Under the pieces are notes generated by a model. The model saw only the letters and a program-made list of their open reading frames with translations, was not told the origin of the DNA and did no database searches. Positions 1-64,000 of a DNA stretch of 64,000 nt are shown piece after piece (the first letter of the stretch is position 1; each line of letters starts with the position of its first letter). Made by a program: the position numbers and the translations under genes. Location of the stretch: positions 124,001-188,000 of the forward strand of contig WFMF01000110.1 in the NCBI GenBank assembly GCA_011033025.1, in the 5' to 3' direction. This stretch comes from Beroe forskalii (taxonomy: Eukaryota > Ctenophora > Nuda > Beroida > Beroidae).

Positions 1-534
1 TAGTACAAGCAACAGAATAATGGTGGATGGGGTAGTGGTTTGACATCCAATAACCATTTGGGAAGTCACTGAGAGAGCAAAGTGTTGTTCAACGGCAGAT
101 CAAGAGTTAGGAATAATTCCAATACCCTTGCTCAAAATATCAGAGTCACTAAAAGGCAAAAAGACCCCGATTATAGGCTTCTCACGGCAAACTTTCCTCG
201 GTTTGATTTAACTACTACCAGCGCCAATCAAACATAAAACAATCCGCAAAACACCATCTGTCATCGGAATCTGTATGCTGCAAACAATCCGGTGGCTGAT
301 CCTAGGAATGGAACTATTTCCCACGCCTGACGCCATGGTCCCATGAAGTTCATCACGCTTCAGAGGAGGGAACAACGCTGAAGCAGAAAATATCAATTTC
401 CTACGAATGATCCTTCCAACGATTCTTACTTAAGGTAACTCCAGCGATTATAATCTCAGCTTCAACATGTTTTTAGCATCATAACGAACAAGAAAAGCTG
501 TTCAAGATCCTGTATATTCATTGGATGAGTATGT

Positions 535-600
535 CACGTGGATCTAAAGCATGGTTGCTATTGGTTACCATTCGATCACGTGACTACTGAGAGACACGTG
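535..600. promoter_or_regulatory. Cluster of three CACGTG boxes
   Basis: CACGTG occurs at 535-540, 577-582 and 595-600, with an ATTGG (inverted CCAAT) at about 560. CACGTG is the palindromic E-box bound by bHLH-zip factors of the MYC/USF/MITF type. Three in 66 bp is far denser than the surroundings, so a promoter or enhancer is plausible. No gene start was recognised next to it, so this is inference. Confidence 0.35.
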
Positions 601-1941
601 GGTAATTAAGGGAGACGATTAGGTGTGCACACACTCACGAGTAAAAGAGTAAAGGACGACGAAATGTTTGATAACATGTAGCAATGTTTCTACATGACTA
701 CATTTCTTATCGGTTTCACAGAGAAATCTAAGTAGCAAGTACTACAACGGGGGTATTTCATACAACATTCCACATTCATGATAATGGACTAATTCCTTAC
801 GCCCAAAGTTTAGAAAAGAGAAATACGATATATTTAAATTGATATCTCAATTAAAATTAAAAACTCTAGATAAAATCACGACGCATACCCTTGAATATAA
901 ATTATGATATCGGTATCAATGTTATCTTCATTTGAATCAAAAAATAATTGACATGTTAGAACTTCGAGTCCATATGCCCCCTACTGAGCAGATGAAAGCT
1001 GAAGCAGTGACGCTGGATCATTTTCAAGGTTTCCAATTAAGAAATCAGACAGCTTCTAAGGCTACATGGAAATTGGAAGTAATCAATTACTTAATCAATT
1101 AGCAATAATGTTCCGATGTGCCATGCAGCTCTCAGTCTACGTATCTAAGCGAGGTTATTAGGTTGGGATATGTTATAGTGCACTTTACAACGTATCTGCT
1201 AAAACAAAAGATGGAAACAGCAAGTGGAATCCAGTAACTGAAAATATGTTAGCTTTGGTGATCACATGCCTCAAGCATCCCAGTTTACAGAACACTGAAA
1301 ATAGGCAGATGAGAGTGATGTCATTATCAAAGTGTAGAGTGCTGAACTGATGACATCACAACGGCTTTCATCATGTTTCGAAACTCCGTAATGAAAGCAA
1401 TTAATTCATTAGACAAAACAATCAAAATATCGTGTAGAATCCAGCAACAAGTACCACTTCTATTGTTTCACTTAGCGATCCGCAGTTTCACAACGCCAGA
1501 AATAACTTAACTGAATAACGTAACTGCACGTGCGATGTAATTTGTAATCAGGGAGGATGGCCAGCTCTAACCCCACACAGTGGAAGTTAATTGGAAACAT
1601 TTTATTCTAAGCGATATTTGTAGCTCAGTTGCTAACTGGGTTAGTGATGGGAAGATATGAGTACAAACCCGTACCAAATGCAACCTTCACGGAATAGTAA
1701 TATTGCTTCAGTGAGCAGAAATTTAACCACAATCTATTAAAAATAGACCTCTTATACGGGGTTGAACATGAGTAAATGATAAATTATTTCAAGTTACTGA
1801 GCTGTTGTTGCATGAAACGTCACAGAAATACTATCACTAAAATATATCATTTCACCTCTCAACTGAGAAAGCAACGGCTCATGACGGTTTTAATAAGCCT
1901 GTTAGAGCGGCGCCAGGCCAAAGCACTGGGAAACAGACTCC

Positions 1942-2031
1942 CATGAAGGGGGCCAGGGATCCGTAATTTGGGCGCAGCCACAGTTTAACAGAGGCTTCGC
2001 CCAAATTACGGATCCCAGCTACCCTTCCATG
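1942..2031. repeat. Long hairpin
   Basis: A perfect 19-bp inverted repeat (1956-1974 and 1998-2016, beginning GGGATCCGTAATTTGGG) surrounds a 23-base loop. The pairing continues imperfectly outward to about 1942 and 2031. It could be a small foldback element or a structured RNA; nothing else identifies it. Confidence 0.6.
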
Positions 2032-3170
2032 TTGTATTTTCAATTTACTGCTGCCGCCTTATCGATTTACAAGGTAATAAAGTAGTAGCTTAGGTAGTTC
2101 CCAAACAAAACGGAGGGAGGTAGACATGTGTGTAGAAAGTAAAACAAGAAGTTGTAAGGGCACCCATACAAACTAACAGGACAGCGGCAATAAACGTATC
2201 GTTACTTCGTTACACTTTGCAAACAAGTCCGGTGCAACGCGTAGGCAATGAATCGTAGGCTGTCAAATATTAATGATAGCGAAGTGGTAGTACAGAAATA
2301 TTACAAAAGAATGGCTTTAAACAATCGAGCACAATATATGTTTAATGCTTAGCTATATGTTGCATTTCATAGTTGGATTTCAGACCTTACATTCTTTAAT
2401 TAATAATTACAGGCCTTGAACTTTGAAGCAGGATTTACTTTATAGGAAGCCGCAGTCAATCGATTTACTTTAAGAAAGGTACAGAGCACTTTCCATAAAA
2501 TATTTGTGAGTAAAATTCAACATTTTCATAGCTCTTTATTGTAAAAATTGCATAATCTGAGGAGAATGGAATATTATGCGAAGTTTAGAATTGTCAGAGC
2601 TGCTCTTTGTTTGCAATTAAAAACTGCAACGTAGGAGACCAAAACCAATTACCGTAACGCATAAGCGTAGTTATGCATGTACTGCCATACCACATGCACA
2701 TCGTTCCATTTGAATAAGGTAGGGGATAAAAATAATGCCGAATAGTTTTTACTAATAAGCGTCATTAGAAGGAACGAAATTGGCGCTCGCACATTGTCAA
2801 TATTTAGACTACGCGTCTTGATAGTTCCTGATTTGCATTTGATCGATCAAGGTTTACACTGCAAGCAGTATACACAGCTAACGACGAATCAAGCTTGAAA
2901 TTCGGAAGTTTCTGATATTATAATTTCACGTAAATTGTCAACCGCATCTGCATGGTTTCAAACGCGAACGTTCGTTACCAGTCATTCCTTTCAAAATTTT
3001 TCCCTAAGACTAAGAGATTCCGTTCACACTGACCCAGTGGCGGCTTATAAAATACGCCGTGCCTGCCTCAATAGATCAAAATGAGTACGTTTTCAATGTT
3101 TTACGGCCTTTGACAGTGCATGAATGTGCTCAACTACAGTTTGCATTTAAAAAGAAAGTACCGGTGACAT

Positions 3171-3300
3171 TTTGAACTGCAGTTTGCGCGGCTTTGGTGT
3201 GCGCGGCGTAGGCATGAATTATTCATTTTTAAGTTTACGCCGCGCAAACTTAACCCGCGCACACGAAAGAGGTGCAAGGTGCAGTTCAAACTGCGCCAGC
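3171..3300. repeat. Imperfect CGCG-rich inverted repeat
   Basis: Left-arm motifs (TTGAACTGC, TTTGCGCGGC, GTGTGCGCGG) reappear inverted on the right (GCCGCGCAAA, CCGCGCACAC, GCAGTTCAA). Related TTTACGCCGCGCA-like motifs occur at 4190-4320, so this is probably a small dispersed element. An adjoining short open frame (3279-3476, plus) has no recognisable similarity and is not called as a gene. Confidence 0.45.
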
Positions 3301-4289
3301 AAATCGCACCGCAAAATACTCAACCCAACGTAAAATTAAAAAGCCCTACGCATAATAAGTTCGAGACACCACTTGGATTGGAAGTGAAAAAGAAATTGGC
3401 AAAACAAGTAAAAACTGAAATGATTGAAGAGGATGGACAAACCTTGAAATGCTCGAAGATCATCCTCTTGAAGTGATGTGAGTCAGCCTGTGCTGTGGGT
3501 GGGCGGAGCAGGGAATGGGATGGGGTGATAAGTGGGTGACATTGTCTTGTTCTTGCATAACCATGGGGTGCTATGTGAAATATAGGGCGTTAGAAAACTA
3601 AAATTTAGAGTAATTTTATCAGGAATTCATTGATTTTAAAAGAGCCGACTTATTCATATTGCCCCCAAACCGCCAGGAATTGATAAATCGTCAATTATCA
3701 ATGGGCACCCATCAAATTTGAAATTTCCTCTCACTTGAATACCGGACAAATATAGTCGAAGCAAAGAAAAACAGAATTTAAAACGGAATTGAAATTTAAT
3801 GTCCATATTTTACAAACACACATAAACACATTAAAATTATCAAATAATACCGAAAAGCGAAAGCATAAATTACAAATCTGAAAGTCCAGAAATCGGATGA
3901 GCACAATTAAACGTGATACAATAAAACAATTGCTTCAGTGCTGATGGATTTCTTTCTTGATCCTCTGGAACCATTTGATGATCCATCTTCCACGAAATTA
4001 TCTTGCTAAGTTTCTGCTTTAAACACCATCACTACAATCATCTCGGTTTCAGCTAACAACAGCTTTGCTTTCAATGCCCATTCTTTAATATTCATCTGTC
4101 ATTGTATCTGAAAGATTGGGTGTTATTAAATAACTCTTTTCATGATCGGTAAAACCTAAACCTTAGACCTTTGCTTTACGGGCTGCGTAACAGCGCGCGA
4201 ATCTAATCTCCATACAAAACATCCTAAAGAACATTTGCGCGCCATCAGTAATCTCGCCGTAAAATGGTACTCGCCGTAAAAAAGTACTC

Positions 4290-4314
4290 ATGCGCGGCGT
4301 AAAACGCCGCGCAT
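4290..4314. repeat. Perfect CGCG-rich hairpin
   Basis: Eleven-base arms (ATGCGCGGCGT and its complement) flank an AAA loop. Several TCGCCGTAAAA motifs lie just upstream. It resembles the inverted repeat at 3171-3300. It lies 86 bases beyond the FNBP4 stop, so it may be in that gene's 3' UTR. Confidence 0.55.
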
Positions 4315-4399
4315 AAAAAGATCGATACACACTCAATAGAATGAAAAAAACGGAAATTCCTATTATCGAGTGATGACGAAGGCTGAGTGAATCTGGGTC

Positions 4400-7300
4400 T
4401 CATTTGAGAGCAGTGTCGGCGTGTTTGTTGACTTTGTTCCACTTCGCCACCAGGTTGTTCATGTTCTTCTGCTTCTTGTGACCACTTCCCAACAGCAAGT
4501 TGTCCGCTTTCTTCTTCTGAAAAGGAGAAAAGTCAGTGATATCTTCGTCAATGACAGATTGCTTTACAGGAAGGAAATCAAACAAAAACCTCTGTCCTCT
4601 ACCCATTTTTAAACCATGCGCCACATCCCAGATCTCCAGATAAAAGTAAAATCCAGGGAGGAATTCCCACCTTTTTGAGAGGTTTCTTAGCCGCTGCTCC
4701 CGCTGCCTCCTGTCCTGCCTCTGTCTGCTGTTGCTCCGCTACCTGGAAAGGAATACACAGCTAGACATGGCTCACGGGGCCTCCCCTGAGTGAGTGGAAT
4801 AAAGTATAATATCATTGGTGCGCACGAGGAATAGGTGGGTCGCGTCATCAATTCACCATGACTAATCATGCTGATGACGGCACTCTCTCAACCACCTATT
4901 CCCCGCACGCGGCAGGTACTGCCAATACAAACCATAACACAAAACAAGCACTCTGCCAGCAACCCAGATCCTGTCTTTCAGCGAGCACAGCAAAATATCA
5001 TATCTTCTGGAAATATAGAGTTAGTGTAATGAGGGTTTGAATGGGAAATTCATACAAATACTAAAATAATAACTAACATTCTTCTACATTCTAGGCTAGG
5101 GAGAACAGATATTAATGCGTCCAAGAAATACAAAAGAAACGATTAAAGGCAATATAATAGGGCTTTGATTTGGCCAACGTTAGAACTTTGATTCGTTTGG
5201 AGAATTAGAGGCTGTAACGGTATTAATCTTGATTTATTCCTTTTAAACATTCGAAGTTAAATCACAATAACTGTAAACCCTAACCTGAGTCAGAAGAGCT
5301 GACCATGTGTACCTTTTAGACATCTTCCTACTTCATTCCATCCAGAGATCCTGAGCTCAGAATCAGGAATCGAACAAATGGCATGTTCGATATCCTTGGT
5401 ATTTAAAACCATGAAACCCTGAAAGTCCTTCACCACCTACACTTGGGTTAAGAAACTAAGATCCCGGTTCCAGGAACTAAACCCCGGACCCCTACAGTCC
5501 GGTGTACTCTGTACCACTACACTGTACATTATACATTGTACACTGTACAAGGTACATGTACCCTAGTCCGGAGTGGTATGAGTGGCAGGTAAGCGCAGCT
5601 CACCTGCGCAGAGTCCTCCTCAGCAGGGGGTGGTATGATGGTGGGGGCGGATGAGAAGATCACACTCGCTACAGCTGGGGGCGTGTCGTATCTCATGGGC
5701 GCCTTGACACTCACAACCCTGCGGGGGGGAACATCACTCATTTTAGGGGAATGTGGTACTGACTACTGACCAATAGGATCATACTTAGGACATCACTTCC
5801 CTCGGGCGAAATATGGCATTTTCAGCTCCCGGAGTTCCGGATTCCTTTTAACAGAAAAATTTACAAGAAAACCTCGAATTCAAAACTATCCGGTAAACTC
5901 ACCCTAAGTCCTCCTTTTTGGGTTTCCCCTCCTCTTCCTCAGAGTCGCTGTTTCCGGGCGAGTAAGCCTCCATCATGCCGTCATCTGGCGGCGGTGGGGG
6001 CGGAGCTACCGGTATTCCTGGAATGGTGTTAATTAAGAGCCACTGAAATGGCGTTAATTTAGAGCCAACACATCATTTCATCCAGACAGCTCTTGAATTT
6101 TGCAAACAGGCCAATTATTCTGGTCCTTCATTGAACAAGCAGAACCGAGTGGAGATTCGGTTTGAACTCTTAAACCCTCTCAACTTGGTTTGGTGGTACC
6201 AACCCCTCTTCTCAACCACGCACCTGGGAAGGGAGGAGGCAAGTTCCAGGGGTCTGGCGGCACCATCTCACCCCACCCCGGGTCAGGGGGGTAAAACTCT
6301 GGAGGCGGCTGGAAGGGCGGCTCAGGCGGCGGGGGAAGCGGCGCTTCAGGCGGCGGAATGTCTGCAGGTGGAAGCGGCGGAGGCGGGGAGTCAGAGAAGG
6401 GAGGGGGAGTGGGCGGGCGAGGGGTGGCTTTCTTAACACGAGGGGGAGGAGTGGCTTTTTTGGTGGGAGGGGGAGGAGTGGCTTTTTTGGTTGGAAGGGG
6501 TGGGGTGGCTTTTCTGGTAGGAGGCGGAGGGGTGGCTTTCTTGGTGGCGGATTTGGTTTTCTTTACAGTGGTTTCTATCTGAAGTAAAAGTTTGTCAGTG
6601 TTTTAGCAGTATTTTGAGGCTCCAGTGGGCGAACGAATTCAGATAATATCAAGTTCATGAAGAGTTTTGCATCCATTGCATAAGAGCAACTCAGGCTTTA
6701 TGCCTGGATTTTATCAAACTTGTGCTCTAAGTTGTGCTCTTGTGTATCCAAAAAGTACTAAAAAACCTCTTTGATTTCCTGCTGGAACATCTCGTAGAGA
6801 TCATCGTCTTTGTCAGGCTCAGAATCACTGCCGCTACCACTCGAAGCTGCGAAGGGGAAGGGATATTTATTCATTGAAAGAAAAATATCTAGATTTCAAG
6901 GTGGAATCTAACGTTCTTCGACCCATAATTGATAAGGTAAAACAACTTCAAAAAAATATCATCGTTATTCAATTGATGAAATGGCAGAAAATTTTGATGG
7001 TACCCAAAAATAGTGGTTTAATCAACGAATAGGTATCAATTCATCACAAATACTCACATTTGTCATCGTCTTCCCCAGGATGGGTGAACTGGGACTTCCC
7101 ACTGTTTTTGTTCGTGTACCGATACTTCTTCTCTTCTCTGAGGAAGAGGGTTATCGGTGAATTGCAGGATTAAGAGTTTTAAAACCAACCAAAACAAGCG
7201 ATCGCCGATCACGTGTAAATAATATGATCATAATAGTTGATTTGATGACCTGTCGACTTAAATAATTGCTGAGTGATCATTGAAATGAAAATGGAAACTT

Positions 7301-9132
7301 CAATACAAGAACCTCATGAAGAACCTACCGATCGTAGATACAAGTCCAGTCTTTGGGGACAGAATTCTCCTCGTGAAGTCTCAACATCTGCCCCATTTCA
7401 CTGATCTTGCTCTGGATGTAAGTCTCACTGAGATGTCCCTCGATAAAATCACTGATCCGTGTTCCCAGCTGGATTATCTGAATCTGGAACTTGCTCAGTC
7501 GCTTCAAATCCCCACCCCAGAATTCCAGTTTCTCTTTGAGCAGCGACGCTTCCTTCTCTATGGCACGTTTAGCGTCCTTGTCAACTTCGTTAGTGGGTGA
7601 TTTGGATTTAGTTTCCTGGAATATCCTCTTCTTCTTGTTCTCGCAGACTGGAGGATCTTCAGCAGTTTCTTTAACCACTTCAGTAGCTTTAACTTCGGCA
7701 GGAGGTTCCTCGGCTTTAACAGGGAGTTCTGGTGGGGTGTTCTTGCTCAAGTTCTGCTCTTCCAATCTCTTCTGCAAGTGAATGCGAGCGTTCGTCAGAG
7801 CGATCTGCTGCTTCTTCCTCTTGATTTCAGCAGCTATTTCTGTCACTGTTCGCTGCTTCCCCGATGGCGTATGCGTTGGAACTGTGATTTTGGCACGTTT
7901 TGGAGCGTGGACAGGAGGCGATGGAGGTCGTGGTGGGGTGGGGGAGGCTGGTTTGGGTTCAGGGGCGGGGAGGACGCCTTCTTAACGGTGAAAGTTAATC
8001 GGGCAGAACTCTTAGTGGGGGCTGACATCTTCTGCTCCTCCTCACTCTTTAGGAAGTTAAACTTCCCGATTTTACCGATACTCCCATCCGTCACATCGAT
8101 AGCTTTCTTCCCGTTAGTTTCACTCTCCAGCTCGATCCTGGGGTTCTTGCGAGGAGCAGCAGCTTTTCTCTGGATCTCCGCCTTCTCTTTCCGCTCCTCC
8201 ATGGCTTTCCTCCGCTCCTCGTTGATAGCTTTGACTTCCTCGCACCGCTTTCTCCACTGCTTCATCGCCACTTCCTGGGACTTCAGGTCCTTGTCGTAAC
8301 ACTCCGGCTTCACCTGGAGATGAGGTATGTTGAAATCCCAGTATTACTGAATGAGGACAATTAAATCTCAGTGGTAAACTTTAGATGCCACGACTTATCG
8401 ATGGGGTTCAATTGATCAGGGAGGGCCTGGCGATGATGACCATTTCATCTAAAAAATACGCCATGGCCAGATGGCCGTGCTCTCCTCCCCCCCCCCCCCC
8501 TCGCCCTCTGCGTTACTCACCCAAGTCACTTCCTGAGTTACAGTGTGCCAGTAGTAGGAGTGCTTGGTGGCCTCGTCCAGACACTCCTTCCACACCACCA
8601 GGTCAGGTTCTTCCGGCAGCTCCTCCATCTTGCTCTGCTCGATATCGTCAATCTCAGCCAGGAAGTTGTCCAGTTCGGAGTCCAGCTCTTCTAACCCGTT
8701 ATCTGGGGAGGAGAGAGTTAGGGGAGGGGGTCAGGGGAGGAGGGAGGGGGAAGAAGAGGGGAGGGAGGGGGAGACAGGGATGAGAGGAGAGTTATTGGGG
8801 AGAGGTCAGGGGGAGAGAGAGGTTGAGTTTGGGGAGGGAGAGAGAGGGGTAGTTAGGGGAGGGAGACAGGGATGTGAGTCCAGCTCTTCTAACCCGTTAT
8901 CTGAGGGAGGGAGGAGTTACTGAGTTAGTAAAGGGGTGAATTAGGGTAGGTGAGGGTGACTGTGGAGTGTCAAGAAAGGGGAATTGGATGGATAATACCA
9001 ATTTCTACGGGGTCTCAACCGAAAATTCTTCCAGTCCGTAATATATATTCAGATGGAGAATGAGTAATGAGTTCCGCGGAAAAAAGGAAACATTGGCTAG
9101 TGGAATATTAAAATCTCACCGAAGTCCGCCAT
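4400..9132 (-). CDS. FNBP4: Formin-binding protein 4 homologue, two WW domains, ten exons
   Basis: Exons, in transcription order: 9120-9132, 8521-8702, 7329-8313, 7058-7137, 6767-6846, 6224-6578, 5903-6017, 5604-5718, 4671-4742, 4400-4516. All introns are GT-AG and phases agree except for one missing base in exon 3. The product, about 704 residues, starts MADFDNGLEELDSEL, has the FNBP4-type DNFLAEIDDIE segment, a first WW domain (WKECLDEATKHSYYW..EVTW), a charged coiled region, a second WW domain (DWTCIYDREEKKYRYTN..QFTHP), then a proline-rich tract with about five KKATPPPP-type repeats. The LVAKW tail resembles the end of human FNBP4. Such WW proteins bind proline-rich ligands including formins, and FNBP4 is found in splicing complexes. 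Exon 3 is open in one frame up to about 7980 and in another from there to 7329; inserting one base restores the frame. The C-terminus is shorter than in vertebrates. Confidence 0.9.
4816..4908. repeat. Inverted repeat inside an FNBP4 intron
   Basis: Arms reading GCACGAGGAATAGGTGG on the left and CCACCTATTCCCCGCACG on the right pair with few mismatches around a loop of about 55 bases. It lies between FNBP4 exons 8 and 9. It is probably a miniature foldback element. Confidence 0.45.
5350..5522 (-). repeat. Candidate tRNA-derived SINE in an FNBP4 intron
   Basis: Read on the minus strand from about 5522, the sequence begins TAGTGTAGTGGTACAGAGT and continues with CCGGGGTTTAGTTCC, the order and spacing of the A and B boxes of a tRNA-derived Pol III promoter. 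An unrelated body follows. No tRNA cloverleaf is complete, so this is a SINE head rather than a tRNA gene. Just beyond it (5519-5560) is a short palindromic TACATTGTACACTGTAC stretch. Confidence 0.45.
8876..8903 (-). repeat. Duplicated 5' edge of FNBP4 exon 2
   Basis: These 28 bases are identical to 8678-8705, which is the acceptor AG plus the first 25 bases of FNBP4 exon 2. The copy lies 198 bp upstream in intron 1, in purine-rich low-complexity sequence, and keeps its acceptor AG. It could act as a decoy acceptor. No donor follows it in a useful place, so it is probably not an exon. Confidence 0.8.
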
Positions 9133-9544
9133 CTCTGATCAAATCTTGTTTTGGAGGAGTGACAACCAGAAATCACAGTCTGACATCTTGCTCTGCTCTC
9201 AAAAGTATCGTCCTGTCCATTCTCAAATGAAGAGTATTTAGCAATCAGTTTACAAAAAACATTAAAACAATCATCATCTGATGTAATAGATGGCCTTAAA
9301 ACATCAAATTTATCATTGAGCTAGAAAACTTCAAGAAATTCGCCAAATTTAGATACTGAGGATGTTCACTTGGTTGGCAGAAATGTTAAACTTCTTTGAA
9401 GATCTAATTGGTATTCAGATGATGTGGCATTGCTTCGCAGACAATGAAATAACTTAAATAACTCGAAACTGTAATCATTTAAAAACAAAACAATAACTAG
9501 ATTCCGGCTCAGAATAAATAAAATTCAGTAAAAATACCAGCAAT

Positions 9545-10000
9545 CTACAATCTTCTTCCTCTTCGTCCGCCCTTCCTCCTCGTGGAGTCTGTGGGGATTG
9601 GAGTGACATCCTCAATCCTTCCAATCTTCATTCCTGACCGAGCAAGAGCCCTCAGGGCGTTCTGGGCACCTGGTCCGGGGGTCTTGGACTTGTTGCCTCC
9701 AGTAGCCCTCAGCCTGATGTGCAGTGCTGAGATCTTCAGCGCTCTGCATCGCTCAGCCACATCCTGGGCGGCCAACATAGCAGCGTAGGGGGAAGACTCG
9801 TCACGGTCAGCCTTGACCTTCATTCCTCCGGTCACACGGACCAGGGTTTCCTTGCCGGACAGATCGGTGATGTGCACGAAGGTGTCGTTGAAAGAAGCGA
9901 AGATGTGGGCGACTCCGAACACTTCCTCGCCTTCCTTGACCTGGGGGCCGAGGGAAATGTTCGTTTCCTCCTTCGCAACCTTTCCTTTTCTGGGGGCCAT
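9545..10000 (-). CDS. RPS14: 40S ribosomal protein S14 (uS11)
   Basis: This is an intronless 151-codon frame starting [12 protein letters not shown] and ending [11 protein letters not shown], matching the family's usual length. It is near-identical to animal RPS14 through [37 protein letters not shown] and [19 protein letters not shown]. The protein binds 18S rRNA on the small-subunit platform and is needed for late 40S maturation. An ATG two codons upstream is also in frame; the start is placed at MAPRK because that is the family N-terminus. The FNBP4 start lies 413 bp downstream on the same strand. Lack of introns could mean a retrocopy, but the frame is perfect and strongly conserved. Confidence 0.98.
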
Positions 10001-11157
10001 GTTCAACTACTGATCTCAGATTTGAAGGGTAATCTCGAGAGGGAGAAACGGCATAATAGCCGGTGAAAACATTAAATTCAACATTAAAATAGTCAGATTT
10101 CGATTAGATGGTATTAAGAACTACAAAAATCGAATATAAAATAACATAATTATCTTATCGGACCTTACCTAACCGGCCCTTTGGAATTTTTTTTGGCCAA
10201 ACCTTGAGGGCCGGTTTCATAAGGGCCGATAAGAGGATAAGGTAATCAATGAGTAAGAAGCAGAGAATGAATTGGCGGCATTTTTCATAAATCATTAAAT
10301 TTTAGAAGTGTAATTACATGAATTTATAACAAAAGATCTCAAAATATTTAACCAGTGAGCATTGCTGAAAGATATCGCAAAAATTGAAATATAAAATGAC
10401 AGAGTTGCTTAAAACTGTGACAATTTCTACAATATTATGTTAGTGTACATTTTTTCGCGTGAAACTAGCAAATGTCCAATGGAAATGTTGGTGGTTCCGT
10501 ATTTTCGACAAAATCATTCTTCTCGTGTTCTTGTAGCAGCAATAGGAGGCTTTAGTCTTACACTGTGTGTTCACTTTAGGAGTACGCATCACCCTGTAAT
10601 GCATTGAAATTGAATGATCAATCATTGTTAATTTTGCTCGTGAAAATGAAAGTCACAAAAAAGAGAAAAAGAAAAGGAATAAATAGCGAGCTATCACTCA
10701 AACTCAGGAAAATGGTTTATCTAGAATAAAACTGTTGGCTAGTCGTAGAACCAAACCTTCTCGACGGACCTGAGAATGATGTTATCTGGGTTATCAAAGA
10801 AAAACATAATTAGGCAGTCTACTTATAATTGTGTCATTGCCAATGGAATGGTTGAGTCACATAAAAATATCAATATCGAACAGAGTGGTTCTTCGTCTCA
10901 TGACAGACGTTAACCAGAGTTGCACCATAGTAGCCGTTACGGCCTACAAAGGCGTGAATAAAGGCGTTAGGGGAATAAATCTGGGGTTGTGTTGAGAAAG
11001 AAGAGAAATTCACTGGCACACAAGCAAAGGAACATCAAGATGATTGGACGCTGTTCTTCAGTAAAGTGGACAAAGTAAAGGAGATGCTTTTGGGGAGGAT
11101 TTCACGGGTTGATTTGACCACCTACCGTACCAAACCAGGGCTGATCACGTGTCCACT
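10001..11157. other. Spacer between RPS14 and ZRANB2
   Basis: Apart from the hairpin element at 10154-10233 I see no structure or coding exon. It must contain the RPS14 5' region and the ZRANB2 3' UTR. Confidence 0.6.
10154..10233. repeat. Small AACCGGCCC-type foldback element
   Basis: Arms at 10154-10180 (starting CTTATCGGACCTTACC and containing AACCGGCCCT) and 10207-10233 pair with about four mismatches around a 26-base loop. The same terminal and AACCGGCCC motifs occur in the element at 42555-42987 and as a lone end at about 37003-37026, so this is a dispersed MITE family. Confidence 0.65.
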
Positions 11158-14100
11158 TCATCTGCTGTAACTACTCGAGCTCCTTTTCCTCCTGCTCCTG
11201 TCACGTGATCTGCTCCTATCACGTGACCTCTTCCTGTCACGTGACTTGCTTCTGCTGCTACTAGACGAGCTGCTACTGCTGCTGCTACTACTGCTAGATC
11301 TGCGTTTCCTGTCCCGAGAACTCCTCTTAGACCGCTTCGGCGAACGACTTCTCGAACGACTTCGTTGGTCGTTTTTCCGGGATCTCTCCCGAGAGCTTCG
11401 TCGACGATTGGACGACTGACTGCCGGACACTCGGCGACTTCGTTCACGACTCCTACTCCGACGAGAGGAGCTCTGTCGGCTCCGGTCACGACTTTTGCTG
11501 TGAGATCGGGTGTTTAGCGATCTGCTGTCAGAGATTTTCCGGCTTCTCTCTCGACTCTTTGATCTGCTCCGCGAAGCAGGGCGTTTGATGGTTCTTTCTT
11601 TGGATCTGAGGGAATGTTTCAGGTTAATTTCAGGGTGTACCTTCGCACAGCTGAAGCCTGAAGATGAGAACACGAATTCAGATATTTTATTTTTTGCACT
11701 AAGTATCCTAAATTGGAACTTTGAGAACGGGTAGATGATACCTGCTCCGAGATACGCTCTTCGACTTTTCTCTGCTCTTTTCATCTTTCTTTTTCGATGC
11801 ATCGTCATCTTTTTCATCACCCGAACTGGTTAAGGGTTGCAAACATAAATGAACTGAATTCCAAATTTTGGCGGAAAAATTCAGGATTCAGTCAATAATA
11901 AGAGATCAATTCATAATGGGAAAGGGCTACATAATTTTTAGTGATGCTTTAATTCTCAATTCTTCATCATGAAAGAATAGTATCCACAAAACTCATGAAT
12001 AGATGTAAAAAAGTAACAAGATGGTCTATGATAACAGTGAGATGCATAGATTTAAAAGTAACGAGAGAGTTACCTGTGTAAGGGGGATACCTTACCTCTC
12101 CTCTTCACTGTCGTCGAGGGCGTATCTCGACATATCCTCCTCCTCCCCTGACTCCTCCTCAGCAGTGGGGAGCGCTGAGGAACCCCCACCGCCCACACTT
12201 GGAGCGGTGCCAGAAGTGGGGGTTATTGCCGAGGTGGAGTTCTTACGGCTCTTCTTCAGACGACCGAACTGGGGAGATTGGGGTTGTGGATTTGTGAACT
12301 GCCCAACGTTTATCCAGATTTGGGGAAATATTTAAAGAGGTTGGGTGCAATGGCTGAAGCCCCCGAAAGAGAAATGCGAAGTAATCAGGAAATAGTCATT
12401 ATTATTGTTCAAGAGAAGGTCTCAACTCACATCGTCGTACTCGTCGTCACTCTCCACGTTGTCCTTATACTCGACCACGCCCCTCTCATTGAACCCGCCC
12501 CCTGCTCCCGTCCTTTCCTCCACCTTCCCAAACTTGGGGGCGTGGCAGATGTTGCAATCTGAAATATTTTGATGCTTATAATGTTTAAATCTACCTTTTA
12601 AGGTATTTAATAAGCACAGTTGTCCAAAACAGGGGGTCAAGATATCATAGCCAAATTGTGCCTATTTTTGGTCAACTGTAAATCGTTTTAAACTTATTTG
12701 TAACCCAAAAAATAGTTTCCAACACTTTTTGGCACTCAAAAACCTCCTAAAATATTTTTTTCGTCGAATTTTCGGGTATTTTTGATTCCCCAAAAAGCAC
12801 ACCTGGGTTCAAATTATTTAACACAAGGGTAGATATTCAATCTCATGCGGTATAAAAATGCTTTAAAGAGAAAGCCAATAGCCTAACGATGCCAGAACTT
12901 TTTGAATTTCAAAAAAATATTGATCACAAGCAAAGTTATGACAATTTTAACACCAAAAATCAGGAAAAATTCCAAAAAAATGTTGCTTTTCTATACTTGA
13001 TAGCCTTAAATAGTCGATTGAGCCAATCACATCGATATCATAGTCTCAAATGACTTATTTAGCTCTGCTGTGACTATTTCTAAAGTATTCAATCATTTTT
13101 GACATCATTTGGCTTACAAATTTCACAAAAATGCAAATTTTTGGCCTCCAGATTTCTTGAAAAATTGTTAAAAATCGGCAATTTTTTCGTTTAAAAAATA
13201 ATCTTCTGAAAAAGCCTCAAAAAACCCCAACTAGGTCTTTACAGCATCTGTTAGAGTATGAATCAAGCTTTCAAATGGTACTAAGGAATAAGGCGCCCCA
13301 TGGCGCCCCAACAACGATATGTGGTAGTTTATGCCCAAAAAATTCCAAAAAATAGGACCAAAAATTAAAAAAATCCTAAAAATTTGGTATAAAACATATT
13401 AAAAAACGGATTTTTGCATCTTATTCAACAGAAAATGAACTTTCTGGAGCAGTTATCATTACAGCACAGTTTATCAACAATTTCCAGCTATTTTAAGCCT
13501 TTCAAGTGATATTTTGACTGCCAAAAATGAAAAAAATTGACAGCCTAAATTTTCTGCATTTTCAGCAGATCATAACTTTTTGCTTATAACAGATTTTTAA
13601 TTACAGTTCTTTGCCTAAGATATCATGGTGGACAACTGTGATAAGGAAAGCGGGATTGAGTGATAGGTTGAAATGCTGCCCAGCAGATGGCTGATAGCTG
13701 CAGCTGACGAAGTACCCAGAAAGATTTCAAAAGGAAAACAACAAAGTCAAAGCCTCACAACTATTTACTTTGCACACTACTCACCAGCTCTCCTTGCCCA
13801 GTTGACATTCCCACAGGTGGAGCACTGCCAGTCCTCCGCAGAGAACAGTCCCTTGCTCTTCTCAGCCATGTGTTTCCCGATACTCAGCCCTCCCAGCTTT
13901 ACCTTAGACTTGTTGAGGGGCTTCGGGGCTTTGCAACGGTTACACTCAACTCGCCGGGCGTAGTTGATGTTCCCACAGCTGGGGGAGATGCAGGTGTTAG
14001 GAAGTCGTGACAAATAGAATCGAGAAAGAACATTCAGAACAATGTACATGTGCCACAGAATTAGAAGCAAGCAATTTCTAGAACCAAGCCAATCCTAGAG

Positions 14101-14233
14101 TGCGATATTACCGGGTTAATTGCACTGATATCCCACAGCCTTCTTCCTCGCAGGTCCAATCCCCTTCCGACATCTTGAAACCAGGGGGTCCTCCTCCACC
14201 AGACCCATTCCTGGTCCTCTCAACCTCATCCAT
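11158..14233 (-). CDS. ZRANB2: ZRANB2-like splicing factor: two RanBP2 zinc fingers and an RS domain
   Basis: Exons in transcription order: 14112-14233, 13785-13978, 12431-12558, 12096-12268, 11742-11825, 11158-11605. The product, about 382 residues, has a first RanBP2 finger (SEGDWTCEEEGCG..NINYARRVECNRC), the linker EKSKGLFSA, a second finger (DWQCSTCGNVNWARRADCNIC), the diagnostic block KVEERTGAGGGFNERG, an acidic region and a long Ser/Arg domain ending in poly-Ser and SRDRSR repeats. Family members bind GGU-containing RNA through the fingers and affect splice-site choice in the nucleus. The first intron is odd. The only in-frame GT donor (14111) inserts nine residues into finger 1, and a 9-bp direct repeat lies at the two expected finger boundaries. 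The other introns are normal GT-AG. Confidence 0.94.
12615..13640. mobile_element. Non-autonomous DNA transposon with CAC-type ends (Transib-like)
   Basis: The element lies in ZRANB2 intron 2. It has perfect 12-bp terminal inverted repeats, CACAGTTGTCCA at 12615-12626 and its complement at 13629-13640, flanked by the 5-bp direct repeat ATAAG (12610-12614 and 13641-13645). The 1026-bp interior is AT-rich and codes for nothing. Ends beginning CAC with a 5-bp target duplication are the hallmark of Transib elements, relatives of the RAG recombinase source. A different superfamily is possible because no transposase is present. Confidence 0.7.
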
Positions 14234-14483
14234 GCTATAAAAGAAGGGAGTTAGTGTGCACTAAATAGAGGAAAATTAGACAAGTAAATTAAAGGAATCA
14301 ATTGATTTTATGCTATCTGAGCCCAGTTTAGGGAATTGGCTATAATTTAATCTGTCATTTGAAATCGTATAAAGTAGATCATAGAAAATTGATTAATCGG
14401 GGACAGAGTGCAAGTAAAAAACTGAATAGATCGTTCACAATGAAACATCAAATTTTCAATAAATAAAAAGTCCTAAAACCAAT

Positions 14484-14973
14484 TTATTTCCCGTTCCTCT
14501 TGCATGACCCGAGTTCTGTCTTCTTCTTGCCGCTGACCTTCTTCTTCCTGTTCTTCAGTTCCTTCCTCTGTCTCGTCCTCCTGTCTTGTCCTTCTTGGTC
14601 GGGGTAACAATTTTGAAAGTTCTGAAAATGTGTATTCAATCCGTATGAGGGAAGAAAGATTCAAGGAAAATCGGACAAACATTGAAAGTTGAACATAGAA
14701 TAAACTTTGACAACACAGACTAAACATCAAGTAAATGAATCAATTAAACATAAACTTATTGAAATTCAATTGTAAAAGTATAAGATAATTTTAAGTATAA
14801 GTCAAATATCAACAATTTTGAATATTTTGTAAAACAATTAAATTTTTGAAATTATAGGGGTTGAAAACAAGATATCGACAACCATTTGCCGTCTGCAACG
14901 GGCGGGATTTGTTAGATAATGGTCTGCTCAGGATTCGGTTCGTGATGAACTTTCGCGTTCTGATCGTTGCCAT
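14484..14973 (-). pseudogene. RPS24: Broken copy of ribosomal protein S24 (eS24)
   Basis: The 5' part (14922-14973) encodes MATIRTRKFITNRILS, matching the RPS24 N-terminus. After a 31-bp interruption bounded by GCAGAC repeats, 14869-14896 encodes RQMVVDIL in the family's next position. The 3' part (14484-14621, behind a good acceptor TTTTCAG) encodes RRTRQRKELKNRKKKVSG and a lysine-rich tail ending at TAA, which matches the C-terminus. The central core of roughly 70 residues is missing between 14622 and 14868, which reads as AT-rich non-coding sequence. As an essential single-copy ribosomal gene it should have an intact version elsewhere; otherwise the assembly has lost sequence here. Confidence 0.75.
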
Positions 14974-15029
14974 GTTGGACTACTCAGGTCGCACAAGCCA
15001 ATTTAACTGAGTTAATATCGATTTGAAAT

Positions 15030-15870
15030 TAGAAACTTTAATTCGATAAATAGCGTAAGTTCTATTTCTCTGCATTTGATTCAATCCGTGCTAAATGAAG
15101 GAAGGTACAAGGAAAATCGGAAACCAAATATTTTTCTCAGTTCGCGTTTTTTCCAAAACTTGACCAAACCCGACTAAACTTCGGCTAAATGATTGATATT
15201 TTGCATAAACTTTTTACGTGAAATTCAGCAATTTTTGGATTTTGGCCAAAAATTTTTGTATAAAATAATTTTTCAAAAATCCGGCTCCATTTGTATCTGA
15301 ATAGTTTCACGTAAAAAAGAATTATGCAAAATATCAATCGTACAGTTATAAGTTTTGAGTAAAGTGCACTTTGAAAAAACGCGAACTGAGAAAATGGCGA
15401 TTTTGTGGTTTTTAGAGGTTTTTGGGACCAAATCGCCATTTTTTAGCAGCAATCAAGCCCAAACTTGCAGAGAATACATAATTCAACGCTATTTATCGAA
15501 TTGTTGGTTTCATTTAAAAATATCGATATTTGGCCAAGTTATGGCCAGAATTGCTTAGACGCGCGTATGCCCATATATGGCATACGTTTTGGCCATAACT
15601 CAGCCATTTTTGGAGATATCGACTTCAAATTTTTTATGGTAACTCAGGGACCATTATCTATCGATTGCACACCTCAAATCCCGCCCAAGTTGCTTTTTGA
15701 AAAAATATGCCCATTTGTGCCCATTTTGGGCATGGCGCCACGGCGGGCGCCAGTGGGTCTGGGGGGTACCAAACCTGGCAAAAAGTTGGCCCATGGGGTA
15801 TACCTTTGGGTCAACCGTTATCTCAGAAACGTGTTTTCCCAAAAATTTGGCTTGAACCCCCCCTTATGTA
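15030..15870. mobile_element. Foldback element related to the palindrome at 55-56.5 kb
   Basis: Inverted arms pair around a centre near 15265: TGATATTTTGCATAAAC at about 15190 with its complement near 15335, CTCAGTTCGCGTTTT near 15137 with 15370-15395, and CGATAAATAGCG near 15045 with 15490-15500. The right flank continues to 15870 with sequence homologous to the arms at 55255-55840 and 56030-56430, including the GGCATGGCGCCACGGCGG and ATCTATCGATTGCACACC blocks and the terminal C-run. The left arm is shorter, so it is a truncated copy. Open frames inside it are fortuitous. Confidence 0.7.
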
Positions 15871-16159
15871 ACGTTATTCAATTCTATCAATATTTGAACG
15901 CGAGTAAAGAGTTGATTCAAAAACATTGATCATCCCTGAAAAGCACTAGGATCAGATTATCCTCCGCATTTACACACATTTACAAGCATATCTACTGGAA
16001 TACAAGCAATACGAAATTCCGCTTGATTACTGTCTTTCATTGCAGTCAACCGACGTACATACTCTCTGCCAAGTCTGATTACTGAACTGACATTTCTGAG
16101 CAAGGTAAAACACATTTTCCAACAATAAACCAGGTTTTTGGATCTTCTGACACAAGACA

Positions 16160-18497
16160 TCACGAGAATGCATCGAGCTTGGCAATGTCAATAGAAAGGG
16201 TTTTCCTCTGGTCCAGCAGAGACTTGAAGCGGTCTTGCAGGACCTTTTCCCTTTCTGTCTGTCTCTGCACGTGCTCCTCAAGCTTCTGAAGTCTGTAAGG
16301 GATGATGCTCTGCTCAGCATTCCGCAGATTCTTGTACGTGACATCCTCGACTGAAACCGTGTCCAGTTGCTCGTTTATCTCCTCTATCTGCTTGGATAAC
16401 GCCATGGCTTTTAGCTTGGTAACCTCCCAGAATGACTTTCAGCTTTTTCTCGATCTTAGCAGCCTGCTTTGCCTCCTTCGTCATGAGTTGTCGGTTAACA
16501 TCCAGGGCCTTTTCCAGGTACTCGATCCTATCCTTCTTACTGGACATGGAGACCCGAGTGTACTTGCTCTGCGAGACATTGAACATCACCTCTCTATAAC
16601 ACTCTTCCCACACTTGAGAGTAGTCCTCCAGGTTCAGATCTCTGTGATTCATCCCTGTCTTCACTGTTTCTACTTCCTTCTTCAGCAACTCCCGCGCTTT
16701 CTGAAGGTCCTCATCAGAGTAAATAGGCAGATCAGGGACAGAGCTGGAGGGAGGGGGTTTGTTGCCGATGGGATGCTTCTTGGAGTCGTGTTTCAGGAGG
16801 GCCACCATCGTCTCCTTGATCTTCTCCTCTGCTGTTTGGAGGGCAGTTAGTTGGAAATCCCCCAGGTTGGCTCGTAAGATGGTGGTGTTGATTCCACAGG
16901 GACGTGGAAGAGCTCGCTGGATAACCTGACTTTCTCTCTTCCACTTCTCCTGGGCAGCTTTCCTCCGCTCCTCGGCTGTCATTTCGTCCAACACCTCCTG
17001 ATCTTCTACTTCATTTGATTTGACTTCCGGTTTCTCTGTTTCTTCGTCTTCAGGGAGAACAATCTCAAAGTCATTCTGAGGTTTGGGGAGGCTGGCAAGA
17101 CTTTCCTTGAGTGAGAGTTTAGAAACACCGTTTAACATGGGGGTGTCACCCCCAGTCCCTGTGTTGATGCTCAGCTGATCTCTGACAGACATGGGGGTCT
17201 GAGAACCGTTGACACTGGGGGTTGCTCCATCGAACTCACTGGCGTTGGCTGGTGTCCCCATCAGAGTGTTTGGGGTAGCCACTACTTTGCTCGCCGGGGT
17301 TGAGCCCCCAAAGTCCACTTCCTTGACATTTAGAGGGGTGTTGACACCCCCTTTGAGAGGGGTTTCCACGTTGGTAAGAGCCAGCATATTCTGAGCCTCC
17401 TCCATGATAGAGGCACCCGTGGCAGGGGTTCTGGGGGTCCTTAGTCCTGCACTCCCTGCAATAGCTGGCGTGTTGAAAGTGTAGTTAGAGAGGAGCATGT
17501 TGGAGGACCCTGACCCAGCAGCGTTAGCCTCAGCAGCAATGTTCTCACTGGTCCGTCCCATCTTAACCACCTCTTCCAGTTCTGACTCTGAGATCTGAGG
17601 GGCAGGAAGGACTAACTTAGACCTTTTCTTGGCGGGGTTTATCATGTTCATCTGGTTAGAGTTGTCTGACTGCCCCGGGGCATCCCCCTCCTGTCGCTTT
17701 GATATCTTATCCTTGTCCTTGTGTCTGTTCCTCTGCTCCTCCTCATCCCGCCTCTTCTCATCCAGCTCATGCAGCCGTAACTTCTTGTAGTTAGGGTCTG
17801 TCACGTCGATACTCTCACTCGAAGTGTCGTAGAATCCTAGCGCTGGTTTCTTCTCAAACGGTACCTCAGCATTGTAGTCAATGAGTCCCTTTCTCAGCCT
17901 TTTCTTCCGAACTTCAATCCCAGCAGCTTGCAGCTCTCGCCTCTTTTGAAGCGTTGCCAGCCGTCTGGCCTCCTCCAGCTGCTTCTCCCTAGCTTTACGT
18001 TTAGCTTTCTTACCCTGAGTGTTGGCAAGTCTGGCTCTTGCCTCCGCAAGCATCTCTTTCTCGTCCTCATCCATGTCAATAGGGTCCGGGCGGGCGGGTT
18101 TAGTCTCCGGGCACGGGTCTATCTCGCCAGGTCTCAGCCTCTTGGCGTCATCATCCACCTCCCCATCCTTCTTCTGGGCCTGCATGAGCAGGTAGTCGTA
18201 GTGCTCCAGACACTGGGCTGCAGTCCGGCCTACCAGGGGGGCGATGGTGCGCCACTGGGTGGGCATCAGCTTGGCAAGATGAAGTAGCTTCTCCTCCTCC
18301 TCCCGAGACCACTCCGTCTTCTTGATGCTAGGATCCAGCCACTCATACCACCGGGCTTTGCACTGCTTGGCAGACTTCCGGTGGAGAAGTGAGGCAATAC
18401 GAGACCACTGGTTCTTACCGTACTTCATGACGGCAGCCTTGAGAATCTCATCCTCGGTGTTCTTCCAGACACCGCCCTTGATATTAACACGAGGCAT
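16160..18497 (-). CDS. CDC5L: CDC5L / Cef1 spliceosome component, Myb-type; one-base frameshift
   Basis: This is an intronless gene with about 778 codons (human protein 802). Residues 1-107 hold two Myb repeats (KGGVWKNTEDEILKAAVMKY, then SREEEEKLLHLAKLMPTQW) nearly identical to human CDC5L. They are followed by the conserved PGEIDPCPETKPARPDPIDM block, a basic helix (GKKAKRKAREKQLEEARR), FEKKPALGFYDTS, a low-complexity TP-rich middle and a C-terminal coiled coil. The protein is a core subunit of the Prp19/NTC complex that activates the spliceosome. The frame from 18497 breaks at an A-run (T4 on plus, 16409-16412) just after LGGYQAK. Removing one A joins it to the frame starting AMALSKQIEEI, which ends at 16160 exactly as the family does. 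A sequencing error or very recent mutation is more likely than an old pseudogene. Confidence 0.97.
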
Positions 18498-19242
18498 CCT
18501 GGTACAAGGTTAAGTGGTTAAAAACAAGTGCACATCAGGATCACAGTAAAAAATATGCATGAAATTAATCAAATCCATCTGAAAAATATAATAAAATAAT
18601 GAAGCAATTTTTTCTTATGTGACACAATATCAGGTTTTTATAAGTTATGATGTAGCATTCTCAAAAAACTTTAAATGGCAGAAATCATAAAAGAAAATCT
18701 GCAATAATTTACAAGAACAATTTAACCACTAAATATCAATAATCAATTCACAATTTTGCACATAACAGTAGCCATTTATCAGGAAGAATGCGAGGGTTTC
18801 GAACTGCAATCAAATTCTCCTCTTAGGCTCATACAGACTGAGGCCGAGCACTTTCAACATTATTTCATGAAGAAAAAAGTATTTCAACAGCATACTTGAA
18901 GAGACTGAGACGCAAATGTCCTGAGAATGATAATTGATGAAGATCAATTATGGAAATTCGTCTTCAGCTCCCTTAATTATTTGGTATTTAGAAGAATTAA
19001 CGTTAAGAAGCAACTGCCATAATTCAACAAGAATTTGTCAAATTATCAGACAAAACAAAGATTTAACTTCACCTTTTTCTGCGCTTCTGATTCAAGGTAA
19101 TAATAAAGATAAATCCATCGATCATGGAAGATAAAACTCCTAACTGTTCCCCATGACACACCGCATATATTTTCTCACATCGAATTATTAACAATATAAT
19201 CGCATGCAAGTTTTTAGTGTACGACTGACCGCTCTCCTCCGT
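18498..19242. other. Spacer between CDC5L and SGTA
   Basis: AT-rich, with no recognisable exon, repeat or hairpin. It should hold the CDC5L 5' region and the SGTA 3' UTR. Confidence 0.6.
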
Positions 19243-22200
19243 CTACGGAGCCTCTGGGTCCTCACTGCCAGGGGGCCTGAATTGCCGGCGTAGCTGATCC
19301 ATCATGTCTGGGTTCTGGGCTTCGAAACTCTCTGCCATCTGTCGTAGCGCAGGATTGAAATGGACATCGCAGTGAGGACGAACGAAATGAACATGACGGT
19401 GAACAGGACGAATTTAATCTTTTAAAATTGCATTTTTATTAGTTTAAATTGTCTATTAGACAGAAAAAGGGATTCTAGGATCTGTTGAAAAGAACGTTGA
19501 AATGATTACGAGGATAAACAGTACATTTTCACAGTTTATTCAACAAAACATCAGTTATCAGTATGAGCCAAGGGATGCTCATTGCTCATTCCACTCACTT
19601 GCTCATCATCGCGTTGATATCGAAGTTCTCCGGCAAGCCCCCTGCTGCTCCTCCCTCCGCTGCACCCCCCATTCCGGGCATACCAGGCATGCCCCCGGCA
19701 GCCAGGAACTGGTCTGCCATCTGCTGGAAGGCCTGCTGCATGTTGGGATCCTGCATGAACTGCTGAGCCATGTTCATGAAGGCCGGGTTGTTGAGGATCT
19801 GGGAGAAGTCCATGCCGCCCATGTTAGGCATGCCGGGGAGCCCACCAGCACCACCGCCTTGAGGGGAATTCTGTGATGCTTCTCCGGAGGGGGAGAGGGA
19901 TAGAATATTCATATCAGAAACGACACAGAATACATAAATACAGAAAAAGTTCTTACTTTGAGGGTTGAGTGGTCCGGCACTGACTTTCTCCCTCACGGCA
20001 TCCAGGTTGTCCTTGTAGCTCTGATTGTTGGGGTCCAATCTCAGCGCGTTCAGGTAGCAGTCCTCCGCTTCCTTCAACTTGTTCAGGCTCAAGTAGGCGA
20101 AACCCATCCTTGCAAAGGCTTTGCTGTACTCTGGGTCAAGTTTCAGAGCGTCTTTCGCGTCGGTGACGGCCAAGTCGTGGCGATTCAACTTAGAGTAAGG
20201 TGATGTTATTAAACGCTTTTTCGGAAAGATAATTGGAGTGAAGATGATCTTAGAAAGGCGTTGAATATAAAATATGGTGATATGTTTTAGGAGAATCCAA
20301 GACAGGCTATGAATACTGAAAAATGACAGTAAAGATGGTCTAAGACGGGCTGTGAACACTGAAAAATGACAGTAAAGATGGTCAAAGACAGGCTGTCAAC
20401 ACTGGAAAATGACGGTAAAGATGGTCTAAGACAGGTCGTGGCGATTCAACTTGGAGTAAGCGGCTGCTCTGTTGCAGTAGTAGGTGGCGAAGGGGAACAC
20501 TTCGATAGCTTCAGTGTACTTCTCTACTGCCTCCTCGTACTTATTCTGTTTCATCAACTCGTTTCCTGGGAACGGAAACATCAGTTCAGTGAAATCGATG
20601 AAATGAGGACAAACAGTATACTTACAGTAAAACTAAGCATTGTCATTGAGAATGGGAGGGCAGCCTAAAATAGGGAGCCCTGAAATAGTAGTCAATGAGG
20701 CGTATATGAGACATAAACTGACAAATCCGGGAAGGATTCCTGGTTGATTACTAACCCTCGTCCTTGAGCGCGTTAGCTTTGATCTCCTCGTCTTTGGTTG
20801 CTACTTTAGGGGGAGGAGGGGCGGGGAACACCTCGTCAAATAGGGTCTGCAGAGGTTTGTCTACTTTCAGGCGTGCTGTCTGCACGGGGTCTGTGATGTC
20901 AACGCCAAGCGCTTCCTTCAGACACTGGTTGGCAACTGAAACAGCAGGGCTGTTAACAGATTGTGTGTGGAATGTTGCTCCAGTGGACTGAGCCCTGTCC
21001 CAGGGTACTCCAAATACACTGTGTATACCCGTGTTTACAAGATGCACTAGACTCAGACACGGTGTACACACTTTAGATGTATACACTATACAAAATTCTA
21101 CACGTTGTATAAACTATACACTTTGTATACACTGTACACGTTGTATAAACGTACACTAGGCACGGTGTATACACGTACACTATGCACTGTGTATACACTA
21201 TACACTGTGTATACACTATACACGGTGTATACACTATACACAGTGTATAAATTATACACGGTGCATACACTATACACGGTGTATACACTGTACACGTTGT
21301 ATAAACGTACACTAGACACGGTGTATACACGTACACTATGCACGGTGTATACACTATACACTGTGTATACACAATACACGGTGTATACACTTTACACGGT
21401 GTATACACTAAACACGATGTATCAATTATACACTCGTCAAGGAAGGCGTGGTAGTCGTAGGATGGGCTGGTCATCACTCGTCAAGGAAGGCGTGGTAGGA
21501 GTAGGAAGGACTGGTCATCATTCGTCAAGGAAGGCGTGGTAGTCGTAGGGGGGGTTGGTCATCAGTCATCACTCGTCAAGGAAGGCGTGGTAGTAATAGG
21601 ATGGGCTGGTCATCACTCGTCAAGGAAGGCGTGGTAGAAGTAGGAGGGGCTGGTCATCACTCGTCATAGAAGGCGTGGTAGTCGTAGGAGGGGTTCGTCA
21701 TCACTCGTCAAGGAAGGCGTGGTAGTAATAGGATGGGCTGGTCATCACTCGTCAAGGAAGGCGTGGTAGTAGTAGGAGGGGCTGGTCATCACTCGTCAAG
21801 GAAGGCGTGGTAGGACGGGCTGGTCATCACTCGTCAAGGAAGGCGTGGTAGGAGTAGGAAGGACTGGTCATCACTCGTCAAGGAAGGCGTGGTAGTCGTA
21901 GGAGGGGTTGGTCATCACTCGTCAAGGAAGGCGTGGTAGTAATAGGATGGGCTGGTCATCACTCGTCAAGGAAGGCGTGGTAGGAGTAGGAAGGACTGGT
22001 CATCACTCATCAAGGAAGGCGTGGTAGTCGTAGGAGGGGTTGGTCATAACTCGTCAAGGAAGGCGTGGTAGTAATAGGATGGGCTGGTCATCACTCGTCA
22101 AGGAAGGCGTGGTAGTAGTAGGAGGGGCTGGTCATCACTCGTCAAGGAAGGCGTGGTAGTAGTAGGAGGGGCTGGTCATCACTCGTCAAGGAAGGCGTGG

Positions 22201-25200
22201 TAGGAGGGGCTGGTCATCACTCGTCAAGGAAGGCGTGGTAGGAGTTGAAGCTGGTCATCACTCGTCAAGGAAGGCGTGGTAGGAGTAGGAGGGGCTGGTC
22301 ATCACTCGTCAAGGAAGGCGTGGTAGGAGCGGTCAACAAAAGCAAAGAATAATGACTCCACCCGCAGTGGGGGGCTTTATATACGTGTCTGTTGACACCC
22401 AATCAAACATGACGAATGCGCATTCCACCCATATGACGTTGACACCATTCGTAGTTCATGACGTATGACGAATATTGATTCGTACGCATTCCACATTCCA
22501 TCCCATATGACGTTGACACCATTCGTATCTGATGACGTATGGCGAATATCAAGAATTTTACAAGAATTTTACAAGAATTTTAAAATATAATTTGTGACAA
22601 AAGCAATGTCATTCAAATCACACACAAGTCAGTAGCTTATGTTAAACGGAGATGATATTGTGATTTGGTGATTTGGTGATGTGTTATGGTGATGGAATTG
22701 ATTTGATGCGGAGTCATCAATGTACTGATTCGAGGAAGAAAAAAGGATACAAAAAGGGGTTCACAATTTGAAATACTTGAAGGATCTAGGTGAGATTGGG
22801 GACCATAAAGCGGGCACGTACCAAAGAGCCAACAGAGAGATGCTGAAGAGAAATAAGAACTGATGAGAGCTGATGTAACAGGAGTGATGGTGCAGGAGGA
22901 GCAAAGCAACAAGAACTCACGAAGACCTGGAGAAGGAGAATGAGAAAAAGAAGAAATGGATAGGGTTGATGTTGTCCCCCGGCCTACGCATGCCCCACGC
23001 ATGGGACACAGTTAAGCCCAAATCGGTACGCAGCCAGGTGAGCATCGGAGGGGCACCCGCTTCCCACACATATGTAGCAGGTGGCTGGATCACTACCAGC
23101 GCAAGTCGGAAACATCCCCTCTTTCCACTCAGCCATCTGGGATCCAAACTGAGTGGGACACTTAGACAACACCCAGGCCCTAAGAGATGAGGACTTAGAA
23201 GATGAAAAGAGCAGACAAGGCTGGACAAACAAAGAGCAGGAAGCGGAAGGAGGGAAAGACTGAGGAGAGAGAGATTGAAGGTGGAACCACAGGAGATCTA
23301 AGATAAGCCTTCACCTTGTTGAGACAGTTCCTTTTTGTACTTTAGAATGCTCTTGTACATAATTTTGATTGCCCTGGTCGTGATTTGAATATGTCTCACA
23401 AGTGCATCATTGTTTGATTCAGCAGGATCTGTTGGAGTTGTCCTGGCTATCTGAATGCCGTTGAGAGGAGTATCACCATGGTTGATGTCAAGACTGTTGA
23501 TCAATGAAGCCATCTTTTGCCTTTGTGATGCTGCTAGCGGACAATTGGCAAGGATGTGTTCTTCGTCTTCAATGGCTGAGATGTCGATTCCTTTTGAAGA
23601 GCAGAAGTCACAGGTCCTTTCTGCTTTAGGAATGTTTTTGTGCCTACCAGTTTCAATATTGAGTTTGTGAGCACTACAGCGGATCCTTGCAGTAAATTTC
23701 CTGTCCTCAAAATTGCGGGCATGGTCAAGGTAATGCTCCCACGTGATCTTGTCTTTGACCTCTCTGTAAAATGAGAGCCTGCTTGATTGCTCCAAAGTAA
23801 ATCTCCATGCCTCAGTGAAATGATCCTGAAGGTTCTTGACCAGTAACACGGGAGACGCAGCTTCAGCAAGATGAGTGGCCGAAACAGCTGTCAGTTGATG
23901 CTGATTATTGCCGTCTGTCGCAAAACTTTCGATGATAGACTTCATGTTGGAGTACCATAATAAGCCAAGATTTACCTGTTCATTGAATGCTGCCTTGGCA
24001 AGGTTTGAATCTTCCATCTCAGCCAGTCTCTTGAAGTATTTGACGCAGAGCTTCAGACTATCGATGAGAAGTGGAAATCTGCCAGTTTCACCCCAGGCAG
24101 CAGAGTTGGATGCATTGCGCCTTATACCTAGCAGATACTTGAGGTGGCGTAGATGAACCTGCTCAAAGCGCATCTTGGCAATTTTGGAGACGCAATTGTT
24201 GATGTTACAGTCACGGTCAAAGCAGGAGATAAGGTGTTTCACAACAGGTCGGCTAGGAAGCCAGACTTGGCACCCGTAGGTTAGGATGGGTGTGACAAGG
24301 GAACCAAAGAGTTGCTGTAGGTTCTTGGGATCCACGTATCTCCTGTCAACAGTGTTCCTAAGACTGAAGTATGCCCCGAGGCCTTTCTTGTAAAGCGAGT
24401 CTTCGGCCTGGCTGAAGTTCCCTTTGTTGCTGATGATAATACCCAGGTAGCAGTAGGAGGTAACAAGCTCGATCTCATCTCCATTAATGATCGGCCTCCA
24501 GGTGGCACTTGGAGGATAGAGTCCATTCATAACCATGAACTTAGTTTTAGAGATATTAACTTCGAGACCCCAGGCATTGCAGTAGTTCTCAATAACATTA
24601 AGTTGTTTTTGAAGTGACTGGGTATCTAAAGCCAGGATAACAAGGTCATCAGCCCATGCAAGATGTGATATTTTCAGACCAGATAAGGTGGGGCAGTTGA
24701 CGTCCAATTCGTTGAGCAACTTGGAAAGCTTGAGAAAATAGACTTTGAAGAGTTCAGGGCTAAGAGGGTGACCTTGTTCTGTCCCTTTGGAAATATCAAA
24801 GCTTTTGCTGATCTTGTTGTTGATTTTGATGTTTCCAGAAGAGTAGCTGTACATGCTTTTGATGATGTTAAAGAAACCGCCATTTATTCCATAGCAGGCA
24901 AGCTTGAAGAGCAATGCTTGACGGCAGACAAGATCAAAGGCTTTTCTCAGGTCAATGAAGACAGCATAGACCTTTTGCTTGACTCTTTTGTACTTTTCCA
25001 TCAGTGTTAACAATGTAAAAATATGATCATTACACTGGCTACCCTTCTTGAAGCCTGCTTGGTTAGGAGGGTCGGGAAAGTTTGAGTCACGATGGTTTAT
25101 CAAGCGACTCAGAAGCATCAGGGAAAGGAGTTTTCCAACACAGCTACAAACAGCTATAGCCCTGTAGTTGTCAGGGTCAGAGGTACAGCCCTTCTTGTGA

Positions 25201-28200
25201 AGCGGGGTAATGACACTTTGGCTCCAGAAGTAGACACCCAGTTTGAGACAGATGTTGAAAAGATTGAGCAGAAGATGGAGCATTTCAGCATTGAGTGCCT
25301 TGATGATCTCATTGCTGATGTGGTCGAATGAAGATGCTTTTCCTGATTTGAGGCTGCTAATGGCGTTTTCCAGTTCATCCATTGTGAATGGTTTGTTGAG
25401 CTCTTCATCAGGTAGACTGGAGTTGGCAGTGTCTACGGCATCATTGAGCAGAGCCTGCTTAGTCAGTTGATCAACAGTCGGGTGCTTGTCAGAATAGAGC
25501 TGAGCATAGAACTTCTGAAAGTTATCAAGGTGTTCGGATTCGTCAAGTTTGATGTCTTTTTGCTTGTATTTTTTGAGCTTCTTGAAGTCTCTCCAGGACA
25601 ATACCTTTCCTGTTTTGATTTTTTCATTCAGTTTACGAATGAACTTATCTTTTTTAGACTCCACAATGGCTCGATAATCTTTGACATTGAGACGATGTCG
25701 ATCTTTTATACTTGTGTTATCAGGATTGTTGTCCATCACACGAATAGATCGTTTCAAAAGTCTCCTGGCTGTATGACAGGCAGGGTCAAACCATGCTTCA
25801 TGCTTTGGCTTACTCTTATCACTTTGTTTGGGAATATCAAAGCTTTCACCAGCAACTGAATTGATAAGGGACAAGATATCCTTATTGAGAGATTCAGCTT
25901 CATTACTGCTGATGTTATCTGATGTAAGCCGTTCGTTGAGGGTTTCTATCTGGGCTAGGATTGATTGAGTATTGAGAATGTTCTGAAACTTGTCAAGACC
26001 TTCAGGAGTGATCTTGTATTTGAAAGGAGCAGGCTCGAAGTGAGTAGGAGCTTTTGTTGGTGTTATCACCGGGCTATGATTCCAAAGATGAAGGATAACA
26101 GGGCTATGATCTGAAAAGAGAGTGTGACTAGCTACCACAAGATTCCTGATACGATGTGTGAAGCTACCAGAGCTGACAAAAAGGTCAACAACGCTGTTTC
26201 CATTCCACTTGAAGCATGTGTACTTTCCAGCACAGTCACCAAGAGTGCGACCGTTAAGTACTATAAGGTTCTGGGATCCGACAAGGTCAAGGAGAAGCTT
26301 CTTGTGACTGTTAGTGCCTTGATCGGAGCTAGATCTGTGGATAGAGACAGGCGCAGATTCATCGATGAAGTCTGCGCTATTTGAATTGTCAGCATCAGGG
26401 TGGAAGTCGGATCTGCTAAGAGAAGGATCGTTGTAGCCTGAAGCATCACCAATTCTGGCATTGAGGTCACCACAGAGCAGTATTTCGTCATCTGGTTGTT
26501 CACGAAGACTGCTGATAGTGGTGTGCAGATAGTCAAAATTCTGTGAGGAGTCATGCTTTACCCCTTTAGTGACACTGTTGGAAGGAGGGATGTAGCAATT
26601 CACAACAAAGGTCCGTATTTTAGTGGCTGGGTTATAAAACTTGACTACAACTAAATTTGCTGATGTGGTCTTATCATTGGGTAACTTGATGAGCTTGCAA
26701 TGATGGAGCAAGTCATTACTTATCAAGGTTGTTACTCCACCACCTTTGCCCTGTTTGCGGAGGTTACTGAATGCTTTGTAGCCCTCGATGTTTACTTCTG
26801 ATACGGTTTCTTGGAGGCAGACAATCTTATGAGTCAGCAGGATTTTCGTGAACTCAGGATCGTCTGATTTTTGCCCAAGGATGCCGCTGGCGTTGGCAAT
26901 GTTCCAGGTGATGATAGATGGGACATTATCCATGGAGTGAAGAAGCAGAAAGAAGAGTGTGGATCAAGGAAAGCTGACAGATGCAGAAAAGGGGATGGGT
27001 GAGACAGAGAAAGGGAGCAGCAAAGAGAAGATCGACCAGAGAGGAGAGAGCACGAAAAAGCTGAGGAGAGACTGAGGTGGAATTTGACAGAAAAAGATCA
27101 ACTGGAGAGGAAAGCTTGATGGAGACTGGTTCTGAAGTTGCCCATGATGACTTTGATTCCTCTTTGGTTGAGATGGATAGTGCCGTCCCTGAACATGTAA
27201 TGATAAGGGGACCCAGTTCCATTGGCAAAGAAGTTCCTGTATATTGATGTGCATCCACTGAGCTGACGCTATAATTAAAATTGTTCTTTGCTGACAACTA
27301 GAAAGCAACACAACCAAAGGGGCTGGGAAGTATTACACACGTCTTCATAATTAAAAACATACACTCAGTTTTTTTTATAAGAAACTTATTGAAATCCTAG
27401 GCTACAAGTTTCTTATTTTTTCACGATTTTGAGCCTAAAAGTTTCTTAATCGGTTTCTTAATTCTACATACCGACATACCGTACGAAAAATGTCTACGAA
27501 ATTTCCAACATAGGAACCTACTGTGTAGACTGTAGCTGAGGATTAGAATCGAACCTTCTGATATTTTCAGTTAAATTATACACTTTTAAGCATGTACCTA
27601 TCTTTAAAGATTTGTGCAGCTGTATACAATAATGTTCAGGGATCTTCATCAAATGTTCTTCCAAAAAAGTTTGAAATTTTGAAATTTAGATAAATTATCT
27701 AAATCCTATAATGCTTGGAACTTTTGGAAATAGATATGGAACTGTAATAGTGTCCTGTCGCAACAACAATTTCTAAATTTCTGTTTTGTGCTTTAGTATC
27801 TGGCATGTTACTTTAAACCGAAAAATCATGAAAGATTCATTTTCTAAATTTCTATTCTATATTATGATCAATTATCACATATCCAGTGTAATACTGTAAT
27901 AGAAGTTCAATAGAAGCACTAGATTAGTTTCGGAATGTTCACAATCAAAAATGGGGGTCTGGGGCGCAGCCCCAGAAGCCAGACGTATCATGTTAAAAGA
28001 ATTTCAGTTGCAATAGGATTTTATACACAAATTTCAAAATTCTAGGCTAGAAGTTTCTTAATTTCTTAATTGTAAATCAGTGAAGTTTCTTAATTTTTCC
28101 GAAATTCTAGGCTAAGTTTCTTAAATTTTCGGAAATCCTAGGCTAAGTTTCTTATAGACAGTTTCTTATAAAAAAAACTGAGTGTAATTATAAAGTACAA

Positions 28201-28559
28201 TCCTCATAGGAAACAGGGGATGGCCATGGAGACATATCGAATAAAAGTTACGGGAAATGGAGCTATGTGACAGTGGTCGGGTCTTTTTACCCACTTTTTG
28301 ACGTATTGCTTTCGACCTAGACCACACATACCAGCTACGTCAAGAATGTAACTAACGTGTTAATTTGTAACATTCTATACGCACGATTTTCCCGCCATAC
28401 CATCAATCAACTGAAAACGAAGAATCATCGTAACAATAAAAACCTTTTCAAACCTGCCATACTTTCGGCTGCTTCCCCAGTCACCACTTTCTTCTCAATA
28501 AGGTCATGTAGGTGCTGCAACACTGCATAGGAGAGCCGGTCCTGTTGAACCTTGGACAT
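19243..28559 (-). CDS. SGTA: Small glutamine-rich TPR co-chaperone (SGTA/SGT)
   Basis: Exons in transcription order: 28454-28559, 20756-20935, about 20432-20565, 19957 to about 20170-20198, 19599-19881, and about 19243-19354. The product, about 342 residues, starts MSKVQQDRLSYAVLQHLHDL (the SGTA dimerisation helix). It then has TPR repeats (GNELMKQNKYEEAVEKYTEA, YYCNRAAAYSKLNRHDL, YSKAFARMGFAYLSLNKLKE), a Met/Gly/Gln-rich region (ILNNPAFMNMAQQFMQDPN) and a tail (QNPDMMDQLRRQF) matching the human C-terminus. The TPRs bind the tails of Hsp70/Hsp90; the family sorts hydrophobic proteins to the BAG6/GET pathway. Intron 1 is 7.5 kb and holds a LINE, two tandem arrays and a MITE. Two junctions are abnormal: exons 3 and 4 share a 28-bp duplicated edge without a usable GT donor, and the final acceptor reads TTTCAA instead of TTTCAG. 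Confidence 0.92.
20285..20440. repeat. 43-bp minisatellite in SGTA intron 3
   Basis: Slightly more than three units repeat with a 43-bp period (AGATGGTC ends at 20340, 20383 and 20426). The array lies between the two copies of the duplicated exon edge (20171-20198 and 20432-20459). Its last unit runs directly into the exon copy. On the minus strand each unit carries a TTTTTCAG acceptor-like and a CCTGTCTTAG donor-like motif. Confidence 0.8.
21060..21435. repeat. Palindromic GTATACAC tandem array
   Basis: About 20 units resembling ACACTATACACGGTGTAT form a self-complementary array in SGTA intron 1. Open frames rich in Tyr/Val/Thr run through both strands because of the repeat and are not genes. 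The array can fold into cruciforms or long hairpins. Confidence 0.85.
21434..22330. repeat. 44-bp minisatellite, about 21 copies
   Basis: The core CTCGTCAAGGAAGGCGTGG recurs with spacing of about 41-48 bp, usually 44, with the variable linker TAGTAGTAGGAGGGGCTGGT. It lies directly next to the GTATACAC array in SGTA intron 1. There is no palindromic repeat or unique spacer, so it is not a CRISPR array. Confidence 0.9.
22400..22555. repeat. Two-copy repeat rich in TGACG
   Basis: The block CATATGACGTTGACACCATTC and the sequence after it, to GACGTATGACGAATAT, occurs twice about 70 bp apart, with few changes. TGACGT is the half or core of a CRE element, but the region is within an intron and regulatory activity is unproven. 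Confidence 0.6.
22960..27300 (-). mobile_element. LINE with intact ORF2 (endonuclease plus reverse transcriptase)
   Basis: The 1211-residue frame at 23298-26933 starts MDNVPSIITWNIANASG, with an APE-type endonuclease (CLQETV near residue 40, LLCGDLNARIG near 160, FSDHSPVIL near 280), a reverse transcriptase (FIDLRKAFDLV near 645, GTEQGHPLSPELF near 710, AWADDLVILA near 755) and a C-terminal Cys-His motif (CDFC..EEHILANC). There is no stop or frameshift, so it may be recently active. Flanks at 26934-27300 (pyrimidine-rich on the sense strand) and 22960-23297 look like its UTRs. It has no ORF1 that I can see. The clade is uncertain: the PLSP and GDLNAR signatures differ from the CR1/L2-type copies elsewhere in the window. 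It lies in SGTA intron 1, same orientation. Confidence 0.9.
27361..28185. mobile_element. MITE with 26-bp perfect ends at a TA site (Tc1/mariner-like)
   Basis: The termini at 27361-27386 (ACACTCAGTTTTTTTT then ATAAGAAACT) and 28160-28185 are perfect inverted complements. A TA dinucleotide at each end (27360-27361 and 28185-28186) is the expected Tc1/mariner target duplication. Subterminal CTAGGCTA..AGTTTCTTA motifs repeat several times on both sides. A short GC-rich hairpin (27954-27982, GGGTCTGGGG) sits inside. No transposase is encoded. Confidence 0.8.
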
Positions 28560-29500
28560 GGCTCAAATGGAAGGAATGTATTAGATTACGAAATCGAAGC
28601 AGCGCGCATAAAAACGGTATGTGCGCGCGCACATTTGTTCGTTAAAATGATTGCACTGAAAACGCGCAACAAATTTATGCGTAAAATAAGAAGACCCTTT
28701 CGCGAAAATTGCCATTTGTCACACTTTTTTTTTCGAAAACTTACAATTACAGCTAAGTATGCTAACATAGATCAGCTACGTTAAATGAAACAACGGTTGA
28801 GGTGACTCCATCAAAAACAAATAATATAATTCAGCAAAGTAAAAAGAAACAAAATTTAGCTTCTTTGCCGATCACCATACAAAATGTGATTAGAAAAAAT
28901 GATCTATATTACAGCAATATATGTTAAATATGATAGTAGTTATTTATCATTTATTATTTTCGTTTACTTTACAAAACAAATTTACACAAAATAATATAGA
29001 TATCAAATCCATCTTAATATGACGGAGCAACACGTTGTGTATGTATATTGTATATATCAGCGAATAGGTATTATAGTCCTCTTATCTTCTACGAGACAAT
29101 ACTACAAGATAAGTCAGAAAAAGCAATATCATAGTATAGTGTTTTCTAAATAAGTCTGTAATATTACGTTAAACATAAAAAGTTGATAAGATATTATAGG
29201 AGTTTGTAATTATACCGAAAAGTCAGTGATTATTGAACTTTTGTTAAAACGATAGTAGTGCGAAGAATTCATTTAGATAAAAGAAATCAAACTCTTTTGG
29301 ATTTTAAACAGTTAGGTATCGCATTAGAGGAAATAATTTAAGCTCAACGTTACTTTTAAATGAATTGCAAATTAATAGGAATAACCATGGGACAGATTAT
29401 CATGATCAAGGATCGAAATCATGGTTTGCAATGATCACATGATTTTGGAAAGAATCTGAAAATTTCCACATCTTGAGTCTTCTATCCCTGAATCGAGCAA
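28560..29500. other. AT-rich spacer between SGTA and STK11
   Basis: The first 150 bases include a CGCG-rich stretch (GTGCGCGCGCAC at 28621) near the SGTA start. The rest is AT-rich with no recognisable feature. Confidence 0.55.
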
Positions 29501-29504
29501 ATCC

Positions 29505-30710
29505 CGCCCTCACTGCTGCTTGCAGTTCCTCATGAAGCTGCTGTTCCTGCCCCCTCCCCTAACAAGCCCCCCTGTTCCCCCCTGGGGGAGGGGGAGATGC
29601 CCCCTGCAGAATGTTACCCCTCACTGCTGCTTACAGTTCCTCAAGAAGCTGCTGTTCCTGCCCCCTCCCTAACAAGCCCCCTGTTCCCCCTGGGGAAGGG
29701 GAGATGTCCCCCTGCAGAATGTTACCCTCACTGCTGCTTACAGTTCCTCATGAAGCTGCTGTTCCTGCCCCCCTCCCCTAACAAGCCCCCTGTTCCCCCT
29801 GGGGGAGGGGGAAATAAACCCCCATTAAACCCCCTGCAGAATGTTACCCTCACTGCTGCTTACAGTTCCTCATGAAGCTGCTGTTCCTGCCCCCTCCCCT
29901 AACAAAAATGCCCCCCTGTTTTTGAAATGGTGCCCCTGGGGGAGGGGGAGATGTCCCCCTGCAGAATGTTACCCCTCACTGCTGCTTACAGTTCCTCATG
30001 AAGCTGCTGTTCCTGCCCCCTCCCCTAACAAAAAAGCCCCTGTTCCCCCCCTGAAACAAAAATGGGGAGAAAAAAAATGTCCCCATGCAGAATGTTACAA
30101 AAAATGGTTCCCCTCACTGCTGCTTACAGTTTGTTTCCTTATGAAGCTGCTGTTCCTGCCCCTCCCCTAACAAGCCCCCTGTTCCCCCCTGGGGAAGGAG
30201 GGGAGATGTTTCCCCTCACTGCTGCTTACAGTTCCTTGAAGCCCCCTCCCCTCTGCCCCCTGTTCCCCCTGGTTCGCAGAATGAAGCTGCTGTTCTGCCC
30301 CTCCCCCTAACAAGCCCCCCTGTTCCCCCCTGGGGGAAGGGGAGATGTCCCCCTGCAGAATGTTACCCCTCACTGCTGCTTACAGTTCCTCATGAAGCTG
30401 CTGTTCCTGCCCCCCTCCCCTAACAAGCCCCCCTGTTCCCCCCTGGGGGAGGGGGAGATGCCCCCTGCAGAATGTTACCCCTCACTGCTGCTTACAGTTC
30501 CTCATGAAGCTGCTGTTCCTGCCCCCCTCCCCTAACAAGCCCCCTGTTCCCCCCTGGGGGAGGGGGAGATGTCCTCTTGCAGATTGTTACTCCTCACTGC
30601 TGCTTACAGTTCCTCATGAAGCTGCTGTTCCTGCCCCCCTCCCCTAACAAGCCCCCCTGTTCCCCCCTGGGGGAGGGGGAGATGTCCCCCTGCAGAATGT
30701 TTCCCCCTGA
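29505..30710 (-). repeat. 113-bp tandem array derived from the STK11 terminal exon
   Basis: About ten units of about 113 bp (CACTGCTGCTTACAG starts near 29511, 29622, 29729, 29853, 29977, 30114, 30207, 30370, 30483 and 30595) repeat the last coding segment of STK11. Read on minus, intact units encode the proline/glycine-rich stretch and the CKQQ-stop end. Only the copy at 30594 is joined to the kinase frame; the others lie in its 3' UTR. Units at 29897-30130 carry poly-A/T insertions such as TTTTTGAAATGG that look like assembly noise. Confidence 0.9.
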
Positions 30711-33211
30711 AGACAACACATCCTCAGAGCTGGCGTGTAGAGAGCACGCCATGGCGGGTGAGGTGGGGTGTGTGGCGTGCAGGTCAGAGGTGGAGAGGTG
30801 CACTTCTTTCAGGTACTCGATCAGCGTCGATTCCTGGGGAGAAAATGGGAGTCATTCTGGTGGTTTTGATGCACTGTTTGATAGTATAGTGGAAATCGAG
30901 TCAAGTATCGCGTTAAAATCGAGTGCAAATCGGGTATCGAGGTTTCACGAAGCTTCAAAAAGCGAACAATACAAGAAAACGCTACATTCTCCCACCTCTG
31001 CTACTGAGTTAGGTATGGGCACCTCGTCATAGCTCCTATTGTGTTTCTTCTGTACCCAGGGATGGTGTAAACACTCGTCTGTAGTGGCCCTCTCCTTGTA
31101 ATCATACGTCAGCATCCTCCGCAACAGTTCCTGAAGATAATGGTTTTCTTTTGAAGATGGCGCAGACCCAATCAAACATGTTGGATTTTTCTAGGACTTC
31201 AATAATTGAAAAAGCCTCTAGTTTTCGTCTTTTCAGACAAATCTGAGAATCATAAATCAAATTAGAAAATTGCAGGCAATGATGCGATCATCTCTGGCGC
31301 CCCCAAAGGAAAAATCATACCTGCAGCGACTCAGACAAGTAGTCCGGAATGTCAAACGTCCCCTCTCCTATCTTCTTGTACAACTTAAACACATTGTCTG
31401 CGTTGAAAGGGTAGTTCCCGGTCACGAAGTTGTAGAGACTGACCCCAGCAGACCACACGTCTAGCTTCTGTCCGGAGAAGATGTCAGCCCCTATGGCAAT
31501 CTCTGGGGCAATGAACATGGGGGCACCTTGGCTACCTTTCACTGTGTCCAGTTGGTTGTAGGGGTCTAGTTGCTCGGCCACGCCGAAGTCACATATCTTT
31601 ACCTGGTGAGGTGGTGGTGGTGTGCTTTTGTTGAGATTGGAAAAGTTCAGGGATAACAGGATTTGAGATCTCTCTAAAATCATCTAGACAAGTCTGAATT
31701 CAAGAAACAAATATTCAATGATATTTCTGGTATTTGTGACACAAAACGCAGAGAAAAGGGAGAAAAGGACCTGATCAGAGTTAAGTGATCTCTTTCTCTG
31801 ACTTACGGTGTGCGAAGTGTCGAGTAGGAGGTTTGCAGGCTTGATGTCCTTGTGAATGACATGTCTAGAGTGAAGGAAGTCTAGCCCTTGCAGTGTTTGG
31901 TGAATGTACTTGTGGGCCTGCCACGTCGGGAACTTGTGTTCTTCCTGTGTTGTCCAACATGTCCTGACATGGGTTGTGAAAACATAGGCGAGTAAATTAA
32001 ATATATCATTTTGATACCGCCTTAATTATTATACATCGACAAAACAGAAAATCACCCTGTTTTGGGTATTTTAGAAGAAAATTGAAAACATTCCCGATCA
32101 CTGTTGTCAAGGATCAAAAGATTAAAATACCTGTAGTGAACAGCAGCAGAAGGTCATGAAGAGATAGGTCTTATCTTTCTCAGCTTTGAAGTGTACGTCA
32201 TACAGCTCTATTACATTGTCATGGGGTGTCTTCGATAACTTCTGAAATGAGTCACTCGTCACACCACGGAAAAGCTAAATTCTCAGATAGGAAAATATTC
32301 TTATTTTGATTTTTTCTTCCATCTTCCTCCCCAATAATCAGTCTAAATAATCCAATGATTTACCTGGAGCAGCGCTATTTCTCTCCGCATGTTCTCCTCC
32401 CCTGAAGGTATCTTCTTCAGCTTAGACTTCTTCATGATCTTTACAGCAGCTCGTCTGATACTCTCAGTGTCCAGAGCTTCCTTTACCTTGAAGTAGAGGG
32501 TTAATATGCCATTTTATAAGTGAAGTCAGTAATTGCTCATGCTTCAATCTAATAATTAATCATTAGGAATTGAGAATAGTTGAAACATCTGCACAATTTA
32601 AAAAGTAACTGAAGACTATGATTGAGATATCGCGCGGAACTGAGAAAGAATCCCATATTATTTCATGGGATATCAAATTCTGTAGATCGAAATTTTGGGG
32701 GTTCGAAAATATGGGAATTTTTGTGAAAGAAGGCAGATAAATTATATCCCCATTGTACCTCTCCTCACCCTAGCATAGCTGCCTTCCCCCAGCATGTCTC
32801 CCAGGAGGTACCTCCCCACGAACTTGGGAACTCTTTCCACCGTCTCATACACGATATCAGCACTCGGCACCTGGTCGGGGGGATTATAAACTTCAACATG
32901 AAATCAAAAACTTTAGATGCACTCCAAAGTCCATTATCCCCGTTCTGATGGTTATAATTTTCGAAGAACTGCTCAGTGCTTATCCCCGATCCCCCCATCC
33001 TCGATCTTCCCAGTTCCATCCACTCTCCGACCTCTTCCCACTCACCTTGTGGAATATCACCTCACCATACTCCCCTCTTCCCACTCACCTTGTGGAATAT
33101 CACCTCACCATACTCCCCATCTTCCTCCCCCTCTTCGTCCCATGGGTCCGATGCTCCGAGGTTGAAGTGAACTACGTCATCCGTGAGGTGTGAGGTAGGG
33201 GAGAGGGTCAT
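30594..33211 (-). CDS. STK11: LKB1 serine/threonine kinase (STK11) with farnesylation tail
   Basis: Exons in transcription order: 33089-33211, 32769-32870, 32364-32486, 32131-32241, 31807-31944 (perhaps to 31963), 31321-31602, 30996-31130, 30594-30833. The product has about 417 residues (human 433). It shows a P-loop ([13 protein letters not shown], residues 64-75), VAIK-type lysine 91, the catalytic loop [13 protein letters not shown] (Asp about 186), DFG (Asp about 204), an APE-like IAPEIA, and the C-terminal CAAX box CKQQ, identical to human. LKB1 with STRAD and MO25 phosphorylates AMPK-family kinases and controls polarity and energy use. In exon 5 the DMLDN segment expected just before QEEHKF is present in the DNA (31945-31963) but out of frame by one base. 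Either a frameshift or a shifted acceptor has removed it. The 3' edge of exon 1, with its donor, is duplicated 43 bp downstream (33046). Confidence 0.94.
33035..33120 (-). repeat. 43-bp tandem duplication of the STK11 exon 1 / intron boundary
   Basis: The segment running from GGGAGTATGGTGAGG through the donor GTGAGTGGGAAGAG is present twice, with donors after 33089 and 33046. Only the upstream donor keeps frame; reading through to the second meets a stop codon. Both donors look equally strong, so mis-splicing is possible. Confidence 0.85.
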
Positions 33212-33579
33212 TCTCCCTCATGCTTACATTGTAGCTAACACAACAACAGATTATTAGTTTAGTCACAGTGCGGGCTCAGCCAATCAGTGAACAGGATTCG
33301 GATGATACTGAGCGCTGATTGGTCTAGCCATGGTGTGGCCTCATCACAAACAAGTAGAGAGGTTAGGGTGAATGATACGAGGTAGAGCGAGAAGCAATCA
33401 TCAACCAGCAGAAAAGTTTGTGACAACTGATTACAAGTATTTAGCCAAAACTTTCAATTAAAAAACTCGTATTGAGCTCTCGTAATGAACTCTCAAGGCT
33501 TTGTGACAGTTATGTCAAATAAGGACCGACAGAATAAAACAAAGTTATGAATACATAAAAATATACCACTGTAAGTTTA

Positions 33580-33984
33580 TTAATTATCTTCTTCTGACCT
33601 CAACTTGGCCTGCCAGTTCGTCACCTTGATGTTCAACTGTTGGGCTCGCTCCACGATAGCTTTCCTCTTCTTAGCACTCACATCATGAGCGATTTCAGCA
33701 GCGTAACGCTTATTGTGCATCATCAGAAGCTCGAGGTCTGCAACGTTGTGAACAACGAACTTCAGGAAACCGTCTGGCATAAGGTGCTTGGTGTTCTTGT
33801 TTGATCCATAACCGATGCTGGGCATCAGGAACTGACCCTTGAACCGTCGTCGGACTCTGTTGTCGATACCCTTGGGTTTCCTCCAGCTAGATCCGTCGAT
33901 CTTGCCATATCTGTCAGATTGGTGCCTGATGAACTTCTTCGTTCGTTTCTTGAGGATGCGTGGCTTTACAAGGGGGGATACCAT
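33580..33984 (-). CDS. RPL32: 60S ribosomal protein L32 (eL32)
   Basis: An uninterrupted 134-codon frame (human 135) begins [19 protein letters not shown] and contains [54 protein letters not shown] and [19 protein letters not shown], all diagnostic for eL32. It is a structural protein of the large subunit contacting 25/28S rRNA. STK11 starts 369 bp downstream on the same strand. The reading frame is intact. Confidence 0.98.
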
Positions 33985-34919
33985 CCTGTGACCTCAGCAC
34001 AAAAAACGGGGTTATTTATGGAAAATGATCAACATAATACACTCATGAAATAATTTGCGTGATAGGCCAAAAGTTAAACAGATTTTATCTACTGTAAGCG
34101 TCACGAAAAACAACAAACATGACCTTCGAATAATTTCAAAAACATGAATAGTTCGGGTCGATTTGCGGGCTTGCCAGTTAATAAAACACTGAATCCATAC
34201 ACTAAGTATAGTTATATTGTACGAAATGTAAAATAATTGTAAATTCTAATATATGATAAAAAAAAATAACTGAATAGTAATAGTATTGTTATAGATAAAT
34301 TCAAAATTGCTTATAAAAGAATGCAAGCAACATTTATGCATACACATTGTATAAAAACTTAAGATAATAACGGTTAAAATATCTGTTGAATCTTCCTACT
34401 AATTGCACAACTACCAATGGCTACTAATTCAGTAACTAATATTCAATAAAATAAGCAATCAAATATTCAAGTTTTATTCTAATTCAAAAGCAATTTAGAA
34501 TCTAAAGACACGAATACATTTATGATTATTCAAAATTCAAAATGAGATAAAAGGATACCGAAAAAAATGAATTTACAGATTAATAAAAAGCAATAAATTA
34601 GATGAGAATGATAATTTCAAATGAAGAATTGAGATTATCAGAATAGCATTATCATAAGAATATAATCAATAGGCGGGAACATGTTGGAAAAACTGAGTGA
34701 AACAGAGTTTACTCTGGGCGTTACACTTCAATAATGATTTAAATAAAAATTAATATTGTATGCTAAACGGATTATACAATACAGTCGATACATTAAAAAA
34801 CAATACGTGTTAAACATCAACAATCTTTTTATTCTGAAAACAGGGAACATCTATCTCAACCTGAGGCTCAGGCATTTTAAAAAACATGTAGGAATTCACA
34901 GGAACACACCCGGAAGAAT
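33985..34919. other. AT-rich spacer between RPL32 and SMC5
   Basis: No exon, hairpin or tandem repeat was recognised. Base composition is strongly AT. It should include the SMC5 3' UTR at its right end. Confidence 0.6.
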
Positions 34920-39015
<4,096 letters not shown>

Positions 39016-39173
39016 GGACCTATGATGTATTTTCTGATTAAAATTATAATGAATTTATAATGAATGATTGAGAATACTATCAACTTTTCAAGCAGTTTTG
39101 ACGAATAAAATTGCAAAAACGAAACATATTTCACAATATTGCCAAACTATCCCTTGGACTAAAATTTTAACTG

Positions 39174-39439
39174 ATATGTGTGCTCATAGGTTGAGAGCAA
39201 CAGGTCGAAAAGTAGGTCGGAAAGTAGGTTGAAAAGTAAGCTGAAAAGGTAGAAAGGGATCAATAAAGACCCTTCTTGGCTTGGAAATTGCAGATCATGC
39301 TTTCAATCTTCAAGAGAGATGAGGGAGAGATGTTGTAAAAACCATCCAGACTGGGGCACAGTAAAATTCTACAAGTCCTTTTGACCTTCTTTTCGACCTA
39401 CTTTTCAACCTGTTGTTTTCGACCTATGAAGACACATAT
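39174..39439. mobile_element. MITE with about 42-bp imperfect inverted ends
   Basis: The left arm starts TATGTGTGCTCATAGG and carries repeated AGGTCGAAAAGTAGGTC motifs to about 39240. The right arm (about 39375-39439) is its complement with roughly 80-85 percent match. The centre of about 130 bp is unique. No coding capacity; the target duplication is unclear. Confidence 0.65.
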
Positions 39440-39954
39440 GCGTAAGACTGGGATGAAATTGAACAAAACCTCTGAAATCGGAATTTTGAAGAGATAACAA
39501 TGCAACAAAAAGTTTTCCTTGGCTAGTTGGTTCTCCAAGCACATAGAAGAAGAATTGAATACTAAAAATTGATTTGAATAAAATGGTTACATCACAATTG
39601 CAATGTTTATATTTTCTCAGGTTTTATTGTAATGAAGCTTCTACATTGTGTTGAGGGAAAACACTCAGTCAATAATGAAGACACTTACAGAGGTTATCCA
39701 CTACAGAAACTGAATTATATCGTGAAAGAGCAAAATTGTGACCGCTCTGGTAAAAAGTCAAGAATTTCACAGGCACTAGCATACACATTAACAAAAAATA
39801 AAAGGTTTTCATCTTACATCGTGGCTTATTGAAAAGGAGATCTAGTCAGGGATGAATTGGAAATCCGTTGGCTTTGGATGTTAAAAACGATTTAGCAACT
39901 GGATGTGCTACTTTAGACCTTGAGGAAACGAACTGGCCCTGTTGGCAATTTTGT

Positions 39955-40350
39955 ATCGGCCGACCACGCCCTTTTTTGGCCACACCCATTTTTGCTGTTT
40001 TGCGCATGGTAAAAATGCCCTTATTTCGGCCCCCTTAGGTGTTGGGAGCAATCCAACCACCTTAAAATGAGCGTAATGGGCACATTATGTCGGGCGGATG
40101 ATGGTTCCAAGGCCACCAGGCCGTTCGTTTTTGAGTTATGGCTCAAAAATGGAAATTTCATCACCCGCTTGGCCATCGCTCTGAGAAAAATGTAACTTTG
40201 GTTCCTTTTGGAGTTGGGAGTGAACCAACCACATTAAAATAACCGCAATCAGCACATTAGTGGGGGTAGGTCACGGTTTTAAAGCCCCTCGACCATTATT
40301 TTTCGACTTATTGCCCAAGAACCAAAATTTCGAGGGCTCACATTGTACAG
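39955..40350. repeat. Two diverged tandem copies of a unit of about 180 bp
   Basis: TTGGGAGCAATCCAACCACC followed by TTAAAATGAGCGTAATGGGC near 40035 recurs, diverged, near 40210 as TTGGGAGTGAACCAACCAC and AATCAGCACATTAG. Both then carry a TTATGGCTCAAAAA / TTATTGCCCAAGAA block. It resembles an old satellite or SINE dimer; no function is visible. Confidence 0.5.
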
Positions 40351-42105
40351 AAGAGGTAGCCTCAGCTCCATTTTCAAGCCCAGAACAAACTAACTACCCA
40401 GAACAGTTACACCGCATTAAGATCAACAATGGTACCTATATCATTGTATCACAAGCTTCCAGCTAGGTGAATGCTCGTGGCACCAATCGATGCACAATTA
40501 AGTCACCACGACAGATACAGTGGTCGTAAATTGATGTATTGGCCATGAAGTTCCATTGAGCCAAATTTAGAAATTTGGGAGCAAGAAAATATGCAGTCCA
40601 CAGTCACACAGTTCACTCAGCTGCTTTTATTCCGGAGAAGAGGGCTGTTGGAGCAACGAAAACATGCTCATTGCAGTGGGGAAATAAATTATAAGTAACA
40701 CTTCTTTAACTTTTACAAAACTCTCACTATTATTTTCTGCTTATAATTAATATATTTCTGAGATCAATTCAGTTTTCTGCTCATATTCCTGCTTCGAGAA
40801 CAAACAAACTACATTACTGTTTTCAAATTGCAATTTCCTAGGGAAAATATGAGCTACTAGAACTTCCATAATGAGTTAAATTGAGTTCGGTGAAAAAAAT
40901 GAGTGGAATTATAACCCTTATAGGCCTTATATTCTACTTGATGGGAAAATGGAAACTTGACAATCCAAGGTCTTATCTAAAGAGGTGTATGGGTATACTA
41001 AAATCATAACAAAAATACTGCAAACACCAATTCTATTTGGCGACTTTTTGGATGTCACTGACTTATATGTTCTAATGTAAGTCTATGCATGATGCATCAG
41101 GCCTTAGTCCCAAATCCTTAAACCTTTGTATGACAATAAATCCTCAGACCATTGATTTCAAGTGATGTTACTAAATTATCATGTCATACAAGTTACAATT
41201 CTATATATTATGTTGTTGGTATTTACCATCATATTTTTGTCGAGGAATATTTGACCCCAAGTGGTGGACCAGGTGGTCCCAAGGGGTGCTATGAAGCAAA
41301 TAGCCACTGCATCCTTTCTCCAGCCACGATAACTGGTCTGCCACTCAGGGTGCATCTGTATTTGAAACTGACTAGCTCTGCAGGTAATAATGTAGGTATC
41401 ATTAGAACATTACAAACAGATGCAGCAAAAGGATGCTAGAGTTACTAGTCAGTTTCACAAAGGCCTGAATTGCCTCACAAGGCTCCAAACTACATAGAAA
41501 ACTCTTAAACAGCTGTGTAACTCATACTGTATGATACTCACTCAGTATGCTGAAATGATGGTATTAATTTATGCCTCGTAGATCACAACTGCTTTGAAGA
41601 GAATTCTATACCATTTTGTTTTTTGGCTTGCTTTTCTGACCCAGTAACATGGGTCAACAAATGATTACGTCTGATGTTATGAACTACTATAAAGTTAATG
41701 AGACCACTATTTAACACAATAAACTAATAATTGATAGAATATTCTTTTTTCCTGTAAAAATGGTCTGCAAAGCGTGCTACATTCAAGTATTTAATAAATG
41801 GTCTCTAATATCAATATAGTGATGACTATAATAGTATAATGATTTTGCATACTAGGTATTCAATGCAGATGATAAAATATAATGAACTGTAATTAAAATC
41901 TTAGTTCAAATTACAAGTATTTTGATTCGGACGTCAAAAGTCATTTGTGTTTGTGTGTGTGTTTGAAATGTGATTTGTATTAATGGAGATCAAAATAAAC
42001 TATTTGTTTTCATAAACTCTTTGTTTTCATGCAATTGATTTTCTAATTCAGGGATTGACAAAAGAGGCGGAAGAGACCAAACTGTGAATCATCAGCGGTT
42101 ACCCT

Positions 42106-42220
42106 ACAGTTGTAAGGTTTCCCTGCCATCTGCAATGTAGGTGTCCCATCAGCAGGTGGCAGGGAAACAGAGGGGTTTCGGCCCACGTACCCCTCACAGC
42201 TTACAACTGCAAGGCTGGGC
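42106..42220. repeat. Two-arm hairpin with GTTTCCCTGCCA stem
   Basis: CAGTTGTAAG near 42106 pairs with CTTACAACTG near 42208. Inside, TTTCCCTGCCA pairs with TGGCAGGGAAA. The following purine-rich GAGAGGAAAGAGAAAGAG recalls the flank of the SGTA-intron LINE, so this may be a LINE UTR remnant. Confidence 0.4.
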
Positions 42221-42554
42221 CACCCAGAACTCTCGATTTCTGAGCAACACAGGGAAAGGAGAGGAAAGAGAAAGAGTTCAGTAGAGATGAAAGATCAATG
42301 AGTGTTAAGATCATGTGAAATATCTAAATTTTACACAATTAAAACCTAAAAGTGGAAGTTAAAATGAATGGGAGGATGCAGGCATCTGCCCGCCTGTTCA
42401 GCCACACATTCAGTTCCAGGCTAATTAGTAATTATACAGTAAGTTGCTCGAGGTCAGCAACAAGCTGCATAACAAGCTGTACAGAATGTGAAGAACCTCG
42501 CGCACCAATACCTAAACAAATTGATCTAAAATTGTACTGCTATCTAAAATGGCA

Positions 42555-42987
42555 TACCTTATTGGCCTTTATTTAGGCGGCCTTTTTTTAACCGGCCCTA
42601 TGGTTAAAAATTGAACCATTTTTGAATCATTTTAACCGGCCCCTTGGACAAAAATTCTTTAGGCTGTAGCCAAAACGAAAAATTTCTGCTCAAAAAGAGC
42701 CATGAAAACCAATATAATATACTCAGAAAATTGCATAAAATACCTAAATCCCGGTCAATTATCGTGATGTAGGTCATTATCTCAACACAACCACAGATTA
42801 TATAATGACGGTTAAATGAAATACAGTGCAAAAGTCAAGTAATAAAAGTTTTATTTGGCCCAAGTTAACTGTCCTTTAATTTAATTGGCCCCATTTTAAC
42901 TGGCCATTTTTTAACCGGCCCTTTGGACAAAAAATCTCAAAGTTATTTTTGTCCTTAAGGGTCGGTTAAACAAGGGCCAATAAGGTA
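42555..42987. mobile_element. AACCGGCCC-type MITE
   Basis: Perfect 13-bp ends, TACCTTATTGGCC at 42555-42567 and its complement at 42975-42987, bound a 433-bp AT-rich interior with several AACCGGCCC/TGG motifs on both sides. It is the largest member of the family also seen at 10154-10233 and 37003-37026. Confidence 0.65.
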
Positions 42988-43478
42988 TTTTTGAAAAACT
43001 AGGAAAGCTATTCTTATTAAGGCAACGTTTAATAATGTCTACAAGATTGGAATTACTATAATACTGTATCCTCTTTCAATCAGTTTTTGGAAAACTTTTT
43101 TAAGATTGAAAATGAAAGTTTCAAATTCAGTACAAATGTTAGCATACCTAATATATATATATATATATTTCTAAAATGATACATTTTACATGTATCCGCC
43201 TCTTTTTGCAGGCAAAATGATCAACATCTTAACAAAGATCAACATCTTAACAAAGAGTTTCTAACTACTAAGAAGATCATCATTAAATATAAGATTATAT
43301 GTATGGTTAAATAATATAAAGTAGGTATTTAAGAAAAGAACTATTTCATTCTAGGCCTAAATTACCATAATTGTCAATATGAATAGCAAAATTTCACATA
43401 TACAGATAACTATTTACATAATAAAATGATTAAAATAAAAGCAATGATAAAAATGTGTCACTCATTTAGAGAACATAG

Positions 43479-44020
43479 TCAATATTTTGGTTGATATTCA
43501 TCATGTGATTTCGTCTGTTCAATGATGTTTTTGACATGATTTCTGAAAGAGTCCTTTATTCCTGTATCACCAAAAACAATGAAGTATCTGTACCAAGATT
43601 CTAAACCATGCAACTGAGTTTGAAGTTCATGTCTGGTTGGGCAATCAAACATTGGACACTCAAAGAGCTTGTGAAAAGATGTATCCCCCCAACATACCAC
43701 AGTCCTCACACTTTTCTTCATCACAATTTCTGACAGCACTCTTGAAGCTTTTTGAATCGTAAACAACGTCCATGAATGAAATCAAGTATATCTGATGTCT
43801 CCTGGCGTTTATCATTTCGATAGAGAAGAGGGAATTTCTTCATGTTTTGAAAGTTAACTGTGCTACAGGCAGTAGGGATATTGAAGAACTCATCATCAGT
43901 GAAGTACTTGAGCTGTGTATGTCTGATATTTGTGTCCCATTTGTAACACTCATAATCAAGCATGGATTCCTTAGAATAATGCAAATCTGTATCTGAAACT
44001 TCCATAAAACTGAGGGCCAA
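43479..44020 (-). mobile_element. LINE remnant: C-terminal end of a reverse transcriptase ORF
   Basis: Two overlapping minus-strand frames (43721-44020, then 43479-43766) read SDILDFIHGRCLRFKKLQE, then a Cys-rich segment (CDEEKCEDCG) and KLFECPMFDCPTRHELQ. This layout (CxxC, His-x4-Cys, then a helix) is the Cys-His motif at the end of several LINE ORF2 proteins. The frame shifts once, near a C-run at about 43685. The upstream RT core is absent. It abuts the plus-strand LINE start at 44041. Confidence 0.6.
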
Positions 44021-44040
44021 TCAAATTTGAGTTTCAGGAT

Positions 44041-44976
44041 ATGAGTTCAGCGACGCCCCCTAAGGGGATAAAACATGCTAATGGTGAAAAACAAGCTAAT
44101 GGTGAAAATGTTGATAATGCAAGGAAAAAGGGTAAGAAGGGAAAGAAAGATGTTACTGAATCAGACTCTTCTACTGTGCCATCAAATAGTAATGATTTGA
44201 TCAGACAGTTGGAACTATCTTTTAATGCAAAACTAGATGCTCTGTCAAAAGTTATAGAAGCCAAGGATAAAACCATTGCAACACTTAATCAGGAAGTAGG
44301 ATCCCTGAAAGCAGAAGTTGTAGAGTTGAAGAAAGGGTTCAATTTCATGTCCAAAGAAACTTCAGATCTCAAGAATGAGTTCCATGAAGTCAGTAAGAAC
44401 AATGAGGCAAATTTGGCTGAACTTCACAATAAAAGTGTTGATCTGGAGGACCGGAGCAGGAGATCCAACTTGGTATTTTTTGGAGTAAATGAACTGTCTG
44501 ATAAAAACAACACAGAGGACTGTGAAGAACTGATAACACAATTACTGATCCAGAACAAACTTGTCCCTCCAAATACTGTGAGTAGCAACCTTCTTGACAG
44601 GGCTCATAGGCTTGGACCACGGAAGCAAGGTGCAAACCAGAGGCCACGCCCCATAATCTGTAAATTCACTTTTTTCAAGGCAAAAGAGGCTGTACTGAAG
44701 AACAGTTTCAAATTCAAGGGTACACCTTTTGGAGTTGCTGAGGATTTCTCCAAAACAACTCTTGATATCAGAAGAGAACTGATCAACAAAGCCAAGATTG
44801 CCAAATCACAGTTTGACTTTGTGCTCAGTTACAAAGTGAACTATCGGAGGCTTGTGCTAAAGTATCAAGACCCAGAAACTGGAAATACCTTCTTCAGGGG
44901 CTTCAATCTATCTGATGTTCAATCTGATGGGGCATGGGCTGTACCCAAGAAATTCATCCCAAGTAATCGGGAATGA
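44041..44976 (+). CDS. LINE ORF1-type RNA-binding protein
   Basis: The 311-residue frame has a Lys-rich N-terminus, a coiled coil (residues about 60-140), LEDRSRRSNLVFFGVNE (the RRM start typical of L1-type ORF1 proteins), DRAHRLGPRKQG and a C-terminal domain RPIICKFTFFKAKEAVL..RRELINKAK. Such proteins trimerise on LINE RNA and act as nucleic-acid chaperones. Which downstream ORF2 it belonged to is not certain, since two LINEs are joined here. The frame is intact. Confidence 0.8.
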   Translation: MSSATPPKGIKHANGEKQANGENVDNARKKGKKGKKDVTESDSSTVPSNSNDLIRQLELSFNAKLDALSKVIEAKDKTIATLNQEVGSLKAEVVELKKGFNFMSKETSDLKNEFHEVSKNNEANLAELHNKSVDLEDRSRRSNLVFFGVNELSDKNNTEDCEELITQLLIQNKLVPPNTVSSNLLDRAHRLGPRKQGANQRPRPIICKFTFFKAKEAVLKNSFKFKGTPFGVAEDFSKTTLDIRRELINKAKIAKSQFDFVLSYKVNYRRLVLKYQDPETGNTFFRGFNLSDVQSDGAWAVPKKFIPSNRE

Positions 44977-45408
44977 GAAGCTGTGCCCAGAGTTTTTATC
45001 ATTACTTTTGTTGGATATATATATGAATTCATTTTTCTGTGGGATGCTCATCCATGAGCAATTCAGATGTTATGTTTTGTTCAGCAGTAGAGAAATGAAA
45101 TACTTCTTGACTTCAATCATATTCAGTACACTGAGAAATGATACTTTACATCACAAATTGATCATGACACAAGTGTGTGGCATAAATCTACAAACAGAAT
45201 CTTACTGTTATGAATGTATGTGGTTTTCCACTAGATTAAAAACCTTTGCTTTTCTCAGATATGTTTCAAAAGTTTCAAGGGGTAACAGTCTTAATGAAAT
45301 ATCCAATTTATACAGTGATTTAGTTTTTAAAAATTTAGACAATTGGGATCCTATGATAGGATTTTGCTTTACATTGATAAAAATGCTAGCAACTGAAAAG
45401 AGTTTATA

Positions 45409-46479
45409 ATGGGAAGGCTTCTTAAAAATTTCAAACTAACTTGCTTTTTTTGTAAGTATGAAATCCAGAAATCAAATAGATCCAATAACTCAGTAATATT
45501 CAAAAAGAAACCAAGATCAATTTGCAGATATTGTACCAAGAAAAAGCATAAGCCACTTGAGCCTCAATATGAAGGTCATGATACACAATGTAAAATTTGT
45601 AATAAGCCTGTCATGTTCCAAAATTGTATTGCCTGTTCAATCTGTGATCATTTTTACCATGGGAAATGCCTGAATATAAGCAAAACTGATATTCATCAAA
45701 TTGAAAAAATACCTACATTTTTTATATGTCCACCATGCAACAGTGATACCTTTCCAGGTATAGTTGAAAAGCATGAAAAAGTAAAGGCTTCCCAAAAATC
45801 CAAACTTAAGCAATGTTTCACTTGCCATAACTATGTTTCTAAAGAAAAATACTGTAACAAATTTTTGATTTATGGAAGTGAAAAACGAAGTATTTGTAAA
45901 AGCTGTAGTCTCCTTAATAAGGATATTCCTGTCAGAGATAAAAACTGTATTGAGTTCCTAGATTGTCCTATTTGCGAAAATCAAGTTAAATATGAATCTA
46001 TCTTTTGTAACTTATGCCAGCACTGGGTACACCCATATTGCAATGGTATCTCAAGACAAGACCTTAAAATGCTTAGTCTAAATTGTGAAGCCTGGCACTG
46101 TCAACGTTGTACATTAGATATATATCCCAATAATGTGATTGATCTGGTACCTAATTACACTAGCACAGGTAAAAGCTGCAGAAATGATTTTATTACTTAT
46201 AATGACTGCAGTTTGTGCAGGAGGAATGTTTCTGGAAGTGAAACACTGTCATGCTCAACATGTAATCATTGGGTACATAAAAAATGTATAGGACAGTTTA
46301 ACAATCGAATTGATTATCAAAACTTTCTTAAATATTACTCTACAAGGGATTGGGACTGCCCTTCTTGCACTGCAGAGATTTTACCATTCATCAATCTGGA
46401 TGATGAAGAGTTCCATATGCTACTATTAGACATGTATTCTGAGCCTACATATTTGAATAAAGAAAACTTTCGACATTGA
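45409..46479 (+). CDS. LINE-associated protein with several PHD/RING-like zinc fingers
   Basis: The 356-residue frame contains at least three Cys/His clusters of PHD type (CKICNKPVMFQNCIACSIC with HGKC; CPICENQVKYESIFCNLC with HPYC; CSLCRRNVSGSETLSCSTC with HKKC), followed by an acidic tail. PHD-like fingers of this pattern occur in the first ORF, or N-terminal to the endonuclease, of CR1/L2-type LINEs. An overlapping upstream frame (44915-45409) ends at the TAATG where this one starts and may be a frameshifted N-terminus. The ORF is cut by the L2-like insertion that begins near 46461. Confidence 0.75.
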   Translation: MGRLLKNFKLTCFFCKYEIQKSNRSNNSVIFKKKPRSICRYCTKKKHKPLEPQYEGHDTQCKICNKPVMFQNCIACSICDHFYHGKCLNISKTDIHQIEKIPTFFICPPCNSDTFPGIVEKHEKVKASQKSKLKQCFTCHNYVSKEKYCNKFLIYGSEKRSICKSCSLLNKDIPVRDKNCIEFLDCPICENQVKYESIFCNLCQHWVHPYCNGISRQDLKMLSLNCEAWHCQRCTLDIYPNNVIDLVPNYTSTGKSCRNDFITYNDCSLCRRNVSGSETLSCSTCNHWVHKKCIGQFNNRIDYQNFLKYYSTRDWDCPSCTAEILPFINLDDEEFHMLLLDMYSEPTYLNKENFRH

Positions 46480-49233
46480 TCTTGCAGCTATATGTGAGAC
46501 CTGGCTGACTGACAAATGTTGTCCAACAACAGCAACTATAAAAAAGTATGGATATTCTGTCCATCACCAGTTCAGACAGGGTCAGAGAGGTGGTGGAACT
46601 GCTCTTCTCTACAAAACAACCATACCTCTGATTCCTCTTGCCAATCCAATGAAAGTTAACTCATTTGAATACATTCTTGCTTCTCTGAAATCTGGCAGTG
46701 GGACTAAAATAACTTTTCTGCTAATTTACAGACCTGGTAACATGTCTGCCGTATTTAACAAAGAGCTGGATGCCTTAGTTTCAGACATTTTGTTAAGATG
46801 TGACTGCTTGGTGCTAGCAGGTGATTTGAATATACATTTTGACAACAGGGACAATAAACTTTACCAACAAGCTCTTCAAATACTTGAATCATGTGGAATG
46901 AAAAGGCAAGTTTTTGGTGCAACACATGTTTCTGGTGGTTCACTTGACCAAGTATTTCTTTTTTCTCTCCATAATCAGCTGCAGTGTGGTGTCTTGGTGG
47001 ATGATAAAAACAGTTTGCTTTCTGACCACTATCCTGTATACTGTACGCTTAATATCAATCATGAGAAGAAGTATATGAAAACAATAACATACAGAAGAAT
47101 TAAAAGCATTGACAAAGGCAGTTTCACAGACTCTTTAAATGTTATTCTAGAGAATTGCCTAAGTAAATCAGATTGTGGTTTTGGTAAATCTGTGAGTGAG
47201 TTATGCATGGGCACTAGGGAGTTACTTGATAACTCTGCACCTCTCCTCAGCAAGAATATATCTGTGGTTGATGTTGCCCCTTGGTTCGACTCAGAGTACA
47301 GGCAACTCCGGAAATTGAGGAGAAAGGCTGAAAGACATAAATCTAAATCAACAACTAATCTTATCCTTTATAAGGACCTCTGTCAACAATGTTCAGACTT
47401 GGCTTATGAGAAGAAGAAAGCCCATTTTCATAAGATGATCAAAAAGGCAGAAGGTAATCCCAAAACTCTGTACAAGATGGTGAATAAAGAATTAGATAGA
47501 AAACAAGTTAGTCAAGTCCCTCAGTTAACTGATGATTTGCCTGAACTTGTTAATAATTTCAATGTATTTTTCCAGGAAAAGATTGAAAAGATTAGGTCTG
47601 GAATGCCTTCTCAATCAAGCTATAAACCAGAACAGATTCCTCAAATGAGGCTCATGCATGAGTTCAGTCCCACACACATTGATGAAATCAGGGAAATCAT
47701 TGATGAGAGTGGCTTTAAGTGCTCACCAGATGACTTACTTCCAGGCTCACTCCTGAAAGACAATATAGACCTTTTTCTTCCTGTTCTTGTCCACTTGGTT
47801 AATCTCTCTCTATTGACTGGTGATATGGACTGTGTCAAGAGGGCTGACATAATTCCACTACTGAAAGATGAATCAGCAGATCCAAACAATCTCAAGAACT
47901 TCAGACCTGTCTCAAATCTGACCTTTTTGGGTAAGCTAATAGAGAGAGTTGTGCTTCGAAGACTCAATGACCATCTCGTTTTGAACAAGTTGAATATTCC
48001 TGAACAGTCAGCATACAAGAAGCATCACAGTACTGAAACTTTGTTAATCAGGATATGGAATGATCTGTTAGTTGCTTGTGATGAGAAGAGCTGTACAGTG
48101 ATGATGATGTTAGATCTGTCAGCAGCATTTGACACTGTGGATCATGCACTACTGCTGAAAATACTTAGTAATGAGATTGGGCTGAGAGGAACAGTTCTTT
48201 CGTGGTTCAAGAGTTTTCTTATGGGAAGGACACAGAGAGTTCGTGTTGGTGACACTGTCTCAGAAGAGATAGTCATAAAATTTGGGGTACCACAGGGCTC
48301 AGTCCTAGGGCCTGTTTTGTTTAACATTTACATAAGATCAATCTATAAATTTGTGAAAATCAAGGGTTCTCCATACAAGGTTATGCTGATGATCATCAGA
48401 TAATGATGTCATTCAAACCACACTCTCAAGGTGTTGTTTTGGTATATGAATTGAAAAGATGTATTGAAAGGATACAGTTCTGGATGGACCAATACTTTCT
48501 TCAATTGAATGGATCAAAAACACAAATAGCAATACTTGGTAGTCACAGGTTATTGCATGATATTGGAATAGGGGGACTCAACCTTCCATCAGGTATATCT
48601 ATCCGATTTGTGTCATCCTTCAGGAATCTTGGTCTTTACTTTGATACAAAGTTGACGCTAAGTAGGCAAATCACTGAACTAAAGAAGAGATGTTTTAGGA
48701 CAATCAGAAATGTCAACAAGATTAGATTCCTCCTAACCAAATGTCAGTTAAAAACTATTATAAATGCCCTTGTAGTATCATGCCTTGATTACTGCAACAG
48801 CCTATATTTTGGAATATCAGAAAAACTTCTTAATCAGCTTCAGTTGATTCAGAATGCATGTGCTAAGACTGTAACAGGAAAATATAAACATGATCATTTA
48901 GAAAATGACTTGAATGAACTGCATTGGCTTAATGTGAGAAAACGAGTTATATTTAAGTTAGCATTGCTATCATACAAATCTATTATTGGTAATTCACCTG
49001 AGTATCTGAAGGAACTCTTTGTTTATTCACATCATGGCCATTCTCTTCAACTTATTGTTCCAAATTTTAGCACGCTTTATGGTAATAAGAGCTTTAGTGT
49101 AGTGGGTCCTAAACTAATGAACAGACTCCCTAAACATATAGTTTCTGCTGATGATGTTGATTCGTTTAAAGCATTGCTCAAAACTTATTTATTTAGTGCA
49201 TCTGAAGTTACAATAAGAAACCTGATTGAATAA
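46461..49233 (+). mobile_element. 5'-truncated L2/CR1-like LINE nested in another LINE
   Basis: It begins inside the endonuclease (FDIDLAAICETWL, near 46474), continues with LVLAGDLNIHFD and LLSDHYPVYC, then the reverse transcriptase (LMLDLSAAFDTVDHALLL, GVPQGSVLGPVLFNIY). The catalytic GYADDH comes just after a one-base frameshift near 48380, and the frame then runs 48403-49233 to the end. TTGAATAA is present at both borders (46453-46460 and 49226-49233), compatible with a target duplication or with the element's own tail. It is similar to but clearly distinct from the LINE at 56.6-61 kb. Truncation and frameshift make it inactive. Confidence 0.75.
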
Positions 49234-49236
49234 TGT

Positions 49237-52200
49237 TTGTGTTGTGAAACAGGATATAACAGCAACTATTATATGAATGACATTGATCCAGATCAGAACT
49301 TTCAAAACTATGATTCATGTAATTATATAGTTGATACCAACTCCATAGTCAGTAATTCGTCTAAAGAACTAAACATGATTACATTCAACATAAGAAGTAT
49401 CAAGAAAAACTTTGAAAATTTCACTTATCTTCTTTCTAAGCTAAAATGTAAGATACATGTTATTTGTTTAACTGAATCATGGCTTGGACCACTTGACAAC
49501 ATAAAAGACTTTGAACTTAGTGATTATCACCCACCTCTCTATCAAAACCGAACTGGACACATGCATGGAGGTGGTGTCGTCACATATGTTCATAAAGACA
49601 TAAACTCCCAAAAACTTGTTAAAAGCATGTCATTTGTAGATGAGTTTAACCACTGTCTTGCCACTGAAGTTAAAATCAACAACAAGATTACAACTTTTTT
49701 AAACATCTACAGGTCACCTAACAATAATAACGAAACTTTCATTGACAAATTTGAATCTGTACTTGAAAAAACTAAATCCAGGAATTGCTACATACTTGGG
49801 GACAGCAACTACAATCTCATCAATCTTGAAAAGCACGATGAAACAAGACATTATTACAACTTACTAACATCAGCTGCTTATAAACCACTTATTACAAAGC
49901 CTACACGAATAACTGACAGTAGCAGAACTCTTATTGATCATATATGGACTAACAATTTGAGAAACACTTCATTACATCAATCTCACATCATCATCACTGA
50001 CATATCTGATCATCTTCCATGCTTAACAACGGTTACAAGTCCCGACATATTTATCAAAGGCTACAAGAACATAACAAAAAGAAAAATAAATGAAGAAAAT
50101 AGAGAAAAGTTTGTGAAAAAAGTTTCAGATATCAGAGAGTCACTTGCTTTCCATGTAAATAATAGCCAGCAAACTTCACTAGAGAAACAATATGATGACT
50201 ACTTCTTCCATCTCACTAAAGTCTATGATGATTGCTTTCCAGTTATTACTAGAAAAGTTCATTCCAAAACACTGAGTAAACCATGGATTACACCAGAAGT
50301 CCAAAAACTTATTGAAAAGAAGAATTCATTATTTTGCAAGAAGAAAAAGAAAAACTCTCCAGTAATCACTATGAAATACAAAGAAGCAAAACTTGAAATG
50401 GAAGGGGCAATAGTGAAAGAGAAAGAAAAATATTACAGAACAGTGATGCAGACTACAGACAATAGTTTGAGGCAAAAGTGGGATGCTATAAGGCTAATAA
50501 TAAACAGAAAAAAGGTCTCAGGCAATGAGTGTCCTATTCCAAACAACATAATTGGAAATCACTATGCTTCAGTTGCTAATAGACTAGCTGATGAGCTCCC
50601 AGATCTAGTACAGGATGATATCCCATCTTCATCCAGTTCCCAAGCTAATGACTTCATACCTACACAGCACTTTGAATTCAATGCTATTACAGAACGTGAA
50701 GTATATGAGAAAATTCTCAACCTCAATTCTTCAAAAGGACCAGGTATTGATAATCTAGATGTAAAATCTTTGAGATCAATAGCACACATCATTGCACCTC
50801 ACCTAACACAACTCTTTAACAAATCACTATCAGAAGGCATTTTTCCACAGTGTTTTAAAGTAGCAAAATGTATACCAGTTTTCAAAGGGTCAATGTTAGA
50901 TCCATCCTTACCTGTAAACTATAGACCAATATCAATCCTTAATGCCCTGAATAAAGTATTTGAAAGCATTCTCCATAGACAACTTACAGAACACCTTGAG
51001 AAGCACAAATTACTTCCACAATTCCAATATGGCTACAGAAAGAAACATAGTACCAGTCAAGCTATATTAGATTTTACTGATTACATTCAGAGGGCACTCA
51101 AGGATAAAATGGTTACCATTGCTATATTTATGGATTTGTCGAAAGCATTTGACACTGTAGACAGAAACATACTCAACCATAAGCTTAAGTCATTAGGATT
51201 ATCAAACACAAGTTTAAATCTTATAGATAGTTACATGTCCAGCAGAAAATTCCTTATGGGCAATGATAGTAGAGAATACAGTCTGACTCATGGAGTACCA
51301 CAAGGATCAATCTTAGGACCACTTCTCTTTATTATGTATATACATGATATGACTAGGATTACCAAAGAAAACAAAATGATAGTATATGCAGATGACACAA
51401 CTGTACTTATAACTGGTAAGAATTTGACAGAAGTGAAACAACACTGTAATGACATTCTAACCCGGTTTTATCATTATTTCACAGTAAACAAATTATCTGT
51501 AAATCCATCTAAATCAAAGTATATGATCTACAAACCAAATGGTAGAAGAAATAAAAACAAGATGCTGTTTGATTCAACAAATACCAGAATATGTATGGAC
51601 AGGACAGAACTAGAACAAGTCCATGTTATAAAATTCCTAGGTGTAATGATTAATGACAGGCTCACATGGGACAATCATAAACAAGAAGTACATTCTAAAG
51701 TATGTAAAACAGTTGGTCTCTTATATAAGTGTAGAGATTTTATGGATACTCACTACCTAATCAACATGTACAAAGCCTTCATTCAACCATACTTTTTATA
51801 TGCAATTGAGGTCTGGGGACACAGTATTCAGTCTCAGCAGGATGTCCTTATAAAACTGCAGCACAAAATTCTAAGGATACTTTATGATTGCAAACGAACT
51901 GAGGATGCATTAAGGCACAATGATTCAAAGATAGTTTCCATTGAACATATCTATTGTGTTGTGATAAAAAAGCTCTGCTTTAAACACCATGCTGGCCTAT
52001 TACCAGAAAGCTTTTGTAATACCTTAATGCCACAGTTTAATGTCGATCAATTGCAGAAGAATTACACAAATATCTTTAGACCAAATGTATGATTACCAAA
52101 ATAAACTTAGTTCCACAGACACTAGCTTTAAGCAAAACTGTGTAAAATTATGGAATAAGTTACCAATAAGTACTAAGACTCTTCCTATTCATCATGTAGT

Positions 52201-52324
52201 ACCAGTGCCCTGCATAAAGAATTCAAATTATAAATTTATAACCCTCAACTTGAAATTGATGTTGGCTTGTAATGGTCCAACAACCAAACTTAATCAGTCT
52301 ATTGCTAAAACGCTGTCATATTAG
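49237..52324 (+). mobile_element. CR1-like LINE ORF2: endonuclease and reverse transcriptase
   Basis: The frame 49237-52092 (951 codons) carries FNIRSIKKNFENFTYLLSK, the endonuclease motifs CLTESWLG, MHGGGVVTYVHK and ISDHLPCL, then the RT motifs MDLSKAFDTVDRNIL, GVPQGSILGPLLF and VYADDTTVLITGK. A frameshift near 52060 moves the C-terminus (QMYDYQNKLSSTD..VKLWNKLP) to the frame ending 52324. The copy at 62.5-63.6 kb, which lacks that shift, proves the point. The 3' UTR continues to about 53145, with a hairpin (TTCCTACCA..TGGTAGGAA, 53033-53054) and GTAAATAAATGAATC at the end. Its N-terminal partner is probably the zinc-finger frame at 45409, separated by the nested LINE. Confidence 0.88.
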
Positions 52325-53145
52325 TTTACAATATCTAATTTAAATTCAAAAATGTGTCATATACTAAAGAAATATAAAATTAAAACCCGCATTATCATCA
52401 TGACAAGAATTTATAGCTATTGTTTATGTTTTTTTTATTAACCTTTATTCCACCACTGTATTTTTTAAATAATAACCCACATATTTAACTGAACTTTTAC
52501 TGAACTTTTCACTGAATTAAATTTTATGGACGAATATCATTTCGTATTTTATAATTTTTACTTCTATTTTTGTATATTTTGGAATTCAGATCAGTTATTT
52601 TTCTGACCTTAACCAAAAGCTATTGAATCTAAAGGAAACCCTGGAATATAGAATATAGATAAAAATAATGCAGTAAATCAGATAATCTGATCAGATGATA
52701 TGCTTTTAAACTTTTTTACAGCTGTTCGTAATTATGGCAACAATTCTTTATTTATGTTAAATTAGCCCAGTTTATAACAACATCTATTAGGATAAGCCAA
52801 TTATCATTTATTACTTCTATTTTAATCTACTAACTTACTAATGAATTAATGTAGCTTGCTATTTTTCGCCAGCACCTTATTATTTTTAACCATTTTTAAT
52901 TATTTATTAATTTAAGTTATTTTTCTACTATTTCTATTATTCAAAAGTTCAAATGTACTTTACTCAAGTTATTCTTTATGATTACTTTGTTTTATGTTAA
53001 TCACTTTTCATCAGGGCAGGACTTGATCAGTTCCTACCATCTCTGGTAGGAATGTACCTGACCTGTGGCAACTCTATTATTTTTATATGCCATTTCATTA
53101 TTTAATTGTCAGCCTCTTGCCTAAATAGGTAAATAAATGAATCAT

Positions 53146-53970
53146 TGTCGAAATTGGTCGTAATCATACTTCAATCACCATTACCGACTGGTGTCTGGCG
53201 ATAGTCAAGGGCGCTGGGAGATCATGATCTATTGTAGACAATGAGTGGCAAGTGCCGCAATGAATGTCAATAATATATTATTATTGCCGCTATTGATGAT
53301 CCTTTTTCACTTGTTGACAAATGGCGCAGCGATATTACCAATAATATCTGAAACTTTTGTTTCCATTTGTTGCCAGTCTTTTATGCATAATATCACCTCG
53401 TTTCCTGATGCCAATTGATGTCGATTTCATGGCCCACTTTCTTCTGGGTTATAATATGTAGATAGCAGTATTGGTAAATATTTCTTATTAAGCCCAATTA
53501 TTCATATATTTTCCACATTGCAGATATAAATTTACCATTTTAGCAAAATAGTTTTTCCCTAAATAAGGCATACCGTAACTTTAAAACATATCATTACAGG
53601 ATTGGGCCCATAGATTGCTGACGACTCATTTCAAAAAATGAAGTTACCCTTCGTCGTGGATTTCACGCAGGAAACATCAAAGCATTGGATTAACGATATT
53701 AACCATTAATTATAACGTGAGTGTTATGTTGTAGTTTGTTATCTTTAATTCATTAAAACTATGTGCTTATGGGTTGGATATTAAGAAAATAATTAATTAT
53801 ATCGAGTTGATTGATTCTACTGAGATCAATAAAACTTCTGTTCCATTGTTTGATTACAAAAAGCTTGTGAGAGAGACAACAAAAACAAATTATGAACACT
53901 TTTAAATTTTTTGAAACATTTGTCGTTCAATTGTTCGTACTGTAACCAGAAAATTGAAAAAAAATATCAG
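53146..53970. other. AT-rich spacer after the CR1-like LINE
   Basis: No gene, tandem repeat or long hairpin recognised. It contains one AATAATATATTATTATTG palindromic stretch near 53270. Confidence 0.5.
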
Positions 53971-53979
53971 AGTATATCA

Positions 53980-54107
53980 GGGCGCTGGCAAGCGCCCGCA
54001 GCGCAAGAAAAAGAAAAAGAACGAGGGCATCTGCCCGAAGGGCAGATGCCCTCGGCCCGAAGGGCCGAGGGCATCAGCAGTCCCGGCCCGAAGGGCCGGG
54101 ACTGCTG
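53980..54107. repeat. Array of hairpins with GAA loops
   Basis: A 7-bp hairpin (53980-53997, GGGCGCT) is followed by three perfect ones, each with a GAA loop: 54022-54036/54040-54054 (15 bp), 54045-54058/54062-54075 (14 bp) and 54075-54089/54093-54107 (15 bp). The second shares its arms with the first and third, so the first and third folds exclude the second. A purine-rich AAGAAAAAGAAAAAGAA precedes it. The GCGCTGGC motif reappears at 54188, 55105 and 55245, tying this to the foldback element downstream. Confidence 0.85.
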
Positions 54108-54464
54108 GTCAGACTCAAAGATGAGCCGTGGCTACATGTGTTATAATAATTGAATAGGTAGCAAAAATCCCGTCTTTCAATTCTTGAAATGCCAGCGCCC
54201 ACTATATAAAAATACAGCGTTTTCAAAAAAGTCCGGTTTTCAAGTGGCAATTTAGACCTCTTATTAACATAAGTTAGTCATGAAAATTTGCACAGGTGTA
54301 GTCCATTACATGATCAAGAAACCCTGAAAATTTCATGAAAATCGATCGCACCGTTTTTGTAGGAAAAATTATCAAAAAATGCCTTAAATCACGAAAATTA
54401 GTGTTATCGTCGTCTCTCTCTCGAAACCACGACAGTTTTTATAAATCACTTTGCGAGAAAACCA

Positions 54465-54980
54465 AAACAGATATCGTCGTAAGTCCATCGGTATCAGAAA
54501 CTTTGGCATAAGTTACATGTCGTAAGCTATATGTGAATTTTAATATCAAATCGCTTAATTGGATAATTGGCCAATTAAACCAATTATCGCTTATATCTCG
54601 TCTCAGGAATATGGTATCGACTTCATACCAACGCCATCGTAAACTTTGGCATGGATCGCGTGAAGTGAGCTATGTAAAAATTTTCATTGCAAATCGCTTA
54701 ATTGGATAATTGGCTAATTAAACCAATTATCGCTTATATCTCTCCTCAGAAAGATGCTATCGACTTCATTCCAACGCCATCGTGAACTTTGGCATAGATT
54801 GCGTGATGTGAGCTGTATAAAAATGTTCATTGCAAATCGCTTAATTGGATAATTGTCCAATTACACCAATTATCGCTAATATCTCGTCACAGGAATATGG
54901 CATTTAGGTTTTGACTTACATCAAACGGCATCGGAAATTTGGAATCACTATCATGAGTCATGTTGAATGAGATTGGTAAT
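54465..54980. repeat. 143-bp tandem repeat, about 3.5 copies
   Basis: TCGCTTAATTGGATAATTGG starts units at 54551, 54694 and 54837 (period 143), preceded by a half unit. Each unit includes a palindromic AATTGGATAATTGG..CCAATTA stretch and a TTTGGCAT block. The last unit degenerates. It lies between the GAA-loop hairpins and the large palindrome and may be part of one composite element. Confidence 0.8.
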
Positions 54981-55008
54981 GCAGAATTTGTTCAACAAAA
55001 AGAATGAT

Positions 55009-56515
55009 ATGGTATGACAAAAAACAATTGGAAATTGTGTAGGTTCACTTAGCGCCCTTGTAAATTTTAGCGATTAAAAGAGGTGATATGAACTTTAATC
55101 GCAGCGCTGGCGTGGTGGTGGGCTGTAGTTGCAAGGAAAATTTCAACTCATAGTATAAATTCTGTTGAATTCATAAATACATGAATGAAACTACTGAATT
55201 AATTAGCCTTTATTCCTTTCACCAAACAGCCCAAAACCACGCCAGCGCTGCGATTAAGGGGGGGGTTCAACCCAAATTTTTTGGAAAACACGTTTCTGAG
55301 ATAATGGTTGACCCAAAAGGTACACCACGTGGGCCAACTTTTGGCCGGGTTTGGTACCCCCAGACCCACTGGCGCCGCCATGGCGCCATGCCAAATATGG
55401 GCCTAAAATGGGCATATTTTTCAAAAAAGCGACTTGGACGAGATTTGAGGTGTGCAATCGATAGATAATGGTCCCCTGAGTTACCATAAAAAATTTGAAG
55501 TCGATATCTCAAAAATGGCCGAGTTATGGCCGAAAAACGTATGCCCATATATGGGCATTATCCGTCGCGCAAACTTATTTTGGCCCATAACTTGGCCAAA
55601 TATCAATATTTTTGAATGAAACCAACTTTATTCGATAGATAGCATTGGTTTATGTATTCTCTGCAAGTATGGGGTTGATTGCTACTAAAATGGCCATTTG
55701 AGGTCCAAAAAACCTCTAAAAAACCACAAATCGCCATTTTTCTCGGTTTGCGGTTTTTGTCGACTTTACATTTTCGCTACTCCTCCGCCATTTTTTAATA
55801 TTTTTGCACGAAATTTTCAGAATCGCTTTGAAGCTTAATTTCGCACTTATGTTATTGATCGAAATTTTGAGTTAGGCCCCAAAAAATTTTGGTCCAAGGA
55901 CCAAAAATCCCCGGGGATTTTTGGTCCGAGGACAAAAATTTTTGGGGCTAACAAAGGTTTTCAATATAAAACACTTAAAAAATGGCGGAGAATAAAACTA
56001 AAAAATGCTAAATGGTTTCGAAAAAAGTAGAGGTTTTTGGACCTCAAATATTTAGTAGCAATCAACCCCATTTGCAGAGAATAAAAACCAAAGTTAAAGT
56101 TTCAAAAAAAATATTGATATGGGCCAAAATAAGCTGCCCATTTACGTTTTTCGCCATAACCTCGGCCATTTTTGAGATATCGACTTCAAATTTTTATGGT
56201 AACTCAGGGGACCATTATCTATCGATTGCACACCTCAAATCTCGTCCAAGTCGCTTTGAAAAAATATGCCTATTTTAGGCCCATATTTGGGCATGGCGCC
56301 ACGGCGGCGCCAGTGGGTCTGGGGGTACCAAACCCGGCCAAAAGTTGGCCCACGTGGTGTACCTTTTGGGTCAACCATTATCTCAGAAACGTGTTTTCCA
56401 AAAAATTTGGGTTGAACCCCCCCCCCTTAAAGTTCATATCACCTCTTTTAATCGCTAAAATTTACAAGGGCGCTGCGGAACCTACACAATTTCCAATTGT
56501 TTTTTGTCATACCAT
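55009..56515. mobile_element. Large foldback (palindromic) element of about 1.5 kb
   Basis: Outer arms 55009-55098 and 56427-56515 are inverted copies (GGTATGACAAAAAACAATTGG at the left end). Inner arms run from 55255 to about 55913 and back to 56430, meeting at a central palindrome ATCCCCGGGGAT (about 55914). Between outer and inner left arms lies a 156-bp insert (55099-55254), itself bounded by AATCGCAGCGCTGGCGTGGT and its complement. Open frames inside (for example 55181-55468) read across the arms and resemble one another only because of the inversion. A shorter relative is at 15030-15870. No transposase is encoded. Confidence 0.85.
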
Positions 56516-56841
56516 TATAATAATAGTACTATGATAAGATAATGATCATCAATACTGATTAAGGTTTTTCTTTCCTGGATGCGCTGGTGGCTGGCATCCT
56601 AGATCGAGCTTTTTCCTTGTTTTTGAATAATAATAATAATAAGTTATATTTATAATTTATGGTGGCACAACTTCTATCACACTCAGGTGTGCCACAAAAA
56701 CATAACTGTCAAGATTACATAAACAGTGGTCAAGTATGTTAAAAATGCTAATCAGTTTCATTATGTCAAAAATTCAGAAATAAAATTATACCTAATTTGC
56801 ACTGTTTAATGAACAACAACTAAATGGATATCTAATGTTAA

Positions 56842-59676
56842 CTAATGTTCTTTATATGTTTCTAAAAATAAATGAGTCTTCAAAGCAGTTTTGAAAGCTA
56901 CAATATCAGAACAGTGCTTAACATGTAAGGGTAGCATGTTCCACAACTTAGGCCCAGCCTTCGAAAAACACCTATCACCATAACTAGTGAGCATCTTAGG
57001 TTCCTTTAATTGCACATTTGATCCCAAAATATTAGCATAATTCAAATCTGATGAAAGATATTCTGGACCGAGACTGTTCAAACACTTGAATACTAATAAA
57101 AGTATCTTGTATGTAATCCGTTGCTTTACGGGAAGCCAATGAAGTTCATTTAGAGTGTTGCCTACATGATCGTGTTTGTAGAGTCCAACAACACTCTTTG
57201 CAGCAGCATTCTGTATCCGCTGAAGCTCTGATAGTGTGTCTTCATTAATACCATAGAGCAAGGCATTGCAGTAGTCGAGTTTGCAGGCAACAAGGCTATT
57301 GATTATGAGTTTCACTTGGTCTGTGTCAAACAAAAACTTACGCTTATTGATGTTGCGCAGCATTCTGAAAGAGTCCTGTTTAACTCGGGTAACATGATTT
57401 TTGAAGCTCAGACCTTCATCAAACAGTACTCCAAGGTTCTTGGCAGTACTAGAGAATCTCACACAAATGCCACCTGGCAGGAAAACACCATTGATAGAGA
57501 TATTCTTGAGGATGTTGGGTGGTGCAAAGACAATGATCTGTGTTTTACCAGGGTTAAGTTGGAGACAGTATTTGATCATCCATTCTTGTATGGTTTTGAA
57601 GCATGTTAAGATACAGGAGTTGAGAAAAACAGCTTGTTCAGTAGGCTTGAATGTCTTGTACACCTGTTGGTCATCAGCATATCCATGAACATTGAACCCA
57701 GTACTTTTTATGACACCATAGAGTGACCTAACATAAATGTTGAATAGTACTGGTCCAAGAACACTACCCTGGGGGACACCAAACATGAGTTCAATTTCAG
57801 CAGATGTGCTCGAACCTAGGCGTGTTCGTTGGGCTCTACCAGTCAGGAATGATCTGAACCATTTTAATACAGTTCCTCTAATCTTGATTTCATCATGCAG
57901 AATTTTCAAAAGTACATTGTGTGACACAGTATCAAATGCTGCACTCAAGTCCAACATTAATAACACAGTAGCTGATTTGGAGTCAAAGGCGCAAAGAAGA
58001 TCATTGGTAACTTTCACTAGAATAGTTTCAGTAGAATGATGCTTCTTGTACGCTGACTGTTCACTTGTGTGCATACCATGTGATGCCATGTGACTATTCA
58101 GACGTTTTAAAACCACACGTTCAACCAGTTTACCCAAAAATGACAGATTTGAGATTGGCCGATAATTCTTGAAGTTGTTGGGATCAAGGCTGTGATCTTT
58201 GATGGTGGGAATGATATCTGCAATTTTGAGGCCATCCATAGAACCAGTTGTGAGGGAGAGGTTGACAAGTTCGCATAAAGTAGGATACAGAGCATCAATA
58301 TTTTTCTGGACTATTTCAGAAGGAAGAAAGTCATTGGGTGCACACTTAATGCCACTGTCCTGTATTATCTGCTTAAGTTCATCAATTGTACATGGTTCAA
58401 ACTCATTGAGAACTTCATTGCTACACTGGGTTGTTTCCAGTAATGTGATAGGAGGAGACTCAAGTTGATCCTGAAAGTTACCCATGATATTTTTGATTTT
58501 ATTCACAAAGAAAGCATTGAAATCTGAAGCAAGACACTCTATATCATCATAATCTGGAGTAAGGGTTACTTTCTTTCTGTCCAGCTCTGTGTTTAATACA
58601 TTATAGATTGCTCTAACATTGTTAGAATTTTGACTAATCAAACTACTATAATGAGCTTTTTTCTTGGAATGACGTAGTATCTCAGTGTCCAGTTTAGCAT
58701 CTTCATACTGAACTTTGTCTTCAATGTTATTGGTTTTCCTCCACCGTCTCTCAAGCTTTCTACAGACTGCCCTCTGCTTCTTATACTCAGTATCAAACCA
58801 AGGAGCATGAGGAACATCTGTCATAGTTTTGGTGACAAGGGGAGCATGTACATCAAACACATTGTGAAGACCACTAAAAAACTCAACTACACATTGCTTG
58901 AAGCTAACTGAGTTTGAGGAATCATATTTTGATAAGAATGAATCAATTTCAAATGACAGTACAGTATGATCAATGTTCTTCATATCCCTGTAAGTAACTT
59001 TTTTAGTTGCCTTTTTATTCAGCTCCATTACAAGACTTGATGTGAAAACTGGGTAGTGATCACTTAGGTCAACTGCATTATCTATTTGAACTGAGGTGGG
59101 ATCGACAAGGTCAGCACTATAAAACAACAGGTCTATACATCCTCCATCTCTATGAGTAGGTTGCTCACTGAGCAGATTGAGATCGTATGATTCAGTTATC
59201 TCAAGTAATTTCCTTGCCTCATTGCATGAGCGTTCAATATGGATGTTGAAGTCACCAGCAATGATAACATTCTCATAGCACAGGAAAACTTTACCCAGCA
59301 GATCGTTAATGTCCGAAAAGAACTTGCTGTTCACAGGGCCTGTCCTATATAAGCAAATGAGCACAACATTAGTAAAACTTTTGATCCCATTCACTTTTCC
59401 AGCGATATAACCAAATGATGATATTTCTGGGACATCAATGTTTATGACCTTAACTTGAACATGTGTCTTGAAGATAAGTCCAGTGCCTCCACCACGCATG
59501 TCACTCCTATAGTCATGAATTATATCATAACCATAAGATTTAATTGTTGCTGTTGTAACATTATTCCTATCTGCTAACCATGTTTCTGATATGAAGGCAA
59601 CATCTATGTCATTGTCCTGTAATAACTCCATGACAAGATCACTTTTATTATTCATACTTCTAGGATTCCAAACCAA
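56842..59676 (-). CDS. LINE ORF2: APE endonuclease and reverse transcriptase
   Basis: The 944-codon frame has endonuclease motifs (VAFISETWL, MRGGGTGLIF, IIAGDFNIHIE, LSDHYPVF) in residues 1-210 and the RT core (NFKNYRPISNLSFLGKLVER, LMLDLSAAFDTVSHNVLL, FGVPQGSVLGPVLFNIY, VHGYADDQQVYK) around residues 480-690. A thumb and tail follow (LNELHWLPVKQRITYKI). The pattern is that of the L2/CR1 group. The first ATG-coded methionine is about eight codons in (MNNKSDL); ORF2 may begin slightly upstream or by reinitiation after ORF1, which ends about 40 bases earlier. All catalytic residues are present. Confidence 0.92.
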   Translation of the reverse strand: MVWNPRSMNNKSDLVMELLQDNDIDVAFISETWLADRNNVTTATIKSYGYDIIHDYRSDMRGGGTGLIFKTHVQVKVINIDVPEISSFGYIAGKVNGIKSFTNVVLICLYRTGPVNSKFFSDINDLLGKVFLCYENVIIAGDFNIHIERSCNEARKLLEITESYDLNLLSEQPTHRDGGCIDLLFYSADLVDPTSVQIDNAVDLSDHYPVFTSSLVMELNKKATKKVTYRDMKNIDHTVLSFEIDSFLSKYDSSNSVSFKQCVVEFFSGLHNVFDVHAPLVTKTMTDVPHAPWFDTEYKKQRAVCRKLERRWRKTNNIEDKVQYEDAKLDTEILRHSKKKAHYSSLISQNSNNVRAIYNVLNTELDRKKVTLTPDYDDIECLASDFNAFFVNKIKNIMGNFQDQLESPPITLLETTQCSNEVLNEFEPCTIDELKQIIQDSGIKCAPNDFLPSEIVQKNIDALYPTLCELVNLSLTTGSMDGLKIADIIPTIKDHSLDPNNFKNYRPISNLSFLGKLVERVVLKRLNSHMASHGMHTSEQSAYKKHHSTETILVKVTNDLLCAFDSKSATVLLMLDLSAAFDTVSHNVLLKILHDEIKIRGTVLKWFRSFLTGRAQRTRLGSSTSAEIELMFGVPQGSVLGPVLFNIYVRSLYGVIKSTGFNVHGYADDQQVYKTFKPTEQAVFLNSCILTCFKTIQEWMIKYCLQLNPGKTQIIVFAPPNILKNISINGVFLPGGICVRFSSTAKNLGVLFDEGLSFKNHVTRVKQDSFRMLRNINKRKFLFDTDQVKLIINSLVACKLDYCNALLYGINEDTLSELQRIQNAAAKSVVGLYKHDHVGNTLNELHWLPVKQRITYKILLLVFKCLNSLGPEYLSSDLNYANILGSNVQLKEPKMLTSYGDRCFSKAGPKLWNMLPLHVKHCSDIVAFKTALKTHLFLETYKEH

Positions 59677-59714
59677 AAACTGGAGTTTTTTGCTTTTGCC
59701 CAGTTGTGATGTTA

Positions 59715-60970
59715 TCAGTTTTTTGGATTGTTGTAATAGGATATTGAGGATTTAAGTTTTTGTTGCTTATTGATGTAGGAAGGACACAACAGGGAATATG
59801 CCACATGCTTAAGATCTGGTAATCCCGCCTTTTTGCAGTTGATACAACACAAAACACCTTCATCAGGATTTTTACTATGACCACAGCCGGATGTCTCATG
59901 ATCTGCTGAGGCACAGATGCCACAACATGTTGCTGCTTTACATTCTTTTGCATAATGCCCAAAGTCTTGACATTTATTACACCGTTTGATGTACAATTGA
60001 TCATAAACACGACAACTTGACATACAGCAAAACAGTTTGTCGCCAGTAGATTTTATGGCATGCCTGATGTTATCACTAAGCCTTATTATAGCCTGCTTAA
60101 TATTAGGATTCTTTTTGAGAGGCTTAATAACAAGTATCTCAAACATGGCACCATCTTTCTTAGCTAAGTCAGCAACACAAGGATTTTGTTTGAAAATTGT
60201 GTCCAGCAGAGAGCCTTTGGAGTCTTTGTCAAAATTACCAGGTATTCCAACCATGGAGATAGCAGGGTATTTCTGTTTAGGCTCAGCTACCTTATCAGTC
60301 GGAACACCAGATGCAACCAGTTCATTTTTAAGTTTTTCTCTAGCAATTTGAGAAGGAAGAACAAAACATGGTCCCCTTTTTTGTTAGTATACTGGCCACT
60401 GACTTGTAATCCATTGTTTGTTACAGATTTCTCTATTTGGTTAGCTTGTAAACTGACCTCCTTATCAACAACAAGTAGTGACTTTACCCTGTCTTTGTCA
60501 TTCCAAACGTTATAACTGACACTATCCTGAGTTGCAGAGGCTGTAGAAATGCCTGGAGTTTCATCTTTGTGGGATGTTAAAGCTGTTAACATAGTCTTGA
60601 TTGCAGTGACATCCTCTGATAGGTCAGTGACACGTTTATCAAGTATCTGAACATTGTCATTAGTTGTGCAAGTTTCTTTATTCTCAAATTCTGTCAAACA
60701 GTGATCACAAATAAATCGGAAGTTTCCAGGTCTATGAGCAAATTTTCCAACTTTGTTGATAGCTTTAAAGAAGGACTTTGCATCACTATTACTCAAGATA
60801 TCATCATCACTGTTATCAAAGCATCCATTCATATGAAACATAACTTTGCAAAAGAGACAACTTACAAATTCCTCTGATTCCTGACTGCTGCAGTTCTGAC
60901 ATGTTCCACCACTCACGACATTCGGAGGCCTTCCTCTCGAAAGGTCATTACCATTTGCCATTGCCATCAT
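59715..60970 (-). CDS. LINE ORF1: PHD finger, coiled coil and zinc knuckles; frameshifted
   Basis: The N-terminal frame (60287-60970) holds a PHD-type finger (CQNCSSQESEEFVSCLFC..FICDHC) and a coiled region. The C-terminal frame (59715 to about 60380) continues SQIAREKLKNELVASGVP, then MVGIPGNFDKDSKGS and two zinc knuckles (CNKCQDFGHYAKECKA and CCGICASADHETSGC). The break is in an AAAAAAGGGG run near 60370-60385, so one base is gained or lost there. ORF1 proteins of this design package LINE RNA. Without the break the product would have about 418 residues. Confidence 0.85.
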
Positions 60971-61019
60971 GCGGTCGTTAGAACCCGGTTGGAATAAAGG
61001 TTAGGCTGGTTGCCAATCC

Positions 61020-61165
61020 TGTGCGGCGAAGCACGGTAGCTTTTTGGTTATGAAGAGGTGCATGCGGCGCCGAGCGAAGCTGCAGCAGGGGTCTGGGCGC
61101 AGCCTCCAGCGGGGTCCAGGGCAGAGCCCCTGGTAGGGTCTAGGGGCGAAGCCCCCGAAAATTTT
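61020..61165. repeat. GC-rich GGGTCTGGGGC-AGCCCC hairpin repeats
   Basis: Three consecutive units of about 24 bp (GGGTCTGGGCGCAGCCTCC, GGGTCCAGGGCAGAGCCCC, GGGTCTAGGGGCGAAGCCCC) each fold on themselves. An isolated related unit lies at 27954-27982 within the TA-flanked MITE. This is a dispersed hairpin family with no visible gene. Confidence 0.6.
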
Positions 61166-62460
61166 TGCTAAAATGTATAATTTTGCAGGGTTTTCCTTCA
61201 TTTGAGCAAGAAAATATCCGAGATTTAAACAGCGTGTTTCATTCAAAAAATCTCTAATTTTTTGATTCAGAAGCCCCAGTAGGCTACACATTATGTAATT
61301 CATAATTATTTCCACCTGACAGACAAAATTTGAATCACTTACTCACTGCTCACTATTCTTTTACTCAACCAATTGATGAATTGTAAAAGTAAATGTTCAT
61401 GTTTCAAAGATCAATTGTGTGTCAGGCTTATAACTTAATAACTAACAAATATAATCAGCTAAAAGGCTGTCGTTTGATATATTACTATCCTAAAAAAAAT
61501 GGAAGCACAGATGATTTTTTGTTTGATAAGCGAGTCAAAACGTCACCTTTACTCATACACAGGAGTTCGAAAAAAACAAATTTCAGGCTGAATATTGATC
61601 ATGATTTAATATTGTCTACAGTATGTGTCGCTGTATCTTGAATACGAATATTAGATATACTCCTGGTTTTTATTTCTAATTGGATTTTTGTTTTTGTTAA
61701 AATTAAGTCCACTCCTTAAAAGTTAAAACTCGATCAGATCATGCCGACTGGAAGTGCAACCACCGCTTTAGAGAGCTTGCAAGTTGCTGCTCTCAGCAGC
61801 AGTGTTTTACTACAGCTCACCCTCACAATAATCTAATCAGCTGCAACCAGGATCGCAACCAGGATTGCTAGAGAGCCTCCAGGATTGTAAGCTCCGCTTA
61901 CAATCCTCCGAAAAAAAGTAACAAGTTGGGTTGCTCTGGTTGCGCTAGCATGGTCCATGGAATTCTGGATATATGCTGGATATTATGAGGAAGTAGATAG
62001 ACTACGCATACCCCTTCTGCAGTAATTATTAAAGCGAGAAGGTGTAATATCATAATATGAATGATACCAACGTAGTATGTACGTTATTCAGTGTTTCTAA
62101 TCCTGACTAGTGCTAAGAATAAAATGGGAATTTTATGCATTGCATACTGATGGTGATACAGTGAGTAGCAAACTATGATTGCGTTTCACTCTCCATTTTG
62201 AAAACTGACTGATGTAACAGTAAAATTGTAGCTGCACACCTAATTATAAGTCGTTAAATTCTGAAATTTCATGGTTGCTTTAACAAATAATGTTGCCAAG
62301 CTAGGATTGCCAGGATTGCAGGTTATTCCAACCGGGCGTTAGAACGCACTCTCTATACTAGTGCCTGTAACAGTACTTGAGGACCAAAACAATGGGTGTT
62401 GTATGAGGGATTGAAACTCGGGGTCCTCAGTTAGTTAATTTAATATGTGTTGTGTTGTAA
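61166..62460. other. Spacer with a short perfect hairpin
   Basis: The only distinct structure is GGATTGTAAGC TCC GCTTACAATCC at about 61881-61905. A CCCGGTTGGAATAA motif next to the LINE 5' end (60984) recurs inverted at about 62328, so a LINE leader fragment may be present. I see no exons. Confidence 0.45.
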
Positions 62461-63625
62461 GTTTAAAGGTTAATAATAAATGTTAATAATAAAAATAGCC
62501 TGTGGCTATAAATTTACTTGTCAGTAATGATAAAGTGGGTTTGAATTTTATATTTTTGTAAGTTTGTAATATATGACAAAATTTAAATTTAAATTAAATA
62601 TATTGTAAACTAATATGACAGCGTTTTAGCATTAGACAGATTAAGTTTGGACCATTACAAGCTAACATCAATTTCAAGTTGAGGGTTATAACTTTATAAT
62701 TTGAATTCTTTATGCAGGGCACTGGTACTACATGATGAATAGGGAAGAGTCTTAGTACTTACTGTATTGGTAACTTATTCCATAATTTTACACAGTTTTG
62801 CTTAAAGCTAGTGTCTGTGGAACTTAGTTTGTTTTGGTAATCATACATTTGGTCTAAAGAAACTCGTGTAATTCTTCTCTGCAATTGATCAACATTAAAC
62901 TCTGGCATTATAGTATTACAAAAGCTTTCTGGTAATAGGCCAGCATGGTGTTTAAAGCAGAGCTTTTTTATCACAACACAATACATAATATGTTCAATGG
63001 AAACTATTTTTAAATCATTGTGCCTTAATGCATCCTCAGTTCGTTTGCAATCATATAGAATCCTTAGAATTTTGTGCTGCAGTTTTATAAGGACATCCTG
63101 CTGAGACTGAATACTGTGTCCCCAGACCTCAATTGCATATAAAAAGTATGGCTGAATGAAGGCTTTGTACATGTTGATTAGGTAGTGAGTATCCATAAAA
63201 TCTCTACACTTATATAAGAGACCAACTGTTTTACATACTTTAGAATGTATTTCTTGTTTATGATTGTCCCATGTGAGCCTGTCATTAATCATTACACCTA
63301 AGAATTTTATAACATGGACTTGTTCTAGTTCTGTCCTGTCCATACATATTCTGGTATTTGTTGAATCAAACAGCATCTTCTTGTTTTTATTTCTCCTTCC
63401 ATTTGGTTTGTAGATCATATACTTTGATTTAGATGGATTTACAGATAATTTGTTCACAGTGAAATAATGATAAAACCGGGTAAGAATGGCATTACAGTGT
63501 TGTTTTACTTCAGTCAAATTCTTTCCAGTTATAAGTACAGTTGTGTCATCTGCATATACTATCATTTTGTTTTCTTTGGTAATCCTAGTCATATCATGTA
63601 TATGTCCAATTCCACGACGATGTTT
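62460..63625 (-). mobile_element. 5'-truncated copy of the CR1-like LINE
   Basis: The minus frame 62759 to about 63610 corresponds to the last third of the ORF2 at 49237-52324: it enters just before VYADDTTVLITGK and ends at VKLWNKLP. It differs by only a few residues (for example NAILTR for NDILTR, PEF for PQF). The 3' UTR follows to about 62460, where similarity to the other copy ends. It lacks the frameshift near 52060, so it gives the ancestral reading QRRITRVSLDQMYDY. Such closeness implies recent retrotransposition. Confidence 0.88.
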
Positions 63626-63637
63626 ACCACAGGTCAA

Positions 63638-64000
63638 AAATTCAAGATGGACCTAAGGTGATGAAATTTTGTGTTTAGTTAGAAGAGATCTGTAACTTTC
63701 AGGAACAAAAAACCGTTTGTGAATAGTCCTCATCAGTTTTACGTGAGATTCAGTCAAACTTTGCTACAAATGTGCATTAATAACAGTCAATTTTGAGACT
63801 TTTTCGACCATATAATATCTTGACAAATGTGCAACTTGATGTGCTGCAAAACATTTGCGCATATTGTTTGGAACCCTAACAGCATTGTCGTGGTGTATTG
63901 GCTCTTAAGTACTTCAAATGAAGGAGATATTTCATTTTTAGTCTGTAGCTCAAACGTTGTGAATTACGTAACGGTATAGTACTAAAAGTTTTATTACTCC
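63638..64000. other. Right-hand flank
   Basis: AT-rich, no recognisable gene, repeat or structured element. Confidence 0.5.

Follow-up and report, generated by a model that had tools for sequence, protein, structure and literature searches.

Duplicated Exon Edges in the Window

The window analysed here, a stretch of 64,000 nucleotides from the ctenophore Beroe forskalii, carries FNBP4, ZRANB2, SGTA and STK11, genes in which exon edges had been proposed to be repeated in or beside the adjoining intron; the features of these genes given by coordinates below lie on the minus strand. In FNBP4 the start of exon 2 is present twice in the window sequence, as 28 identical bp at a spacing of 198 bp, just as claimed. 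The exon-proximal copy (8678-8705), which consists of 3 nt of acceptor (CAG) and 25 nt of exon and is followed by the WW-domain exon, is separated from the second copy (8876-8903), which lies within intron 1, by a polypyrimidine, minisatellite-like spacer (8706-8875) with 25-bp units at 8811-8866. By translation, use of the acceptor at 8876-8903 would bring a stop codon inside the 198-nt insert. A further acceptor tandem of this gene (6018-6067), absent from the original prediction, has 25-bp units at 88% identity; it repeats the intron side only, without an exon part, and both copies end in AG.

The end of STK11 exon 1 is repeated together with its donor as a perfect 43-bp tandem (33031-33116), again in agreement with the claim, each unit comprising 28 nt of exon and 15 nt of intron. 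The copy at 33074-33116 is exon-proximal and the other lies in intron 1; AAG/GTGAGT is common to both, and the inner donor, if used, would lead to a stop according to its translation. The tandem array reported for the last exon of STK11 also exists, as 11 pieces with units of about 112 bp (29507-30706), but what it repeats is the C-terminal coding tail, with the stretch CKQQ plus stop in 10 copies, and not a splice boundary. No other match to this array was found in the genome.

The situation in SGTA is more complicated. Here the end of exon 3 (copy 1, 20432-20460) pairs with the start of exon 4 (copy 2, 20171-20199) at the claimed distance of 261 bp; the repeat, given originally as 28 bp with two mismatches, measures 26 bp with 1 mismatch (20174-20199 and 20435-20460) or 29 bp with 2 mismatches when extended from 20171 and 20432. 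An array of 3.2 units of 43 bp (20299-20435), whose units carry the acceptor-like motif TTTTCAG/TTTTCCAG, lies between the edge copies. Copy 2 continues in frame into the next exon, reading on into what we take, from human SGTA, to be conserved TPR sequence. Among the candidate sites as sequenced, no GT-AG pair excises the insert in register: the candidate donors at 20451 and 20433 both leave phase 2, the edge acceptor at 20188 starts phase 0, and in-frame GT-AG pairs need an acceptor within the insert (e.g., 20315), at the cost of some 42 additional codons in the TPR. Since an in-register pair is lacking, the locus is either unexplained or wrongly assembled. Both copies read AAG/TTGAA and, with no GT-AG at equal register, they do not represent an AGGT duplication of the Rogers type.

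The 9-bp repeat claimed for ZRANB2 exons 1 and 2 is present at both places, with the 9-mer GCTGTGGGA at the exon 2 edge (13971-13979) and in exon 1 (14131-14139), but its significance is borderline because the case was chosen after the fact. Matches of at least 9 between the donor and acceptor regions of an intron were observed in 3 of 26 introns, namely ZRANB2 intron 1 (9), FNBP4 intron 6 (9) and SGTA intron 3 (18), vs 0.05 expected from a null of 496 mismatched donor/acceptor pairs. A 6-bp match at RPS24, which by our reading is present as fragments at 14.5-15.0 kb, carries no weight.

Recurrence at Other Genes

The donor word AAGGTGAGT was searched genome-wide for a second copy at 25-54 bp, and all 22 distinct loci among the 100 pairs listed of 221 were read, 21 of them fetched and the remaining one being STK11. 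Sorted by eye and unblinded, 15 of the 22 begin where a coding-looking exon ends, two lie at the acceptor of an opposite-strand exon, one is uncertain and four are without an exon. With 17 of 22 loci placed by eye at exon edges, the proposal that edge duplication is a recurrent pattern finds support outside the window too. Both 5′ and 3′ boundaries are affected among the loci read, the acceptor-edge cases being FNBP4 (twice), L060 and L064, and the donor-edge cases STK11 and 14 fetched loci.

In the 15 donor-edge loci the last 9-36 exon nt are copied along with the donor, with mismatches, and the longest open frame up to the first donor word, a length bounded by the fetched stretch, spans 40-107 codons vs 16-28 in the four negatives. 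Pfam matches were obtained for 7 of 16 tested exons from the fetched exon-edge loci, with RPL5, carboxyl transferase, Ric8 and one M1 peptidase exon above the curated cut-off and a second M1 peptidase, an ERM and a WD40 exon below it. In 4 of the 15, the next exact donor word follows at a spacing divisible by three, as expected if the inner copies are not coding. Some assignments should be interpreted with caution: in the weak cases L047, L054 and L065 just 6-8 exon letters past AAG match, and the non-exon array L055 shows 7; at L050 the exon end may lie one copy before the first exact donor word. The RPL5 locus (contig C198) carries an array with at least 15 successive AAGGTGAGT pairs listed, and most other loci read are likewise head-to-tail arrays. 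Kinase-anchored loci, for which 5 of 133 matches were fetched and their repeats listed, with L041 alone read for exons, enter none of the counts.

Edge Duplications Against the Background of Local Duplication

Local duplication is abundant everywhere in the genome sample and its overall rate is very high: the 264-kb contig C111 contains 120 local duplication clusters with 13.5% of bases in copies, and dinucleotide shuffles (one each for the window and 20 stretches) gave zero repeats above the thresholds. Local duplications could strike exon edges by pure coincidence, as often as their density predicts and without any special mechanism or tolerance, a reading that we regard as quite possible, if somewhat short of probable. 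The window tests agree with it. For 26 introns (52 junctions), placed by eye on the basis of open frames and splice consensus with the SMC5-like, RPS14 and RPL32 introns left out, 4 junctions (5 under the most permissive of the four settings) fall inside repeat copies vs 5.3-5.9 expected by rotation (P 0.62-0.70). Junctions are touched by 4 of 13 small duplication clusters vs 1.65 or 2.17 expected (P 0.07 and 0.16); these clusters were hand-listed, omitting the large arrays at 21055-22329 (two parts) and 29507-30706 and a pair at 14651-15121 (446 bp apart). The FNBP4 repeat at 6018 is included in the 13-cluster test and falls under the thresholds of the rotation test.

Genome-wide word counts point both ways. 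Coincidence would account for AAGGTGAGT, for which 221 of 1940 places (11.4%) have a second copy 25-54 bp away, against 786 of 4118 for the reversed control, and for TTTTCAG, whose pairs (2738/89116) exceed random expectation about as much as those of its reverse (794/46167), ~5.0x and ~5.4x, respectively; counted by locus, moreover, a second copy within 300 bp was seen in 6 of 87 and 4 of 76 of the donor-word loci listed. It fits poorly, however, with the donor word CAGGTAAGT, which has a second copy in 237 of 1734 places (13.7%) and its reversed control in 19 of 1365, and with the finding that complex 9-mers on average recur less often than either donor word, at 4.1% across the 264-kb sample and 2.4% within the genic part of the window. 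Counted by place, second copies of the donor words within 300 bp (19/100 and 15/87 among those listed) are likewise above the 12.4% and 9.6% found for random complex 9-mers. Counts against reversed controls are heavy-tailed because single large arrays dominate them. The placement of 17 of 22 AAGGTGAGT-pair loci at exon edges also argues against coincidence, given that this word should occur 1159-2351 times by chance under a Markov model built on the C111 sample.

That sample contains 28 strong donor-like words, with the same word again within 400 bp only for the two STK11 copies. Open frames in it fail to separate real donors from chance, and an ab initio exon finder, which returned 34 exons only on the 264 kb, was judged too insensitive and enters no count. 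With window tests lacking a significant excess and word counts pointing in both directions, neither the proposed process acting specifically on exon borders nor an excess of edge duplications over the genome's overall local duplication rate is shown.

Origin of the Duplicated Edges

A border-targeted process, either introner-like insertion or DNA break repair with long target duplications, could copy exon edges and create introns. FNBP4 and SGTA show the short direct repeats flanking a longer insert that such a process would leave, and SGTA copy 2 stands in frame with the next exon as it would after intron gain; creation of a new intron is a possibility for SGTA intron 3 only. Yet genome searches with the SGTA insert and the STK11 exon 1 tandem returned self-matches only and the FNBP4 insert gave low-complexity matches only (69-73% identity), and most of the other loci read are arranged head to tail. 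A dispersed insert or introner was accordingly rejected for SGTA, STK11 exon 1 and, save for simple-sequence matches, FNBP4; many similar inserts at different genes were not found in the genome search for these three loci. As the inserts are without dispersed matches, insertion with long target duplications, as suggested in the original prediction, is unsupported, and we consider a border-targeted origin highly improbable.

The copies might instead be assembly artefacts, arising as stutter or mis-joined alleles. Broken frames in CDC5L near 16.4 kb, in FNBP4 near 7.98 kb and in the L041 kinase fit uncorrected small indels, and no second allele of the FNBP4, SGTA or STK11 exon 1 loci was found in the genome for comparison; in amphioxus, a comparable structure in BflGb6 was apparently aberrantly assembled in that draft (PMC3087553). 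Such an origin is nevertheless improbable, as most comparisons show divergence between copies (83-96%), the unit differs between genes, and the C198 array has 15 successive pairs listed.

We consider it likely that the junction-touching duplications, of which the window has four, are ‘mirages’: short, minisatellite-like tandem duplications with a founding unit across the exon-intron junction, tolerated at splice borders, some of which expand. The duplicated units sit at exon edges, recur at further genes and show no sign of frame constraint in their spacing. Slippage or unequal exchange would generate a unit, some 25-50 bp in length or longer, whose breakpoints flank the splice site. Such a duplication would be tolerated because one complete splice site stays exon-proximal; with a complete junction beside an intact exon, the exon-proximal site would be used and splicing and protein would be unaltered. 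Duplications fully within coding exons would mostly be purged, making selection the presumed cause of the pattern, and the additional copies in the intron may drift and at times grow into arrays.

A unit of exon part, intron part and splice site is seen at the STK11 donor, the FNBP4 exon 2 acceptor and, by eye, at 15 of 22 loci (the donor-edge loci, including STK11), and a minisatellite-like tandem arrangement at STK11 (2 copies) and the RPL5 array. FNBP4 exon 2 and SGTA are only partly tandem, with two edge copies flanking a longer spacer; since only the edges repeat and not the whole 198 or 261 bp, their middle part would have to have expanded or decayed afterwards. The original idea of tandem duplication acting at or tolerated at exon borders thus stands for tandem duplication and, indirectly, for tolerance, as copies are spaced irrespective of reading frame and a complete site remains next to the exon, but not for border-specific action.

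Extrapolation from the 22 loci found among 100 of the 221 pairs points to about 48 pair loci for AAGGTGAGT, which makes up a small share of all donors, and from this we infer the genome-wide scale. It is conceivable, though rather unlikely, that hundreds to thousands of introns carry junction-crossing tandem duplications, that intronic minisatellites are founded preferentially at exon donors, and that a few arrays, SGTA intron 3 being a candidate, are becoming introns. If the pattern recurs at genes such as RPL5, ERM-like, Ric8-like, M1 peptidase, carboxyl transferase, WD40 and STK11, it would provide a many-locus test of splice-site choice among near-identical neighbours, and recurrence at many genes would make it testable whether such arrays are a source of new introns. 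Should the rates match the background, edge duplications would simply follow from the genome's tendency to duplicate.

Comparison With Known Systems

Novel intron positions in Drosophila are described with coding sequence duplicated on either side of the intron (PMC2891723). SGTA similarly has flanking coding duplicates, but it is without GT and AG at equal register, so that the Drosophila model does not hold for the locus as sequenced. In potato RdRp, intron gain is reported to have occurred via a tandem duplication over an intron-exon boundary (PMC4974935); the boundary-crossing duplication and the copy of the exon start upstream, inside the intron, resemble FNBP4, whereas the new intron and donor reported there have no demonstrated counterpart here.

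Mirages have been reported, in the two papers cited here, for a handful of amphioxus genes: the globins BflGb6 and BflGb9 (PMC3087553), TnC and PGBD5 (PMC3902484), and Adh3, as cited in PMC3087553. Copy spacing differs, being mostly 25-50 bp here vs 10-72 bp in Adh3 and 150-160 bp in the globins, and the ctenophore cases involve many unrelated genes reached via one donor word and are known from genomic sequence alone. The two share minisatellite-like units that span the intron-exon boundary at donor or acceptor, many with AG/GT, beside the authentic exon, and in this respect the edge duplications look like the pattern described earlier in amphioxus.

Duplicated exon edges in the window

The window lies on contig C111 of an assembly of 216 Mb in 1134 contigs, and carries a compact animal-like gene cluster, mostly on the minus strand. 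We take its genes to be FNBP4, RPS14-like, ZRANB2, an RPS24 fragment, CDC5L, SGTA, STK11, RPL32 and SMC5-like, names that come from the original prediction or from open frames and their likeness to human proteins; profile support for them consists of matches to the FNBP4 WW domain and the STK11 kinase only. SGTA intron 1 (20949-28454) is about 7.5 kb long, against 75-1226 bp for the remaining 25 placed introns; within it lie two large minisatellites and a long ORF of reverse-transcriptase type (23298-26963). Elsewhere, retroelement-like ORFs flank a 143-bp tandem array of 2.6 copies (54525-54900).

The repeats proposed at FNBP4 exon 2 (8678-8705 and 8876-8903), at SGTA (end of exon 3, 20432-20460; start of exon 4, 20171-20199) and at the STK11 exon 1 donor (33031-33116) were recovered, with lengths slightly corrected, and a further FNBP4 acceptor was found duplicated over 25 bp (6018-6067). 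The array at the 3' end of STK11 (29507-30706), also put forward as a duplicated exon edge, is real and comprises 11 pieces, but what it repeats is the C-terminal coding tail, CKQQ and stop codon included, so it does not count as a splice-boundary case; a genome search gave no match to it elsewhere. The end of the repeated tail resembles the farnesylation box of human LKB1. At ZRANB2, 9 bp are indeed common to both intron edges. A donor/acceptor match of at least 9 has P 0.002 per intron (null of 496 mismatched donor/acceptor region pairs); 0.05 such introns are expected among 26 and three were observed, and the ZRANB2 case is therefore borderline. The RPS24 item concerns a gene fragment, and its 6-bp repeat carries no weight. 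By eye, N-terminal and C-terminal RPS24-like fragments are present with the middle absent (14450-14980), possibly a relic or a broken gene.

Judged against shuffled DNA the repeats exceed chance; judged against this genome's own duplication rate, the evidence does not establish an excess at junctions. Zero repeats remained when the window and 20 stretches were each shuffled once, whereas 264 kb of C111 contain 120 clusters of local direct repeats covering 13.5% of the sequence. The 26 window introns, placed by eye, provide 52 junctions, four of which lie within repeat copies (five under the most permissive of four settings). When the repeats, a set without the weaker FNBP4 repeat at 6018, are rotated, the figure is 5.3-5.9 (P 0.62-0.70), a null raised by long arrays. 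Among 13 small clusters, four touch a junction, against 1.65 expected under random placement anywhere (P 0.07) or 2.17 when placement avoids certain intergenic and CDC5L stretches (P 0.16). The window by itself is therefore no proof of enrichment.

Genome-wide word counts are mixed, in part favouring and in part opposing an excess at donor words, and a small number of large arrays dominates them. AAGGTGAGT, a strong donor word, has a second copy at 25-54 bp in 221 of 1940 places, against 786 of 4118 for its reversed control; recurrence is 237/1734 versus 19/1365 for a second donor word and 2738/89116 versus 794/46167 for an acceptor-like word. The average complex 9-mer recurs at 4.1% in the 264-kb sample and 2.4% in the genic part of the window. 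Within 300 bp, second copies occur in 19/100 and 15/87 places among listed donor words (random complex 9-mers, 12.4% and 9.6%), and per locus in 6/87 and 4/76 among the listed loci of two donor words.

Exon-edge arrays beyond the window

The 100 pairs listed among the 221 of AAGGTGAGT fall into 22 distinct loci, STK11 and 21 that were fetched, which we classified by eye and unblinded. In 15 of them the array starts where an apparently coding exon ends, and each unit copies the final 9-36 nt of that exon together with the start of the intron. Two others (L060, L064) have the array at the acceptor edge of an opposite-strand exon; their unit reads as a donor-like word on one strand and acceptor-like sequence on the other. 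One (L066) is uncertain, and no exon was seen in four (L053, L055, L058, L061), the L058 stretch lying entirely within its array so that the edge was not reached. The classification of the 15 is supported by their open frames, which are longer (40-107 codons) than those of the four negatives (16-28). Sixteen exons from the fetched loci were tested against Pfam and seven received a name: RPL5, carboxyl transferase, Ric8 and one M1 peptidase above the curated cut-off, and a second M1 peptidase, ERM and WD40 below it; the other nine had no match at E 0.01. The 17 exon-edge loci out of 22 are a plain count and not a measure of enrichment. At the RPL5 locus (C198:134745-135130, on another contig), the exon end and donor lie in an array with 15 successive pairs listed at about 36 bp.

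Proposed origin and the SGTA exception

Most likely, when a short stretch spanning a splice site is duplicated in tandem, with one breakpoint on each side of the site, one complete junction is left beside the intact exon. If used, the inner STK11 donor would retain 43 nt and then meet a stop, and the outer FNBP4 acceptor would also encounter one. Among the 15 donor loci, only four have their next donor word at a distance divisible by three. Both observations agree with splicing at the exon-proximal site and with the other copies being tolerated as intron. A duplication within a coding exon would usually disrupt the frame and then be lost, and we infer from this that selection, rather than targeting, may explain why exon edges seem to be preferred.

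SGTA is the exception. Its copy at 20171-20199 continues in frame into the next exon, the copy at 20432-20460 meets a stop, and the segment between them contains a 43-bp array. This segment is not excised in register by any GT-AG pair. Both candidate donors are phase 2 and the edge acceptor phase 0; in-frame pairs arise only with acceptors within the insert (20339, 20315, 20306), and that at 20315 would leave about 42 extra codons. Either the splicing is unusual or the sequence contains wrong letters. By eye, the frames of CDC5L (16160-18509), FNBP4 (7325-8343) and a kinase at another locus (L041) are interrupted within otherwise continuous homologous sequence, which suggests uncorrected small indels of the assembly and makes small errors at SGTA a live possibility.

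Relation to known systems

Minisatellite-like tandem duplications whose unit straddles an exon-intron junction are known from amphioxus as mirages and have been put forward as an origin of new introns, with Adh3 and TnC among the cited cases. One further source describes a potato intron born from a duplication spanning an intron-exon boundary (PMC4974935), and another attributes some novel Drosophila introns to duplicated proto-splice sites (PMC2891723). The kind of phenomenon is therefore already known; what would be new, if the host is not a cephalochordate, is the presence and breadth of mirages in this genome.
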